Below, piece by piece: positions 1 to 64,000 of a DNA stretch of 64,000 nucleotides. The notes under the pieces are model-generated. The model was not told the DNA's origin. It did not search any database and saw only the letters and a list, made by a program, of their open reading frames with translations. The DNA is from Closterium sp. NIES-65. Its lineage: Eukaryota > Streptophyta > Zygnematophyceae > Desmidiales > Closteriaceae. Made by a program: the position numbers and the translations under genes. The DNA is taken from positions 2,044,001 through 2,108,000 of the forward strand of contig CANXME010002579.1 of the NCBI GenBank assembly GCA_948144175.1, given 5' to 3'. The stretch's first letter is position 1. Each line of letters opens with the position of its first letter.

Positions 1-2
1 CT

Positions 3-2324
3 AGGAACAGGGTACTCACAAAGGTTGGGGATGACTCGTGGGTGCCGTTGGAGAGGTGGCTTGGGAGGAAGCCGCCGGTGGACATGCTGAGGGTGTTCGG
101 TTGCATGGCAGTCGCCCACGTCCCCAAGACCTACCGCAGTAAGTTGGGGGCGAGTGCAATCTGGTGTGTGCATTTGGGGCTGGCTGTTGAGAGCAAGGGA
201 TGGCTGCTGTGGGAACCTTCCAAGGGTGTGTTGTTTGAGAGCAGGGATGTGAAGTTTGTTGAGGGCATGATGTATGGGAGCTGGGAGAAACAGCCGGAGG
301 CCAGGGTGTCCCAGCAAATGGAGCAGATCACCATGCAGCTGGACCTGAATCCTAGTGTGTGGGAGGAGGGAGAGGAGGCAGCTGCAGAGGGTGGTGATAA
401 AGAGAAGGTGCAGGAGGCACCTGCTGGTGGAGGTGATGGTGTGGAGACTAGTGGTAGCACTAGTGGAGCTGCTGGATCCGAGAGAGGAGAGCAGCAGCAG
501 GGAAAAACTAAGAAGCCGAAGGGTGTCGTTATAAAGGGATGGAAGACACCCGTCTCCAGGCCAGGACGTACCCGTATGGCTACTAAGAAGCTGACTGCAG
601 GAGCTGATGTAGCGGAGCAGCAGCTTGGGACTGAGGAGGCATTGCTGATTCTACCGCATGGCTATGACCCGGATGAGGAGGATGAGCCTGCGTACTGTTT
701 TCTTGCCCCTGCACCAGAGGAACCAGCTAGCATGGAGGAGGCATTAGCTGGACCAGATAGGGACAAATGGCTAGCTTCTAGGGATGCTGATTACCAGAGC
801 CTGCTGGAGAATGGGACTTGGGAACTAGTGGTGCTGCCTGAGGGAAAGAAGGTACAATGCAAGTGGGTGCTAAGGATCAAGACTGACGACAAGGGGCAGG
901 TCACCATCTACAAGAGTAGGTTGGTGGCTAAGGGGTTTATGCAGAAGGAGAAGCGGGACTTCAATGAGATCTTTGCTCCCACTGCCAAACCCCCTACCCT
1001 TCGTGTCTTGTTGGCAGATGCAGCCGTTAGTGGGAAGTTCATTATCCAGATGGACATATCAACGGCATTCCTCAACGGGATTTTAGAGGAGGAGGTGTTC
1101 ATGACGCAGCCACCTGGGTATAGGGATGGTACGGGCAGGGTGTGCAAGCTGAAAAAGTCCATCTACGGCTTGAAGCAGGCGCCACGCTGCTGGTACCAGA
1201 AGTTGGCAGCTGTTTTAGAGGAGATGGGATTCAGGACCAGCAGCTGTGATGAGAGCCTCTTTCTCAAGGGGGAGGGGGAGAAGCTGGTGTTGTTTCTGGT
1301 CTATGTGGACGACATTCTTCTCTTCAGCAGCAGCATGAAGGAGATTCATAAAGTGCAGCAGCAGCTGATGGAGAACTTCAAGTGCAAGAACCTTGGGGAG
1401 GTAAAGTACTACCTCGGGATGTACGTGGAGAGGGATCTGGAGCACAGGTGGTTGAAAGTGCACCAGGAGAAGTTCATCAAGGAGCTGGGGGAGAAGTATG
1501 GGATTGAGAATGAGCGCAAGGTTGCAACTCCCTTGCCAGCAGAATTCAAGCTTGTGAAAGCTGCAGAGGATGAAGGGGTTGAAGCCGAGGAGCAGCAGCA
1601 ATTTCAGTCCTTGGTGGGCAGCCTCTTGTATGCAGCAGTTCACACGAGGCCCGACATCTCTTTCTCGGTTGGGCAGCTGGCCAGGGTAGTGCAGAATCCA
1701 TCAGAGGAGCAGGTGGATGCAGCTGAGCGTGTGGTAAAGTATCTGAACTCTCACCCAAGCATTGGAGTTCAATACTCCGCATCTGCACAGGTGAAGCAGA
1801 AAGGGGTTGAGGTGCTGAAAGAGAAAGAGGAGAGGCTTGGAGAAGGCAAGCTTTTTCTCACTTGCTTTACCGATGCTACGTGGGCCTCTGAGAAGGAGGA
1901 TTCCTCATCTGTGGGAGGATACATCTGCGTAGTTGGGGGAGGACCGGTTAGTTGGAGGTCAAAGAAGCAGACGGAGACAGCACTCTCTTCCGTGGAGTCA
2001 GAGTACATGGCAATGTTTCATGGGGTGAAGGAGGTGATTCGGCTGAGGAGGCTGTTGGAGGAGATTGGCCAGGAGCAAAAGGTTGCTACGCCGCTGTTTT
2101 GTGATAGCAAAGGAGCTCTTGGGATGGCCAGGAACGCTGTGCTTCATGGGCTCAATAAGCACATGCGTATCAAGTGGCACTGGCTGCGTAAGGAGGTGAA
2201 GAGGGGGACGGTGAATCCGATCTACATCAAGACTCACCAGCAGCCAGCAGACTTCCTCACCAAGAGGCTTGCGGATGAGCCTCATTGGCGTTGTGTGCGC
2301 ATTAGTGGAATGAGCATGAACTAG
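3..2324 (+). CDS. Copia-A1 polyprotein, C-terminal part: integrase end, reverse transcriptase, RNase H (partial)
   Basis: The reading frame is open from base 3 to the stop at 2322-2324, about 773 codons, so the true start is upstream of the window. It begins in the C-terminal integrase region (PLERWLGRKPPVDMLRVFGC), passes a charged, poorly conserved linker (about 300-740), then enters reverse transcriptase near 760. The catalytic YVDD box is at 1302-1313 in FLVYVDDILLF. RNase H follows (about 1860-2290) with CFTDATWAS, SSVESEYMA, and the copia-typical CDSKGALGMARN and HMRIKWHWLRKEV motifs. The product copies element RNA into DNA in cytoplasmic particles. No stop or frameshift is visible, unlike A2, A4 and A5, so this pol end could be functional. 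An internal ATG at 42 is not a real start. Confidence 0.93.
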   Translation, partial: RNRVLTKVGDDSWVPLERWLGRKPPVDMLRVFGCMAVAHVPKTYRSKLGASAIWCVHLGLAVESKGWLLWEPSKGVLFESRDVKFVEGMMYGSWEKQPEARVSQQMEQITMQLDLNPSVWEEGEEAAAEGGDKEKVQEAPAGGGDGVETSGSTSGAAGSERGEQQQGKTKKPKGVVIKGWKTPVSRPGRTRMATKKLTAGADVAEQQLGTEEALLILPHGYDPDEEDEPAYCFLAPAPEEPASMEEALAGPDRDKWLASRDADYQSLLENGTWELVVLPEGKKVQCKWVLRIKTDDKGQVTIYKSRLVAKGFMQKEKRDFNEIFAPTAKPPTLRVLLADAAVSGKFIIQMDISTAFLNGILEEEVFMTQPPGYRDGTGRVCKLKKSIYGLKQAPRCWYQKLAAVLEEMGFRTSSCDESLFLKGEGEKLVLFLVYVDDILLFSSSMKEIHKVQQQLMENFKCKNLGEVKYYLGMYVERDLEHRWLKVHQEKFIKELGEKYGIENERKVATPLPAEFKLVKAAEDEGVEAEEQQQFQSLVGSLLYAAVHTRPDISFSVGQLARVVQNPSEEQVDAAERVVKYLNSHPSIGVQYSASAQVKQKGVEVLKEKEERLGEGKLFLTCFTDATWASEKEDSSSVGGYICVVGGGPVSWRSKKQTETALSSVESEYMAMFHGVKEVIRLRRLLEEIGQEQKVATPLFCDSKGALGMARNAVLHGLNKHMRIKWHWLRKEVKRGTVNPIYIKTHQQPADFLTKRLADEPHWRCVRISGMSMN

Positions 2325-2351
2325 TATGGAATGATGGGGATGCAGCCGGCA

Positions 2352-2366
2352 GGCTGAGGGGAAGTG
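2352..2366 (+). other. Polypurine tract of A1
   Basis: Purine-rich stretch (GGCTGAGGGGAAGTG) directly before the TGTT that begins the 3' LTR. It is the expected primer site for plus-strand DNA synthesis. Other A copies have GGCTGAGGGGGAGTG at the same place. Confidence 0.75.
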
Positions 2367-3460
2367 TGTTAGGTGCAAATTCACATTGCACGACATCCTG
2401 CCGTCTGTTTGTACGAGTATGCGTATGCGAATGCATTTGCGTGTGAATGGTATGTTCGTGTGTTTGTTTGCTTTCGCAATTTTCGCTTGAAGCATTTGCA
2501 GGTACTCGCACAATGTGCGCTTCGGCATAACATTGTACGCGCTATGAACAGTACAAGCAGAAAGGACGAGCTTGCAAAGGAACCCAAGATGGAAGCTTTG
2601 TGGTTCGGTTTACTTGATTGCGCAGATTCAGTTCTATCCAACTCGAAATTGTACTGTTTTGTGTGGTTGACTATAGTGTAGCAGGGCAGGCACTATAGGG
2701 GTACAATTTAGGTGAAGGTTGGATGTTGTTTGTCTGTATCTGCATGCTACAGGGCCAGGGGAAACCAGCGGAACCAGCATTTGGCTGGTTGGGCAAAGAC
2801 AAAACAGGTTCTGTTTTTAGGACCTGAACCTGGTTGTTGTTTTTCCCAGGTTGGAAAAACAGAACCAGAGGTTGTTTACCAACCTACCACCTGCTGTTTT
2901 GTCCAGCCAGGTTGGTTCTGTTGCTTGGGATTATTTGGGATCATCCCTGGTTGTTCCGAGTTTGATTCCCAAGGTCCTTGCTAGCTAGAACTATTTATTC
3001 TTTCTCTGTTTGTACCTGAATATAGTGAAATTGATTCAAGCGAATTCCTCCCTTCCTGGAATTTCGTTTCTACGCGGTGCGACGGCGGAATGCTACCCGA
3101 GTCAACGCCAGTACGCTAGCACTCCAACGCTAGGCTAACGTTGTCCGAGCCCCAACTTCGTAATGGCAAAACTTTTCGCGAGGCAACTTGGCTTATTTTA
3201 AAGCTCTTAGAGTGAGCTTCGATATAGTAAATTCTCAGCTTAATCCGATCGACGGTCTGCACGATACGCTGCGCGACGTTCAAGGTACTCTTGCTGTTTT
3301 GACTTAGTCCCTCTTGATCCCTCTCTCTACAAACTCGGACCCGAGGATAGGGGCTGGTCTTGTACCAGGCACCCAAGGACCCTTGGAGGTGACCCCGAGG
3401 AGAGGTTTTAAGTGTGATAAAGTCTTAATAGCTTGAGTTTATTAGGCCCTTACACCAACA
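2367..3460 (+). repeat. 3' LTR of A1 (family A LTR)
   Basis: This 1,094-bp LTR begins TGTTAGGTGCAAATTC (other copies TGTTGGG) and ends CCTTACACCAACA, giving TGTTG/CAACA terminal inverted repeats. Homologous LTRs recur throughout the window, which fixes both ends. A TATTTATTC stretch followed by a T/C-rich tract is a plausible core promoter, but this is inference. Short open frames in both directions inside the LTR are discussed under findings. Confidence 0.92.
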
Positions 3461-5332
3461 CCTTCTTCTTGATGGGGTGTGTCTAGGTAACTCGGCTCCA
3501 ATCATCCACGATGGTGAGAAAGTACTTCTCCCCACGCTCCCCCACAACTGGTAGCGGCCCCACCACATCCATGTGCACCAGCTCTAGCAGTTTCTTGCCG
3601 CCACCCTCGGTTGCATGGAACGGGAACCGAGTGAACTTGCTCAGCAAGCAAGTTTCATACTTGTGGGTTGTTGCTACACCTGTCCCTTAACTCCTTCCTC
3701 CTTTTGCAGTTGCTGCAGTGCGGGCATTGCCATGTGCCCGAGGCGACGGTGAGCTGTCATCCAGTCTGTTTCACCGCTCCTAGCTGAAACCTTCAGATCC
3801 TCTGCAGCTACAGCATTGCACTCCCCCTCGGATCCACCTTCCTTGGCCCATGTCATCACAGGAAGCTGCCACATGGAGTTGCAGATGTCACGGCTCTCGT
3901 GAAGGTCCCACAGCACCCGCTTTCCCAGCTGCCCTGTAAATGTCTTGGCTCCTTCGGTGGAGGTGCTGACCCCGCACTTGCCTAGTTTCCTGAGGGAGAT
4001 AAGGTTAGCTTTAAGATCAGGGACAAGAAGCACGTCACTTAGCACCACTGGTTTGCCATCGGCTCCTTTGAATGCAGCACGTCCAACCCCCGTCACCTCA
4101 AGATCGTGCCCGGATGCCGACTTCACCTTCGCAGTCGGTGCAGTCCCCACTTTGTCAAGGAGGTTGGCCCTTGAAGTCATGGTCCATGCCGCTCCTGTAT
4201 CCAGAATCCGCGTGTTGAGCGGGTGCAGTGCAGCTCCAGCATGGGCGGCCATTGCGTCCTTATCCGACTCTCCAACGTGGAAGAACTGACTGGCTTCCCT
4301 CTCCTCCTGTTCGGCCGTTTCATCATCGGCAACAGCTCCGGCGCCGCTCCCATCTTGTGACCTGTTGGAGGGGGTCCACCAGGAGGGTTTAGTTTTGTAT
4401 TTAAACCACGGGTGACCCACCTTCTCACAGTACCAACACTTGCCCTCCATTCCCCCGGGTCCCCTTCCTCCCCCTCTGCCACTTCGGCCTCCACCACGTC
4501 CTGCTCCTCTACCGCCTTGCTGGTTGGAGGGCTCCTCCTCCTTAGACGCCCCTCTCCCTGCCCCTTGCCATTTCTTGCCTCTACCCTTTTTTCCTCCTTG
4601 CATGGCGTAGCTGCTGCTCCCCTCTTCACCTCCCCTTAGTTGGCGCCTCCTGAAGTCCTCTTCGAGAATCTTGGTGCAAATCCACTCCAAGGTCCAGGAG
4701 CTCTGGTTTTGAGGAAGACTCAGGCCACTTGTGAAGATCATCCATGACTCCGGCAACAGCGACAGCATCTTCATACACTTGGTTTGTTCGGGGTAGACAA
4801 TTCCAGCGATGGCGAGCTTGGCGTAGAGGTCTCTCAGCTTGTCAAGGACGGGTTGAACGGGTTCTCCTTCATTGAGGCGAAGGGTGGAGAGCTCCCTCTC
4901 CAGCACGAGGGTAGCTACAACTGATGTGGGGGCATGCAGATCCTTGAGCACTCTCCATGCCTTCGGTCCACACTCTTCCTCCGGGAGGAGGTGCATGATG
5001 TGTTGGCGTTGGGCGAGATCCAAACTCTGTGACAGAATGTACTACCCGGCAGATGAGCGCTCGTCCCATTCGTTTTGCAGCTCAGGGGTACTAGGTCGTT
5101 CCTTGGTTCCTATCATCAGCTTCAGAAGGCCTATCTGCCAAAAGTATAGCTGCATCTTCCGACACTAGTCATCATAGCCTTCTCCACTGAACTTGTTGAC
5201 TGAGAAGTTCTTCAACACTTCCCTTAGTAGCAGGCCCTGGTTCGTCCGGGCTATCCTAGGCGCAGAGACACCAGATTCCTGGCTGCCACTACTCGCGGGG
5301 ACTGAGTTCCCTTCTTCTCCAGGCGAACCCAT
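3461..5332 (-). pseudogene. Copia-B gag-protease-integrase pseudogene
   Basis: The likely start is the minus-strand ATG at 5332 (MGSPGEEG), in the same place as family A gag relative to the primer binding site. Two in-frame TAG codons lie near the Gag start; a long open frame then runs 5023 to 3674. It holds the capsid-like region, a Gly/Arg-rich stretch, a zinc knuckle of the CX2CX4HX4C type whose last Cys is Tyr (CWYCEKVGHPWFKY), protease (ILDTGAAWTM) and the start of integrase (HRRLGH). Integrase homology continues past the stop at 3674 in KFTRFPFH, HMDVVGP and FLTIVDDWSR, with a further stop, until 3461. It is not expected to make a working protein. Confidence 0.85.
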
Positions 5333-5363
5333 CGATGGATACGTTGAGAATGACTAAGGACCA

Positions 5364-5375
5364 GCGCTGATACCA
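5364..5375 (-). promoter_or_regulatory. Primer binding site of element B
   Basis: On the minus strand the 12 bases read TGGTATCAGCGC, two bases after the LTR end. It matches the initiator-Met tRNA 3' end (usual site TGGTATCAGAGC) except for one base. It would prime minus-strand DNA synthesis. Confidence 0.75.
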
Positions 5376-6025
5376 CGTGTTAACTCTAAGTACTATGCGG
5401 AAGCGATTAACTCAGTACCGCAAATATAAACTAGGCAACACTTAACATCACTTCTGAACCAAGTGAGTAGTTATGCCAAGCTTAGCTTGTAGAGTGAGTG
5501 TTCTGGTTGAGCAGAGTTTCGGCACCACTTCGTTATGTATCTACTCTCGTCAATACGTAGTAGTAGATTGTAAGCTTGAAATCATGAAAGCATTGTTGTA
5601 TCAAAAACAAATACAAGCACACATATATGAGATGTTCTAGGCACACAAAGGAAACACACAAGGCAGTTGTTTAACTATCATCCAGGTTTTCGCCTTGCTG
5701 TCATAGAAAACAGTTGTCAAATTGCTCTTGAATTTGGCTTGATCTGCCACTGTAGAATAACCGTCTTCCACTGCACTGCTGCTCAATTCTGTTGCTGACT
5801 CCCCTCGTGAACATTCATGATCGCTCGTGTACAAATCATGAACACTCGTGTGGGTTTACCATTTTCTTCAGTTACAAATGGACTTTACCGTTTTGTACCC
5901 CTGTCGAAATAACGACGCAAAGCAGCGCAACTTTCTGGCGAATTTTCCTGCTCGCCTGGTCAGCGCGAATCCCGTTAGTCAACCGAAAAATCTCGCGTGC
6001 CCCGCGTGCCCCACGTGCCCCTCAT

Positions 6026-6308
6026 CACGACCGAGATAGTCTCGGTCGTGCAGGACAAGACGATCGCTGACGCGATCGTGCGTTGTCCTGCGCGTGACGG
6101 AGCTATCATCTGCTCCGTCTTGTATCGATCGTGCGCACTGTGCATGATCGAAACAGTGGCGACACACGCGTGGGCCCAGACGAGCCACACGCGCATGTCA
6201 GGACCCCACGCGCGGGTCCTGAATTCGCGCACTTCTTAGTTGACCTGCGCGAGGTGGTCAATGAGGCTGGTCAAAATATCGAGCCCCACACCGAACTCAC
6301 TCGATATT
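6026..6308. repeat. Array of seven consecutive inverted repeats (hairpins) in the B LTR
   Basis: Arms seen directly: CACGACCGAGA (6026-6036) with TCTCGGTCGTG (6040-6050); CAGGACAA plus ACGATCGC with their complements (6051-6090); GACGGAGC with GCTCCGTC (6096-6119); TCGATCGTGC with GCATGATCGA (6125-6151, one G-T pair); CAGGACCC with GGGTCCTG (6199-6221); TTGACC with GGTCAA (6240-6261); AATATCGAG with CTCGATATT (6275-6308). Each pair has different sequence, so this is not one repeat copied many times. Confidence 0.85.
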
Positions 6309-6309
6309 C

Positions 6310-6500
6310 ACACCCAAACATTCATGAGGAAACGCGACACTCATGAAATACACAACATTCATGAAACACAGAACTTTCATGAACGGACATGCTCGTCGAT
6401 GAAAACAAACATGAGCGGACATGAGCCGATATGAACGAACATGAGCCGACATGAACGAACATGACTTGTCATGATCCGTCACGACCGATCATGATCCGAC
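6310..6500. repeat. CATGA-rich short imperfect repeat in the B LTR
   Basis: TCATGA, ACATGAGC and ACATGAACGA recur at roughly 12-base spacing, for example ACATGAGCCGAT, ATGAACGAACATGAGCCG and ACATGAACGAACATGAC. CATG is its own reverse complement, so the tract looks alike on both strands. A weaker patch of the same motif lies at 5810-5850. I assign no function. Confidence 0.7.
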
Positions 6501-6614
6501 AGCAACAAGACACGAAACGAAATGCAAAAACGAATGCACACAGAATATACACAAAATGCATAACATCATGCAGGCGGCTGGTTGCAGTGCAAAAATAGTA
6601 TTTTGCACCCAACA

Positions 6615-8165
6615 ACTTACCCGCGTGGTGGGTACTAAGAGCAATTTTGTTCATCTAGTTGGTACAAAGATTGAGTGCGTTACTTATCCGCGTGGTCGGT
6701 ACTCAGAGTAAGTCCATTATTTACTTGTGTGGTTGGTTCTAACAGTAAGTGTGTTACTTTGCGTGTAATTGGTACTAATAGTAAGTGTGCTATCTACCTA
6801 TGCGGCTGGTACCAAGAGTATGTGCGGTACTTACATATATAGTTGGTACTTTGAGTGACCGCGTAACCTACCCGTGTGGTCGGTACGAAGAGTCAGTCCG
6901 TTCTTTACTAGTGTGGTTGGTACTAAGATTAAGTGCGTTACTTACTCATGTGGTTGGTACTAAGAGTAGGTGCGTTACTTACCTGTGTGGTTGGCTCTAA
7001 GAGTAATTGTGCTACTTACCCGTGTGGTTGGTATTACAAGTAAGTGTGCTATTTACCCATATGTTTGGTAGCAAGTGCCCGTATAGTTTGTACTAAGAAT
7101 GGGTCCGTTACTTATCCGTGTGGTTTGTGCTAGGAGTAAGTGTGTTAGTTATCCGCGTGGTCGGTACTAAGAGCAAGTGTGTTACTTACCTGTGTGCTTG
7201 ATTCTAACAGTAAGTGCGTTGTGGTCGGTACTAAGAGTAAGTGCGTTACCTACCCGTGCGGTTGATACTAAGAGTAAGTTTGTACTTATCCGTCTGGATG
7301 GTACTAGGAGTAACTGCGTTACTTACCCGTGTGGTTGGTCAAAAAGTAAATTTGTTACTTACCCATCTAGTTAGTACAAAGATTGAGTGCGTTATTTACC
7401 CGCGTGGTGGGTACTAAGAGTAGGTTTGTTACTTACCTGTCTAACTGGTACAAAGATTGAGTGTGTTACTTATCCGCCGCGTGGTCGGAGTAGGTGCGTT
7501 ATTTACTTGTGTGGTTGATTCTAACAACAAGGGTGTTATTTCCTGTGTGGATGGTACTAATAGTAAGTACTATTTACCCATGTGGTTGGTACCAGGAGTA
7601 AGCGCGGTACTTACGTATATAGTTGGTACGTAGAGTGACCGTGTAACTTATTCGTGTGGTCGGTACTATGAGTCAGTCCGTTACTTACCAGTGTGGTTGG
7701 TACTAAGATTAAGTGCGTTACTTACCCGTATGGTTGAAACTAAGATTCAGTTTGTCACTTACCAATGTGGTTAGTACTAAACGTAAGTTTGTTACTTACC
7801 CATATCTTGGTTTTAATAGTAAGTGCGTTATTTACCCGTGTCGTCGGATATCCGTGTGGTTGGTACTAAGAGTAAGTGCGTTATTTACCTGCGTGGTTGG
7901 TAATAAGAGTAAGTGGGTTACTTGCCTGTGTGGTTGGTACCATGAGTAAGTGCGTTACTTTACCCGTGTGGTTGGTACTAAGATTAAGTGCAATACTTAC
8001 CCGTATGGTTTGTACTATGATTAATTGCGTTAATTACCTTTGTGGTTGGTTCTAAGATTATGTGCGTTACTTTTGAATGTGGTTGGTGCTAAGAGTAAGT
8101 GCATTATGTACCTGTGTGGCTAGTACTAAGAGTAAATGTGGTATTTACCCACTTGGTTGGTATTC
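6615..8165 (+). repeat. 39-bp minisatellite, block 1
   Basis: Tandem array with a unit of about 39 bp containing TGGTTGGTACTAAGAG followed by GTAAGTGCGTTACTTAC and CCGTG. Units differ at many positions, with small indels and some partial units, so the array is old. Each unit holds the inverted repeat GTAAGT/ACTTAC. Because 39 is divisible by three, reading frames stay open through several units and produce repetitive translations such as VWLVLRVSALL; I regard these as artefacts. No gene is visible. Confidence 0.92.
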
Positions 8166-8569
8166 TATGGCCGCGTTCTGCACGCACGACAGAGGGGGGG
8201 GGGGGGGGGGGGGGGGGGAGGTGGTAAATAGGTAGCTTCCTCCCAGAGCGTTTTTTGGTCTGATAGGGCGGTCAGCCCGGAAGTGGTGCCCAACTTCCTA
8301 TTTCCCCTCCGAACCTAAACGAAGGTAAATGGCGACAGAACATCCATTAAGCCTCACGGATATGAGCGCATAGGAAGCCGCCCATTTGCCCTCCCCTCCT
8401 TCCTACACAAACAAAACTTCTTCCTATGGCCTTGCCCTCCGTAAACCACCTATTACGAGGAGTTGCGACGGTCGGGGTAAGGAGACCAGGTAAGGGAACA
8501 CCGAATTCCAACCCTAGAAACCCAAACAAAGCAGCAAGAAAAAAAAAAAAAACAAACAAACAAACTCAA
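8166..8569. other. Unassigned interruption of the minisatellite with a G25 run and an A-rich tract
   Basis: After the array breaks off, a run of 25 G (8194-8218) is followed by about 310 bp of ordinary-looking sequence and an A-rich tract near 8530-8560 (A14 then CAAACAAACAAAC). The layout is compatible with a retroposed insertion with a degenerate poly(A) tail, but I find no target duplication and recognise no SINE. A frame at 8426-8776 crosses the A tract and is probably not a gene. Confidence 0.4.
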
Positions 8570-8878
8570 CCATTAGGCATCGAGGTTGGAGATTGGAAGA
8601 TGTGTGTACTGGCTACGTTTTTTTTCCTTCTTATCTTAACACTCTTAACCCTCGTTCTACATTCGCGCCGTTATATCTACCCCTGCTTTGTGCCTGCGAA
8701 ATTGTGCGGGTGTTTTCTTCATTTATCGTCAGAACATTCCACCCATGCCTCCGAGATTTCCCGCTTTTTGTTGTAGCGGGAGGGGGTGATGTCGAGATGG
8801 GAAACTGCTTTGGAACCCTCCATTTACCTTCACCAACCCCCCTCCCCCTCCCAGCCTATGCCTACAGAATGTAGCCTT
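8570..8878 (+). repeat. Dispersed repeat R310, copy 1
   Basis: This stretch resembles 12500-12818. Shared blocks include GGCATCGA, ACTGGCTACG, CTACATTCGCGCCGT, TTGTGCCTGC, GTGTTTTCTTCAT, TATCGTCAGAAC, TTGTAGCGGGA, GAACTGCTTT or AAACTGCTTT, and a C-rich end followed by GGCCTATGC or GCCTATGC. Both copies are followed directly by minisatellite. The frames inside are not shared between copies, so I do not call a gene. Confidence 0.7.
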
Positions 8879-9730
8879 AGAGTAAGCATTACTAATCTGT
8901 TAGGTTGGTACGAAAAGTAAGTGCGTCATTTACTTGTTTGGTTGGTACTCGGAGTAAGTGCGTTATTTACTTGTTTGGTTTGTACTCAGAGTAGGTGCGT
9001 TATTTACGTAAGTGGTCGGTACTACGAGTAAGTGCAATACTCAACCGTGTGGTTGGTACTACGAGTAAATGCGTTGTTTACCCGTGTGGTTGGTACTAAG
9101 ATTAAATGCGTTATTTACTTGTTTGGTTGGTACTCAGAGTAAGTGCGTTATTTGCTTGTTTGGTTTGTACTCAGAGTGAGTGCGTTATTTACGTAAGTGG
9201 TCGGTACTACGAGTAAGTGCAATACTCAACCGTGTGGTTGGTACTACGAGTAAGCGCGTTGTTTACCCGTGCGGTTGGTACTAAGATTGAATGCATTACT
9301 TACCCATATAGTAGTACTAAGAGTAACTGCGTTACTTATTCGTGCGATTGGTACAAAGAGTACGTGTGTTACTCACCTGTATGGTTGGTGCTTGGAGGTT
9401 TTGCGTTATTTATCTGTATGGCTGGTACTAAGAGTAACTGCGTTGCTTACTCGCGTTTGGTACAAATAGTAAGTGCGGTACTTACCCATGTGGTTGGTAC
9501 TAACAGTAAGTGTGGTACTTTTCCGTGTGGTTGGTATCATGTATACGCGTTACTTATCCGTGTGGTTGGTACTATGTGTATGCGGTACTTACCTGTATGG
9601 TTGGTACTAAGAGTAGGAGCATTACTTTTCCGTTTGGTTACTATTAAGAGTTAGTGCGTTACCTAGCTATGTGGTTGGTACTAAAGGTAAGTGCCTTACT
9701 TACGCGTGTGGCTGGTTCTAAGAGTGCGTT
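8879..9730 (+). repeat. 39-bp minisatellite, block 2
   Basis: Same unit family as block 1. A higher-order duplication is visible: the stretch around 8930-9065 (GTTTGGTTGGTACTCGGAG to ACTACGAGTAAATGCG) is nearly repeated at 9115-9260. The frames at 9217-9654 and 9654-9977 are repeat translations. Confidence 0.9.
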
Positions 9731-10610
9731 GTGTCAAAAGCTCACCTACCTCCTGCCACGATTATGTCTCTCTCTCTCGTCTTCTCCGTTGCCCATCCTT
9801 TGTCACTTCTCCTTACTCCCTTTGGTACTTATGCCTTCTCATACAGCCTCTCTTGGCCTCCTTTCGATGCCCTATCTGCTGTTCCCCTTTGACCCTTTTA
9901 GTACCCACCCCGACCCTTTTCTAGTTCAGCTCCCAGCTCCTTCACAAATTAGACTTCCTAAAGATTTTATTTTCTAACCCTTGCTCGTCATATCTCCCCA
10001 ATGTCATAGCTTGCTCAAGTCACAGTAAAGCACTCGTGTAGAAAGGAAACATACACGCAATAAGGATTGCATTCCAAGAGTCCACCTATTCTACCAGCAC
10101 TTCCTCCTCTGGCTCTCTATCCCATCATCCTAGTCTACACGCTAGCGGCTATGAGCCTCTATGAGCAGAGTTGCATCCTTGTTGCCTCTTGCCAACCTTC
10201 CCTCTCCCTACTTTCTCTCCAGCAGCCACTGCTCAGGTCCAGCTGGCTCCTTGGAGCAATTCTGCACTCACACACGAAAACAAACACTCAAGCATTCCGA
10301 CATCCATCCATCCGCTGGGGTGAACCTTCCTTCCCGCTGCCGCTCCCATGTGCTGTAATTCTTCCCCTTCCATCACCCTTCGCTTATGTAAGTGCGGACC
10401 CACTTCCTTTTCATTTAGCTCTCCCACACTTTCTCTCGGCAAGCGGCAATTCCGTCTCTCATCCTTCGCCTAGTGAAACGCCATCTGCCCCTTCGGCTCC
10501 CATCCTCAGTCTGCACTGACTCACTATATACAAGATGTACATTATTTATAATCCCCCATTGGGCTACCTCTTTTCACCCTTCACATTCATACAAACGTGA
10601 CATTACTGAC
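9731..10610. other. Unassigned C/T-rich single-copy stretch, no recognised gene
   Basis: About 880 bp lying between two minisatellite blocks with no match elsewhere in the window that I can see. It is pyrimidine-rich on the plus strand with many TCTC and CTTCC runs. The longest frame (10067-10519, 150 codons) is Ser/Leu/Pro-rich, lacks any domain I recognise and looks like a product of base composition. It could be captured host DNA or an old insertion. Confidence 0.4.
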
Positions 10611-11806
10611 ATGTGTAGCTGGTACTAAGAGTAAGTGCGTTGCTTATCCGCGTCTTTGGTACGAATAGTAAGTGCGGTACTTACCCCCGTGGTTGGTACT
10701 AAGAATAAGCGTTACTTATCAGTGTGGTTGGTTCTAAGAGTAAGTGCGTTACTTAACCATATTGTTGGTACTAAAAGTAAGTACGTGACTTACTCATTTG
10801 GTTGGTACTAAGAGTAAGCGTTACTTACCCGAGTGGTTGGTACTAAAAGTGGGTGCGTTACTTACCCTTATGGTTGGTGCTAATGGTAACTGCAATTTTT
10901 ATCTATGTGGTTAGTGGTAAGAGTATGTGTGTTACTTACCCGTGTAGTTGGTACTAAGAGCAGTGCGTCATTTATTCGTATGGCTGGTACTAAGGATAAT
11001 TGCGTTATTTACCCGTATGCTCGGTACAAAAAGAAGTGTGTTTATTACCAGTGTGGTTGGTACTAAGAGTAAGTGCGTTATTTTCCTGTGAGGTAAGAGA
11101 AAGTGGGTTACTAACCCGTTTGATGGGTACTAGGAGTAGGTGCGTTACTTTCCAGTGTGGTTGGTACTATCTGTAAGAGACTTATACGTGTCGTTGGAAC
11201 TAAAAGTAAGTGCGTTACTTACCCATGTGCTTGGTACTAAGTGTAAGCGCGCAATTTTTTTGTGTGGTTGGTACTATATGTATGCGTTATTTACCTGTAT
11301 GGTTGGTACCAAGAGTACGCGCTTTACTTACCCTTATGGTTATTACTAAGAGTAAGTGCTTTACTTATGCGTGTGGTTGGTACTATGTGCAAGCGTTACT
11401 ACCCGTGTGGTTGGTACTAAGAGTAAGTGCGCTACTTTCCTATGTGTTTAGTTCTAAGAGTAATTGTGGTACTTACCCATGTGGTTGGTACTAATGTAAG
11501 CATTACTTACCTGTGTGGTTGGTACTAAGAGCAAGCGCGTTACTTACCAGAGTGGTTGGTACTAAGATTAAGTGCGTTATGTACCTGTTTGGTTGGTACT
11601 AAGAGTAAGTGCGTTACCTACCCGTATGGTTGCTGCTAATATTAAGAGTAATTGTCTTACTTATCCATGTGGTTGGTACTAAGAGCAAGTGCGTCACTTG
11701 CTCGTGTGGCTGGTACCAAGAATATGTGCGTTACTTATCTGTGTGGTTGGTACTAAGAGTTAGTGCGTTGCTTAGCCATGTGGTTGGTACCCAGAGTAAG
11801 TGCGTT
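10611..11806 (+). repeat. 39-bp minisatellite, block 3
   Basis: Continuation of the same array: units with TGGTTGGTACTAAGAG and AAGTGCGTTACTTACC, diverged and with small deletions. It stops where an antisense family A LTR fragment begins. Confidence 0.9.
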
Positions 11807-12440
11807 GAAATCAATTTGACTATGTTTAAAGTTCAGACAGAGAATGAATAAATAGCTAGAGCTAGCAAGGACCTTGGGAATACAAGTAACAAAATCAACC
11901 TGGCTGGATAAAATAGCAGGTGGTAGGTTGGTAAATAACCTCTAGTTCTGTGTTTCCAACCTAGGAAAACAACAACCAGGTTCAGGTTCTTAAAACAGAA
12001 CCTTTTTAGTCTTTGCCCAACCAGCCAAATGATGGTTCCGCTGGTTTCCACTGGCCCTCTAGCATGCACATACAGACAAATAACATCCAACCTACACCTA
12101 AATTGTACCCCTATAGTGCCTGCCTTGCTATACTACAGTTAGCGAAAAGAAACCGTACAAAACTGATCCAACTGAGTTGAATCAGTGCATTCAAATCAAC
12201 CGAACTGCAATGCTTCCATCTTGGGTTCTTTTGCAAGCTTGCCCTTTATGCGTGCACTTTTCATAGCACGTACAAAGTTGTGCCAAACACACATTGCGCG
12301 AGTGCCTGCAAATGCTTCAAGAAAAAATTGCGAAAACAAACAAACACATTAACATTCCATTCATATACAAATGCATTCGCATGTGCATATTCGTACAAAC
12401 AGACGGCAGGATGTCTTGCAATGTGAAATTGCACCCAAAA
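11807..12440 (-). repeat. Family A LTR fragment, antisense, lacking its 3' third
   Basis: Read on the minus strand this begins near the LTR start (GGGTGCAATTTCACATTG, rc of about 12419-12436) and follows the A LTR through CAGGCACTATAGGGGTAC and the CCAGG/AACC-rich segment to TATTTATTC (rc of about 11850). It then breaks off, so the distal part with GAGTTTATTAGGCCC is missing. The copy is diverged, so it is an old truncated insertion or recombination remnant in the array. Confidence 0.85.
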
Positions 12441-12499
12441 ACGGTCAGGGAAAGAAGGAGCAGGGAAGAGGGGGGGGGGGGGAGGGGGTGGGGGAAACA
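12441..12499. other. G-rich tract
   Basis: Purine tract with a run of 13 G (12470-12482) and further G5-G4 runs to 12494. It sits between the LTR fragment and the second R310 copy. Copy 1 of R310 also has a G run some way upstream. It meets the sequence pattern of a G-quadruplex. Confidence 0.6.
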
Positions 12500-12818
12500 C
12501 TGAACATTGAGGCATCGATGTTGGATACTGGAAGGCGTGTATGCTGGCTACGATTTTTTAATTTTCAACTAAACGCCCACAGAGATCCTTATCACTCCTA
12601 CATTCGCGCCGTCATATCTACCACTGTGTTGTGCCTGCAAAGTTGTGCGAGTGTTTTCTTCATATATCGTCAGAACCTTCATTCTCGGTTTGTAGCGGGA
12701 TGGGGTAATGTTGAGAGGGGGAACTGCTTTAGAACCCTCGTAATTTAACTCCCCCCCCCCTCCACCCCCCCCCCCCTCCCCTCCTTCTTCCCCTCCTGGC
12801 CTATGCATACACAACTGC
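12500..12818 (+). repeat. Dispersed repeat R310, copy 2
   Basis: Diverged copy of 8570-8878 in the same orientation. Near its right end it has a long C/T tract (12750-12790, C10 then C12), longer than in copy 1, then CCTGGCCTATGC and minisatellite. No reading frame is conserved between the two. Confidence 0.7.
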
Positions 12819-13651
12819 AGCGTGGTAGTAAGCGATACTTACGTGTTTGGTGTTGGTACTACGAGAAGGTGCGCTACTTGCCCAATTGGTCTGTACTAAG
12901 AGAAAGTGCGATTTTTATCCATGTGGTTGGAACAAAGAGGAAACGTAAATTACCCGTATGGTTGATACTAAGAGTAATTGTGTTACTAACCTTGTGTGGT
13001 TGGTACTAAGAGAAAGTGCATTAATTATTCATGTGTTTGGTAAAATTTGGAAGTGTTGTACTTATCCATAAAGTTGGTACTAAGAATAAGCGTGACTTAT
13101 CCGTGTGATTGGTACTAAGAGTAAGTGCGTTACTAATCCGTGTGGTAAGTATCACGAGTAAGTGCGTTACTTAACCATGTGGTTGGTACTATGAGTAGGT
13201 GCGTTACTTACCTGTTTGGTTGGTATATGTAGAAGCGTTACTTACCGGTGTGGGTGGCACTAAGAGTAAGTGTATTACATACCCGTGTAATTGGTACTAA
13301 ACGTAGATGCGTTACTTACCCATGTGGTCGGTGCTACAAGAAAGTGCGTTACTTATCTGTGTAGCTGGTACTAGTAGTAAGTGCGTTATTTATCCGTTGG
13401 AACTACGAAAAAGTGCATCACTTGCCCATGCGGTTGGTACTAGGAGTAAGTGCGGTACTTGCCATTGTTGTTGGTACTTCGAGTAAGTGTGTTACTTACA
13501 TGTTTGGCAGGTACTAAAAGTAAAAGCGTTACTCACCCGTATGGTTGGTATTAAGAGTAAGTGTATTACTTACCCGTGTGGTTCGTACTAACAGTAAGTA
13601 CGTTACTTACCTCTGTAGCTAGTGCTAGGAGTAAGTGCGTTACGTACCCAT
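12819..13651 (+). repeat. 39-bp minisatellite, block 4
   Basis: Same unit family with many variant units; it ends at GTGCGTTACGTACCCA where a family A LTR fragment begins. A short frame at 12803-13009 is a repeat translation. Confidence 0.9.
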
Positions 13652-14662
13652 TGTGTACGCGCTATGAACAGTGCAAGAAAAAATGATGAGCTCGCTAAGG
13701 AACCCAAGATGGAAGGGCAGCGGTTCCGTTGAATTGATTGCGCAGATTCAGTTCTATCCAACTCGAAATTGTACTGTTTTGCTTGGTAAATTATAGTGTA
13801 GCAGGGCAGGTACTAACGGTATAGCAGAACGGGCGAACCAGACAATTGGAGACCGCTAAGGCGCTGCTCACGTAATCTGTTCCCATAGCCCCATGCTGTT
13901 CGGCACGCTACTGTTGCTAGGAACAGGGTGCTCACTAAGGTTGGGGATGACTCGTAGGTGCCGTTGGAGAGGTGGCTTGGGAGGGGGCCGCCGGCGGACA
14001 TGCTGAAAGTGTTCGTTTGCATGGCAGTCGCCCAAGAGTGTGTGCATTTGGGACTGGCTGCTGAGAGCAAGACATGGCTGCTGTGGGAACCATCCAAGGG
14101 TGTGTTGTTTGACAGAGGGATTTGAAGTTTGTGGAGGAAAAGATGTATGGGAGTTGGGAGAAACAGCCGGAGGCCAGGGTGTCCCGGCAGATGGAGCAGA
14201 TCACTAGTGTGTGGGAGGAGGGAGATGAGGCAGCTGCAGGGAATGGTGATGGAGAGAGGGTACAGGAGGCACCTGCTGGTAGAGTAGAAGGTGTAAAGAC
14301 TGGCGGTAGTACTAATGGAGCTGCTGGATCCGAGGGAGTGGAGCAGTAGCAGGGAAAAACCTTCTAGCCGAAGGGTGTCGTTATGAAGGGATGGGAGACA
14401 CCCGTCTCCAGACCAGAACGTACCCGTATGGCTACTAAGAAGCTGACTGCAGGATCAGGTGTAGCGAAACAGCAGCTTGAGACCGAGGAGGAAATGCTGA
14501 TTCTACCTCATGGCTATGACCCGGATTAGGAGGACGAACATGTCTACTGTTTTCTTGCCCTTGCTCCAGAGGAACCAGCTAGCATGGAGGACGAATTAGC
14601 TGGACCAGATAAGGAGAAGTGGCTGTTTTCTAGGGATGCTGAGTAACAGAGCCTGCTAGAGA
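13652..14662 (+). pseudogene. Copia-A0 remnant: LTR piece joined to integrase/pol pseudogene
   Basis: 13652-13815 matches the interior of the A LTR (TGTACGCGCTATGAACAGTG to GCAGGGCAGG). It then jumps to the integrase region (GTAGCAGAACGGGCGAACC, the NGVAERAN site) and on through the integrase C-terminus and the linker before reverse transcriptase, stopping at the YQSLLE equivalent where another LTR starts at 14663. Deletions, frameshifts and stops are frequent; the longest open stretch is 14122-14349 (KFVEEKMYGSWEKQPEARVS). It is among the most decayed A copies. Confidence 0.8.
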
Positions 14663-15081
14663 TGTTGGGTGCAAATTCACATTGCACGATATCATGCCGT
14701 CTGTTTGTACGAGTACGCGTATGCGAATGCATTTGGGTGTGAATGGAATAGTCGTATGTTTGTTTGCTTTCGCAATTTTCGCTTGATGCATTTGCAGATA
14801 CTCGCGCAACGTGCGCTTCAGCACAACATCGTACGCGTTATGAATAGTGCAGGCAGAAAGAAAGAGCTCGCAAAAGAACCCAACATGGAAGCTGTGCGGT
14901 TCGGTTGGATTGATTGCGCATATTCAGTTCTATCCAACTCGAGATTGTACTGTTTTGTTTGGTTGACTATCGTGTAGCAGGGCAGGCACTATAGGGGTAC
15001 AATTTAGGTGAAGGTTGGATGTTGTTTGTCTGCATCTGCATGCTATAGGGCTAGGGGAAACCAGCAGAACCAATATTTGGA
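14663..15081 (+). repeat. 5' LTR piece of A3 (truncated)
   Basis: Starts TGTTGGGTGCAAATTCACATTG and follows the LTR to CCAGCAGAACCAATATTTGG, then switches abruptly to gag. The rest of the LTR, the primer site and the first part of gag (about 135 codons) are missing. Confidence 0.85.
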
Positions 15082-15327
15082 GAGGTTGGATGTTGTTTGC
15101 ACGCCCTGACCTCCGTTGTTGCAACGTTGATGCTGGAAAGGGAGCTGTCCGCGTTGCGCCTGAGCGAGGGAGAGCCAGCACAACTTGTCCTGGACAAGTT
15201 GCGCGACCTCTACGCGAAGTTGGCGATCGCGAAAATGACCTACCCGGAGCATACCAAGTGCTTGAGGATGCTCTCACTGCTGCTGGAATCGTGGCTTCAA
15301 TGCACGAGCGGATTGAGCCTGCCGCGG
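15082..15327 (+). pseudogene. Copia-A3 gag fragment, left of the A2 insertion
   Basis: After a second copy of GGTTGGATGTTGTTTG at the junction, the sequence follows family A gag (SVVATLMLERELSALRLSEGEP to FTSGLSLP-like WLQCTSGLSLP). It breaks at 15327, where the A2 LTR starts. Gag continues at 22177. The start of gag is deleted. Confidence 0.85.
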
Positions 15328-16421
15328 TGTTGGGTGCAAATTCACATTGCACGACATCCTGCCGTCTGTTTGTACGAGTATGCGTGTGCGAATGCATTTG
15401 CGTGTGAATGGTATGTTCGTGTGTTTGTTTGCTTTCGCAATTTTCGCTTGAAGCATTTGCAGGTACTCGCACAATGTGCGCTTCGGCAGAACATTGTACG
15501 CGCTATGAACAGTACAAGCAGAAAGGACGAGCTTGCAAAGGAACCCAAGATGGAAGCTTTGTGGTTCGGCTTACTTGATTGCGCAGATTCAGTTCTATCC
15601 AACTCGAAATTGTACTGTTTTGTTTGGTTGACTATAGTGTAGCAGGGCAGGCACTATAGGGGTACAATTTAGGTGAAGGTTGGATGTTGTTTGTCTGTAT
15701 CTGCATGCTACAGGGCCAGGGGAAACCAGCGGAACCAGTATTTGGCTGGTTGGGCAAAGACAAAACAGGTTCTGTTTTTAGGACCTGAACCTGGTTGTTG
15801 TTTTCCCAGGTTGGAAAAACAGAACCAGAGGTTGTTCACCAACCTACCACCTGCTATTTTGTCCAGCCAGGTTGGTTCTGTTGCTTGGAATTATTTGGGA
15901 TCGTCCCTGGTTGTTCCCAGGTTGATTCCCAAGGTCCTTGCTAGCTAGAGCTATTTATTCCTTCTCTGTTTGTACCTGAATATAGTGAAATTGATTCAAG
16001 CGAATTCCTTCCTTGCTGGAATTTCCTTTCTACGCGGTCCGACGGCAGAATGCTACCCGAGTTAAACGCAAGTACGCTGGCACTCGAAAGCTAGGCAAAC
16101 GCTGTTCGAGCCATAACTTCGTAATGGCAAAACTTTTCGCGAGGCAACTTGGCTTATTTTAAAGCTCTTGGAGCGAGCTTCGATATAGTAAATTCTCAGC
16201 TTAATCCGATGAACGGTCTGCACAATACGCTGCGCGACGTTCAAGGTACTCTTGCTGTTTTGACTAAGTCCCTCTTGATCCCTCTCTCTACAAACTCGGA
16301 CCCGAGGATAGGGGCTGGTCTTGTACCAGGCACCCAAGGACCCTTGGAGGTGACCCCGAGGAGAGGTTTTAAGTTTGATAAAGTCTTAATAGCTTGAGTT
16401 TATTAGGCCCTTACACCAACA
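15328..16421 (+). repeat. 5' LTR of A2
   Basis: 1,094 bp, TGTTGGGTGCAAATTC...CCTTACACCAACA. It is followed by the primer binding site after a three-base AGC spacer. Confidence 0.94.
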
Positions 16422-16424
16422 AGC

Positions 16425-16436
16425 TGGTATCAGAGC
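16425..16436 (+). promoter_or_regulatory. Primer binding site of A2 (initiator-Met tRNA type)
   Basis: TGGTATCAGAGC, the site typical of copia elements, complementary to the 3' end of initiator-methionine tRNA. It lies three bases after the LTR. Confidence 0.9.
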
Positions 16437-16467
16437 TGCGTTATAGTGATCCTCGATATAGGTAGCT

Positions 16468-19400
16468 ATGGCGGGGAACACCTCGGCGGTAGCTGGTGAA
16501 TCTTCAGCCCAAGATCGTAGCGGCAGCCATGATTCTGGTGTTTCTGCGCCAAGGGGAGCGCGAACAAGCCAGGGCTCGCTGATCAAGGAGGTGCTGAAAA
16601 ACTTCACCGTCGAGAAGTTCAATGGTGAGGGCTATGATGATTGGGCCTGGAAAATGCAACTTTATTTCCGTCAGATCGGATTGCTGAAACTAATGATTGG
16701 GGAGGAGCCTAGACCGAGTGACCTCGCCCTTCAGGAAGATTGGGACGAGCGCGCCTCGGCTGGCTACTACTTGATGTCGCAGAGTTTGGAGCTGAACCAG
16801 CGTCACCACGTCATGCACCTGCTGCCGGAGGTTGAGTGCGGTCCGAAGGCGTGGACGGTGTTGAAGGAGCTGCACGCCCCTACCTCCGTCGCTGCGACGC
16901 TCATGATGGAGAGGGAGCTGTCCGCGTTGCGCCTAAGCGAGGGAGAGCCGGTACAACCCATCCTGGACAAGATGCGTGATCTCTACGCGAAGCTGGCGAT
17001 CGCGGGAATCACCTACCCGGAGCAGACCAAGTGCCTGAAGATGCTCTCGCTGCTGCCGGAATCGTGGCTTCAATTCACGAGCGGATTGAGCCTGCCGCAG
17101 AACCAGAGCTTGTGGACGCTCGAGTGGGTGCGGACGAAGATTCTGGAGGAGGACTTCCGTCGCCGCCAACTGAGGGGTGGAGACGACTGCAGCAGTGGCT
17201 ACGGGATGCAAAGGAGCCGATGTGGCAAAGGACGTGGCTTCGGTGGTGCTGGACGCGGTGCAAAGAAAGACGACGACTCCAACGACCAACAAGGAGGTAC
17301 CGGTTGGGGTCGCGGTGCGAAATCTGGACGTGGGGGCAAGTCGGGTGCTGGTGGCAAAATGAAAGGGAGTTGCTGGTATTGTAAGAAGGAAGGGCACCCC
17401 TGGTTTTTGTGCTATAAGAAACCCGATCAATGGACCCCCCAGAATCGTCACCAGGATGGCGGCGCGCGGAGGAACCAGAAAAACGGCGCCAACATGGTCG
17501 CTGATTCGTCCGACAACAACCCGAAGGGCAACGGCGGTGCGGAGAAGAAGAAGGAGCGCACCGCGGGCCAATTCTTCCATGTGGGAGACAAGGGGGAGCA
17601 AGGAGACGCATCTGCTAAGGTTGGAGCAGAGCTGCACCCCTTGGACTATTGGGTGTGGGACACAGGCGCTGCTTGGACAATGACGCCGCGCAAGGACCTG
17701 CTGGACGACGTACGCGCTGCACCGATTAATGAGGTGTGCTCTGCGTCTGGACACATGTTGAAGGTGGCTGGTGCGGGACGAGCTGCGTTTAAGGGAGCGG
17801 ATGGCAAGCCGGTGGTGCTGCACGACGTTCTCCTCGTCCCCGACCTGAAGGCCAACCTTATCTCCCTCCGTAAGCTTGGCAAGGCTGGGGTGAACACCAA
17901 CACAGATGGGGCTCGCACTTATAAGGGGAAGCTGGGTAATCGGGTGCTTTGGGATCTGCACGAGAGCAAGGACGTGTACAGATCTATGTGGTAGCTGCCG
18001 GCGCTGGCGTGGCACGGTGGGGGGCAGGCTGGAGAGGGGTCTGCATCCCAGGGGGAGTGCAACGCCGTTGGAGGGGTTGGTGTGAAAGTGTCGGCCAGAT
18101 CTGGGGAGACAGATTGGGCAACGGCACACCGACGTTTGGGGCATGTGGCAATGCCTTTGCTGAAGCAGCTGGAGAAGGATGGAGCCGTTAAGGGCTTGAA
18201 GCTGAACGGACAACCACCCGATGATAACTGTGAAATTTGCCTCCTTTCAAAGTTCACCCGTTTCCCCTTCCATAGTGTGGCTGGCAGGAGCAAAAAGCCG
18301 TTGGAGCTGGTCCACATGGACTTGGTGGGGCCGCTGCCGGTGCAAGGGCACAAGGGGGAGCAGTACTTCCTAACCATAGCGGATGACTGGAGCAGGCTAA
18401 TGTGGGCGTATCCGCTGAAGCAGAAAGATCACGCCGCCTCCACGATTCGGGACGATTGGCTGCCGTTAGTGGAGAAGCAAGCGGAGTGTGTGGTGAAGCG
18501 GATTAGGACAGATCGGGGTGGTGAGTTCCTTGGAGCTGAGATGATGGCCTGGCTCAAGAAGCAGGGCATCCAGAGGGAGCTGACCACGGCTTACACCCCA
18601 CAGTCCAACGGTGTAGCAGAACGGGCGAATCGGACAATTCTGGAGACAGCTAGGGCGCTGCTCATAGAATCTGGGCTGGGCAACTTGATGTGGCCCCATG
18701 CTGTTCGGCACGCTACCGTCGCTAGGAACAGGGTACTCACAAAGGTTGGGGATGACTCGTGGGTGCCGTTGGAGAGGTGGCTTGGGAGGAAGCCGCCGGT
18801 GGACATGCTGAGGGTGTTCGGTTGCATGGCAGTCGCCCACGTCCCCAAGACCTACCGCAGTAAGTTGGGGGCGAGTGCAATCTGGTGTGTGCATTTGGGG
18901 CTGGCTGCTGAGAGCAAGGGATGGCTGCTGTGGGAGCCTTCCAAGGGTGTGTTGTTTGACAGCAGGGATGTGAAGTTTGTTGAGGGCATGATGTATGGGA
19001 GCTGGGAGAAACAGCCGGAGGCAAGGGTGTCCCAGTAAATGGAGCATATCACCATGCAGCTGGACCTGACTCCTAGTGTGTGGGAGGAGGGAGAGGAGGC
19101 AGCTGCAGAGGGTGGTGATGGAAAGAAGGTACAGGAGGCACCTGCTGGTGGAGAAATTGATGTGGAGACTGGCACTAGTGGAGTTGCTGGATCTGAGGGG
19201 AAAGAGCAGCAGAAGGGGAAAACTAAGAAGCCGAAGGGTGTCGTTATGAAGGGATGGGAGACACCCGTCTCCAAGCCAGGACGTACCCGTATGGCTACTA
19301 AGAAGCTGACTGCAGGAGCTGATGTAGCGGAGCAGCAGCTTGGGACCGAGGAGGCATTGCTGATTCTACCGCATGGCTATGATCCGGATGAGGAGGATGA

Positions 19401-21041
19401 GCCTGCGTACTGTTTTCTTGCCCCTGCACCAGAGGAACCAGCTAGCATGGAGGAGGCATTAGCTGGACCAGATAGGGACAAATGGCTAGCTTCTAGGGAT
19501 GCTGAGTACCAGAGCCTGCTGGAGAATGGGACTTGGGAACTAGTGGTGCTGCCTGAGCGAAAGAAAGCGGTACAATGCAAGTGGGTGCTAAGAATCAAGA
19601 CTGACAACAAGGGGCAGGTCACAATCTACAAGAGTAGGTTGGTGGCTAAGGGGTTTATGCAGAAGGAGAAGCGGGACTTCAATGAGATCTTTGCTCCCAC
19701 TGCCAAACCCCCTACCCTTCGTGTCTTGTTGGCAGATGCAGCCGTTAGTGGGAAGTTCATTATCCAGATTGACATATCAACGGCATTCCTCAACGGGATT
19801 TTAGAGGAGGAGGTGTTTATGACGCAGCCACCTGGGTATGAGGATGGTACGGGCAGGGTGTGCAAGCTGAAAACGTCCATCTACGGCTTGAAGCAGGCGC
19901 CACGCTGCTGGTACCAGAAGTTGGCAGCTGTTTTAGAGGAGATGGGATTCAGGACCAGCAGCTGTGATGAGAGCCTCTTTCTCAAGGGGGAGGGGGAGGA
20001 GCTGGTGTTGTTTCTGGTCTATGTGGACGACATTCTTCTCTTTAGCAGCAGCATGAAGGAGATCCAGAAGGTGCAGCAGCAGCTGATGGAGAACTTCAAG
20101 TGCAAGAACCTTGGGGAGGTAAAGTACTACCTCGGATGAACGTGGAGAGGGATCTGGATCACAGGTGGTTGAAGCTGCACCAGGAGAAGTTCATCAAGGA
20201 GCTTGGGGAGAATTACGGAATTGAGAATGAGCGCAAGGTTGCAACTCCCCTGACAGCAGAATTCAAGCTTGTGAAAGCTGCAGAGGATGAAGGGGTTGAA
20301 GCCGAGGAGCAGCAGCAATTTCAGTCCTTGGTGGGCAGCCTCTTGTATGCATCAGTTCACACAAGGCCCGACATCTCTTTCTCGGTTGGGCAGCTGGCTA
20401 GGGTGGTGCAGAATCCATCAGAGGAGCAGGTGGATGCAGCTGAGCCTGTGGTGAAGTATCTGAACTCTCACCCAAGCATTGGAGTTCAATACTCTGCATC
20501 TGCACAGGTGAAGCAGAAAGGGGTTGAGGTGCTGAAAGAGAAGGGGGAGAGGCTTGGAGAAGGCAAGCTCTTTCTCACTTGCTTTACCGATGCTACGTGG
20601 GCCTCTGAGAAGGAGGATTCCTCATCTGTGGGAGGATACATCTGCGTAGTTGGGGGAGGACCTGTTAGTTGGAGGTCAAAGAAGCAGACGGAGACAGCAC
20701 TCTCTTCTGTGGAATCAGAGTACATGGCGATGTTCCATGGGGTGAAGGAGGTGATTTGGCTGAGGAGGCTGTTAGAGGAGATTGGCCAGGAGCAAAAGGT
20801 TGCTACGCCGCTGTTTTGTGATAGCAAGGGGGCTCTTGGGATGGCCAGGAACGCTGTGCTTCATGGGCTCAATAAGCACATGCGTATCAAGTGGCACTGG
20901 CTGCGTAAGGAGGTGAAGAGGGGGACGGTGAATCCGATCTACATCAAGACTCACCAGCAGCCAGCAGACTTCCTCACCAAGAGGCTTGCGGATGAGCCTC
21001 ATTGGCGTTGTGTGCGCATGAGTGGAATGAGCATGAACTAG
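16468..21041 (+). pseudogene. Copia-A2 gag-pol polyprotein with two stops and one frameshift
   Basis: The start ATG at 16468 (MAGNTSAVAGESS) lies 31 bases after the primer site and is shared with A4, A5 and A6. Gag residues 1-290 include the FNGEGYDDWAWKMQLYF region typical of copia Gag; zinc knuckle C302-C305-H310-C315; protease D398-T-G-A. TAG at 17992-17994 stops the frame between protease and integrase. Integrase follows in the same frame: HRRLGH...CEIC zinc site, then acidic residues in HMDLVGP, RTDRGGEF and NGVAERANR. TAA at 19036-19038 lies in the linker. Reverse transcriptase has YVDD near 20022-20033. A one-base deletion near 20134 (CTCGGATGAAC against CTCGGGATGTAC elsewhere) shifts the frame, and RNase H continues to the stop at 21041. 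Confidence 0.92.
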
Positions 21042-21068
21042 TATGGAATGATGGGGATGCAGCCGGCA

Positions 21069-21083
21069 GGCTGAGGGGGAGTG
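21069..21083 (+). other. Polypurine tract of A2
   Basis: GGCTGAGGGGGAGTG directly before the 3' LTR; the plus-strand primer site. Confidence 0.8.
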
Positions 21084-22176
21084 TGTTGGGTGCAAATTCA
21101 CATTGCACGACATCCTGCCGTCTGTTTGTACGAGTATGCGTGTGCGAATGCATTTGAGTTTGAATGGAATGTTCGTGTGTTTGTTTGCTTTTGCAACTTT
21201 TGCTTGAAGCATTTGCAGGTACTCGCGCGTTATGCGCTTCGGCATAACATTGTACGCGCTATGAACAGTACAAGCAGAAAGGACGAGCTCGCAAAGGAAC
21301 CCAAGATGGAAGCTTTGCGGTTCGGCTAACTTGATTGCGCAGATTCAGTTCTATCCAACTCGAAATTGTACTGTTTTGTTTGGTTAACTATAGTGTAGCA
21401 AGGCAGGCACTATAGGGGTACAATTTAGGTGAAGGTTGGATGTTGTTTGTCTGTATCTGCATGCTACAGGGCCAGGGGAAACCAGCGGAACCAGCATTTG
21501 GCTGGTTGGGCAAAGACAAAACAGGTTCTGTTTTTAGGACCTGAACCTGGTTGTTGTTTTCCCAGGTTGGAAAAACAGAACCAGAGGTTGTTCACCAACC
21601 TACCACCTGCTATTTTGTCCAGCCAGGTTGGTTCTGTTGCTTGGAATTATTTGGGATCGTCCCTGGTTGTTCCCAGGTTGATTCCCAAGGTCCTTGCTAG
21701 CTAGAGCTATTTATTCCTTCTCTGTTTGTACCTGAACATAGTGAAATTGATTCAAGCGAATTCCTTCCTTGCTGGAATTTCCTTTCTACGCGGTGCTACG
21801 GCGGAATGCTACCCGAGTCAATGCTAGTACGCTAGCACTCCAACGCTAGGCTAACGCTGTCCGAGCCATAACTTCGTAATGGCAAAACTTTTCGCGAGGC
21901 AATTTGGTACATTTTAAAGTTCTTGGAGTGAGCTTCGATATAGTAGATTCTCAGCTTAATCCGATCAACGGTCTGCACAATACGCTGCGCGACGTTCAAG
22001 GTACTCTTGCTGTTTTGACTAAGTCCCTCTTGATCCCTCTCTCTACAAACTCGGACCCGAGGATAGGGGCTGGTCTTGTACCAGGCACCCAAGGACCCTC
22101 GGAGGTGACCCCGAGGAGAGGTTTTAAGTTTGATAAAGTCTTAATAGCTTGAGTTTATTAGGCCCTTACACCAACA
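21084..22176 (+). repeat. 3' LTR of A2
   Basis: 1,093 bp, TGTTGGG...CCAACA. It differs from the 5' LTR at scattered positions (for example CATTTGAGTTTGAATGGAATG against CATTTGCGTGTGAATGG), so A2 is clearly older than the C elements. Confidence 0.93.
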
Positions 22177-23305
22177 CGCAGAACCAGATTTCATGGACAC
22201 TCGAGTGGGTGCGGACAAAGATTTTGGAGGAAGACTTCCGTCGCCGCCAACTGAGGGGTAGAGACGATGGTTGCAATGGCTACGGGATGCAACGGAGCCG
22301 ACGTGGCAGAGGACGTGGGGCTAAGTTGGGTGCTGGTGTCAAAATGAAAGGGAGTTGCTGGTATTGTGAGAAGGATGGCCGCCCCTGGTTTTTGTGCTAT
22401 AAGAAACCCGATGGATCGACCCCCCAGAACTGTCAGCAGGATGGCGGTGCACGGAGAAACCAGAGAACGGTGCGAACATGGTCGCCAATTCATCTGACAA
22501 CAACACGAAGACAAACAGCAGTGCGGAGACGAAGAAGGAGCGCACCGCGCGCCAGTTCTTCCATATCGGAGAGCAGGGGGGGCAACGAGATGCCTCTGCC
22601 AAGGTTCGAGCAGAACTGCACCCCCTGGACTATTGGGCGTTGGACAAGGGAGCTTTTTAGACGATAACACCGCGCAAGAACCTGCTGGACGACGTATGCG
22701 CTGCACCGATCAACGATGCGTGCTCTGCCTCTAGAGACGCGCAGAAGGTGGCTGGTGCGGGACGAGCTGCATTTAAGGGAGCAGATGGCAAGCCGGTGGT
22801 GCTGCACGACGTTCTCCTCGTTCCTGATCTCAAGGCCAACCTCATCTCCCTCCGTAAGCTTGCCAAGGCTGGGGTGAGCACTAGCACGGATGGGGTACGC
22901 ACTTGCAAGGTGCAGCAAGGTAATCGGGTGCTTTAGGATATGCACGAGAGCACGGACGTGTACAGATCCATGTGGCAGCTGCCGGCGTTGGCGTGGCATG
23001 GTGGGGGGCAGGCTAGAGAGGGGTCTGCATCCTTGGGGGAGTGCAACGCCGTTGGAGAGGTTGGTGTGAAAGTTATGGCCCGATCTGGAGAGACGGATTG
23101 GGCAACAGCACACCGACGCTTGGGGCATGTGGCAATGCCCTTGTTGAAGCAGTTGGAGGAGGAAGTAGCCGTTTAGGGGCTGAAGCTGAATGGACAGCCA
23201 CCCGATGAGAATTCTGAAATCTGTTTGCTCTTAAAGTTTACCCGTTTTCCCTTCCATAGTGTGGCTCGCAGGAGCAAGAAGCCTTTGGAGCTGGTTCGTA
23301 TGGAC
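22177..23305 (+). pseudogene. Copia-A3 gag (second part), protease and integrase start
   Basis: Continues A3 gag after A2: SWTLEWVRTKILEEDFRRRQL, then a shortened Gly/Arg-rich stretch (an internal deletion relative to A2), zinc knuckle CWYCEKDGRPWFLC with His replaced by Arg, protease region with DKGAF in place of DTGAAW, and integrase HRRLGH to KKPLELVRMD. Stops occur near 22658, 22934 and 23174, and there are frameshifts. It ends at TGGAC (23301-23305), the A4 target duplication. Confidence 0.87.
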
Positions 23306-23647
23306 TGTTGGGTGCAAATTCACATTGCACGACATCCTGCCGTCTGTTTGTACGAGTATGCGTGTGCGAATGCATTTGCGTGTGAATGGTATGTTCGTGT
23401 GTTTGTTTGCTTTCGCAATTTTCGCTTGAAGCATTTGCAGATACTCGCACAATGTGCGCTTCGGCATAACATTGTACGCGCTATGAACAGTACAAGCAGA
23501 AAGGACGAGCTCGCAAAGGAACCCAAGATGAAAGCTTTGTGGTTCGGCTTACTTGATTGCGCAGATTCAGTTCTATCCAACTCGAAATTGTACTGTTTTG
23601 TTTGGTTGACTATAGTGTAGCAGGGCAGGCACTATAGGGGTACAATT
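23306..23647 (+). repeat. Partial LTR (first 342 bp) at the 5' end of A4
   Basis: Begins TGTTGGGTGC and stops after GGGGTACAATT, immediately followed by a complete LTR. The TGGAC duplication flanks this partial copy, so it behaves as the outer end of A4. Confidence 0.9.
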
Positions 23648-24730
23648 TGTTGGGTGCAAATTCACATTGCACGACATCCTGCCGTCTGTTTGTACGAGTG
23701 TGCGTGTGCGAATGCATTTGCGTGTGAATGGTATGTTCGTGTGTTTGTTTGCTTTCGCAATTTTCGCTTGAAGCATTTGCAGGTACTCGCACAATGTGCG
23801 CTTCGGCATAACATTGTACGTGCTATGAACATTACAAGCAGAAAGGACGAGCTCGCAAAGGAACCCAAGATGGAAGCTTTGCGGTTCGGCTTACTTGATT
23901 GCGCAGATTCAGTTCTATCCATCTCGAAATTGTACTGTTTTGTTTGGTTGACTATAGTGTAGCAGGGCAGGCACTATAGGGGTACAATTTAGGTGAAGGT
24001 TGGATGTTGTTTGTCTGTATCTGCATGCTACAGGGCCAGGGGAAACCAGCGGAACCAGCATTTGGCTGGTTGGGCAAAGACAAAACAGGTTCTGTTTTTA
24101 GGACCTGAACCTGGTTGTTGTTTTCCCAGGTTGGAAAAACAGAACCAGAGGTTGTTTACCAACCTACCACCTGCTGTTTTGTCCAGCCAGGTTGGTTCTG
24201 TTGCCTGGAATTATTTGGGATCATCCTTGGTTGTTCCCAGGTTTATTCCCAAGGTCCTTGCTATATATTCCTTCTCTGTTTGTACCTGAATATAGTGAAA
24301 TTGATTCAAGCGAATTCCTCCCTTCCTGGAAATTCGTTTCTACGCGGTGCGACGGCAGAATGCTACCCGAGTCAACGCTAGTACGCTAGCACTCCAACGC
24401 TAGGCTAACGCTGTCCGAGCCATAACTTCGTAATGGCAAAACTTTTCGCGAGGCAACTTGGCTTATTTTAATGCTCTTAGAGTGAGCTTCGATCTAGTAA
24501 ATTCTCAGCTTAATCCGATCTACGGTCTGCACGATACGCTGTGCGACGTTCAAGGTACTCTTGCTGTTTTGACTAAGTCTCTCTTGATCCCTCTCTCTAC
24601 AAACTCGGACCCGAGGATAGGGTCTGGTCTTGTACCAGGCACCCAAGGACCCTTGGAGGTGACCCCGAGGAGAGGTTTTAAGTGTGATAAAGTCTTAATA
24701 GCTTGAGTTTATTAGGCCCTTACACCAACA
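23648..24730 (+). repeat. Complete 5' LTR of A4
   Basis: 1,083 bp, TGTTGGG...CCAACA, with a short deletion at CCTTGCTATATATTCC. Followed by AGC and the primer binding site. Confidence 0.92.
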
Positions 24731-24733
24731 AGC

Positions 24734-24745
24734 TGGTATCAGAGC
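24734..24745 (+). promoter_or_regulatory. Primer binding site of A4
   Basis: TGGTATCAGAGC, initiator-Met tRNA type, three bases after the LTR. Confidence 0.9.
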
Positions 24746-24776
24746 TGCGTTATTGTGATCCTCGATATAGGTAGCT

Positions 24777-27608
24777 ATGGCGGGGAACACCTCGGCGGTA
24801 GCTGGTGAATCTTCAGCCCAAGATCGTAGCGGCAGCCATGATTCTGGTGTTTCTGCGCCAAGGGGAGCGCGAACAAGCCAGGGCTCGCTGATCAAGGAGG
24901 TGCTGAAAAACTTCACTGTCGAGAAGTTCAATGGTGAGGGCTATGATGATTGGGCCTGGAAAATGCAACTTTATTTCCGTCAGATCGGATTGCTGAAACT
25001 AATGATTGGGGAGGAGCCTAGACCGAGTGACCCGGCCCTTCAGGTAGATTGGGACGAGCGCGCCTCGGCTGGCTACTACTTGATGTCGCAGAGTTTGGAG
25101 CTGAACCAGCGTCACCACGTCATGCACCTGCTGCCGGAGGTTGAGTGCGGTCCGAAGGCGTGGACCGTGTTGAAGGAGCTGCACGCCCCTACCTCCGTCG
25201 CTGCGACGCTCATGATGGAGAGGGAGCTGTCCGCGTTGCGCCTAAGCGAGGGAGAGCCGGTACAACCCATCCTGGACAAGATGCGTGATCTCTACGCGAA
25301 GCTGGCGATCGTGGGAATCACCTACCCGGAGCAGACCAAGTGCCTGAAGATGCTCTCGCTGCTGCCGGAATCGTGGCTTCAATTCACGAGCGGATTGAGC
25401 CTGCCGCAGAACCAGAGCTTGTGGACGTTCGAGTGGGTGCGGACGAAGATTCTGGAGGAGGACTTCCGTCGCCGCCAACTGAGGGGTGGAGACGACGGCA
25501 GCAGCGGCTACGGGATGCAAGGGAGCAGACGTGGCAAAGGACGTGGCTTCGGTGGTGCTGGACGCGGTGCAAAGAAAGACGACGACTCCAACGACCAACA
25601 AGGAGGTACCGGTTGGGGTCGCGGTGCGAAATCTGGACGTGGGGGCAAGTCGGGTGCTGGTGGCAAAATGAAAGGGAGTTGCTGGTATTGTGAGAAGGAA
25701 GGGCACCCCTGGTTTTTGTGCTATAAGAAACCCGATGGATGGACCCCCCAGAATCGTCACCAGGATGGCGGCGCGCGGAGGAACCAGAAAAACGGCGCCA
25801 ACATGGTCGCTGATTCGTCCGACAACAACTCGAAGGGCAACGGCGGTGCGGAGAAGGAGACGCATCTGCTAAGGTTGGAGCAGAGCTGCACCCCTTGGAC
25901 TATTGGGTGTTGGACACAGGCGCTGCTTGGACAATGACGCCGCGCAAGGACCTGCTGGACAACGTACGCGCTGCACCGATTAATGAGGTGTGCTCTGCGT
26001 CTGGACACATGTTGAAGGTGGCTGGTGCGGGACGAGCTGCGTTTAAGGGAGCGGATGGCAAGCCGGTGGTGCTGCACGACGTTCTCCTCGTCCCCGACCT
26101 GAAGGCCAACCTTATCTCCCTCCATAAGCTTGGCAAGGCTGGGGTGAACACCAACACGGATGGGGCTCGCATTTATAAGGGGAAGCTGGGCAATCGGGTG
26201 CTTTGGGATCTGCACGAGAGCAAGGACGTGTACAGATCTATGTGGCAGCTGCCGGCGCTGGCTTAGCATGGTGGGGGGCAGGCTGGAGAGGGGTCTGCAT
26301 CCCAGGGGGAGTGCAATGCCGTTGGAGGGGTTGGTGTGAAAGTGTCGGCCAGATCTGGGGAGACGGATTGGGCAACTGCACACCGACGCTTGGGGCATGT
26401 GGCAATGCCTTTGCTGAAGCAGCTGGAGAAGGATGGAGCCGTTAAGGGCTTGAAGCTGAACGGACAACCACCCGATGATAACTGTGAAATTTGCCTCCTT
26501 TCAAAGTTCACCCGTTTCCCCTTCCATAGTGTGGCTGGCAGGAGCAAAAAGCCGTTGGAGCTGGTCCACATGGGAGTGGTGGGGCCGCTGCCGGTGCAAG
26601 GGCACAAGGGGGAGCGGTACTTCCTAACCATAGTGGATGACTGGAGCAGGCTAATGTGGGCGTATCCGCTGAAGCAGAAAGATCACGCCGCCTCCACGAT
26701 TCGGGAGGATTGGCTGCCGTTCGTGGAGAAGCAAGCGGAGTGTGTGGTGAAGCGGATTAGGACAGATCGGGGTGGTGAGTTCCTTGGAGCTGAGATGACG
26801 GCCTGGCTCAAGAAGCAGGGCATCCAGAGGGAGCTGACCACGGCTTACACCCCACAGTCCAATGGTGTAGCAGAACGGGCGAACCGGACAATTCAGGAGA
26901 CAGCTAGGGCGCTGCTCATAGAATCTGGGCTGGGCAACTTGATGTGGCCCCATGCTGTTCGGCACGCTACCGTCACTAGGAACAGGGTACTCACAAAGGT
27001 TGGGGATGACTCGTGGGTGCCGTTGGAGAGGTGGCTTGGGAGGAAGCCGCCGGTGGACATGCTGAGGGTGTTCGGTTGCATGGCAGTCGCCCACGTCCCC
27101 AAGACCTACCGCAGTAAGTTGGGGGCGAGTGCAATCTGGTGTGTGCATTTGGGGCTGGCTGCTGAGAGCAAGGGATGGCTGCTGTGGGAGCCTTCCAAGG
27201 GTGTGTTGTTTGACAGCAGGGATGTGAAGTTTGTTGAGGGCATGATGTATGGGAGCTGGGAGGAAACAACCGGAGGCCAGGGTGTCCCAGCAGATGGAGC
27301 AGATCACCATGCAGCTGGACCTGACTCCTAGTGTGTGGGAGGAGGGAGAGGGGGCAGCTGCAGAGGGTGGTGATAAAGAGAAGGTGCAGGAGGCACCTGC
27401 TGGTGGAGGTGATGGTGTGGAGACTAGCGGTAGCACTAGTGGAGCTGCTGGATCCGAGGGAGGAGAGCAGCAGCAGGGAAAACTTAAGAAGCCGAAGGGT
27501 GTCGTTATGAAGGGATGGGAGACACCCGTCTCCAGGCCAGGACGTACCCGTATGGCTACTAAGAAGCTGACTGCAGGAGCTGATGTAGCAGAGCAGCAGC
27601 TTGGGACC
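24777..27608 (+). pseudogene. Copia-A4 gag-protease-integrase pseudogene, truncated before reverse transcriptase
   Basis: Start ATG at 24777 as in A2. Gag is intact through the zinc knuckle (CWYCEKEGHPWFLC), then a deletion after GGTGCGGAGAAG shifts the frame. Protease (YWVLDTGAAWTM, about 25898) resumes in another frame and stops at TAG 26264-26266. Integrase is well kept (26336-27260: HRRLGH, CEIC, VDDWSR, RTDRGGEF, NGVAERANR), then a one-base insertion near 27262 shifts the frame again. Homology ends in the linker at about 27608 (AEQQLGT). Without reverse transcriptase A4 could only have moved with help, or was truncated after insertion. Confidence 0.9.
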
Positions 27609-27613
27609 ATCAT

Positions 27614-28367
27614 GCTTGAGTTTATTAAGGTTGGATGTTGTTTGTCTGTATCTGCATGCTACAGGGCCAGGGGAAACCAGCGGAACCAGCATTTGGCTGG
27701 TTGGGCAAAGAACAGGTTCTGTTTTTAGGACCTGAACCTGGTTATTGTTTTCCCAGGTTGGAAAAACAGAACCAGAGGTTGTTCACCAACCTACCACCTG
27801 CTATTTTGTCCAGCCAGGTTGGTTCTGTTGCTTGGAATTATTTGGGATCATCCCTGGTTGTTCCCAGGTTGATTCCCAAGGTCCTTGCTAGCTTGAGCCA
27901 TTTATTCCTTCTCTGTTTGTACCTGAATATAGTGAAATTGATTCAAGCGAATTCCTCCCTTCCTGGAATTTCGTTTCTACGCGGTGCGACGGCGGAATGC
28001 TACCCGAGTCAACGCTAGTACGCTAGCACTCGAACGCTAGGCTAACGCTGTCCGAGCCATAACTTCGTAATGGCAGAACTTTTCGCGAGGCAACTTGGCT
28101 TATTTTAAAGCTCTTAGAGTGAGCTTCGATATAGGAAATTCTCAGCTTAATCCAATTTACGGTCTGCACGATACGCTGCGCGACGTTCAAGGTACTCTTG
28201 CTGTTTTGACTAAGTCCCTCCTGATTCCTCTCTCTACAAACTCGGACCCGAGGATAGGGGCTGGTCTTGTACCAGGCACCCAAGGACCCTTGGAGGTGAC
28301 CCCGAGGAGAGGTTTTAAGTGTGATAAAGTCTTAATAGCTTGAGTTTATTAGGCCCTTACACCTACA
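27614..28367 (+). repeat. 3' LTR of A4, truncated and chimeric at its left end
   Basis: GCTTGAGTTTATTA (27614-27627), which matches the far 3' end of the LTR, is fused to the LTR interior (AGGTTGGATGTTG), which then runs normally to CCTACA at 28367. The first 350 bp or so of the LTR are missing. Confidence 0.88.
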
Positions 28368-31060
28368 TGGACTTGGTGGGGCCGCTGCCAGTGCAAGGTT
28401 ACAAGAGCGGGCAGTATTTCCTAACAATTGTAGATGAATGCAGCAGACTCATATGGACGTATCCGCAAAAACAAAAGGACCACGCCGCCTTCACGATACG
28501 GTAAGATTGGATGCCATTCGTAGAGAAGCAGGCGGAATGAGTTGTGAAGCGGATTTGGACACATCGGGGTGGTGAGTTCCTTGGATTTGAGATGACGGCT
28601 TGGCTCAAGAAGCAGGGCATCCAGAGGGAGCTGACCACGGGTTACACCCCACACTTTAATTAATGGTGTAGCAGAACGGGCGAACCGGACAATTGTGGAG
28701 ACAGCTAAGTGCGCTGCTCATAGAATCTGGGCTGGGCAACTCAATGTAGTCAATGCTGTTCGGCACGCTACCGTCGCTAGGAACAGGGTGCTCGCAAAGG
28801 TTGGGGATAAATCGTGGGTGCCGTTGGAGAGGTTGCTTTCGAGGAAGCTGCCGGTGGACATACTGAGGGTGTTCAGTTGCATGGCAGTCACCTACGTCCC
28901 CAAGACCTACCGCAGTAAGTTGGGGGCGAGTGCAATCTGGTGTGTGCATTTGGGGCTGGCTGCTGAGAGCAAGAGATGGCTGCTGTGGAAACCATCCAAA
29001 TGATTTTTTTTTTACAGTAGGGATGTAAAGTTTGTTGAGGGCATGATGTATGGGAGCTGGGAGAAACACCCGGAGGCCAGGGTTTCCCAGCAAGTGGAGC
29101 AGATCACCATGCAGCTGGACCTGACTCCTAGTGTGTGGGAGGAGGGAGAGGAGGCAACTGCAGGGAATGGTTATGGAGAGAGGGTACAGGAGGCACCTGC
29201 TGGTGGAGAAAATGGTGTGGAGACTGGCGGTAGCACTAGTGGAGCTGATGGATCCGAGGGAGGAGAGCAGGAACAGGGGAAATCTAAGAAGCTGAAGGGT
29301 GTCGTTATGAAGGGATGGGAGACACTCGTCTCCAAGCCAGGACGTACCCGTATGGCTACTAAGAAGCTGACTGAGAAGGATCAGGTTTAGCGGAGCAGCT
29401 TGGGACAGAGGAGGAAATGCTGATTCTACCCGATGGTTGTGACCCAGATGAGTTGGATGAACCTGCCTACTGTTTTCTTTTCCTTGCACCAGAGAAACCA
29501 GCTAGCAGGGAGGAGCCATTAGCTGGAACAGATAGGAAGAAATGGCTGGCCTCTAGGGATGCTAAGTACCAGAGCCTGCTAGAGAATGGGACATGGGATC
29601 TGGTGGTGCTGCCCGAGGGGAAGAAAGTCGTACAGTGCAAGTGGGTTCTAATGATCAAGACCGATGACAAGGGACAGGTCATCATCTACAAGAGTAGGCT
29701 GGTGGCAAATTGGTTTATTCAGAAGGAGAAGCGGGACTTCAATGAGATATTTGCTCTCACTGCCAAACCCCCTATCCTCTGTGACTTGTTGGCAGATGCA
29801 GCCGTGAGTGGGAAACTCATTATTCAGATGGATATATCAATGGCATTTCTGAATGGGATCCTAGAGGAGAATGTGTACATCATGCAGCCGCCTGGGTATG
29901 AGGATGGTACAGGCAGGGTGTGCGAGCTGAAAAGGTCCATCTACGGCTTGAAGCAGGTGCCACGTTGCTGGTACCAGAAGTTGGCAGCTGTTTTAGAGGA
30001 AATGGAATTCATGACCAGCAGCTGTCATGAGAGCCTTTTTCTCAAGGGGGAAGGGGAGAAGCTGGTGTTGTTTCTGGTCTACGAGGATGACATTTTTCTC
30101 TTTAGCAGCAGCATGAAGGATATCCTTAATGTGCAGCAGCACCTGATGGGGAACTTCAAATGCAAGAACCTTTGGGAGGTAAAGTACTACCTCGAGATGT
30201 ACATGGAGAAGGATCTAGATCACAGGTGGTTGAAGCTGCACCAGGAGAAGTTCATCAAGGAGCTGGGGGAGAAGTACGGAATTGAGAATGAGCGCAAAGT
30301 TCCAACTTCCTTGCCAGCAGAATTCATGCTTGTGAAGGCTGCACAGGATGAATGGGTTGAAGCCGAAGAGCAGCAGCACTTTCGGTCCTTGGTGGGCAGC
30401 CTCTTCTATGCAGCAGTTCATAGGAGGACCGACATCTCTTTCTCCATTGGGCAACTGGCTAGGGTGATGCAGAATCCATCAGAGGAGCAGGTGGATGCAG
30501 CTGAGCGTGTGGTGACGTACATGAACTCTCACCCAAGCATTGGAGCACAGGTGAAACAAAAAGGGGTTGAGGTGCTGGAAGCGAAGGGGGGGGGGGCTTG
30601 GAGAAGGCAAGTTGTTTCTCAATTTCCTTACCGATGCTACGTGGGCTTTTGAAAAGGAGGATTCCTCATCCGTCTGAGGATACATGTATGTAGTTGGGGG
30701 AGGACCTGTTAGTTGGAGGTCAAAGAAGCAGACGGAGACGGCACTCTCTTTCATAGAATCAGAGTACATGGCGATGAAGGAGGTGATTTGGCTGAGGAGG
30801 CTGTTAAAAGAGATTGGCCAGAAGCAGAATGTTGCTACGCCGCTGTTTTGTGATAACAAGGTGGGTCTTGGGATGGCCAGGAAGGCTGTGCTTCATGTGC
30901 TGAACAAGCACATACGTATCAAGTGGCACTGGCTGCGTAAGGAGGTGAAGAGCGGGGCGCTAAATCCGACCTTTATCAAGATTCACCAGCAGCCAGCAGA
31001 CTTCCTCACCATGAGCCTCATTGTTGTGGTGTGTGCATGAGTAGAATGAACATGAACTAG
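28368..31060 (+). pseudogene. Copia-A3 integrase to RNase H pseudogene
   Basis: Resumes A3 integrase (WTWWGRCQ in one frame, DLVGPLPVQG in the true one), with early stops, a T-run near 29006 and many substitutions. The longest open part is 29417-30652, covering reverse transcriptase. There the catalytic YVDD box reads YEDD (30079-30090), replacing Val and likely damaging polymerase activity. A G10 run near 30588 shifts the frame before RNase H, which continues at 30684-31040 with a small deletion. It is the most diverged long A copy in the window. Confidence 0.88.
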
Positions 31061-31087
31061 CGTGAAATGATGGGGATGCAGCCGGCA

Positions 31088-31102
31088 GGCTGAGGGGGAG
31101 TG
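31088..31102 (+). other. Polypurine tract of A3
   Basis: GGCTGAGGGGGAGTG before the LTR start at 31103. Confidence 0.78.
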
Positions 31103-32187
31103 TGTTGGGTGCAAATTCAAATTGCACGGCATTCTGCCGTCTGCTTGTACGAATATGCGTATGCAAATGAATCTGTGTGTGAATTGAATGTTCGTATGTT
31201 TCTTTGCTTTCGCAATTTTCGCTTGATGCATTTGCAGGTGCTCGCGCAATGTGCACTTCAGCAGAACATTGTATGCGTTATAAACAGTGCAAGGAGAAAG
31301 GACGAGCTCGCAAAGGAACCCAAGATGGAAGCTTTGCGGTTCAGTTGAATTGATTGCGCATATTCATTTCTAACCAACTCGAATTTTTACTGTTTTGTTT
31401 GGTTGACTATAGTGTAGCAGGGCAGGCACTATAAGGGTACAATTTAGGTGAAGGTTGGATATTGTTTGCCTGTATGTGCATGCTACACGGCCAGGGGAAA
31501 CCAGCGGAACCAATATTTGGCTGGTTGGGCAAACATAAAATAGGCTTTTAGGACCTGAACCTGGTTGTTGTTTTCCCAAGTTGGAAAAAAAGAACCAGAG
31601 GTTGTTTACCAACCTACCTGCTGTTTTGTCCAGCCAGCTTGGTTCTGTTGCTTTGAATTGTTTGGGATCATCCATGGTTGTTCCCAGGTTGATTCCCGAT
31701 GTCCTTGCGAGCTATAACTTTTTATTCCTTCTCTGTTTGTACCTGGACATAGTCAATTTGAATCAAGCAAATTCCTTCCTTGCTGGAATGTCGTTTCTAT
31801 GCGGTTCGACGGCGGAATGCTACCCGAGTCAACGCTAGTATGCTAGCAGACCTATGCTAGGCAAACGCTGTCCAAGCCATCTCTTCGTAATGGCAGAACT
31901 TTTCGCGAGGCAACTTGCCTTTTTTTAAAGCTCCTGGAGCGAGTTTCAATGTAGGAAACTTTCAGCTTAATCTGATCGATGGTCTGCACGATACACTGCG
32001 CGACGTACAAGGTACTTTTGTTATATTGGCTAAGTCATTCTTGGTCCTTCTCTTTATAAACTCGGACCCGAGGATAGGGGCTGGTCTTGTACCAAGCACC
32101 CAAGGACCCGCGGAGGTGACCCCGAGGAGAGGTTTTAAGTTTGATAAAGTCTTAATAGCTTGAGTTTATTAGGCCCTTACACCAACA
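31103..32187 (+). repeat. 3' LTR of A3
   Basis: 1,085 bp, TGTTGGG...CCAACA, with many private differences (for example GGCATTCTGCCG and a deletion near CATAAAATAGGC), in keeping with A3 being the oldest member of the nest. It is followed by a single minisatellite unit. Confidence 0.9.
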
Positions 32188-32231
32188 TTATGTACCCGTG
32201 TGGTTGGTACTAAGAGTAAGTACGTTACTTA
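32188..32231 (+). repeat. Minisatellite unit between two LTRs
   Basis: 44 bp, little more than one 39-bp unit (GTGTGGTTGGTACTAAGAG present), ending in ACTTA, the target duplication of the solo LTR that follows. Confidence 0.85.
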
Positions 32232-33324
32232 TGTTGGGTGCAAATTCACATTGCACGACATCCTGCCGTCTGTTTGTACGAGTATGCGTGTGCGAATGCA
32301 TTTGCGTGTGAATGGTATGTTCGTGTGTTTGTTTGCTTTCGCAATTTTTACTTGAAGCATTTGCAGGTACTCGCACAATGAGCGCTTCGGCATAACATTG
32401 TACGCGCTATGAACAGTACAAGCAGAAAGGACGAGCTCGCAAAGGAACCCAAGATGGAAGCTTTGTGGTTCGGCTTACTTGATTGCGCAGATTCAGTTCT
32501 ATCCAACTCGAAATTGTACTGTTTTGTTTGGTTGCCTATGGTGTAGCAGGGCAGGCACTATAGGGGTACAATTTAGGTGAAGGTTGGATGTTGTTTGTCT
32601 GTATCTGCATGCTACAGGGCCAGGGGAAACCAGCGGAACCAGCATCTGGCTGGTTGGGCAAAGACAAAACAGGTTCTGTTTTTAGGACCTGAACCTGGTT
32701 GTTGTTTTCCCTGGTTGGAAAAACAGAACCAGAGGTTGTTTACCAACCTACCACCTGCTATTTTGTCCAGCCAGGTTGGTTCTGTTGCTTGGAATTATTT
32801 GGGATCATCCCTGGTTGTTCCCAGGTTGATTCCCAAGGTCCTTGCTAGCTAGAGCTATTTATTCCTTCTCTGTTTGTACCTGAATATAGTGAAATTGCTT
32901 CAAGCGAATTCCTCCCTTCCTGGAATTTCGTTTCTACGCGGTGCGACGGCGGAATGCCACCCGAGTCAACGCTAGTACGCTAGCACTCCAACGCTAGGCT
33001 AACGCTGTCCGAGCCATAACTTCGTAATGGCAGAACTTTTCGCGAGGCAACTTGGCTTATTTTAAAGCTCTTAGAGTGAGCTTCGATATAGGAAATTCTC
33101 AGCTTAATCCGATTTACGGTCTGCACGATACGCTGCGCGACGTTCAAGGTACTCTTGCTGTTTTGACTAAGTCCCTCTTGATCCCTCTCTCTACGAACTC
33201 GGACCCGAGGATAGGGGCTGGTCTTGTACCACGCACCCAAGGACCCTTGGAGGTGACCCCGAGGAGAGGTTTTAAGTGTGATAAAGTCTTAATAGCTTGA
33301 GTTTATTAGGCCCTTACACCAACA
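32232..33324 (+). repeat. Solo LTR of family A with perfect ACTTA target duplication
   Basis: 1,093 bp, TGTTGGG...CCAACA, flanked by ACTTA on both sides (32227-32231, 33325-33329), with minisatellite on each side and no internal region. This is the usual product of recombination between the two LTRs of one element. Its right half (32857 on) belongs to the segmental duplication. Confidence 0.93.
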
Positions 33325-33650
33325 ACTTATATATGTTGCTGGTACTAAGAGTGACTGCGTTAATTACCCATGTGCTTGGCAACAAGCGTAAGTGCGTTAC
33401 TTTCCTGTTTGGTAGGTAATAAGATAAAGAGCGTTTCTTACTTGTACGGTTGGTACTAAGAGTAAGTTCGTAACTTACGCATATGGTTGATACTAAAGAG
33501 TATTAAGAATAAGTGCGTTACTTACCCATGTGGTTGGTATTAAGAGTAAGTGCATTGCTTACCCGTGTGGTTGGTATGAATAACAAGTGCACTGCTTATC
33601 CGTCTGTTTAGTACAAATACTAAGTACGGTACTTGCCCATGTAGTTGGTG
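33325..33650 (+). repeat. 39-bp minisatellite inside duplication copy 1
   Basis: About eight degenerate units with TGGTTGGTA and AAGTGCGTTACTTACCC; repeated at 58495-58820. Confidence 0.88.
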
Positions 33651-34179
33651 TCGAGGAGAAAAGGCTCCGCCCTCGCTTGGGCAAAGTCGGCCATGCTTTT
33701 CGGAGCACAACGGTGTTTGTTTCGTGCTCATTGGCGACTTTAGGGACTTTTATATCTGAATGACGAGTCGATTTTCGACGAGATTAATTCGTCGAAATTG
33801 AAGTGTTCTTTCTGCTCTACGCAACTGCCCCTCGACGAGGCACTTGGCGAGGGGAGCAAAACGGCGTCAAAATCGAGCCTTCCGAATCGACGAAACGGTA
33901 GAAAACATCGTTTCGACAAAACTCTGGTCGACAGAATTAAGCTCGAAATACGCACCGTCGAGTAGAGCGTTTCTAGTCGACAAAATGACTTGTCTCCAAA
34001 AATCGCAATGTGCGCGAATTTCGACCAATCGCGACACAACAAATTTCGACCAATCATAGCATTTCGGAAATTGTACTCCCTAAGAGATTACAAATCAGTA
34101 AGGAAATTGAACCTGAAACACGTTTTTACTAACAATAAAAACGTAAACAACTCTGAACGTTGGAAACCTGAGAAGCTAC
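33651..34179. other. TCGAC-rich stretch of unknown nature (duplicated)
   Basis: Begins TCGAGGAGAAAAGGCTCCGC where the minisatellite stops. It is dense in TCGAC/GTCGA motifs and has the hairpin TTTCGACGA-GATTAAT-TCGTCGAAA near 33773-33797. Because broken gag D lies downstream (41627 on, once C1 is removed), it may be part of the LTR or leader of family D, but I see no second LTR or primer site. No convincing gene: the frames at 33740-34057 and 33990-34343 are not supported by any domain. Confidence 0.45.
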
Positions 34180-34307
34180 TGTCAGATTTATATGACATAG
34201 TTGCTGTAGGCTATAGTGGGGTATCACATATGGGGTACAGGGTTTCTAGGGTTGTATTTGTACCCAATCTTTCCTTAGTCATTCCATTCCTACTTACTCA
34301 TTTCACA
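34180..34307 (+). repeat. 5' LTR of C1 (128 bp)
   Basis: Starts TGTCAGATTTATATGACATAG and ends CTCATTTCACA. Compared with the 3' LTR it has GTATCACAT where the other has GTAGCACAT. At 128 bp it is very short for a copia LTR. Confidence 0.95.
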
Positions 34308-34318
34308 TGGTATAGAGC
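34308..34318 (+). promoter_or_regulatory. Primer binding site of C1
   Basis: TGGTATAGAGC directly abuts the LTR. It resembles the initiator-Met site TGGTATCAGAGC with one base missing. C2 has TGGAATCAGAGC at the same place. Confidence 0.75.
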
Positions 34319-34353
34319 GGGTTCCCTGTGGAACTCTGCCTAGGGCCCACCGA

Positions 34354-34373
34354 AGCGCGCCCCGAGGCGCGCT
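34354..34373 (+). other. Leader hairpin of C1
   Basis: AGCGCGCC-CCGA-GGCGCGCT, eight paired bases and a CCGA loop, 36 bases after the primer site. C2 has a related hairpin with the same loop at 50642-50661 (minus). A run of T follows in both. Confidence 0.65.
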
Positions 34374-34384
34374 CAACTTTTTTT

Positions 34385-35310
34385 CCGCTCTCGAGCGACC
34401 CTCCGTGTCGCCTCCCTCCCAGTCGCGGCCCCAGCCGCCCGCTACGATCGCGGCCCCAGCCGCCTGCTCGACGCGGCCCCCAGCCGCCTGCTCGACGCGG
34501 CCCCTCAGCCGCCTGCTCGACGCGGCCCTGCCGCCCGCTACGCCGCGGCCGCCGCCCACTACGATCGCGGCCCCGGCCGCCTGCTACGACCGCGGCCCCA
34601 GCCGCCTGTTCGACCGCGGCCCCGCCGCCCGCTCCTGTCGCGGCCCCGGCTGCCTGCTCGCACGGCCTCGCCGCCCGCTACTACCGCGGCCCCGGCCGCC
34701 TGCTCGACCGCGGCCCCCCAGCCGCCTGTTCGACCGCGGCCCCGCTGCCCGCTACTGTCGCGGCCCCGGCCGCCTGCTAGCGCGGCCTCGCCGCCCTCTA
34801 CTACCGCGGCCCCGGCCGCCTGCTTGCACGGCCCCGCCGCCTGCTACGACCGCGGCGCCAGCCGCCTGTTCGACCGCGGCCCCGCCGCCTACTACCGTAG
34901 CGGCCCCGGCCGTCTTCTCGCGCGGCCCCGCCGCCCACCTACTACCGCGGCCCCAGCCGCCTGCTCGCACGGCCCCGCCGCCTGCTACGACCGCGGCCTC
35001 CCAGCCCACTAGGCTGCGGCCGCCGCCTGCTCAACCGCGGCTTCGCCGCCCACTACGCATCGGCCCCGCCGTCCACCTGTAGCGACTGTGCGGGCGGACC
35101 TCTGAGCAGCTGTGCCGCCGAGCCGCCCGGGAGCCGAGCCGCCCTGCAGCCGAGCCGCCCGGGAGCCGAGCCGCCCTGCACCCGAGCCGCCCTGTCGCCG
35201 AGCCGCCCTGCCCCCGAGCTGCCCTGCCGCCGAGCCGCCCGGGAGCCGAGCCGCTGTGCACCCGAGCCGCCCGGTCGCCGAGCTGCCTTTCTGTCGAGCT
35301 ACGCGACCTG
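34385..35310 (+). repeat. GC-rich tandem repeats in the C1 leader
   Basis: Two blocks between the primer site and gag. The first (about 34430-35075) has units of about 23-25 bp around CGCGGCCCCAGCCGCCTG; the second (about 35105-35290) has 15-bp-type units around GAGCCGCCCGGGAGCC. Long frames here (34328-34780, 34405-35082) translate to Ala/Pro/Arg repeats and are not conserved in C2, so I regard the region as a non-coding leader. Confidence 0.85.
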
Positions 35311-35387
35311 CCCTGCCTGGTGAGCACAGTCCCACTGTCACTGCGTGCTCTCCCCCCTACTGCTTGCACTGCTTCACAGTCGTCGTC

Positions 35388-38300
35388 ATGGCTACCCCTA
35401 GTGTCCTAGCTTTTGACGCTGAGGGTCGCGCCATTGATTTTGAGGTCTGGCTAGACGACCTGCAGCTGTTCTTACAGTGCGACAGAGCTGACGACCTTTC
35501 TCTCTTTGACCTCACCTCTGGCGCCTCTCCTGCTCCTGCTACTGATGCTGATCCCGCTGTCCGCTCTAAGTGGGCCACCCGCGATGCTGCTGCACGTCTT
35601 GCTGTGCGTCGCCACCTTCCTACCTCTGAGCGTGCGCACTTCAGTCAGTACAAGAGTGCTCAAACCTTGTACGACGCTGTAGTTGCGCGCTACTCCTCCC
35701 CTGCCACTGCTGCACTGAGCCGTCTCATGCTTCCCTACCTCTTTCCTGACCTCTCTGCCTTTCCCACTGTCGCTGACCTCATTACGCATCTCCGCACTAG
35801 TGACACTCGCTACCGCGCCGCCCTTCCTGCTGAGTTCTGCGCTAAGAACCCCCCCCCCCATGTACATCGCTCTCTACTACGTAGTCGCGCGCCTCCCTGA
35901 CTCCCTTCGAGTCGTCAGGGACCACTTTCTCGCAGTCTGCCCCACCACGCTCACCGTCGACCTCCTCGAGAAGGCCCTCCTCGCAGCGGAGAAGAGCATA
36001 GTCGCTGTAGGTGCTTCTCGTGGTGACCCTCGCACCCCCATCTTTGAGGGGTGCTCTCCTTCCCCCTTGCTGCCCTCTGTTGCCTCTGCTGCTGCTGCCG
36101 ACCTGCTTGGTCTTGAGTCGGTCGGCGCGGCGTCTGCCCCTAGTGGGAGACGTCGCTCCAGCAAGGGCAAGGGGGGCAAGGGCGCGGGTGGAGCTGGAGG
36201 GGGCGGTGGCGGTGGCGGCGGTGGCGGCGGAGGGAGTGGGGGTGGCGGCGGGACTAGTGGCGGGGGTGGTGGTGGTGGTGGCAGCAGCGGCGGGGACAGT
36301 AGTGGTGGTGCCAGCGGTGGTGGTGGAGGCAGCGGCGGGGGTGGAGGCGGCGGAGGTGGAGGCGGTGGAGGCGGCGGCGGAGGAGGCAGTGGTGGTGGAG
36401 GGGGTGGAGCTGGTCGGGGTGGTACCCAGCAGCGTAGCGGCGGTGGTGGTGGCCAGCGCTCGCAGCGGCAGCAGCAGCAGCGCTCTCGGGACATCCCTTC
36501 GCCTCAGCAGCTTCGTGAGTGGTACGCTGGGCGTCAGAGGGGTGGGGGTACTGGTCCCTGCACCTACGTTCTTCGTTCCGGCGACCGCGCGGGTGAGCAG
36601 TGTGGGGGTGCCCACGCCACCCAGCGCTGCTTTGGCCGCCTGACGGACGCCTGGCGTCAGCAGTTCCCTGGGGCTAGTGAGATCCCTCGCTGGGATGAGC
36701 TTCTCAGGGCTGGTGTAGCGATCTTTGATCTTGATTTTGATGCTATCCTTACTGCTATGTATGTTGTGGATTATAGTGAGGAGAATGAGGGTTACCGTTG
36801 TTTCCAGCCCGACCCGGGCATTGGTACTGCTGCGCTAGGTGCTTGTGAGGCTGCTGCTCTAGGTGCCAGTGCGTCTGCGCTCTCAGGTACTGGTGAGACT
36901 GCGCTCTCAGGTACTGCGTCGTCCTCGTCCTCCCTCACTTTCACACTTGACTCCGGAGCTTCTCGCTCCTTCTTTCGAGACCGCACTACCCTTACGCCGC
37001 TCGGCCGACCGGTTGCAGTCTCCCTTGCTGACCCCTCTGGAGGTCCTGTCCTGTCTCACTTCTCCACTGTCCTCCCGTGTTCGGCTGCCCCTTCGGGCAC
37101 CCTGTCGGGTCTGTACCTTCCCTCGTTCTCCACGAACTTGGTGAGTGGAGCGGACCTGCAGGATGGGGGTGTTCACCAGTTCACTCCTGCGAGTCAGCGG
37201 GTGACCCACTGCACGGAGGCACGCACAGGCCGACACCTGGCCACGTTCTCGCGTCGGCCGGGGTCGAGTCTCTACACCCTGACCGTTGAGTCTCCTCCTG
37301 TCCCTGCGTCTGGTCAGGTGGCTGCGTCGGGTCAGGTACTTGCTGCTGCGTCCCGGTCAGGTCCTGAGTCTGCCCCCTGTTCTTGTCGCCTCCTGTCTCA
37401 CGAGACTCTCCTGTGGCACCACCGTCTTGGCCACCCCTCCTTGCCCCGTCTTCGGAGCATGGCTTCCCGTGTCCTTGTCTCTGGTCTTCCCCAGTCTCTC
37501 CCTCCTCTCCCCTCCGGGCCAGGACCTTCCTGTGTCCCCTGTGTCGAGGGTCGCCTCCGGGCTACTCCTCACTCCTCCCACTTCCCCCCGAGAGAGGCTC
37601 CCCTGCAGACGCTTCACATGGATGTGTGGGGCCCAGCCCCCGTCCGTGGGCAGGGTTACGAGCGCTACTTCGTGTTGGTGGTTGACGACTACTCGCGTTA
37701 CACCACAGTCCTCCCCTTGCGCAGCAAGGGTGCGGTCACTGAGGTGCTGATTGACTGGATCCGCGAGGCTCGTCTCCAGCTCAGGAAGAGCTTCGGCTCG
37801 GACTTTCCTGTTCTGCGTCTGCACTCGGACAGAGGCGGAGAGTTCTCTTCTCGCCTTCTGCGGGACTACTGTCGTGCACGGGGGATCCGCCAGACCTTCA
37901 CGCTTCCGGACTCACCACAGCAAAATGGGATTGCTGAGCGCCGCATTGGCATGGTCATGGATGTCGCTCGTACGTCCATGATGCATGCGGCTGCCCCCCA
38001 TTTTCTGTGGCCGTTTGCAGTGAGGTACGCGGCGCATCAGCTCAACCTTCACCCCCGGGTCTCTCGGCCTGCGATGTCCCCAGCCTTGCTGTGGACGAGG
38101 AAGGTTGGCGATGCGTCTGTGTTCCGTGTCTGGGGATCTCGGGCGTTTGTCCGCGACTTGTCTGCGGACAAGCTGTCCCCTCGTGCTGCTCCCTGTGTCT
38201 TCCTTGGCTTCCCCACTGACGCCCCAGGGTGGCAGTTTTACCACCCCTCCTCTCGTCGTGTTCTGTCCTCCCAGGACGTCACGTTCGACGAGTCAGTCCC

Positions 38301-41292
38301 CTTCTACCGTCTCTTCCCCTACCGCACTCCTTCCCTCCCCCCTCCCCCGGACTTCCTTGTGCCGGTTCCCCCCCCGGTAGACCCCCTCCCCCCTCAGGTT
38401 CCTGCCCCCTCAGGTGTGTCCCAGGTAGACGCCGTTGACCCGGTCGAGGTTACTGGTGACTCTGGTGCTGCTGCGGGTGCTGAGCCTGGGGGTGCTGACT
38501 CTGGGGGTGCTGTGCGCGGGGGTGCTGAGCCTGGGGGTGCTACTGCTGGGGGTGCTGGGCCTGAGGGTGCTACTGCGGAGGGTGCGGAGCCTGGGGGTGC
38601 TGAGCCGGGGGGTGCTGTGCCTGGGGGTGCGGGGTCTGGGGGTGCTGGGTCGGGAGCTACTGAGCCTGGAGGTGCTGAGCTGGGAGCTGCTGAGCCTGGG
38701 GGTGCTGCGTCTGGAGCTGCTGAGCCTGGGGTTTCTCCTGCTGCTGCGTCTCGCCGGGAGCCCCTCTCTCCACAGGAGCTGCGCGAGTGGTTCGCTCGCC
38801 GCTGGAGGCGTGCTGCTGAGTCTGGAGGTGCTGCTGGAGCTGGAGCTGGAGCTTCTTCGACCGTCGTGGGTGCGGGTGCTGCCGGTCCCGGAGCTGCTGG
38901 ACCTGCGGGTCCTCCTGGAGCTGGAGCTGCTGAGGGAGCTGGTGCTGAGCCTACTGCTGTTGGTCCTGCCACTGGAGGTGTGGGTGGCGCTGGTGCTGTC
39001 GCTGAGGCTGCTGGTGCAGACCCTGCTGCGTCTGGAGCTGCCGCGCGGCCTCGGCCGTACTTCGTTCCGCTCTTGCAGCAGGTTCTTGGTCTTTCTCCTC
39101 CGGTAGAGGGTCCACCGCCTGTCCAGTCGCAGTCCCTGCTGGAGCCTTCCTCTCCACTGCCTGCTCCCTCTCCTTACACTGGTCCTACTGGAGGTCTTGC
39201 TGAGCGTCGTGAGCCTGCGTCTCGTCCCGCGTCGCCTGTTCGTGCTGCTCGCGCTAGTGGTCGCAGTTCGCGTCAGCGTCCTCCTCCTGTCCCTGGCACG
39301 CACCGGATGTCTTTGCGTCCGTCCACTGCTCCTCTGCGTGCCCCTTTGCCTTCTCCTCCTGAGTCCTCTCTTCCTGCGCTTGCCGACCCTGAGTCGGACT
39401 CTCTTCGTGCTGCCAGTCCTACTGTCACGCGTCTGCTTGCTACTGTCGTCACTGACCCCTCTTTTGAGTCCACTGCTGCGTCTGCTCTAGTCGCTGAGCT
39501 CGTCGACTTTGCTGCTCGCTGTCGTCTCGACTACGCTGCTAGTCTTGTTGCTGAGTCTGCGTCTGTCTGTCCTCCGTCCGTCGGGGGTGAGTGTGCTCTT
39601 AGCACGGACGTCCTAGAGGACAGGCAGGAGGAGTTACAATGTCTAGCGGTTGCTTCACCTCATCTCGCGTCTGTACTGCTTGCCCCTGAGGGAGACCCGG
39701 ATGCACTAGACATCCCGACTCCGCGTTCTTACGCGGAGGCCGTAGAGGGTCCCTACTCCTCTCAGTGGCAGGCAGCTATGGATGCAGAGATGGCTTCCTG
39801 GAAGTCCACAGGCACCTACGTTGACGCGGTTCCCCCTCCTGGGGCGAACATCGTCAGTGGCATGTGGATCTTCAGGGTGAAGCGGCCGCCGGGCTCTCCA
39901 CCTGTCTTCAAGGCACGGTACGTTGCTCGTGGCTTCAGTCAGCGGCAGGGAGTTGACTACTTTCAGACCTTCTCTCCCACCCCGAAGATGACTACTCTTC
40001 GGGTGCTGCTGCACATAGCCGCTCAGCGCGACTACGAGCTTCACTCTCTCGACTTCAGCACTGCGTTCTTGCAGGGTAGCCTGCACGAGGAGATCTGGCT
40101 TCGCCGTCCACCTGGCTTCACTGGGACTTTCCCTCCTGGCACCCAGTGGAGCCTCCGACGGCCAGTCTACGGTCTCCGCCAGGCACCGCGTGAGTGGCAC
40201 GACACACTGAGGACTACGCTTGAGGCTCTTGGGTTTGCTCCTTCTACTGCTGACCCGTCGCTGTTTCTTCGCACCGACACTTCCCTGCCGCCGTTCTACA
40301 TCCTCGTGTACGTCGACGACTTGGTCTTTGCCACAGCAGACACTGCTGGACTCGCCTACGTGAAGTCCGAGCTGCTGAAGAGACACACGTGCACAGACCT
40401 GGGTGAACTGCGCAGCTACCTTGGCTTGCAGATCACTCGGGACAGAGCACGCCGCACCATTACCTTGACTCAGTCACACATGGTGCAGCAGGTCCTTCAG
40501 CGCTTCGGCTTCACGTACTCCTCGCCTCAGGCCACTCCTCTGCCTACTCGCCACTCACTCTCAGCTCTGCCTTCGGATGAGTCCGTAGAGTCGAGTGGTC
40601 CGTATGCAGAGCTTGTTGGCTGCCTCATGTACCTGATGACCTGCACACGACCTGACCTTGCATACCCTCTGAGCATTCTTGCACGCTATGTTGCTCCTGG
40701 GAGACACAGACCGGAGCACATGGCTGCAGCGAAGAGGGTATTGCGCTACCTGTGCAGTACGTCGGGCATGGGGCTAGTGCTTGGAGGGCGGAGTCCAGTG
40801 GTCCTTACCGGCCACGCGGACGCTTCTTGGGCTGACGACCAGGCTACGCAGCGGTCGTCACAGGGTTACACCTTCAGCCTTGGTTCCGGCTCTGTCTCGT
40901 GGCGGTCTACTCGCTCGTCTTCGGTTCTCGGCTCCAGTTGTGAGGCTGAGATCTACGCCGGGGCCATGGCTGCACAGGAGCTTCGCTGGCTCACCTACCT
41001 GCTGACTGACCTTGGAGAGCCGCCTCGTTCTCCTCCAGTGCTGTACGTAGACAACAAGGCTATGCTGGCCTTGTGTCGAGAGCAGCGCTTGGAGCACAGA
41101 ACGAAGCACATTGCTCTCCGCTACTTCCTTGCTCGTGAGCTGCAGCAGCGTGGTCAGTTGCGACTTGCGTACGTGGCCTCTGAGGCCAACACTGCTGATG
41201 TGTTCACCAAGGCACTCGCGCCTTGTGACCATCAGCGCTTTTGCACCCAGTTGGGTCTTGTGCCTGTCTTGCCTCACTTGCTCTCCTCTTGA
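35388..41292 (+). CDS. Copia-C1 gag-pol polyprotein, with one homopolymer frameshift in gag
   Basis: Gag starts at ATG 35388 (MATPSVLAFDAEGRAIDFEVW), shared with C2. The frame breaks at a run of 11 C (35849-35859); with ten C it would continue into the main frame, open to the stop at 41290-41292. Order: Gag; poly-glycine tract (about 36190-36440); Cys/His motif CX13CX3HX4C (36559-36633); protease TLDSGAS (Asp at 36949); integrase HHRLGH...CVPC, HMDVWGP, LHSDRGGEF and NGIAER (about 37410-37940); GGAEP-type linker (38460-38740); reverse transcriptase with YVDD at 40309-40320; RNase H with GHADASWADD, SSCEAEIYA, YVDNKAML and KHIALRYFLARE. All catalytic residues I can check in pol are present. 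If the extra C is an assembly error, C1 could be autonomous. Confidence 0.93.
36190..36440 (+). repeat. Poly-glycine coding tract of C1
   Basis: GGT/GGC/GGG codons coding some 80 residues, almost all Gly with a few Ser, Ala and Thr. It lies between the capsid-like region and the Cys/His motif. The same tract in C2 (about 48840-49110, minus) differs in length and pattern, as expected of a slippage-prone repeat. Confidence 0.88.
38460..38745 (+). repeat. GGAEP-type coding repeat of C1
   Basis: 15-bp repeats (CTGGGGGTGCTGAGC and variants) coding GGAEP, GGADS, GGATA and similar pentads between integrase and reverse transcriptase. C2 has a more uniform version at about 46500-46790. Confidence 0.88.
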
Positions 41293-41498
41293 CTTCACTT
41301 GTACTGTGACATATATATATGCCTGCTCTTGTTTGTCTAGTTTTATATATATGTCTGTACTCCTGCATGTGAACTGGCCTCTGGCCCTACTCTTGTGCTC
41401 GGACTGTGTGGTGACTTTGTGATCCACCCTGAGCTTGCTTTGCTTTGCTTGACTGGTCTTGTGACCCCTTGTTCTCCCCCACTTTGCTTATGGGGGTG
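41293..41498 (+). other. 3' untranslated segment and polypurine tract of C1
   Basis: About 200 bp from the stop to the LTR, with two TATATATAT stretches and, next to the LTR, TGCTTATGGGGGTG, which contains the likely plus-strand primer (GGGGGTG). Confidence 0.7.
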
Positions 41499-41626
41499 TG
41501 TCAGATTTATATGACATAGTTGCTGTAGGCTATAGTGGGGTAGCACATATGGGGTACAGGGTTTCTAGGGTTGTATTTGTACCCAATCTTTCCTTAGTCA
41601 TTCCATTCCTACTTACTCATTTCACA
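41499..41626 (+). repeat. 3' LTR of C1 (128 bp)
   Basis: Identical to the 5' LTR except one base. Followed by the GCTAC target duplication and the continuation of the duplicated region. Confidence 0.95.
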
Positions 41627-41631
41627 GCTAC

Positions 41632-42002
41632 CAACTCAGGGGAAAGACACATATGCTTGTCGTTTCACCTGGCGTTGCTGACTCGGAAAGGTCGAGCGTT
41701 CGTCGAGGAACGTTTCTCCAGAGTTCATTGTGCTTGCTATATGGGATCTCTTTCCTTGTTGCATAATCTTGTTCTATCAATTTTCTTAGTGAAACTATGC
41801 TCGAATTCTACTAAGTCATTCAAACATCCAGAATCTCTGCCAAAACTCTGACCGTGCGTCACACGCAATTCAGCTCTCCCTTAGAATAGAATTCTCCGCA
41901 TGGTGCGGTGAGCGTCGAATGACCCCGCGTTAGAACCTTCAGATTAGACAACATTTCGCTCTATACCTAAGTTGTTGTAGGCCGGCAACCACCTAGACCG
42001 CC
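41632..42002. other. Leader-like stretch upstream of gag D (duplicated)
   Basis: Continuation of the duplication after C1, matching 59350-59720. AT-richer than the C elements, with no convincing reading frame. It may be the leader of family D; no primer site was identified. Confidence 0.45.
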
Positions 42003-43262
42003 ATGGACGACCAAAGAGTCGATGCAGGAGTAGAGGATATTCTGCAGGCGCGGTTGGATGCTGTTCGGGCACGCCACGAGGCTGGCGGGTACAACGAGGC
42101 GGACTTGGAGATTTTGCTCCTCGCAACTCGTGCGCAGTGGGCGCGTGAGCAATCCCCTCCCCGTGCTGAAGCGGACGACGCGTCCACCTCTCTCCTCGAC
42201 CCATGCACAACGAAGGTGACGGCGGCAATGTTGTCGGCGAATGAAGGACGAGGGTTCGTGGAGTGATTCGGATCCCTGACGTCGACGTTGGCGGAGTGCA
42301 AGCGCAAGTGCTGCGGTCGACGGTGGCTGCAGGCAACTCAAACGGCAACATCGATGGTCGACGTCAATCTCCTCAGCGGAGTGGAGCCAGGCCGACTTCG
42401 GCGACTCATGCGTCGGCTGGTCGAGACGGAGGCATCGCTTCGGCGTACGGCTACTTCAAATTTTCGCCGGACAAGATCGCTAAGCCGAAGCCGCTTGAAG
42501 GACGACATAACTTGATCATATGGATTGAGTCAACCGAACCCCAGCCAGAGATCGCTGGATTGAAGAAGTTCGTTGACGGCAAGGTGGAGATGCCTTACGA
42601 AGACGACTCTGAATTGTTGGCGGAATTTCGCGCTGCTCACCAAGACTTTCATGGTCCTTTTACGGTGTTGTTTGCCACTGGTGCAAGTCGCGTTAAAGCC
42701 GTACCGAATTCGTGTGGACGCCGGCTACCAAGCGTGGCAGTACATCATGCGCACCTACAATGCGACCGACGACCTCTACATCAGCCAACTAGAGAAGAAA
42801 TTGGCCACTATTCATATGGGCGAGCAGGAATCGGCGACCAAGTACTGCAATCGAGCGCGATGAATTTTGGCCGACATGCAGATGGCAGGTTTTGAGTACT
42901 CGGTGGCGTCATATGTCACGCATGTCATTAATGGTCTCCCCTCGAGCTACAATCTGATGTGACAGATGCTGATCATGCCCTGCGCGCACGACACTCTGAA
43001 CGAGGATTCGCTTTCGAGTCACATCATCCAGGATGAGTTCATGCAGGAGTCTGAGCGGTCTTCAGAGCTCCTTCCGCAGGCCAGCTACGTTGCTCCGACA
43101 AAGCAGGGACGTTAAACGGGACAGTGTGGGAAGTCGGCCGGAGGAGAAGGCAGTGGCGGAAAGTCGTTGAACACGAAGTCAACGGAGGGCGCCTACCGCG
43201 GGGACTCGGCGAAGGGCAATGATGGCGGTAGTAGTGGTTCGCGTCGAGCATGACGTCGCTGT
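42003..43262 (+). pseudogene. Family D copia gag pseudogene, copy 1
   Basis: Starts ATG 42003 (MDDQRVDAGVEDILQARLDAVR). The coding signal then moves between frames at least twice: about 42003-42240, then the 42263-42600 frame (YFKFSPDKIAKPKPLEGRHNLIIWIES, IAGLKKFVDGKVEMPYEDDSELL), then about 42660-42863 (VALKPYRIRVDAGYQAWQYIM, LYISQLEKKLATIHMGEQESATKYC), and after a TGA continues with MQMAGFEYSVASYVTHVINGLPSSYNLM. The last motifs match the capsid region of copia-type Gag (UBN2-like). The frame breaks off where an A LTR fragment begins at 43263. There is no pol. Confidence 0.75.
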
Positions 43263-43370
43263 TGTTGGTGTAAGGGCCTAATAAACTCAAGCTATTAAGA
43301 CTTTATCAAACTTAAAACCTCTCCTCGGGGTCACCTCCAAGGGTCCTTGGGTGCCTGGTACAAGACCAGC
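43263..43370 (-). repeat. Terminal 108 bp of a family A LTR, antisense
   Basis: On the minus strand this is the last 108 bp of the A LTR, ending CCTTACACCAACA (rc of 43263-43275). It joins gag D to minisatellite and recurs at 60981-61088 in copy 2 of the duplication. Confidence 0.9.
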
Positions 43371-43569
43371 ACACGAGAAACTAACAGACATATTCTTAGT
43401 AGTAACTACACGGGTAAGTAACGCACTTATTCTTAGTACTAGCCACATGGGTAAGTTACACACCTACTCTTAGTACCAACCACACTAGTAAGTAACGCAT
43501 TGACTCGTAGTGCCGACCACATGGGTAACTAACGTACTCATTCTTAGTACCAACTACACAGCAGGTAAC
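43371..43569 (-). repeat. 39-bp minisatellite, antisense block
   Basis: Units in reverse orientation (CTTAGTACCAACCACA and GTAAGTAACGCACT). It ends in GTAAC (43565-43569), the C2 target duplication. Confidence 0.9.
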
Positions 43570-43701
43570 TGTGGAAACAAAGAACGAGAATTGAATGACT
43601 ATGAACGAAGTGAGTACAAATAGGAAACCCTAATTGGGTTGTACCCCCTATGGGATACCCCACTATAGCCTACAGAAACAAGTAAGCTATAAGTTCTGAC
43701 A
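43570..43701 (-). repeat. 3' LTR of C2 (132 bp)
   Basis: On the minus strand it starts TGTCAGAACTTATAGC and ends TTTGTTTCCACA. It shares with the C1 LTR the block CTGTAGGCTATAGTGGGGTA and the ends. A polypurine tract (TATGGGGGTG on the minus strand, 43702-43711) precedes it. Confidence 0.95.
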
Positions 43702-43898
43702 CACCCCCATAGGCAAAGTGGGGGAGAACAAGGGGTCACAAGACCAGTCAAGCAAAGCAAAGCAAAGCTCAGGGTGGATCACAAAGTCACCACGCATTCC
43801 GAGCACAAGTTCAAAGGCCACAAGGCCAGTTCACATGCAAGATCATATATAGAGATATACAAGAACAAGAGTATATATATGCGAAAGTACAAGCAAGG

Positions 43899-46800
43899 TC
43901 AAGAGGAGAGGAAGTGAGGCAAGACAGGCACAAGACCCAACTGCGTGCAGCAACGCTGATGATCACAAGGCGCAAGTGCCTTGGTGAAGACATCAGCAGT
44001 GTTGGCCTCAGAGGCCACGTACGCAAGTCGCAGCTGTCCACGCTGCTGTAGCTCACGAGCAAGAAAGTAACGAAGAGCAATGTGCTTCGTTCTGTGCTCC
44101 AGTCGCTGCTCTCGACACAAGGCCAGCATGGCCTTGTTGTCTACGTACACGACTGGAGGAGAACGAGGCTGCTCTCCAAGGTCGGTCAGCAGGTAGGTGA
44201 GCCAGCGTAACTCCTGTGCAGCCATAGCCCCAGCGTAGATCTCAGCCTCACAACTGGAGCCGAGAACAGAAGACGAGCGGGTAGCCCGCCACGAGACAGA
44301 GCCGGAACCAAGGCTGAAGGTGTAACCCTGTGACGACCGCTGCGTAGCCTGGTCGTCAGCCCAAGAAGCGTCTGCGTGCCCAGTGAGGACCACTGGACTG
44401 CGCCCTCCAAGCACTAGCCCCATGCCCGACGTACTGCACAAGTAGCGCAACACCCTCTTCGCTGCAGCCATGTGCTCTGGTCGGTGTCTCCCAGGAGCAA
44501 CAAAGCGTGCGAGAATGCTAAGAGGGTATGCGAGGTCAGGTCGTGTGCAGGTCATCAGGTACATGAGGCAGCCAACAAGCTCTGCAAACGGGCCACTCGA
44601 CTCTACGGACTCATCCGAAGGCAGAGCTGAGAGCGAGTGGCGAGTAGGCAGAGGAGTGGCCTGAGGCGAGGAGTACGTGAAGCCGAAGCGCTGAAGGACC
44701 TGCTGCACCATGTGTGACTGAGTCAGGGTAATGGTGCGGCGTGCTCTGTCCCGGGTGATCTGCAAGCCAAGGTAGCTGCGCAGTTCACCCAGGTCAGTGC
44801 ACGTGTGTCTCTTCTGCAGCTCGGACTTCACGTAGGCGAGTCCAGCAGTGTCAGCTGTGGCAAAGACCAAGTCGTCGACGTACACGAGGATGTAGAACGG
44901 CGGCAGAGAGGTGTCGGTGCGCAGAAACAGCGACGGGTCGGCAGTGGAAGGAGCAAACCCAAGTGCCGCGAGCGTAGTCCTCAGTGTGTCGTGCCACTCA
45001 CGTGGCGCCTGGCGGAGACCGTAGACTGGACGCCGGAGACTCCACTGGGTACCAGGAGGGAAAGACCCAGTGAAGCCAGGTGGGCGACGCAGCCAGATCT
45101 CCTCGTGCAGGCTGCCCTGCAAGAAAGCTGTGCTGAAGTCGAGAGAGTGCAGCTCGTAGTCACGGTGAGCAGCAACGTGTAGCAGAACCCGAAGAGTGGT
45201 CATCTTCGGGGTGGGGGAGAAGGTCTGAAAGTAGTCAACCCCCTGCCGCTGACTGAAGCCACGAGCCACGTAACGCGCCTTGAAGACAGGCGGAGAACCC
45301 GGCGGCCGCTTCACCCTGAAAATCCACATGCCACTGACGATGTTCGCCCCAGGAGGGGGAACAGCGTCAACGTAGGTGCCTGTGGACTTCCAGGAAGCCA
45401 TCTCTGCATCCATAGCTGCCTGCCACTGAGAGGAGTAGGGACCCTCTATCGCCTCCGCGTAAGAGCGCGGAGTCGGGATGTCTGGTGCATCCGGGTCTCC
45501 CTCAGGGGCTAGCAGTACAGACGCGAGACGAGGTGAAGCGGCGGCCAGACACTGGAACTCCTCCTGCCTGTCCTCAAGGACGTCCGTGCCAAGGGCACAC
45601 TCACCCCCGACGGACGGAGGACAGGCGGACTCAGACTCAGTGACAAGACGAGCAGCGTAGTCTAGACGACAGCGCGCAGCAAAGTCGACAAGCTCAGTGA
45701 CAAGGGCAGACGCAGCAGACGACTCGAAGGAGGGGTCAGTGACAGCAGTAGCCAGGAGACGCGTGACAGTAGGACTGGCAGCACGAAGGGCGTCCGACTC
45801 CGGGTCGGCAAGAGCAGGAAGAGAGGAAGCAGGAGGAGAAGGCAAAGGGGCACGCAGAGGAGCAGTGGACGGACGCAGTGACATCCGGTGCGTGCCAGGG
45901 ACAGGAGGAGGACGCTGACGCGACCCGCGACCACTAGCGCGCTCAGGACGAACAGGCGACACAGGACGAGACGCAGGCTCACGACGCTCAGTAAGACCTC
46001 CAGTCGGACCAGCGTAGGGAGAAGGAGCAGGCAAAGGGGAGGCAGGCTGTAGCTGTGGCTGTGACCGGACAGGCTGCGGACCCTCTAAGGGAGGAGGAGG
46101 AGGTGTAAGACCAAGAACCTGCTGCAGGAGCGGAACGAAGTACGGTCGGGGCCGCGCGGCGACGCTAGAAACAGCAGGAACAGCACCAGCAGCCCCGGCA
46201 GGAGCACCCACTCCAGTAGCACCTCCAGCAGCACCACCAGAAGCTCCAGAACCTCCAGCCGCAGCACCAGGAGCACTGTCAGTCGGGCCGCCAACGGCAG
46301 GCTCAGCACCAACACCCTCAGCAGGACCAGCTCCAGGAGAACTCTCAGACTCAGCAGCTCCAGCACCCACAGTACGAGCGCCGGCGGGGCGCGCAGCAGC
46401 AGTACCCTCTGCAGCCGAAGAACCACCAGCACCAGCAGCACGCCTCCAGCGCCCGGCAAACCACTCACGCAGCTCCTGTGGGGAGAGTGGCTCCCGGCGA
46501 GACGAAGCACCCCCAGGCACAGCACCTCCAGGCTCAGCACCCCTAGACACAGCACCCCCAGGCACGTCACCCCCAAGCTCAGCACCCCCAGGCTCAGCAA
46601 CCCCAGGCTCAGCACCCCCAGGCTCAGCACCCCCAGGCACAGCACCCCCAGACTCGGCACCTCCAGACTCAGCACCCCCAGGCACAGCACCCCCAGGCTC
46701 AGCACCCCCAGGCTCAGCACCCCCAGACTCGGCACCTCCAGGCTCAGCACCCCCAGACTCCGCACCCCCAGGCTCAGCTCCCGCAGCAGCACCAGAGTCA

Positions 46801-49627
46801 CCAGTGACCTCGACAGGCTCGACCGCGTCTACCTGGGACACACCTGAAGGGGCAGGACCCTGAGGGGGGAGGGGGACTACCGGGGGGGGACCTGGTACCA
46901 AGAAGAGCGGGGGTGGGGGGAGGGACGGAGTGCGGTAGGGGAAGAGGCGGTAGTAGGGTACCGACTCGTCGAACGTGACGTCCTGGGAGGACAGAACACG
47001 TCGAGAGGTGGGGTGGTAAAACTGCCACCCAGGGGCGTCGGGGGGGAACCCCAGGAAGACGCAGGGAGAAGCACGAGGGGATAGCTTGTCCGCAGACAGG
47101 TCGCGAACAAACGCCCGAGATCCCCAGACCCGGAACGCCGACGCATCGCCAACCTTCCCCGTCCACAGCAGGGCTGGGGAGGTCTCCGGTCGAGAGACCC
47201 TGGGGTGGAGGTTGATCTGGTGCGCAGCATACCTGACCGCAAACGGCCACAGAAAATGGGGAGCAGCCGCATGCATCATGGACGTACGAGCGACGTCCAT
47301 GACCATGCCAATGCGGCGCTCAGCAATCCCATTCTGCTGCGGTGAGTCCGGAAGCGTGAAGGTCTGACGGATGCCTCGCGCACGACAGTAGGCACTCAGG
47401 AGGCCAGAGGAGAACTCTCCGCCTCTGTCCGAGTGCAGACGCAAAACAGGGAAGTCAGAGCCAAAGCTCCTCCGAAGCTGGAGACGAGCTGCGCGGATCC
47501 AGTCGATCAACACCGCAGTGACCTCACCCTTGCTGCGCAAGGGGAAGACTGTGGTGTAACGCGAGTAGTCGTCAACCACCAGCAGGAAGTAGCGCTCCTG
47601 ACCCTGTCCACGGACGCGGGCTGGGCCCCACACATCCATGTGAAGCGTCTGCAACGGGGCCTCTGTCGGAGGAAACTGGGAGGAGTGAGGGGCAGCACGC
47701 TGGCGCCCCTCGACACAGGGGACACAGGTGGGGCCAGGGCCCGGAGGAAGGGGAGGGAGAGACCGGGGAAGACCAGACACAAGGACTCGCGAGGCCATGC
47801 CTCTGAGCCGAAGCAGAGAGGGGTGGCCAAGGCGGTGGTGCCAGAGGAGGGTCTCGTGAGACAAACGACGGCACGAGCAGGGGGCAGACTCAGGACCAGA
47901 CCTGGACGCTGCAGCAAACACCTGACCAGACGAAGTGACCCTACCAGACTCAGCACCTGGAGGAGAAGCAGTGGTCAGAGTGTACAGGCTCGACCCTGGC
48001 CGACGTGTAAACGTAGCCAGGTGGCGACCTGTATCCGCCTCCGTGCAGTGGGTCACCCGCTGACGAGCAGGGGTGAACTGGTGGACACCCGCATCCTGGA
48101 GGTCAGCACCACTCACCAAGTTCGTCGAGAACGAGGGGAGGTAGAGACCAGTCAGGGTGCCAGAGGGGGCCGCCGGACACGGGAGGACAGTGGAGAAGCG
48201 AGACAGGACAGGCCCCCCAGAGGGGTCAGCCAGGGACACCGCAACCGGCCGACTCAGCGGCGTGAGAGTGGTGCGGTCCCGAAAGAAGGAGCGAGACGCT
48301 CCAGAGTCAAGGGTGAAGGTGTGAGAGGCCGAAGCCGACACAGTACCTGAGAGGGCAGACTCACCAGCACCTGAGAGCACAGACGCACTGGCACCTAGAG
48401 CAGCAGCCTCACTAGTACCTGACGCGGCAGTACCAATGCCCGGGTCGGGCGGGAAACACCGGTAACAGTCATCCTCATCACTACCAATCGCAGCATACAT
48501 AGCAGAGAGAATAGCATCAAAATCAAGATCATAAATAGCTACACCAGCCCTAGACAGCTCTCCCCAGCGGGGGATCTCAGCTGCCTCCGGAAACTGCTGA
48601 CGCCAGGCGTCAGTCAGGCGGCCAAAGCAGCGGCGGGCAGTGTGGGCGCCTCCACACCTCTCCCCTGCACGGTCACCGGTGCGGAGAACGTAGGGGCAAG
48701 GACCAAGCGCACCACCACGCTGACGCTGCGAGTACCACTCACGGAGCTGCTGAGGGGCGGGGACGGTGCGAGAGCGCTGCTGCTGCTGTGGCTGCTGCTG
48801 CGGCTGCTGCTGCTGCTGCTGCTGGCGCTGACCACCCCCGGAGCTGCTCCGCTGGGACGAGCCACTCCGACCCCCGCCTCCACTGCCACCCCCGCCTCCA
48901 CCGCCACCCCCGTCTCCACCTCCACCTCCCCCACCAGGACCGTCGCTCCCACCGCTCCCACCGCCTCCTCCGCTACCACCTCCGCCGCCACCTCCGCCTC
49001 CACCGCCGCCACCAGTACCTCCACTCCCGCCACCACCCCCACCGCCACCCCCACTCCCCCCGCCACCCCCACCGCCTCCTCCACCGCCCCCTCTAGCTCC
49101 ACCCGCTCCCTTGCCCCCCTTGCCCTTGCCAGCGCGGCGTCTGCCGCTGGGGGCAGACGCCGCGCCGACCGACTCAAAACCAGTGAGGTCGGCCGCAGCG
49201 GCAGAGGCGACAGAGGGCAGCAGGGGGGAAGGACCACACCCCTCAAAGATAGGGGTGCGAGGGTCACCCCGAGAGGCCCCTACAGCGACAATACTCTTCT
49301 CAGCCGCTAGCAGGGACTCCTCAAGGAGGTCGACAGTGAGAGTGGTGGGACAGACAGAGAGAAACTGGTCCCTAACGACACGAAGGGACTCAGGGAGACG
49401 GGTGACGAGAAAGTAAGACGTGCAGCAGCATCGCGGGTCGCCCACTTGGAGCGAACGGCAGAGTCAGCATCAGCAGGTGGGGCAGGGACAGCGCCAGAGA
49501 CAAAGTCAAAGAGAGAGACCTCATCTATCGCATCACACAGTAAGTACAGCTGCAGGTCTTCAATCCAGACGGCAAAGTCAATGGCCCTCCCCTCAGCGTC
49601 AAAGGTAAGAACATTGGGGGTGGCCAT
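43899..49627 (-). CDS. Copia-C2 gag-pol polyprotein; gag disrupted by deletion
   Basis: The start corresponding to C1 is the minus-strand ATG at 49627 (MATPNVLTFDAEGRAIDFAVW). After ATRDAAARL (about 49412) some 270 bp of gag present in C1 are missing and the frame changes; the main frame is then open from 49445 to the stop at 43899. It has the poly-Gly tract, a Gln-rich stretch (about 48779-48830), CX13CX3HX4C, protease TLDSGAS, integrase (HHRLGH, CVPC, DVWGP, SDRGGEF, NGIAER), GGAEP repeats, reverse transcriptase YVDD (about 44873-44884) and RNase H. The pol part looks intact, but loss of the capsid core means C2 would need Gag from another copy. Confidence 0.92.
46500..46795 (-). repeat. 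GGAEP-type coding repeat of C2
   Basis: About 20 tandem 15-bp units coding GGAEP, GGAES or GGAVP between integrase and reverse transcriptase. They are more uniform than in C1. Confidence 0.9.
48779..49110 (-). repeat. Poly-Gly and poly-Gln coding tracts of C2
   Basis: Gly-rich tract (about 48840-49110) followed in the protein by a Gln-rich run from CTG/CTGCTG repeats on the plus strand (48779-48830). Both are low-complexity stretches between Gag and the Cys/His motif. Confidence 0.88.
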
Positions 49628-49689
49628 GACAGCAGCTGAAAATCTCACCGGGCTGGGAGAGGCGGGTAGGTCAGCAGCAGAGGAACAGC

Positions 49690-50640
49690 AGCACGGCTCC
49701 GCAGGCGGCTCGGGCGGCGCGGGCGGCTCGGCGGCGGCTCGGGCGGCGGCTCGGCGGCGGTTCGGCGGCGGCTCGGCGGCGGCTCGGCGGCGGCTCAGGC
49801 GGCGGCGGCTCGGCGGCGGCTCGGCTGCTGCTGGGCGGCGCGGGCGGCTCGGGCGTCACGGGCGGCTCGGCGGCGGCTCTGGCGGCTCGGCGGCGGCTCG
49901 GGCGGCGGCTCGGCGGCGGCTCGGCGGCGGCTCGGCGACGGCTCGGCGGCGGCTCGGCGGCGGCTCAGGCGGCGGCGGCTGCTGCTGGGCGGATCGGCGG
50001 GGCCGCGTAGCAGAGTGGCGGCGGGGCCGCGACCGAAGAGAGCGGCGGGGCCGCTACCGAAGAGAGCGGCGGGGCCGCGTAGCAGGGGGCGGCGGGGCCG
50101 CGTAGCAGAGGGCGGCGAGGCCGCGTAGCAGAGGGCGGCGAGGCCGCGTAGCAGAGGGCGGCGGGGCCGCGTCCGAAGAGAGCGGCGGGGCCGCGTAGCA
50201 GGGGGCGGCGGGGCCGCGTAGCAGAGGGCGGCGAGGCCGCGTAGCAGAGGGCGGCGGGGCCGCGATCGAAGGGCGGCGGGGCCGCGTAGCAGAGGGCGGC
50301 GGGGCCGCGTAGTAGAGGGCGGCGGGGCCGCGTGGCAAAGGGCGGCGGGGCCGCTATCGAAGGGCGGCGGGGCCGCGTAGCAGAGGGCGGCGGGGCCGCG
50401 TAGCAGAGGGCGGCGGGGCCGCGTAGCAGAGGGCGGCGGGGCCGCGAGGCAGAGGGCGGCGGGGCCGCGTAGCCGAGGGCGGCGGGGCCGCGATCGAAGG
50501 GCGGCGGCGGGGCCGCGTAGCAGAGGGCGGCGGGGCCGCGATCGAAGGGCGGCGGGGCCGCTAGGGAAGGGCGGCGGAGCCGCGAGGGGAAGGGCGGCGC
50601 AACGGTCCGCTAGGGGCGACACGACGGGTCGCTAAAAAAA
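49690..50640 (-). repeat. GC-rich tandem repeats in the C2 leader
   Basis: Between primer site and gag. Most of it (about 50000-50580) is an array of 23-bp-type units, on the plus strand GGCGGCGGGGCCGCG followed by TAGCAGAG or ATCGAAG. The part nearest gag (49700-49980) is built from CGGCGGCTCGG units. Frames through it (49795-50622 minus) translate to Ala/Pro/Arg repeats and are treated as non-coding. Confidence 0.88.
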
Positions 50641-50641
50641 A

Positions 50642-50661
50642 AACGCGCCTCGGGGCGCGGT
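50642..50661 (-). other. Leader hairpin of C2
   Basis: On the minus strand ACCGCGCC-CCGA-GGCGCGTT, the counterpart of the C1 hairpin: same loop and an identical inner stem, one outer pair lost. Confidence 0.6.
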
Positions 50662-50698
50662 TCGGTGGGCCCTAGAAGCAGTCCCTAGGAGGGAACCT

Positions 50699-50710
50699 GC
50701 TCTGATTCCA
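50699..50710 (-). promoter_or_regulatory. Primer binding site of C2
   Basis: On the minus strand TGGAATCAGAGC, abutting the 5' LTR. It differs by one base from the usual initiator-Met site. Confidence 0.8.
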
Positions 50711-50842
50711 TGTGGAAACAAAGAACGAGAATTGAATGACTATGAACGAAGTGAGTACAAATAGGAAACCCTAATTGGGTTGTACCCCCTATGGGATACC
50801 CCACTATAGCCTACAGAAACAAGTAAGCTATAAGTTCTGACA
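50711..50842 (-). repeat. 5' LTR of C2 (132 bp)
   Basis: Identical by eye to 43570-43701. Followed on its outer side by GTAAC. Confidence 0.95.
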
Positions 50843-51308
50843 GTAACTAACGTACTTATTCGTGTTACTAACCATACAAGTAACGCACTTCCTCTTAGTA
50901 CCAACCACACTGGTAAGTAACTCACTGACTCACGGTACGGACCACATCGGTAAGTAACGCACTCACTGTTAGCACCAACTACACGGGTAAGTAACTCACT
51001 TAGTTTAAGTAGCAACCATACAGGTAAGTAACGCACTTAATCTTAGAACCAACCACATGGGTAGCTAAGATATATTTTATTGGTACCAGCCACAATGATA
51101 GGTAACGCACTAACCATTAGTACCAACCATACGGTAAGTAACACACTCACTCTTAGTACCAACTAGACGGGTAAGTAACCTACTTACTCGTATTACTAAC
51201 CATACAAGTAAGTAACGCACTTCCTTTTAGTACCAACCACACAGGTAAGCAACGCACTTACTGTTAATATCAACCAGATGAATAAGTAACGCACTTACTC
51301 CTAATATT
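50843..51308 (-). repeat. 39-bp minisatellite, antisense block
   Basis: Reverse-oriented units (TTAGTACCAACCACAC, GTAAGTAACGCACTTA). The part to 51100 belongs to duplication copy 1; 51101-51308 is outside it. It ends at the A5 LTR. Confidence 0.9.
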
Positions 51309-52286
51309 TGTTGGGTGCAAATTCACATTGCACGACATCCTGCCGTCTGTTTGTACGAGTATGCGTGTGCGAATGCATTTGGGTTTGAATGGAATGTTCG
51401 TGTGTTTGTTTGCTTTCGCAATTTTCGCTTGAAGCAATTGCAGGTACTCGCGCATTATGCGCTTCGGCATAACATTGTACGCGCTATGAACAGTACAAGC
51501 AGAAAGGATGAGCTCGCAAAGGAACCCAAGATGGAATGTTGAAGGTTGGATGTTGTTTGTCTGTATCTGCATGCTACAGGGCCAGGGGAAACCAGTGGAA
51601 CCAGCATTTGGCTGGTTGGGCAAAGACAAAACAGGTTCTGTTTTTAGGAACTGAACCTGGTTGTTGTTTTCCCAGGTTGGAAAAACAGAACCAGAGGTTC
51701 TTCACCAACCTACCACCTGCTATTTTGTCCAGCCAGGTTGGTTCTGTTGCTTGGAATTATTTGGGATCATCCCTGGTTGTTCCCAGGTTGATTCCCAAGG
51801 TCCTTGCTAGCTAGAGCTATTTATTCCTTCTCTGTTTGTACCTGAATATAGTGAAATTGATTCAAGCGAATTCCTCCCTTCCTGGAATTTCGTTTCTACG
51901 CGGTGCGACAGCGGAATGCTACCCGAGTCAACGCTAGTACGCTAGCACTCCAACGCTAGGCTAACGCTGTCCGAGCCATAACTTCGTAATGGCAAAATTT
52001 TTCGCGAGGCAACTTGGCTTATTTTAAAGCTCTTAGAGTGAGCTTCGATATAGTAAATTCTCAGCTTAATCCGATCTACGGTCTGCACGATACGCTGCGC
52101 GACGTTCAAGGTACTCTTGCTGTTTTGACTAAGTCCCTCTTGATCCCTCTCTCTACAAACTCGGACCCAAGGATAGGGGCTGGTCTTGTACCACGCACCC
52201 AAGGACCCTTGGAGGTGACCCCGAGGAGAGGTTTTAAGTGTGATAAAGTCTTAATAGCTTGAGTTTATTAGGCCCTTACACCAACA
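51309..52286 (+). repeat. 5' LTR of A5 with internal deletion
   Basis: 978 bp. About 115 bp are missing at 51537-51540, where CCCAAGATGGAATG jumps to TTGAAGGTTGGATG. Confidence 0.92.
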
Positions 52287-52289
52287 AGC

Positions 52290-52301
52290 TGGTATCAGAG
52301 C
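52290..52301 (+). promoter_or_regulatory. Primer binding site of A5
   Basis: TGGTATCAGAGC three bases after the LTR. Confidence 0.9.
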
Positions 52302-52332
52302 TGCGTTATAGTGATCCTCGTTATAGGTAGCT

Positions 52333-55300
52333 ATGGCGGGCAACACCTCGGCGGTAGCTGGTGAATCTTCAGCCCAAGATCGTAGCGGCAGCCAAGATTC
52401 TGGTGTTTCTGCGCCAAGGGGAGCGCGAACAAGCCAGGGCTCGCTGATCAAGGAGGTGCTGAAAAACTTCACCGTCGAGAAGTTCAATGGTGAGGGCTAT
52501 GATGATTGGGCCTGGAAAATGCAACTTTATTTCCGTCAGATCGGATTGCTGAAACTAATGATTGGGGAGGAGCCTAGACCGAGTGACCCCGCCCTTCAGG
52601 AAGATCGGCAGGCTACTACTTGATGTCGCAGAGTTTGGAGCTGAACCAGCGCCACCACGTCATGCACCTGCTGCTGGAGGTTGAGTGCGGTCCAAAGGCG
52701 TGGACGGTGTTGAAGGAGCTGCACGCCCCTACCTCCGTCGCTGCGACGCTCATGATGGAGAGAGAGCTGTCTGCGTTGCGCCTAAGCGAGGGATAGCCGG
52801 TACAACCCATCCTGGACAAGGTGCGTGATCTCTACGCGAAGCTGGCGATTGCGGGAATCACTTACCCGGAGCAGACCAAGTGCCTGAAGATGCTCTCGCT
52901 GCTGCCGGAATCGTGGCTTCAATTCACGAGCGGATTGAACCTACCGCAGAACCAAAGCTTGTGGACGCTCGAGTGGGTGCGGACGAAGATTCTGGAGGAG
53001 GACTTCCGTCGCCGCCAACTGAGGGGTGGAGACGACGGCAGCAGCGGCTACGGGATGCAAGGGAGCCGACGTGGCAAAGGACGTGGCTTCGGTGGTGCTG
53101 GACGCGGTGCAAAGAAAGACGACGACTCCAACGACCAACAAGGAGGTACCGGTTGGGGTCGCGGTGCGAAATCTGGACGTGGGGGCAAGTCGGGTGGTGG
53201 TGGCAAAATGAAAGGGAGTTGCTGGTATTGTGAGAAGGAAGGGCACCCCTGGTTTTTGTGCTATAAGAAACCCGATGGATGGACCCCCCAGAATCGTCAC
53301 CAGGATGGCGGCGCGCGGAGGAACCAGAAAAACGGCGCCAACATGGTCGCTGATTCGTCCGACAACAACCCGAAGGGCAACGGCGGTGCGGAGAAGAAGA
53401 AGGAGCGCACCGCGGGCCAATTCTTCCATATGGGAGACAAGGGGGAGCAAGGAGACGCATCTGCTAAGGTTGGAGCAGAGCTGCACCCCTTGGACTATTA
53501 GGTGTTGGACACAGGCGCTGCTTGGACAATGACGCCGCGCAAGGACCTGCTGGACGATGTACGAGCTGCTCCGATCAACGAGGTGTGCTCCGCCTCTGGA
53601 CACGCGCTGAAGGTGGCTGGTGCGGGAAGAGCTGCGTTTAAGGGAGCAGATGGCAAGCCGGTGGTGCTGCACGACGTTCTTCTTGTTCCTGAACTCAAGG
53701 CCAACCTCATCTCCCTCCGTAAGCTTGGCAAGGCTGGGGTGAGCACTAGCACGCATGGGGCACGCACTTATAAGGGGAGGCTGGGCAATCGGGTGCTTTG
53801 GGATCTGCACGAGAGCAAGGACGTGTACAGATCTATGTGGCAGCTGCCGGCGCTGGCGTGGCACGGTGGGGGGCAGGCTGGAGAGGGGTCTGCATCCCAG
53901 GGGGAGCGCAACGCCGTTGGAGGTGTTGGTGTGAAAGTGTCGGCCAGATCTGGGGAGACAGATTGGGCAACTGCATACTGACGTTTGGGGCATGTGGTAA
54001 TGCCTTTGCTGAAGCAGCTGGAGAAGGATGGAGCCGTTAAGGGCTTGAAGCTGAACGGACAATCACCCGATGATAACTGTGAGATTTGCCTCCTTTCAAA
54101 GTTCACCCGTTTCCCCTTCCATAGTGTGGCTGGCAGGAGCAAAAAGCCGTTGGAGCTGGTCCACATGGACTTGGTGGGGCCGCTGCCGGTGCAAGGGCAC
54201 AAGGGGGAGCGGTACTTCCTAACCATAGTGGATGACTGGAGCAGGCTAATGTGGGCGTATCCGCTGAAGCAGAAAGATCACGCCGCCTCCACAATTCGGG
54301 ACGATTGGCTGCCGTTCGTGGAGAAGCAAGCGGAGTGTGTGGTGAAGCGGATTAGGACAGATCGGGGTGGTGAGTTCCTTGGAGCTGAGATGACGGCCTG
54401 GATCAAGAAGCAGGGCATCCAGAGGGAGCTGACCACGGCTTACACCCACAGTCTAACGGTGTAGCAGAACGGGCGAACCGGACAATTCTGGAGACAGCTA
54501 GGGCGCTGCTCATAGAATCTGGGCTGGGCAACTTGATGTGGCCCCATGCTGTTCGGCACGCTACCGTCGCTAGGAACAGGGTACTCACAAAGGTTGGGGA
54601 TGACTCGTGGGTGCCGTTGGAGAGGTGGCTTGGGAGGAAGCCGCCGGTGGACATGCTGAGGGTGTTCGGTTGCATGGCAGTCGCCCACGTCCCCAAGACC
54701 TACCGCAGTAAGTTGGGGGCGAGTGCAATCTGGTGTGTGCATTTGGGGCTGGCTGCTGAGAGCAAGGGATGGCTGCTGTGGGAACCTTCCAAGGGTGTGT
54801 TGTTTGACAGCAGGGATGTGAAGTTTGTTGAGGGCATGATGTATGGGAGCTGGGAGAAACAGCCGGAGGCCAGGGTGTCCCAGCAAATGGAGCAGATCAC
54901 CATGCAGCTGGACCTGACTCCTAGTGTGTGGGAGGAGGGAGAGGAGGCAGCTGCAGAGGGTGGTGATGGAAAGAAGGTACAGGAGGCACCTGCTGGTGGA
55001 GAAAATGATGTGGAGACTGGCACTAGTGGAGCTGCTGGATCTGAGGGGAAAGAGCAGCAGCAGGGGAAAACTAAGAAGCCGAAGGGTGTCGTTATGAAGG
55101 GATGGGAGACACCCGTCTCCAGGCCAGGACGTACCCGTATGGCTACTAAGAAGCTGACTGCAGGAGCTGATGTAGCGGAGCAGCAGCTTGGGACTGAGGA
55201 GGCATTGCTGATTCTACCGCATGGCTATGACCCGGATGAGGAGGATGAACCTGCCTACTGTTTTCTTGCCCCTGCACCAGAGGAACCAGCTAGCATGGAC

Positions 55301-56889
55301 GAGGCATTAGCTGGACCAGATAGGGAGAAGTGGCTGGTTTCCAGGGATGCTGAGTACCAGAGCCTGCTAGAGAATGGTACATGGGAGCTGGTGGTGCTGC
55401 CTGAGGGGAAGAAAGCGGTACAATGCAAGTGGGTGCTAAGGATCAAGACTGACGATAAGGGGCAGGTCACCATCTACAAGAGTAGGCTGGTGGCTAAGGG
55501 GTTTATGCAGAAGGAGAAGCGGGACTTCAATGAGATCTTTGCTCCCACTGCCAAACCCCCTACCCTCCGTGTCTTATTGGCAGATGCAACCGTTAGTGGG
55601 AAATTCATCATTCAGATGGATATATCAACGGCATTCCTCAATGGGATTTTAGAGGAGGAGGTGTTCATGACGCAGCCACCTGGGTATGAGGATGGTACGG
55701 GCAAGGTGTGCAAGCTGAAAAAGTCCATCTACGGCTTGAAGCAGGCGCCACGCTGCTGGTACCAGAAGTTGGCAGCTGTTTTAGAGGAGATGGGATTCAG
55801 GACCAGCAGCTATGATGAGAGCCTCTTTCTCAAGGGGGAGGGGGAGAAGCTGGTGCTGTTTCTGGTCTATGTGGACGATATTCTTCTCTTTAGCAGCAGC
55901 ATGAAGGAGATCCAGAAGGTGCAGCAGCAGCTGATGGAGAACTTCAAGTGCAAGAACCTTGGGGAGGTAAAGTACTATCTCGAGATGCATGTGGAGAGGG
56001 ATCTGGATCACAGGTGGTTGAAGCTGCACCAGGAGAAGTTCATCAAGGAGCTGGGGGAGAAGTACGGGATTGAGAATGAGCGCAAAGTTGCAACTCCCCT
56101 GCCAGCAGAATTCAAGCTTGTGAAAGCTGCAGAGGATGAAGGGGTTGAAGCCAAGGAGCAGCATTAACTTCAGTCCTTGGTGGGCAGCCTCTTGTATGCA
56201 GCAGTTCACACAAGGCCCGACATCTCTTTCTCGGTTGGGCAGCTGGCTAGGGTGGTGCAGAATCCATCAGATGAGCAGGTGGATGGAGCTGAGCGTGTGG
56301 TGAAGTATCTGAACTCTCACCCAAGCATTGGAGTTCAATACTCTGCGTCTGCACAGGTGAAGCAGAAAGGGGTTGAGGTGCTGAAAGAGAAGGGGGAGAG
56401 GCTTGGAGAAGGCAAGCTCTTTCTCAAATGCTTTACCGATGCTACGTGGACCTCTGAGAAGGAGGATTCCTCATCAATGGGAGGATACATCTGCGTAGTT
56501 GGAGGAGGACCTGTTAGTTGGAGGTCAGAGAAGCAGACGGAGACAGCACTCTCTTCAGTGGAATCAGAGTACATGGCGATGTTCCTAGGGTGAAGGAGGT
56601 GATTTGGCTGAGGAGGCTGTTAGAGGAGATTGGCCAGGAGCAAAAGGTTGCTACGCCGCTGTTTTGTGATAGCAAGGGAGCTCTTGGGATGGCCAGGAAC
56701 GCTGTGCTTCATGGGCTCAATAAGCACATGCGTATCAAGTGGCACTGGCTGCGTAAGGAGGTGAAGAGGGGGACGGTGAATCCGATCTACATCAAGACTC
56801 ACCAGCAGCCAGCAGACTTCCTCACCAAGAGGCTTGCAGATGAGCCTCATTGGCGTTGTGTGCGCATAAGTGGAATGAGCATGAACTAG
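52333..56889 (+). pseudogene. Copia-A5 gag-pol pseudogene
   Basis: ATG 52333 as in other copies. Damage, in order: a deletion near 52608 shifts the frame; TAG in GGATAGCC near 52795; TAG 53499-53501 just before protease (LDTGAAWTM follows); TGA 53979-53981 in the integrase zinc site; a one-base deletion near 54448; TAA 56165-56167 after reverse transcriptase; a one-base deletion near 56588; the last frame ends at 56889. All domains are recognisable: zinc knuckle CWYCEKEGHPWFLC, VDDWSR and RTDRGGEF, reverse transcriptase with FLVYVDDILLF (near 55866), and RNase H. It is non-functional but complete in outline. Confidence 0.93.
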
Positions 56890-56916
56890 TATGGAATGAT
56901 GGGGATGCAGCCGGCA

Positions 56917-56931
56917 GGCTGAGGGGGAGTG
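56917..56931 (+). other. Polypurine tract of A5
   Basis: GGCTGAGGGGGAGTG before the 3' LTR. Confidence 0.8.
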
Positions 56932-58026
56932 TGTTGGGTGCAAATTCACATTGCACGACATCCTGCCGTCTGTTTGTACGAGTATGCGTGTGCGAATGCA
57001 TTTGGGTTTGAATGGAATGTTCGTGTGTTTGTTTGCTTTCGCAATTTTCGCTTGAAGCATTTGCAGGTACTCGCGCATTATGCGCTTCGGCACAACATTG
57101 TACGCGCTATGAACAGTACAAGCAGAAAGGACGAGCTCGTAAAGGAACCCAAGGTGGAAGCTTTGCGGTTCAACTTACTTGATTGCGCAGATTCAGTTCT
57201 ATCCAACTCGAAATTGTACTGTTTTGTTTGGTTGACTATAGTGTAGCAGGGCAGGCACTATAGGGGTACAATTTAGGTGAAGGTTGGATGTTGTTTGTCT
57301 GTATCTGCATGCTACAGGGCTAGGGGAAACCAGCGGAACCAGCATTTGGCTGGTTGGGCAAAGACAAAACAGGTTCTGTTTTTAGGACCTGAACCTGGTT
57401 GTTGTTTTCCCAGGTTGGAAAAACAGAACCAGAGGTTGTTTACCAACCTACTACCTGCTATTTTGTCCAGCCAGGTTGGTTCTGTTGCTTGGAATTTTTT
57501 GGGATCATCCCTGGTAGTTCCCAGGTTTATTCCCAAGGTCCTTGCTAGCTAGAACTATTTATTCTTTCTCTGTTTGTACCTGGACATAGTAAAAATTGAT
57601 TCAAACGAATTCCTTCCTTGCTGGAATTTCCTTTCTACGCGGTGCTACGGCGGAATGCTACCCGAGTCAACGCTAGTACGCTAGCACTCCAACGCTAGGC
57701 TAACGCTGTCCGAGCCATAACTTCGTAATGGCAAAACTTTTCGCGAGGCAACTTGGCTTATTTTAAAGCTCTTAGAGTGAGCTTCGATATAGGAAAATCT
57801 CAGCTTAATCCGATCAACGGTCTGCACGATACGCTGCGCGACGTTCAAGGTACTCTTGCTGTTTTGACTAAGTCCCTCTTGATCCCTCTCTCTACAAACT
57901 CGGACCCGAGGATAGGGGCTGGTCTTGTACCAGGCACCCAAGGACCCTTGGAGGTGACCCCGAGGAGAGGTTTTTAAGTTTGATAAAGTCTTAATAGCTT
58001 GAGTTTATTAGGCCCTTACACCAACA
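56932..58026 (+). repeat. 3' LTR of A5
   Basis: 1,095 bp, TGTTGGG...CCAACA. Its end is joined directly to the interior of another A LTR (ATTTATTCC at 58027). Confidence 0.92.
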
Positions 58027-58494
58027 ATTTATTCCTTCTCTGTTTGTACCTGAATATAGTGAAATTGATTCAAGCGGATTCCTCCCTTCCTGGAATTTCG
58101 TTTCTACGCGGTGCGACGGCGGAATGCCACCCGGGTCAACGCTAGTACGCTAGCACTCCAACGCTAGGGTAACGCTGTCCGAGCCATAACTTCGTAATGG
58201 CAGAACTTTTCGCGAGGCAACTTGGCTTATTCTAAAGCTCTTAGAGTGAGCTTCGATATAGGAAATTCTCAGCTTAATCCGATTTACGGTCTGCACGATA
58301 CGCTGCGCGACGTTCAAGGTACTCTTGCTGTTTTGACTAAGTCCCTCTTGATCCCTCTCTCTACAAACTCGGACCCGAGGAGAGGGGCTGGTCTTGTACC
58401 ATGCACCCAAGGACCCTTGGAGGTGACCCCGAGGAGAGGTTTTAAGTGTGATAAAGTCTTAATAGCTTGAGTTTATTAGGCCCTTACACCAACA
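58027..58494 (+). repeat. 3' portion of a family A LTR (duplication copy 2)
   Basis: Starts within the LTR at ATTTATTCC and runs to CCAACA. It shares with the solo LTR the variant GGAATGCCACCCG, supporting common origin. Confidence 0.9.
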
Positions 58495-58820
58495 ACTTAT
58501 ATATGTTGCTGGTACTAAGAGTGACTGCGTTAATTACCCATATGCTTGGCAACAAGTGTAAGTGCGTTACTTTCCTATTTGGTAGGTAATAAGATAAAGA
58601 GCGTTTCTTACTTGTACGGTTGGTACTAAGAGTAACTGCGTAACTTACGCATAAGGTTGATACTAAAGAGTATTAAGAATAAGTGCGTTACTTACCCATG
58701 TGGTTGGTATTAAGAGTAAGTGCATTGCTTACCCGTGTGGTTGGTATGAATAACAAGTGCACTGCTTATCCGTCTGTTTAGTACAAATACTAAGTACGGT
58801 ACTTGCCCATGTAGTTGGTG
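58495..58820 (+). repeat. 39-bp minisatellite inside duplication copy 2
   Basis: Counterpart of 33325-33650, nearly identical. Confidence 0.9.
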
Positions 58821-59720
58821 TCGAGGAGAAAAGGCTCCGCCCTCGCTTGGGCGAAGTCGGCCATGCTTTTCGGAGCACAACGGTGTTTGTTTCGTGCTCA
58901 TTGGCGACTTTAGGGACTTTTATGTCTGAATGACGAGTCGATTTTCGACGAGATTAATTCGTCGAAATTGAAGTGTTCTTTCTGCTCTACGCAACTGCCC
59001 CTCGACGAGGCACTTGGCGAGGGGAGCAAAACGGCGTCAAAATCGAGCCTTGCGAATCGACGAAACGGTAGAAAACATCGTTTCGACAAAACTTTGGTCG
59101 ACAGAATTAAGCTCGAAATACGCACCGTCGAGTAGAGCGTTTCTGGTCGACAAAATGACTTGTCTCCAAAAATCGCAATGTGCGCGAATTTCGACCAATC
59201 GCGACACAGCAAATTTCGACCAATCATAGCATTTCGGAAATTGTACTCCCTAAGAGATTACAAATCAGTAAGGAAATTGAACCTGAAACACGTTTTTACT
59301 AACAATAAAAACGTAAACAACTGTGAACGTTGGAAACCTGAGAAGCTACCAACTCAGGGGAAAGACACATATGCTTGTCGTTTCACCTGGCGTTGCTGAC
59401 TCGGAAAGGTCGAGCGTTCGTCGAGGAACGTTTCTCCAGAGTTCATTGTGCTTGCTATATGGGATCTCTTTCCTTGTAGCATAATCTTGTTCTATCAATT
59501 TTCTTAGTGAAACTATGCTCGAATTCTACTAAGTCATTCAAACATCCAGAATCTCTGCCAAAACTCTGACCGTGCGTCACACGCAATTCAGCTCTCCCTT
59601 AGAATAGAATTCTCCGCATGGTGCGGTGAGCGTCGAATGACCCCGCGTTAGAACCTTCAGATTAGACAACATTTCGCTCTATACCTAAGTTGTTGTAGGC
59701 CGGCAACCACCTAGACCGCC
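58821..59720. other. TCGAC-rich and leader-like stretch, copy 2 (uninterrupted)
   Basis: Joins the counterparts of 33651-34179 and 41632-42002 without C1, so it shows the original sequence. The TTTCGACGA/TCGTCGAAA hairpin recurs near 58943-58967. No gene recognised. Confidence 0.5.
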
Positions 59721-60980
59721 ATGGACGACCAAGGAGTCGATGCAGGAGTAGAGGATATTCTGCAAGCGCGGTTGGATGCTGTTCGGGCACGCCACGAGGC
59801 TGGCGGGTACAACGAGGCGGACTTGGAGATTTTGCTCCTCGCAACTCATGCGCAGTGGGCGCGTGAGCAATCCCCTCCCCGTGCTGAAGCGGACGGCGCG
59901 TCCACCTCTCTCCTCGACCCATGCACAACGAAGGTGACGGCGGCAATGTTGTCGGCGAACGAAGCACGAGGGTTCGTGGAGTGATTCGGATCCCTGACGT
60001 CGACGTTGGCGGAGTGCAAGCGCAAGTGCTGCGGTCGACGGTGGCTGCAGGCAACTCAAACGGCAACATCGATGGTCGACGTCAATCTCCTCAGCGGAGT
60101 GGAGCCAGGCCGACTTTGGCGACTCATGCGTCGGCTGGTCGAGACGGAGGCATCGCTTCGGCGTACGGCTACTTCAAATTTTCGCCGGACAAGATCGCTA
60201 AGCCAAAGCGGCTTGAAGGACGACATAACTTGATCATATGGATTGAATCAACCGAACCCCAGCTAGAGATCGCTGGATTGAAGAAGTTCGTTGACGGCAA
60301 GGTGGAGATGCCTTACGAAGACGACTCTGAATTGTTGGCGGAATTTCGCGCTGCTCACCAAGACTTTCATGGTCCTTTTACGGTGTTGTTTGCCACTGGT
60401 GCAAGTCGCGTTAAAGCCGTACCGAATTCGTGTGGACGCCGGCTACCAAGCGTGGCAGTACATCATGCGCACCTACAATGCGACCGACGACCTCTACATC
60501 AGCCAACTAGAGAAGAAATTGGCCACTATTCATATAGGCGAGCAGGAATCGGCGACCGAGTACTGCAATCGAGCGCGATGAATTTTGGCCGACATGCAGA
60601 TGGCAGGTTTTGAGTACTCGGTGGCGTCATATGGCACGCATGTCATTAATGGCCTCCCCTCGAGCTACAATCTGATGTGACAGATGCTGATGATGCCCTG
60701 CGCGCACGACACTCTGAACGAGGATTCGCTTTCGAGTCACATCATCCAGGATGAGTTCATGCAGGAGTCTGAGCGGTCTTCAGAGCTCCTTCCGCAGGCC
60801 AGCTACGTTGCTCCGACAAAGCAGGGACGTTAAACGGGACAGTGTGGGAAGTCGGCCGGAGGAGAAGGCAGTGGCGGAAAGTCGTTGAACACGAAGTCAA
60901 CGGAGGGCGCCTACCGCGGGGACTCGGCGAAGGGCAATGATGGCGGTAGTAGTGGTTCGCGTCGAGCATGACGTCGCTGT
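59721..60980 (+). pseudogene. Family D copia gag pseudogene, copy 2
   Basis: Same broken gag as 42003-43262, with the same frame changes and the same stop after EYCNRAR, so the damage predates the duplication. Motifs: MDDQGVDAGVEDILQARLD, LEGRHNLIIWIES, AGYQAWQYIMRTYNATDD, HVINGLPSSYNLM. Confidence 0.75.
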
Positions 60981-61088
60981 TGTTGGTGTAAGGGCCTAAT
61001 AAACTCAAGCTATTAAGACTTTATCAAACTTAAAACCTCTCCTCGGGGTCACCTCCAAGGGTCCTTGGGTGCCTGGTACAAGACCAGC
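60981..61088 (-). repeat. Terminal 108 bp of a family A LTR, antisense (copy 2)
   Basis: Counterpart of 43263-43370 with the same limits. Confidence 0.9.
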
Positions 61089-61540
61089 ACACGAGAAACT
61101 AACAGACATATTCTTAGTAGTAACTACACGGGTAAGTAACGCACTTATTCTTAGTACTAGCCACATGGGTAAGTTACACACCTACTCTTAGTACCAACCA
61201 CACTAGTAAGTAACGTATTGACTCGTAGTGCCGACCACATGGGTAACTAACGTACTCATTCTTAGTACCAACTACACAGCAGGTAACTAACGTACTTATT
61301 CGTGTTACTAACCATACAAGTAACGCACTTCCTCTTAGTACCAACCACACTGGTAAGTAACTCACTGACTCACGGTACGGACCACATCGGTAAGTAACGC
61401 ACTCACTGTTAGCACCAACTACACGGGTAAGTAACTCACTTAGTTTAAGTAGCAACCATACAGGTAAGTAACGCACTTAATCTTAGAACCAACCACATGG
61501 GTAGCTAAGATATATTTTATTGGTACCAGCCACAATGATA
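61089..61540 (-). repeat. 39-bp minisatellite, antisense, duplication copy 2
   Basis: Joins the counterparts of 43371-43569 and 50843-51100. The empty C2 site reads CAGGTAACTAACG here. The frame 61174-61476 is a repeat translation. Confidence 0.9.
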
Positions 61541-61552
61541 AGTGTGGGAAGT

Positions 61553-62412
61553 CGGTTCAACTTACTTGATTGCGCAGATTCAGTTCTATCCAACTCGAAA
61601 TTGTACTGTTTTGTTTGGTTGACTACAGGGTAGCAGGGCAGGCACTATAGGGGTACAATTTAGGTGAAGGTTGGATGTTGTTTGTCTGTATCTGCATGCT
61701 ACAGGGCCAGGGGAAACCAGCGGAACCAGCATTTGGCTGGTTGGGCAAAGACAAAACAGGTTCTGTTTTTAGGACCTGAACCTGGTTGTTGTTTTCCCAG
61801 GTTGGAAAAACAGAACCAGAGGTTGTTCACCAACCTACCACCTGCTATTTTGTCCAGCCAGGTTGGTTCTGTTGCTTGGAATTATTTGGGATCATCCCTG
61901 GTTGTTCCCAGGTTGATTCCCAAGGTCCTTGCTAGCTAGAGCTATTTATTCCTTCTCTGTTTGTACCTGAATATAGTGAAATTGATTCAAGCGAATTCCT
62001 TCCTTGCTGGAATTTCCTTTCTACGCGGTGCGACGGCGGAATGCTACCCGAGTCAACGCTAGTACGCTAGCACTCCAACGCTAGGCAAACGCTGTCCGAG
62101 CCATTACTTCGTAATGGCAGAACTTTTCGCGAGGCAACTTGGTTCATTTTAAAGTTCTTGGAGCGAGCTTTGATATAGGAAATTCTCAGCGTAATCCGAT
62201 CAACGGTCTGCACTATACGCTGCGCGACGTTCAAGGTATTCTTGCTGTTTTGACCAAGTCTCTCTTGATCCCTCTCTCTACAAACTCGGACCCGAGGATA
62301 GGGTCTGGTCTTGTACCAGGCACCCAAGGACCCTTGGAGGTGACCCCGAGGAGAGGTTTTTAAGTGTGATAAAGTCTTAATAGCTTGAGTTTATTAGGCC
62401 CTTACACCAACA
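61553..62412 (+). repeat. 5' LTR of A6, 5'-truncated
   Basis: 860 bp, from CGGTTCAACTTACTTG to CCAACA. The variant TTCAACTTACTTG is shared with the A5 3' LTR. Confidence 0.9.
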
Positions 62413-62415
62413 AGC

Positions 62416-62427
62416 TGGTATCAGAGC
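62416..62427 (+). promoter_or_regulatory. Primer binding site of A6
   Basis: TGGTATCAGAGC three bases after the LTR. Confidence 0.9.
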
Positions 62428-62458
62428 CGCGTTATAGTGATCTTCGTTATAGGTAGCT

Positions 62459-64000
62459 ATGGCGGGCAACATCTCGGCGGTAGCTGGTGAATCTTCAGCT
62501 CAAGATCGTAGCGGCAGCCATGATTCTGGTGTTTCTGCGCCAAGGGGAGCGCGAACAAGCCAGGGCTCGCTGATCAAGGAGGTGCTGAAAAACTTCACCG
62601 TCGAGAAGTTCAATGGTGAGGGCTATGATGATTGGGCCTGGAAAATGCAACTTTATTTCCGTCAGATCGGATTGCTGAAACTAATGATTGGGGAGGAGCC
62701 TAGACCGAGTGACCCCGCCCTTCAGGAAGATTGGGACGAGCGCGCCTCGGCTGGCTACTACTTGATGTCGCAGAGTTTGGAGCTGAACCAGCGTCACCAC
62801 GTCATGCACCTGCTGCCGGAGGTTGAGTGCGGTCCGAAGGCGTGGACGGTGTTGAAGGAGCTGCACGCCCCTACCTCCGTCGCTGCGACGCCCATGATGG
62901 AGAGGGAGCTGTCCGCGTTGCGCCTAAGCGAGGGAGAGCCGGTGCAACCTATCCTGGACAAGATGCGTGATCTCTACGCGAAGTTGGCGACCGCGGGAAT
63001 CACCTACCCGGAGCAGACCAAGTGCCTGAAGATGCTCTCGCTGCTGCCGGAATCGTGGCTTCAATTCACGAGCGGATTGAGCCTGCCGCAGAACCAGAGC
63101 TTATGGACGCTCAAGTGGGTGCGGACGAAGATTCTGGAGGAGGACTTCCGTCGCCGCCAACTAAGGGGTGGAGACGACGGCAGCAGCGGCTACGGGATGC
63201 AAGGGAGCCGACGTGGCAGAGGACGTGGCTTCGGTGGTGCTGGACGCAGTGCAAAGAAGGACGACAACTCCAACGACCAACAAGGAGGTACCGGTTGGGG
63301 TCGCGGTGCGAAATCTGGACGTGGGGGCAAGTCGGGTGCTGTTGGCAAAATAAAAGGGAGTTGCTGGTATTGTGAGAAGGAGGGGCACCCCTGGTTTTTG
63401 TGCTATAAGAAACCCGATGGATGGACCCCCCAGAATCGTCACCAGGATGGCGGCGCGCGGAGGAACCAGAAAAACCGCGCGAGCATGGTCGCTGATTCGT
63501 CCGACAACAACCCGAAGAGCAACGGCGGTGCGGAAAAGAAGAAGGAGCGCACCGCGGGCCAGTTCTTCCATATTGGAGAGCAGGGGGAGCAGGGGGAGCA
63601 AGGAGACGCCTCTGCCAAGGTTGGAGCAGAGCTGCACCCCCTGGATTATTGGGTGTTGGACACGGGCGCTGCTTGGACGATGACGCCGCGAAAAGACCTG
63701 CTGGACCACGTACGAGCTGCTCCGATCAACGAGGTGTGCTCCGCCTCTGGACACGCGCTGAAGGTGGCTGGTGCGGGACGAGCTGCGTATAAGGGAGCGG
63801 ATTGCAAGCCGGTGGTGCTGCACGACGTTCTTCTTGTTCCTGAACTTAAGGCCAACCTCATCTCCCTCCGTAAGCTTGGCAAGGCTGGGGTGAGCACTAG
63901 CACAGATGGGGCACGCACTTATAAGGGGAAGCTGGGCAATCGGGTGCTTTGGGATCTGCACGAGAGCAAAGACGTGTACAGATCTATGTGGCAGCTGCCG
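62459..64000 (+). CDS. Copia-A6 gag-protease, open to the window end (partial)
   Basis: From ATG 62459 (MAGNISAVAGESS) I read 514 codons without a stop. Gag includes FNGEGYDDWAWKMQLYF near residue 52; a Gly/Arg-rich basic stretch near 240-300; zinc knuckle CWYCEKEGHPWFLC near 302-315; protease WVLDTGAAWTM near 400. Small differences from A2 include a QGEQGEQG expansion before protease and A to T in GDLYAKLAT. It is the only A copy here whose gag and protease are undamaged, so with an intact pol beyond the window it could be an active source. Confidence 0.92.
   Translation, partial: MAGNISAVAGESSAQDRSGSHDSGVSAPRGARTSQGSLIKEVLKNFTVEKFNGEGYDDWAWKMQLYFRQIGLLKLMIGEEPRPSDPALQEDWDERASAGYYLMSQSLELNQRHHVMHLLPEVECGPKAWTVLKELHAPTSVAATPMMERELSALRLSEGEPVQPILDKMRDLYAKLATAGITYPEQTKCLKMLSLLPESWLQFTSGLSLPQNQSLWTLKWVRTKILEEDFRRRQLRGGDDGSSGYGMQGSRRGRGRGFGGAGRSAKKDDNSNDQQGGTGWGRGAKSGRGGKSGAVGKIKGSCWYCEKEGHPWFLCYKKPDGWTPQNRHQDGGARRNQKNRASMVADSSDNNPKSNGGAEKKKERTAGQFFHIGEQGEQGEQGDASAKVGAELHPLDYWVLDTGAAWTMTPRKDLLDHVRAAPINEVCSASGHALKVAGAGRAAYKGADCKPVVLHDVLLVPELKANLISLRKLGKAGVSTSTDGARTYKGKLGNRVLWDLHESKDVYRSMWQLP

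Follow-up and report, generated by a model that had tools for sequence, protein, structure and literature searches.

Within the window, a stretch of 64,000 nucleotides from one contig of Closterium sp. NIES-65, a 37-bp satellite locus rich in elements of the copia family B contains two copies of a 3.5-kb unit (Table 1). Copy 1, which opens with bases 626-1093 of a solo B LTR, is split into three parts by two young retrotransposons of a second copia family, C1 and C2; copy 2 carries neither. Between the two copies lies a further family B element, B5.

Table 1. Coordinates of the features in the window (TSD, target-site duplication).
Feature	Position	Strand	Description
Solo LTR of copia family B	32232..33324	+	Lies in 37-bp satellite array, flanked by TSD ACTTA
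Copy 1, left part	32857..34179	+	3' part of B LTR, 37-bp array, start of E
C1	34180..41626	+	Ty1/copia, 7,447 bp; LTRs 128 bp, 1 difference; TSD GCTAC at 34175-34179 and 41627-41631
Copy 1, middle part	41632..43569	+	Remaining part of E, end of a B LTR (inverted), beginning of the inverted array
C2	43570..50842	-	Copia, 7,273 bp; LTRs 132 bp, identical; TSD GTAAC at 43565-43569 and 50843-50847
Copy 1, right part	50848..51308	+	Inverted 37-bp array; matches copy 2 up to 51100, then 208 bp more to B5
B5	51309..58026	+	Two-LTR copia element, candidate recombinant; Pfam RVT_2, SH3_retrovirus
Copy 2	58027..61540	+	Both C targets unoccupied
E (in copy 2)	58818..60979	+	5' part of dispersed retroelement, cut on 3' side, joined to inverted B LTR end
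Filler	61541..61553		13 bp between copy 2 array and inside of B6 LTR (LTR base 236); breakpoint shortening copy 2

Once C1, C2 and one 5-bp TSD for each are removed, copy 1 measures 3,514 bp, and its pairwise alignment with copy 2, likewise 3,514 bp, contains 39 mismatches (1.11%; 98.9% alike) and no gaps, which confirms to the base the matched lengths that a sequence-only reading of the window had claimed. Transitions account for 26 of the 39 differences. The differences are unevenly spread, with one 849-base stretch holding at most one of them (permutation P = 0.008), which suggests that some conversion may have occurred. The same reading had the copies aligning end to end; this holds for the surviving part of the unit but not beyond it, where copy 2 lacks the continuations of copy 1, namely the B LTR leftward and the array rightward. 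Instead, the left end of copy 2 adjoins B5, and its right end passes abruptly into the interior of another B LTR, that of B6. Both ends of copy 2 as now seen are breakpoints of later origin.

Both copies, on one contig and diverged from each other, contain the same composite junctions: a B LTR end beside the 37-bp satellite array, and the truncated element E fused to the end of a B LTR in inverted orientation, with the break at the 3' side of E identical in the two. The sharing of these junctions argues for a common ancestor rather than chance likeness, and supports the descent of both copies from a single ancestral segment, as in a probable segmental duplication on one chromosome. A genome-wide search with the whole unit scored 40 of 3,206 candidates and skipped very common words, so that copies of the B LTR are absent from its matches. 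Among the matches listed, those exceeding 93% over more than 110 bp were copy 2 itself along with two of the copy 1 pieces (the third piece, 258 bp and identical to copy 2, is absent from them), none on another contig extended more than 2 bases past the right break of E, and the composite junctions were found on no other contig. E itself contains a frame that we read as gag-like, although a Pfam scan of its 241 amino acids gave no match. It is not a complete element: genome copies continue past its right end, into sequence that in our translation resembles a zinc-knuckle motif.

At the C1 and C2 targets, copy 2 provides the homologous site without an element and with a single copy of the target, GCTAC at 59345-59349 and GTAAC at 61283-61287, so that the earlier view that C1 and C2 were inserted in copy 1 only is upheld. 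The exact ends it assigned to the family are also borne out, since a third element, C3, which is nested in a B LTR of this contig (TSD GGTTG), has the same kind of ends; the 5-bp duplications are perfect in all three. C1 and C2 have paired LTRs with TG...CA ends and resemble each other at 91% over 2.6 kb, 83% over 3.1 kb and 73% over 1.5 kb. In C1, three pieces of one frame read gag_pre-integrs, rve, SH3_retrovirus and RVT_2 in this order, with the integrase upstream of RVT_2; the one piece of C2 that was scanned matches RVT_2. Families B and C share with Ty1/copia systems the copia order of Gag-pre-integrase, integrase core and RVT_2, the TG...CA LTR ends and the 5-bp target duplications. Family C is set apart by its short LTRs (128-132 bp) and by GC-rich tandem repeats that precede its long frame and also occur within it, and neither family has a feature that breaks the type. 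Behind the 5' LTR, family B carries a primer-site-like stretch, TGGTATCAGAGC; plant copia elements typically carry a primer site of this kind. The locus provides base-exact ends together with unaltered targets for a copia family with short LTRs.

B5 has two LTRs but no matching target duplication: its left flank, ATATT, is the array of copy 1, and its right flank, ATTTA, is the inside of the B LTR of copy 2. In a survey of family B TSDs (40 of 45 LTR pieces inspected), five two-LTR elements with both outer ends readable were found in 204 kb; three have a perfect TSD, one has a one-base difference, and the fifth is B5. The LTR pairs of the three perfect-TSD elements are 98.1-98.4% identical, versus 96.5% in B5. 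In a tree of 24 LTR rows, which is poorly resolved (13 of 21 inner branches open), the LTRs of B5 do not pair, whereas among the perfect-TSD elements one LTR pair stands alone with strong support (97/92), one does so weakly (93/81) and one groups with a third LTR. The element with the nearly matching TSD (15328-22176) also has LTRs that are 96.5% alike and unpaired in this tree, which makes the LTR evidence a weak one. B5 has the appearance of a recombinant between two B insertions, which is the expected mark of an unequal exchange and equally of a chimeric assembly join. The introduction of PMC7251063 attributes 'intact elements without TSDs' to unequal recombination. B5 resembles these in its two LTRs and unmatched flanks, and perhaps in the unpaired position of its LTRs in the poorly resolved tree; it differs in lying, in addition, between duplicate flanking units, and in that an assembly error is possible. 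Given this position, B5 may signal a duplication as well as a deletion. B6 was considered as the partner of B5 and rejected: the two are about 95% alike, versus 98.9% for the copies, and the right flank of B6 is unmatched.

Based on these data, the account that we regard as the probable one, with some reserve, is that an ancestral segment was doubled, that the C elements entered the lineage of copy 1 only, and that B5 arose by unequal homologous recombination. The ancestral segment would have comprised a 37-bp satellite array with a solo B LTR, together with the truncated E joined to the inverted B LTR end. It would have become two, now about 1.1% divergent, and the two family C elements would then have integrated in the ordinary manner, with 5-bp target duplications, into the copy 1 lineage. 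We infer that B5 resulted from recombination between a B element to the right of the unit and a B element inside the LTR of the unit; this exchange may have created the direct repeat, or may later have removed sequence between the copies. Both the direction of this exchange and the succession of events are likewise given as we infer them. The locus also contains an older pair of duplicates (93.4% over 1,221 bp), which suggests that it was duplicated more than once.

The sequence-only reading had placed the duplication first and both C insertions later. This order is not established, because an unequal B exchange between homologues, or a chimeric join in B5, gives the same sequence, and C1 and C2 could predate the tandem arrangement. 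The dating by LTR divergence that it had proposed was run (1 difference in 260 LTR bases versus 39 in 3,514; Fisher P = 0.52), had no power, and was dropped for C1 and C2 alike. More generally, an occupied and an empty site on one contig do not alone date a duplication if the intervening element has arisen by recombination or may be a misjoin.

A possible if distinctly less probable history is that the tandem copies are former alleles, joined when B elements of two homologues underwent a single unequal crossover, which left the hybrid B5 between them. One homologue would have carried C1, C2 and a B element to the right of the unit, and the other, lacking these, a B element inside the LTR. Such a crossover accounts for the unmatched flanks of B5 and for the LTR of copy 1 being uninterrupted where B5 ends in copy 2, and it would make C1 and C2 potentially older than the duplication; a presence/absence polymorphism for two retrotransposons would then be frozen in one chromosome, mimicking insertion after duplication. 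Three contig pairs compared elsewhere in the assembly are 97.9-99.7% alike (0.3-2.1% different), a range that includes 1.1% and so leaves room for an allelic origin or for a misjoin. However, none of three probes taken from the contig that contains the window, at distances of 0.15 to 1.04 Mb from it, has a full-length partner, so that heterozygosity of the region gains no support from them.

The absence of partners for these probes also weighs against a misjoin, in which two haplotypes or distant loci would have been joined inside the repetitive B5 and no molecule would carry both copies, a prospect that we rate as unlikely and slightly below that of former alleles. The junction does lie inside a 6.7-kb repeat with unmatched flanks, B5 shares a 400-bp stretch (54509-54908) without a single difference with three further copies in the locus, and near-identical contig pairs occur elsewhere in the assembly. 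The leftover donor halves expected of such a join were not found: at up to 3 mismatches, the first predicted junction had 0 matches in the assembly and the other had 17, none convincing. These searches likewise gave neither donor elements nor a reciprocal product for a recombinant B5, which counts against the preferred account too. Furthermore, B copies are not identical overall (B5 and 15674-22176 are 96.4% alike over 6.5 kb), and differences of this kind are usually resolvable if long reads are accurate. The reverse history, in which both copies once held C1 and C2 and copy 2 either lost them exactly or was overwritten from an empty template by gene conversion, is very improbable: the 849-base stretch suggests that conversion may have acted at the right end to some extent, but two exact removals would be needed, and at neither target does copy 2 have a solo LTR, as LTR recombination leaves, an extra target duplication or another scar.

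An inversion, by which the left parent of B5 would have its right flank elsewhere in opposite orientation, is a further possibility. Exact ATATT was present in 2 of the 17 assembly matches to this predicted flank, one of which, C2281:2023336-2023361, lies inverted on the same contig and is followed by satellite-like sequence; the altered motif is rare, occurring once versus 120 times for the usual form on both strands of the masked 204 kb. The array beside this match, however, aligns parallel to the right array of the unit (79-82%) and not as its continuation, and an inversion is therefore not taken as the main reading.

Returning to the preferred account of a doubled segment with later C insertions, the locus is a clean but ordinary example of growth and rearrangement in repetitive regions, and illustrates a way in which a satellite locus rich in B elements can expand through duplication and exchange. 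The REANNOTATE study (PMC2672092) describes multiplied blocks of nested elements in Drosophila, with tandem duplication or inter-element recombination as the stated causes. The two cases are alike in a multiplied block that holds nested elements, and the present one differs in its 37-bp satellite setting, its 874-Mb genome and the unoccupied sites for two elements. Elsewhere, the part of C2281:1925567-1972973 that was examined consists of a 34-bp repeat, distinct from the 37-bp satellite.

After subtraction of C1, C2, and one target duplication each, copy 1 of the duplicated unit comprises 3,514 bp, as does copy 2 (window G000:C2281:2044001-2108000; assembly of 874 Mb in 2,400 contigs), which bears out the equal lengths claimed in the sequence-only reading. 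The copies align without gaps and are 98.9% alike, with 39 differences (26 transitions) that are unevenly distributed, one stretch of 849 carrying at most one (permutation P = 0.008). The observation of paired occupied and empty sites is real and exact; its kind is ordinary. The exact ends of family C that it was said to define hold as well, and C3, a third family member situated within a B LTR and flanked by its own target duplication, adds confirmation. Copia-type domains were present in all scanned frame pieces (three from C1, one from C2). C1 and C2 are 91%, 83%, and 73% alike over 2.6, 3.1, and 1.5 kb, respectively, and therefore represent separate insertions; C3 and C1 show 97% identity over 6.5 kb.

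Elements and repeats at the locus, in window coordinates continued along contig C2281 unless stated otherwise
Feature	Position	Flanks or target duplication	Remarks
C1	34180-41626	GCTAC	LTRs 128 bp, 1 difference
C2	43570-50842	GTAAC	opposite direction to C1; LTRs 132 bp, identical
C3	-49560..-42220 (C2281:1994440-2001780)	GGTTG	inside B LTR
B5	51309-58026	ATATT left, ATTTA right	two LTRs, 96.5% alike
B element	-8466 to 3460	CCTTC/CCTTC (outer)	further LTR inside, interrupted
B element	15328-22176	CGCGG/CGCAG	LTRs 96.5% alike
B element	68689-75542	GGGAG twice	
B element	105630-112481	GCTAG twice	
Diverged 37-bp satellite arrays	6658-13653		GGTTGGTACTAAGAGTAAGTGCGTTACTTACC-like unit; host to B elements
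Further 37-bp arrays	-34062..-20713 and 78045-80110		
34-bp tandem repeat, different	L017:642-8974 = C2281:1964642-1972974		~246 copies

The composite unit opens with the final 468 bases of a B-family LTR; a 37-bp satellite array follows, then E, then a B LTR end of 109 bp in inverted orientation, and finally an inverted array. In copy 1 the B LTR is complete and forms a solo LTR with the target duplication ACTTA. E represents the 5' portion of a retroelement that is dispersed in the genome; it breaks at the identical base in both copies, and other genome copies run on past that base. These shared scars, the composite junctions and the E break, indicate that copies 1 and 2 are of common descent. 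When the unit was used as a genome query, 76 matches were listed (best 40 of 3,206 candidates scored, very common words skipped), among which the scars were found nowhere else; longer matches to E on other contigs show 80-93% identity.

B LTRs were surveyed in 204 kb around the window, yielding 45 pieces, of which 40 had their flanks inspected and five, short or diverged, were omitted. In five two-LTR elements among them, the outer end could be read on each side; the LTR pairs of the three with perfect target duplications are 98.1-98.4% alike. Perfect duplications (ACTTA, AAAAA, and GTGAG) also flank three of the four LTRs, solo or split, whose ends could be read; the fourth, at 96034-97127, lacks a perfect one. 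B5, the element separating the copies, has a 5' LTR without bases 229-346. Because the flanks of B5 are mismatched and copy 2 breaks at 61540, through 13 filler bases, into the inside of the next B element's LTR, the limits of copy 2 that are visible today are secondary breakpoints on both sides.

According to one account (PMC7251063), unequal recombination between elements yields LTR-bearing elements without matching target duplications. If one B element lay to the right of the unit and another had inserted within its LTR, a crossover between the two would generate two direct copies at once, with a hybrid B5 between them. It would account for the start of copy 2 at the LTR insertion point and would leave the copy 1 LTR uninterrupted at the corresponding place, which matches the observation. 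For the other halves of B5, the first predicted junction gave no matches in the assembly, and the second gave 17, none convincing. Alternatively, an earlier duplication followed by deletion between two B elements would also fit, at the cost of more steps.

Since their targets are unoccupied in copy 2, entry of C1 and C2 was limited to the copy 1 lineage. That the duplication preceded both, as had been proposed, is the simplest reading of this restriction but is unproven, because that lineage may have been the other allele at the time and not yet a second locus. Dating by LTR divergence against copy divergence turned out to be uninformative (1/260 versus 39/3514; Fisher P = 0.52). Misassembly of two haplotypes, the objection foreseen earlier, gains some weight, because the repeat in which the join falls has mismatched flanks and a 400-bp stretch identical to three other copies at the locus.

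Approximately nine contig pairs with equal ranges and similar scores are apparent among the listed unit-search matches. Two of these, plus another place on a contig pair from the same list, were compared (C741 and C2356; C1155 and C149; C365 and C1175), giving 99.7% (3.3 kb of 5.0 kb compared, the rest not alignable as one piece), 98.6% (4.8 kb), and 97.9% (3.0 kb) in aligning stretches, a range that takes in the value for copies 1 and 2. These pairs are second haplotypes or homoeologues retained in the assembly. No full-length partner was retrieved for three of three probes from the window's contig, at 1.0, 1.5, and 1.89 Mb (best 40 scored of 32,050, 1,651, and 79 candidates, respectively); the first two are largely repeat, and the last is nearly single-copy. 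A fourth query, in the 34-bp tandem repeat with long matches elsewhere at 76-78%, is left out of this count.

In a tree of 24 LTR rows, mostly unresolved, the LTRs of B5 are unpaired, as are those of the element at 15328-22176. The 5' LTR of the latter (15328-16421) groups with the 3' LTR (67094-68187) of B6, the next B element right of copy 2, rather than with its own partner (support 98/94), a hint that B elements may have undergone exchange here too. B LTR ends are also present on many other contigs, and a tandem duplication at 23306-23990 covers the initial 343 bases of a B LTR. The 34-bp repeat, which has related sequence on contigs C266 and C1652, lies to the left of the B-rich arrays, 60-odd kb from the nearest. 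An older duplicate pair at the locus, window -12347..-11129 (C2281:2031653-2032871) and 5378-6595, is 93.4% alike over 1,221 bp, and the adjoining satellite is also related, at 85%.
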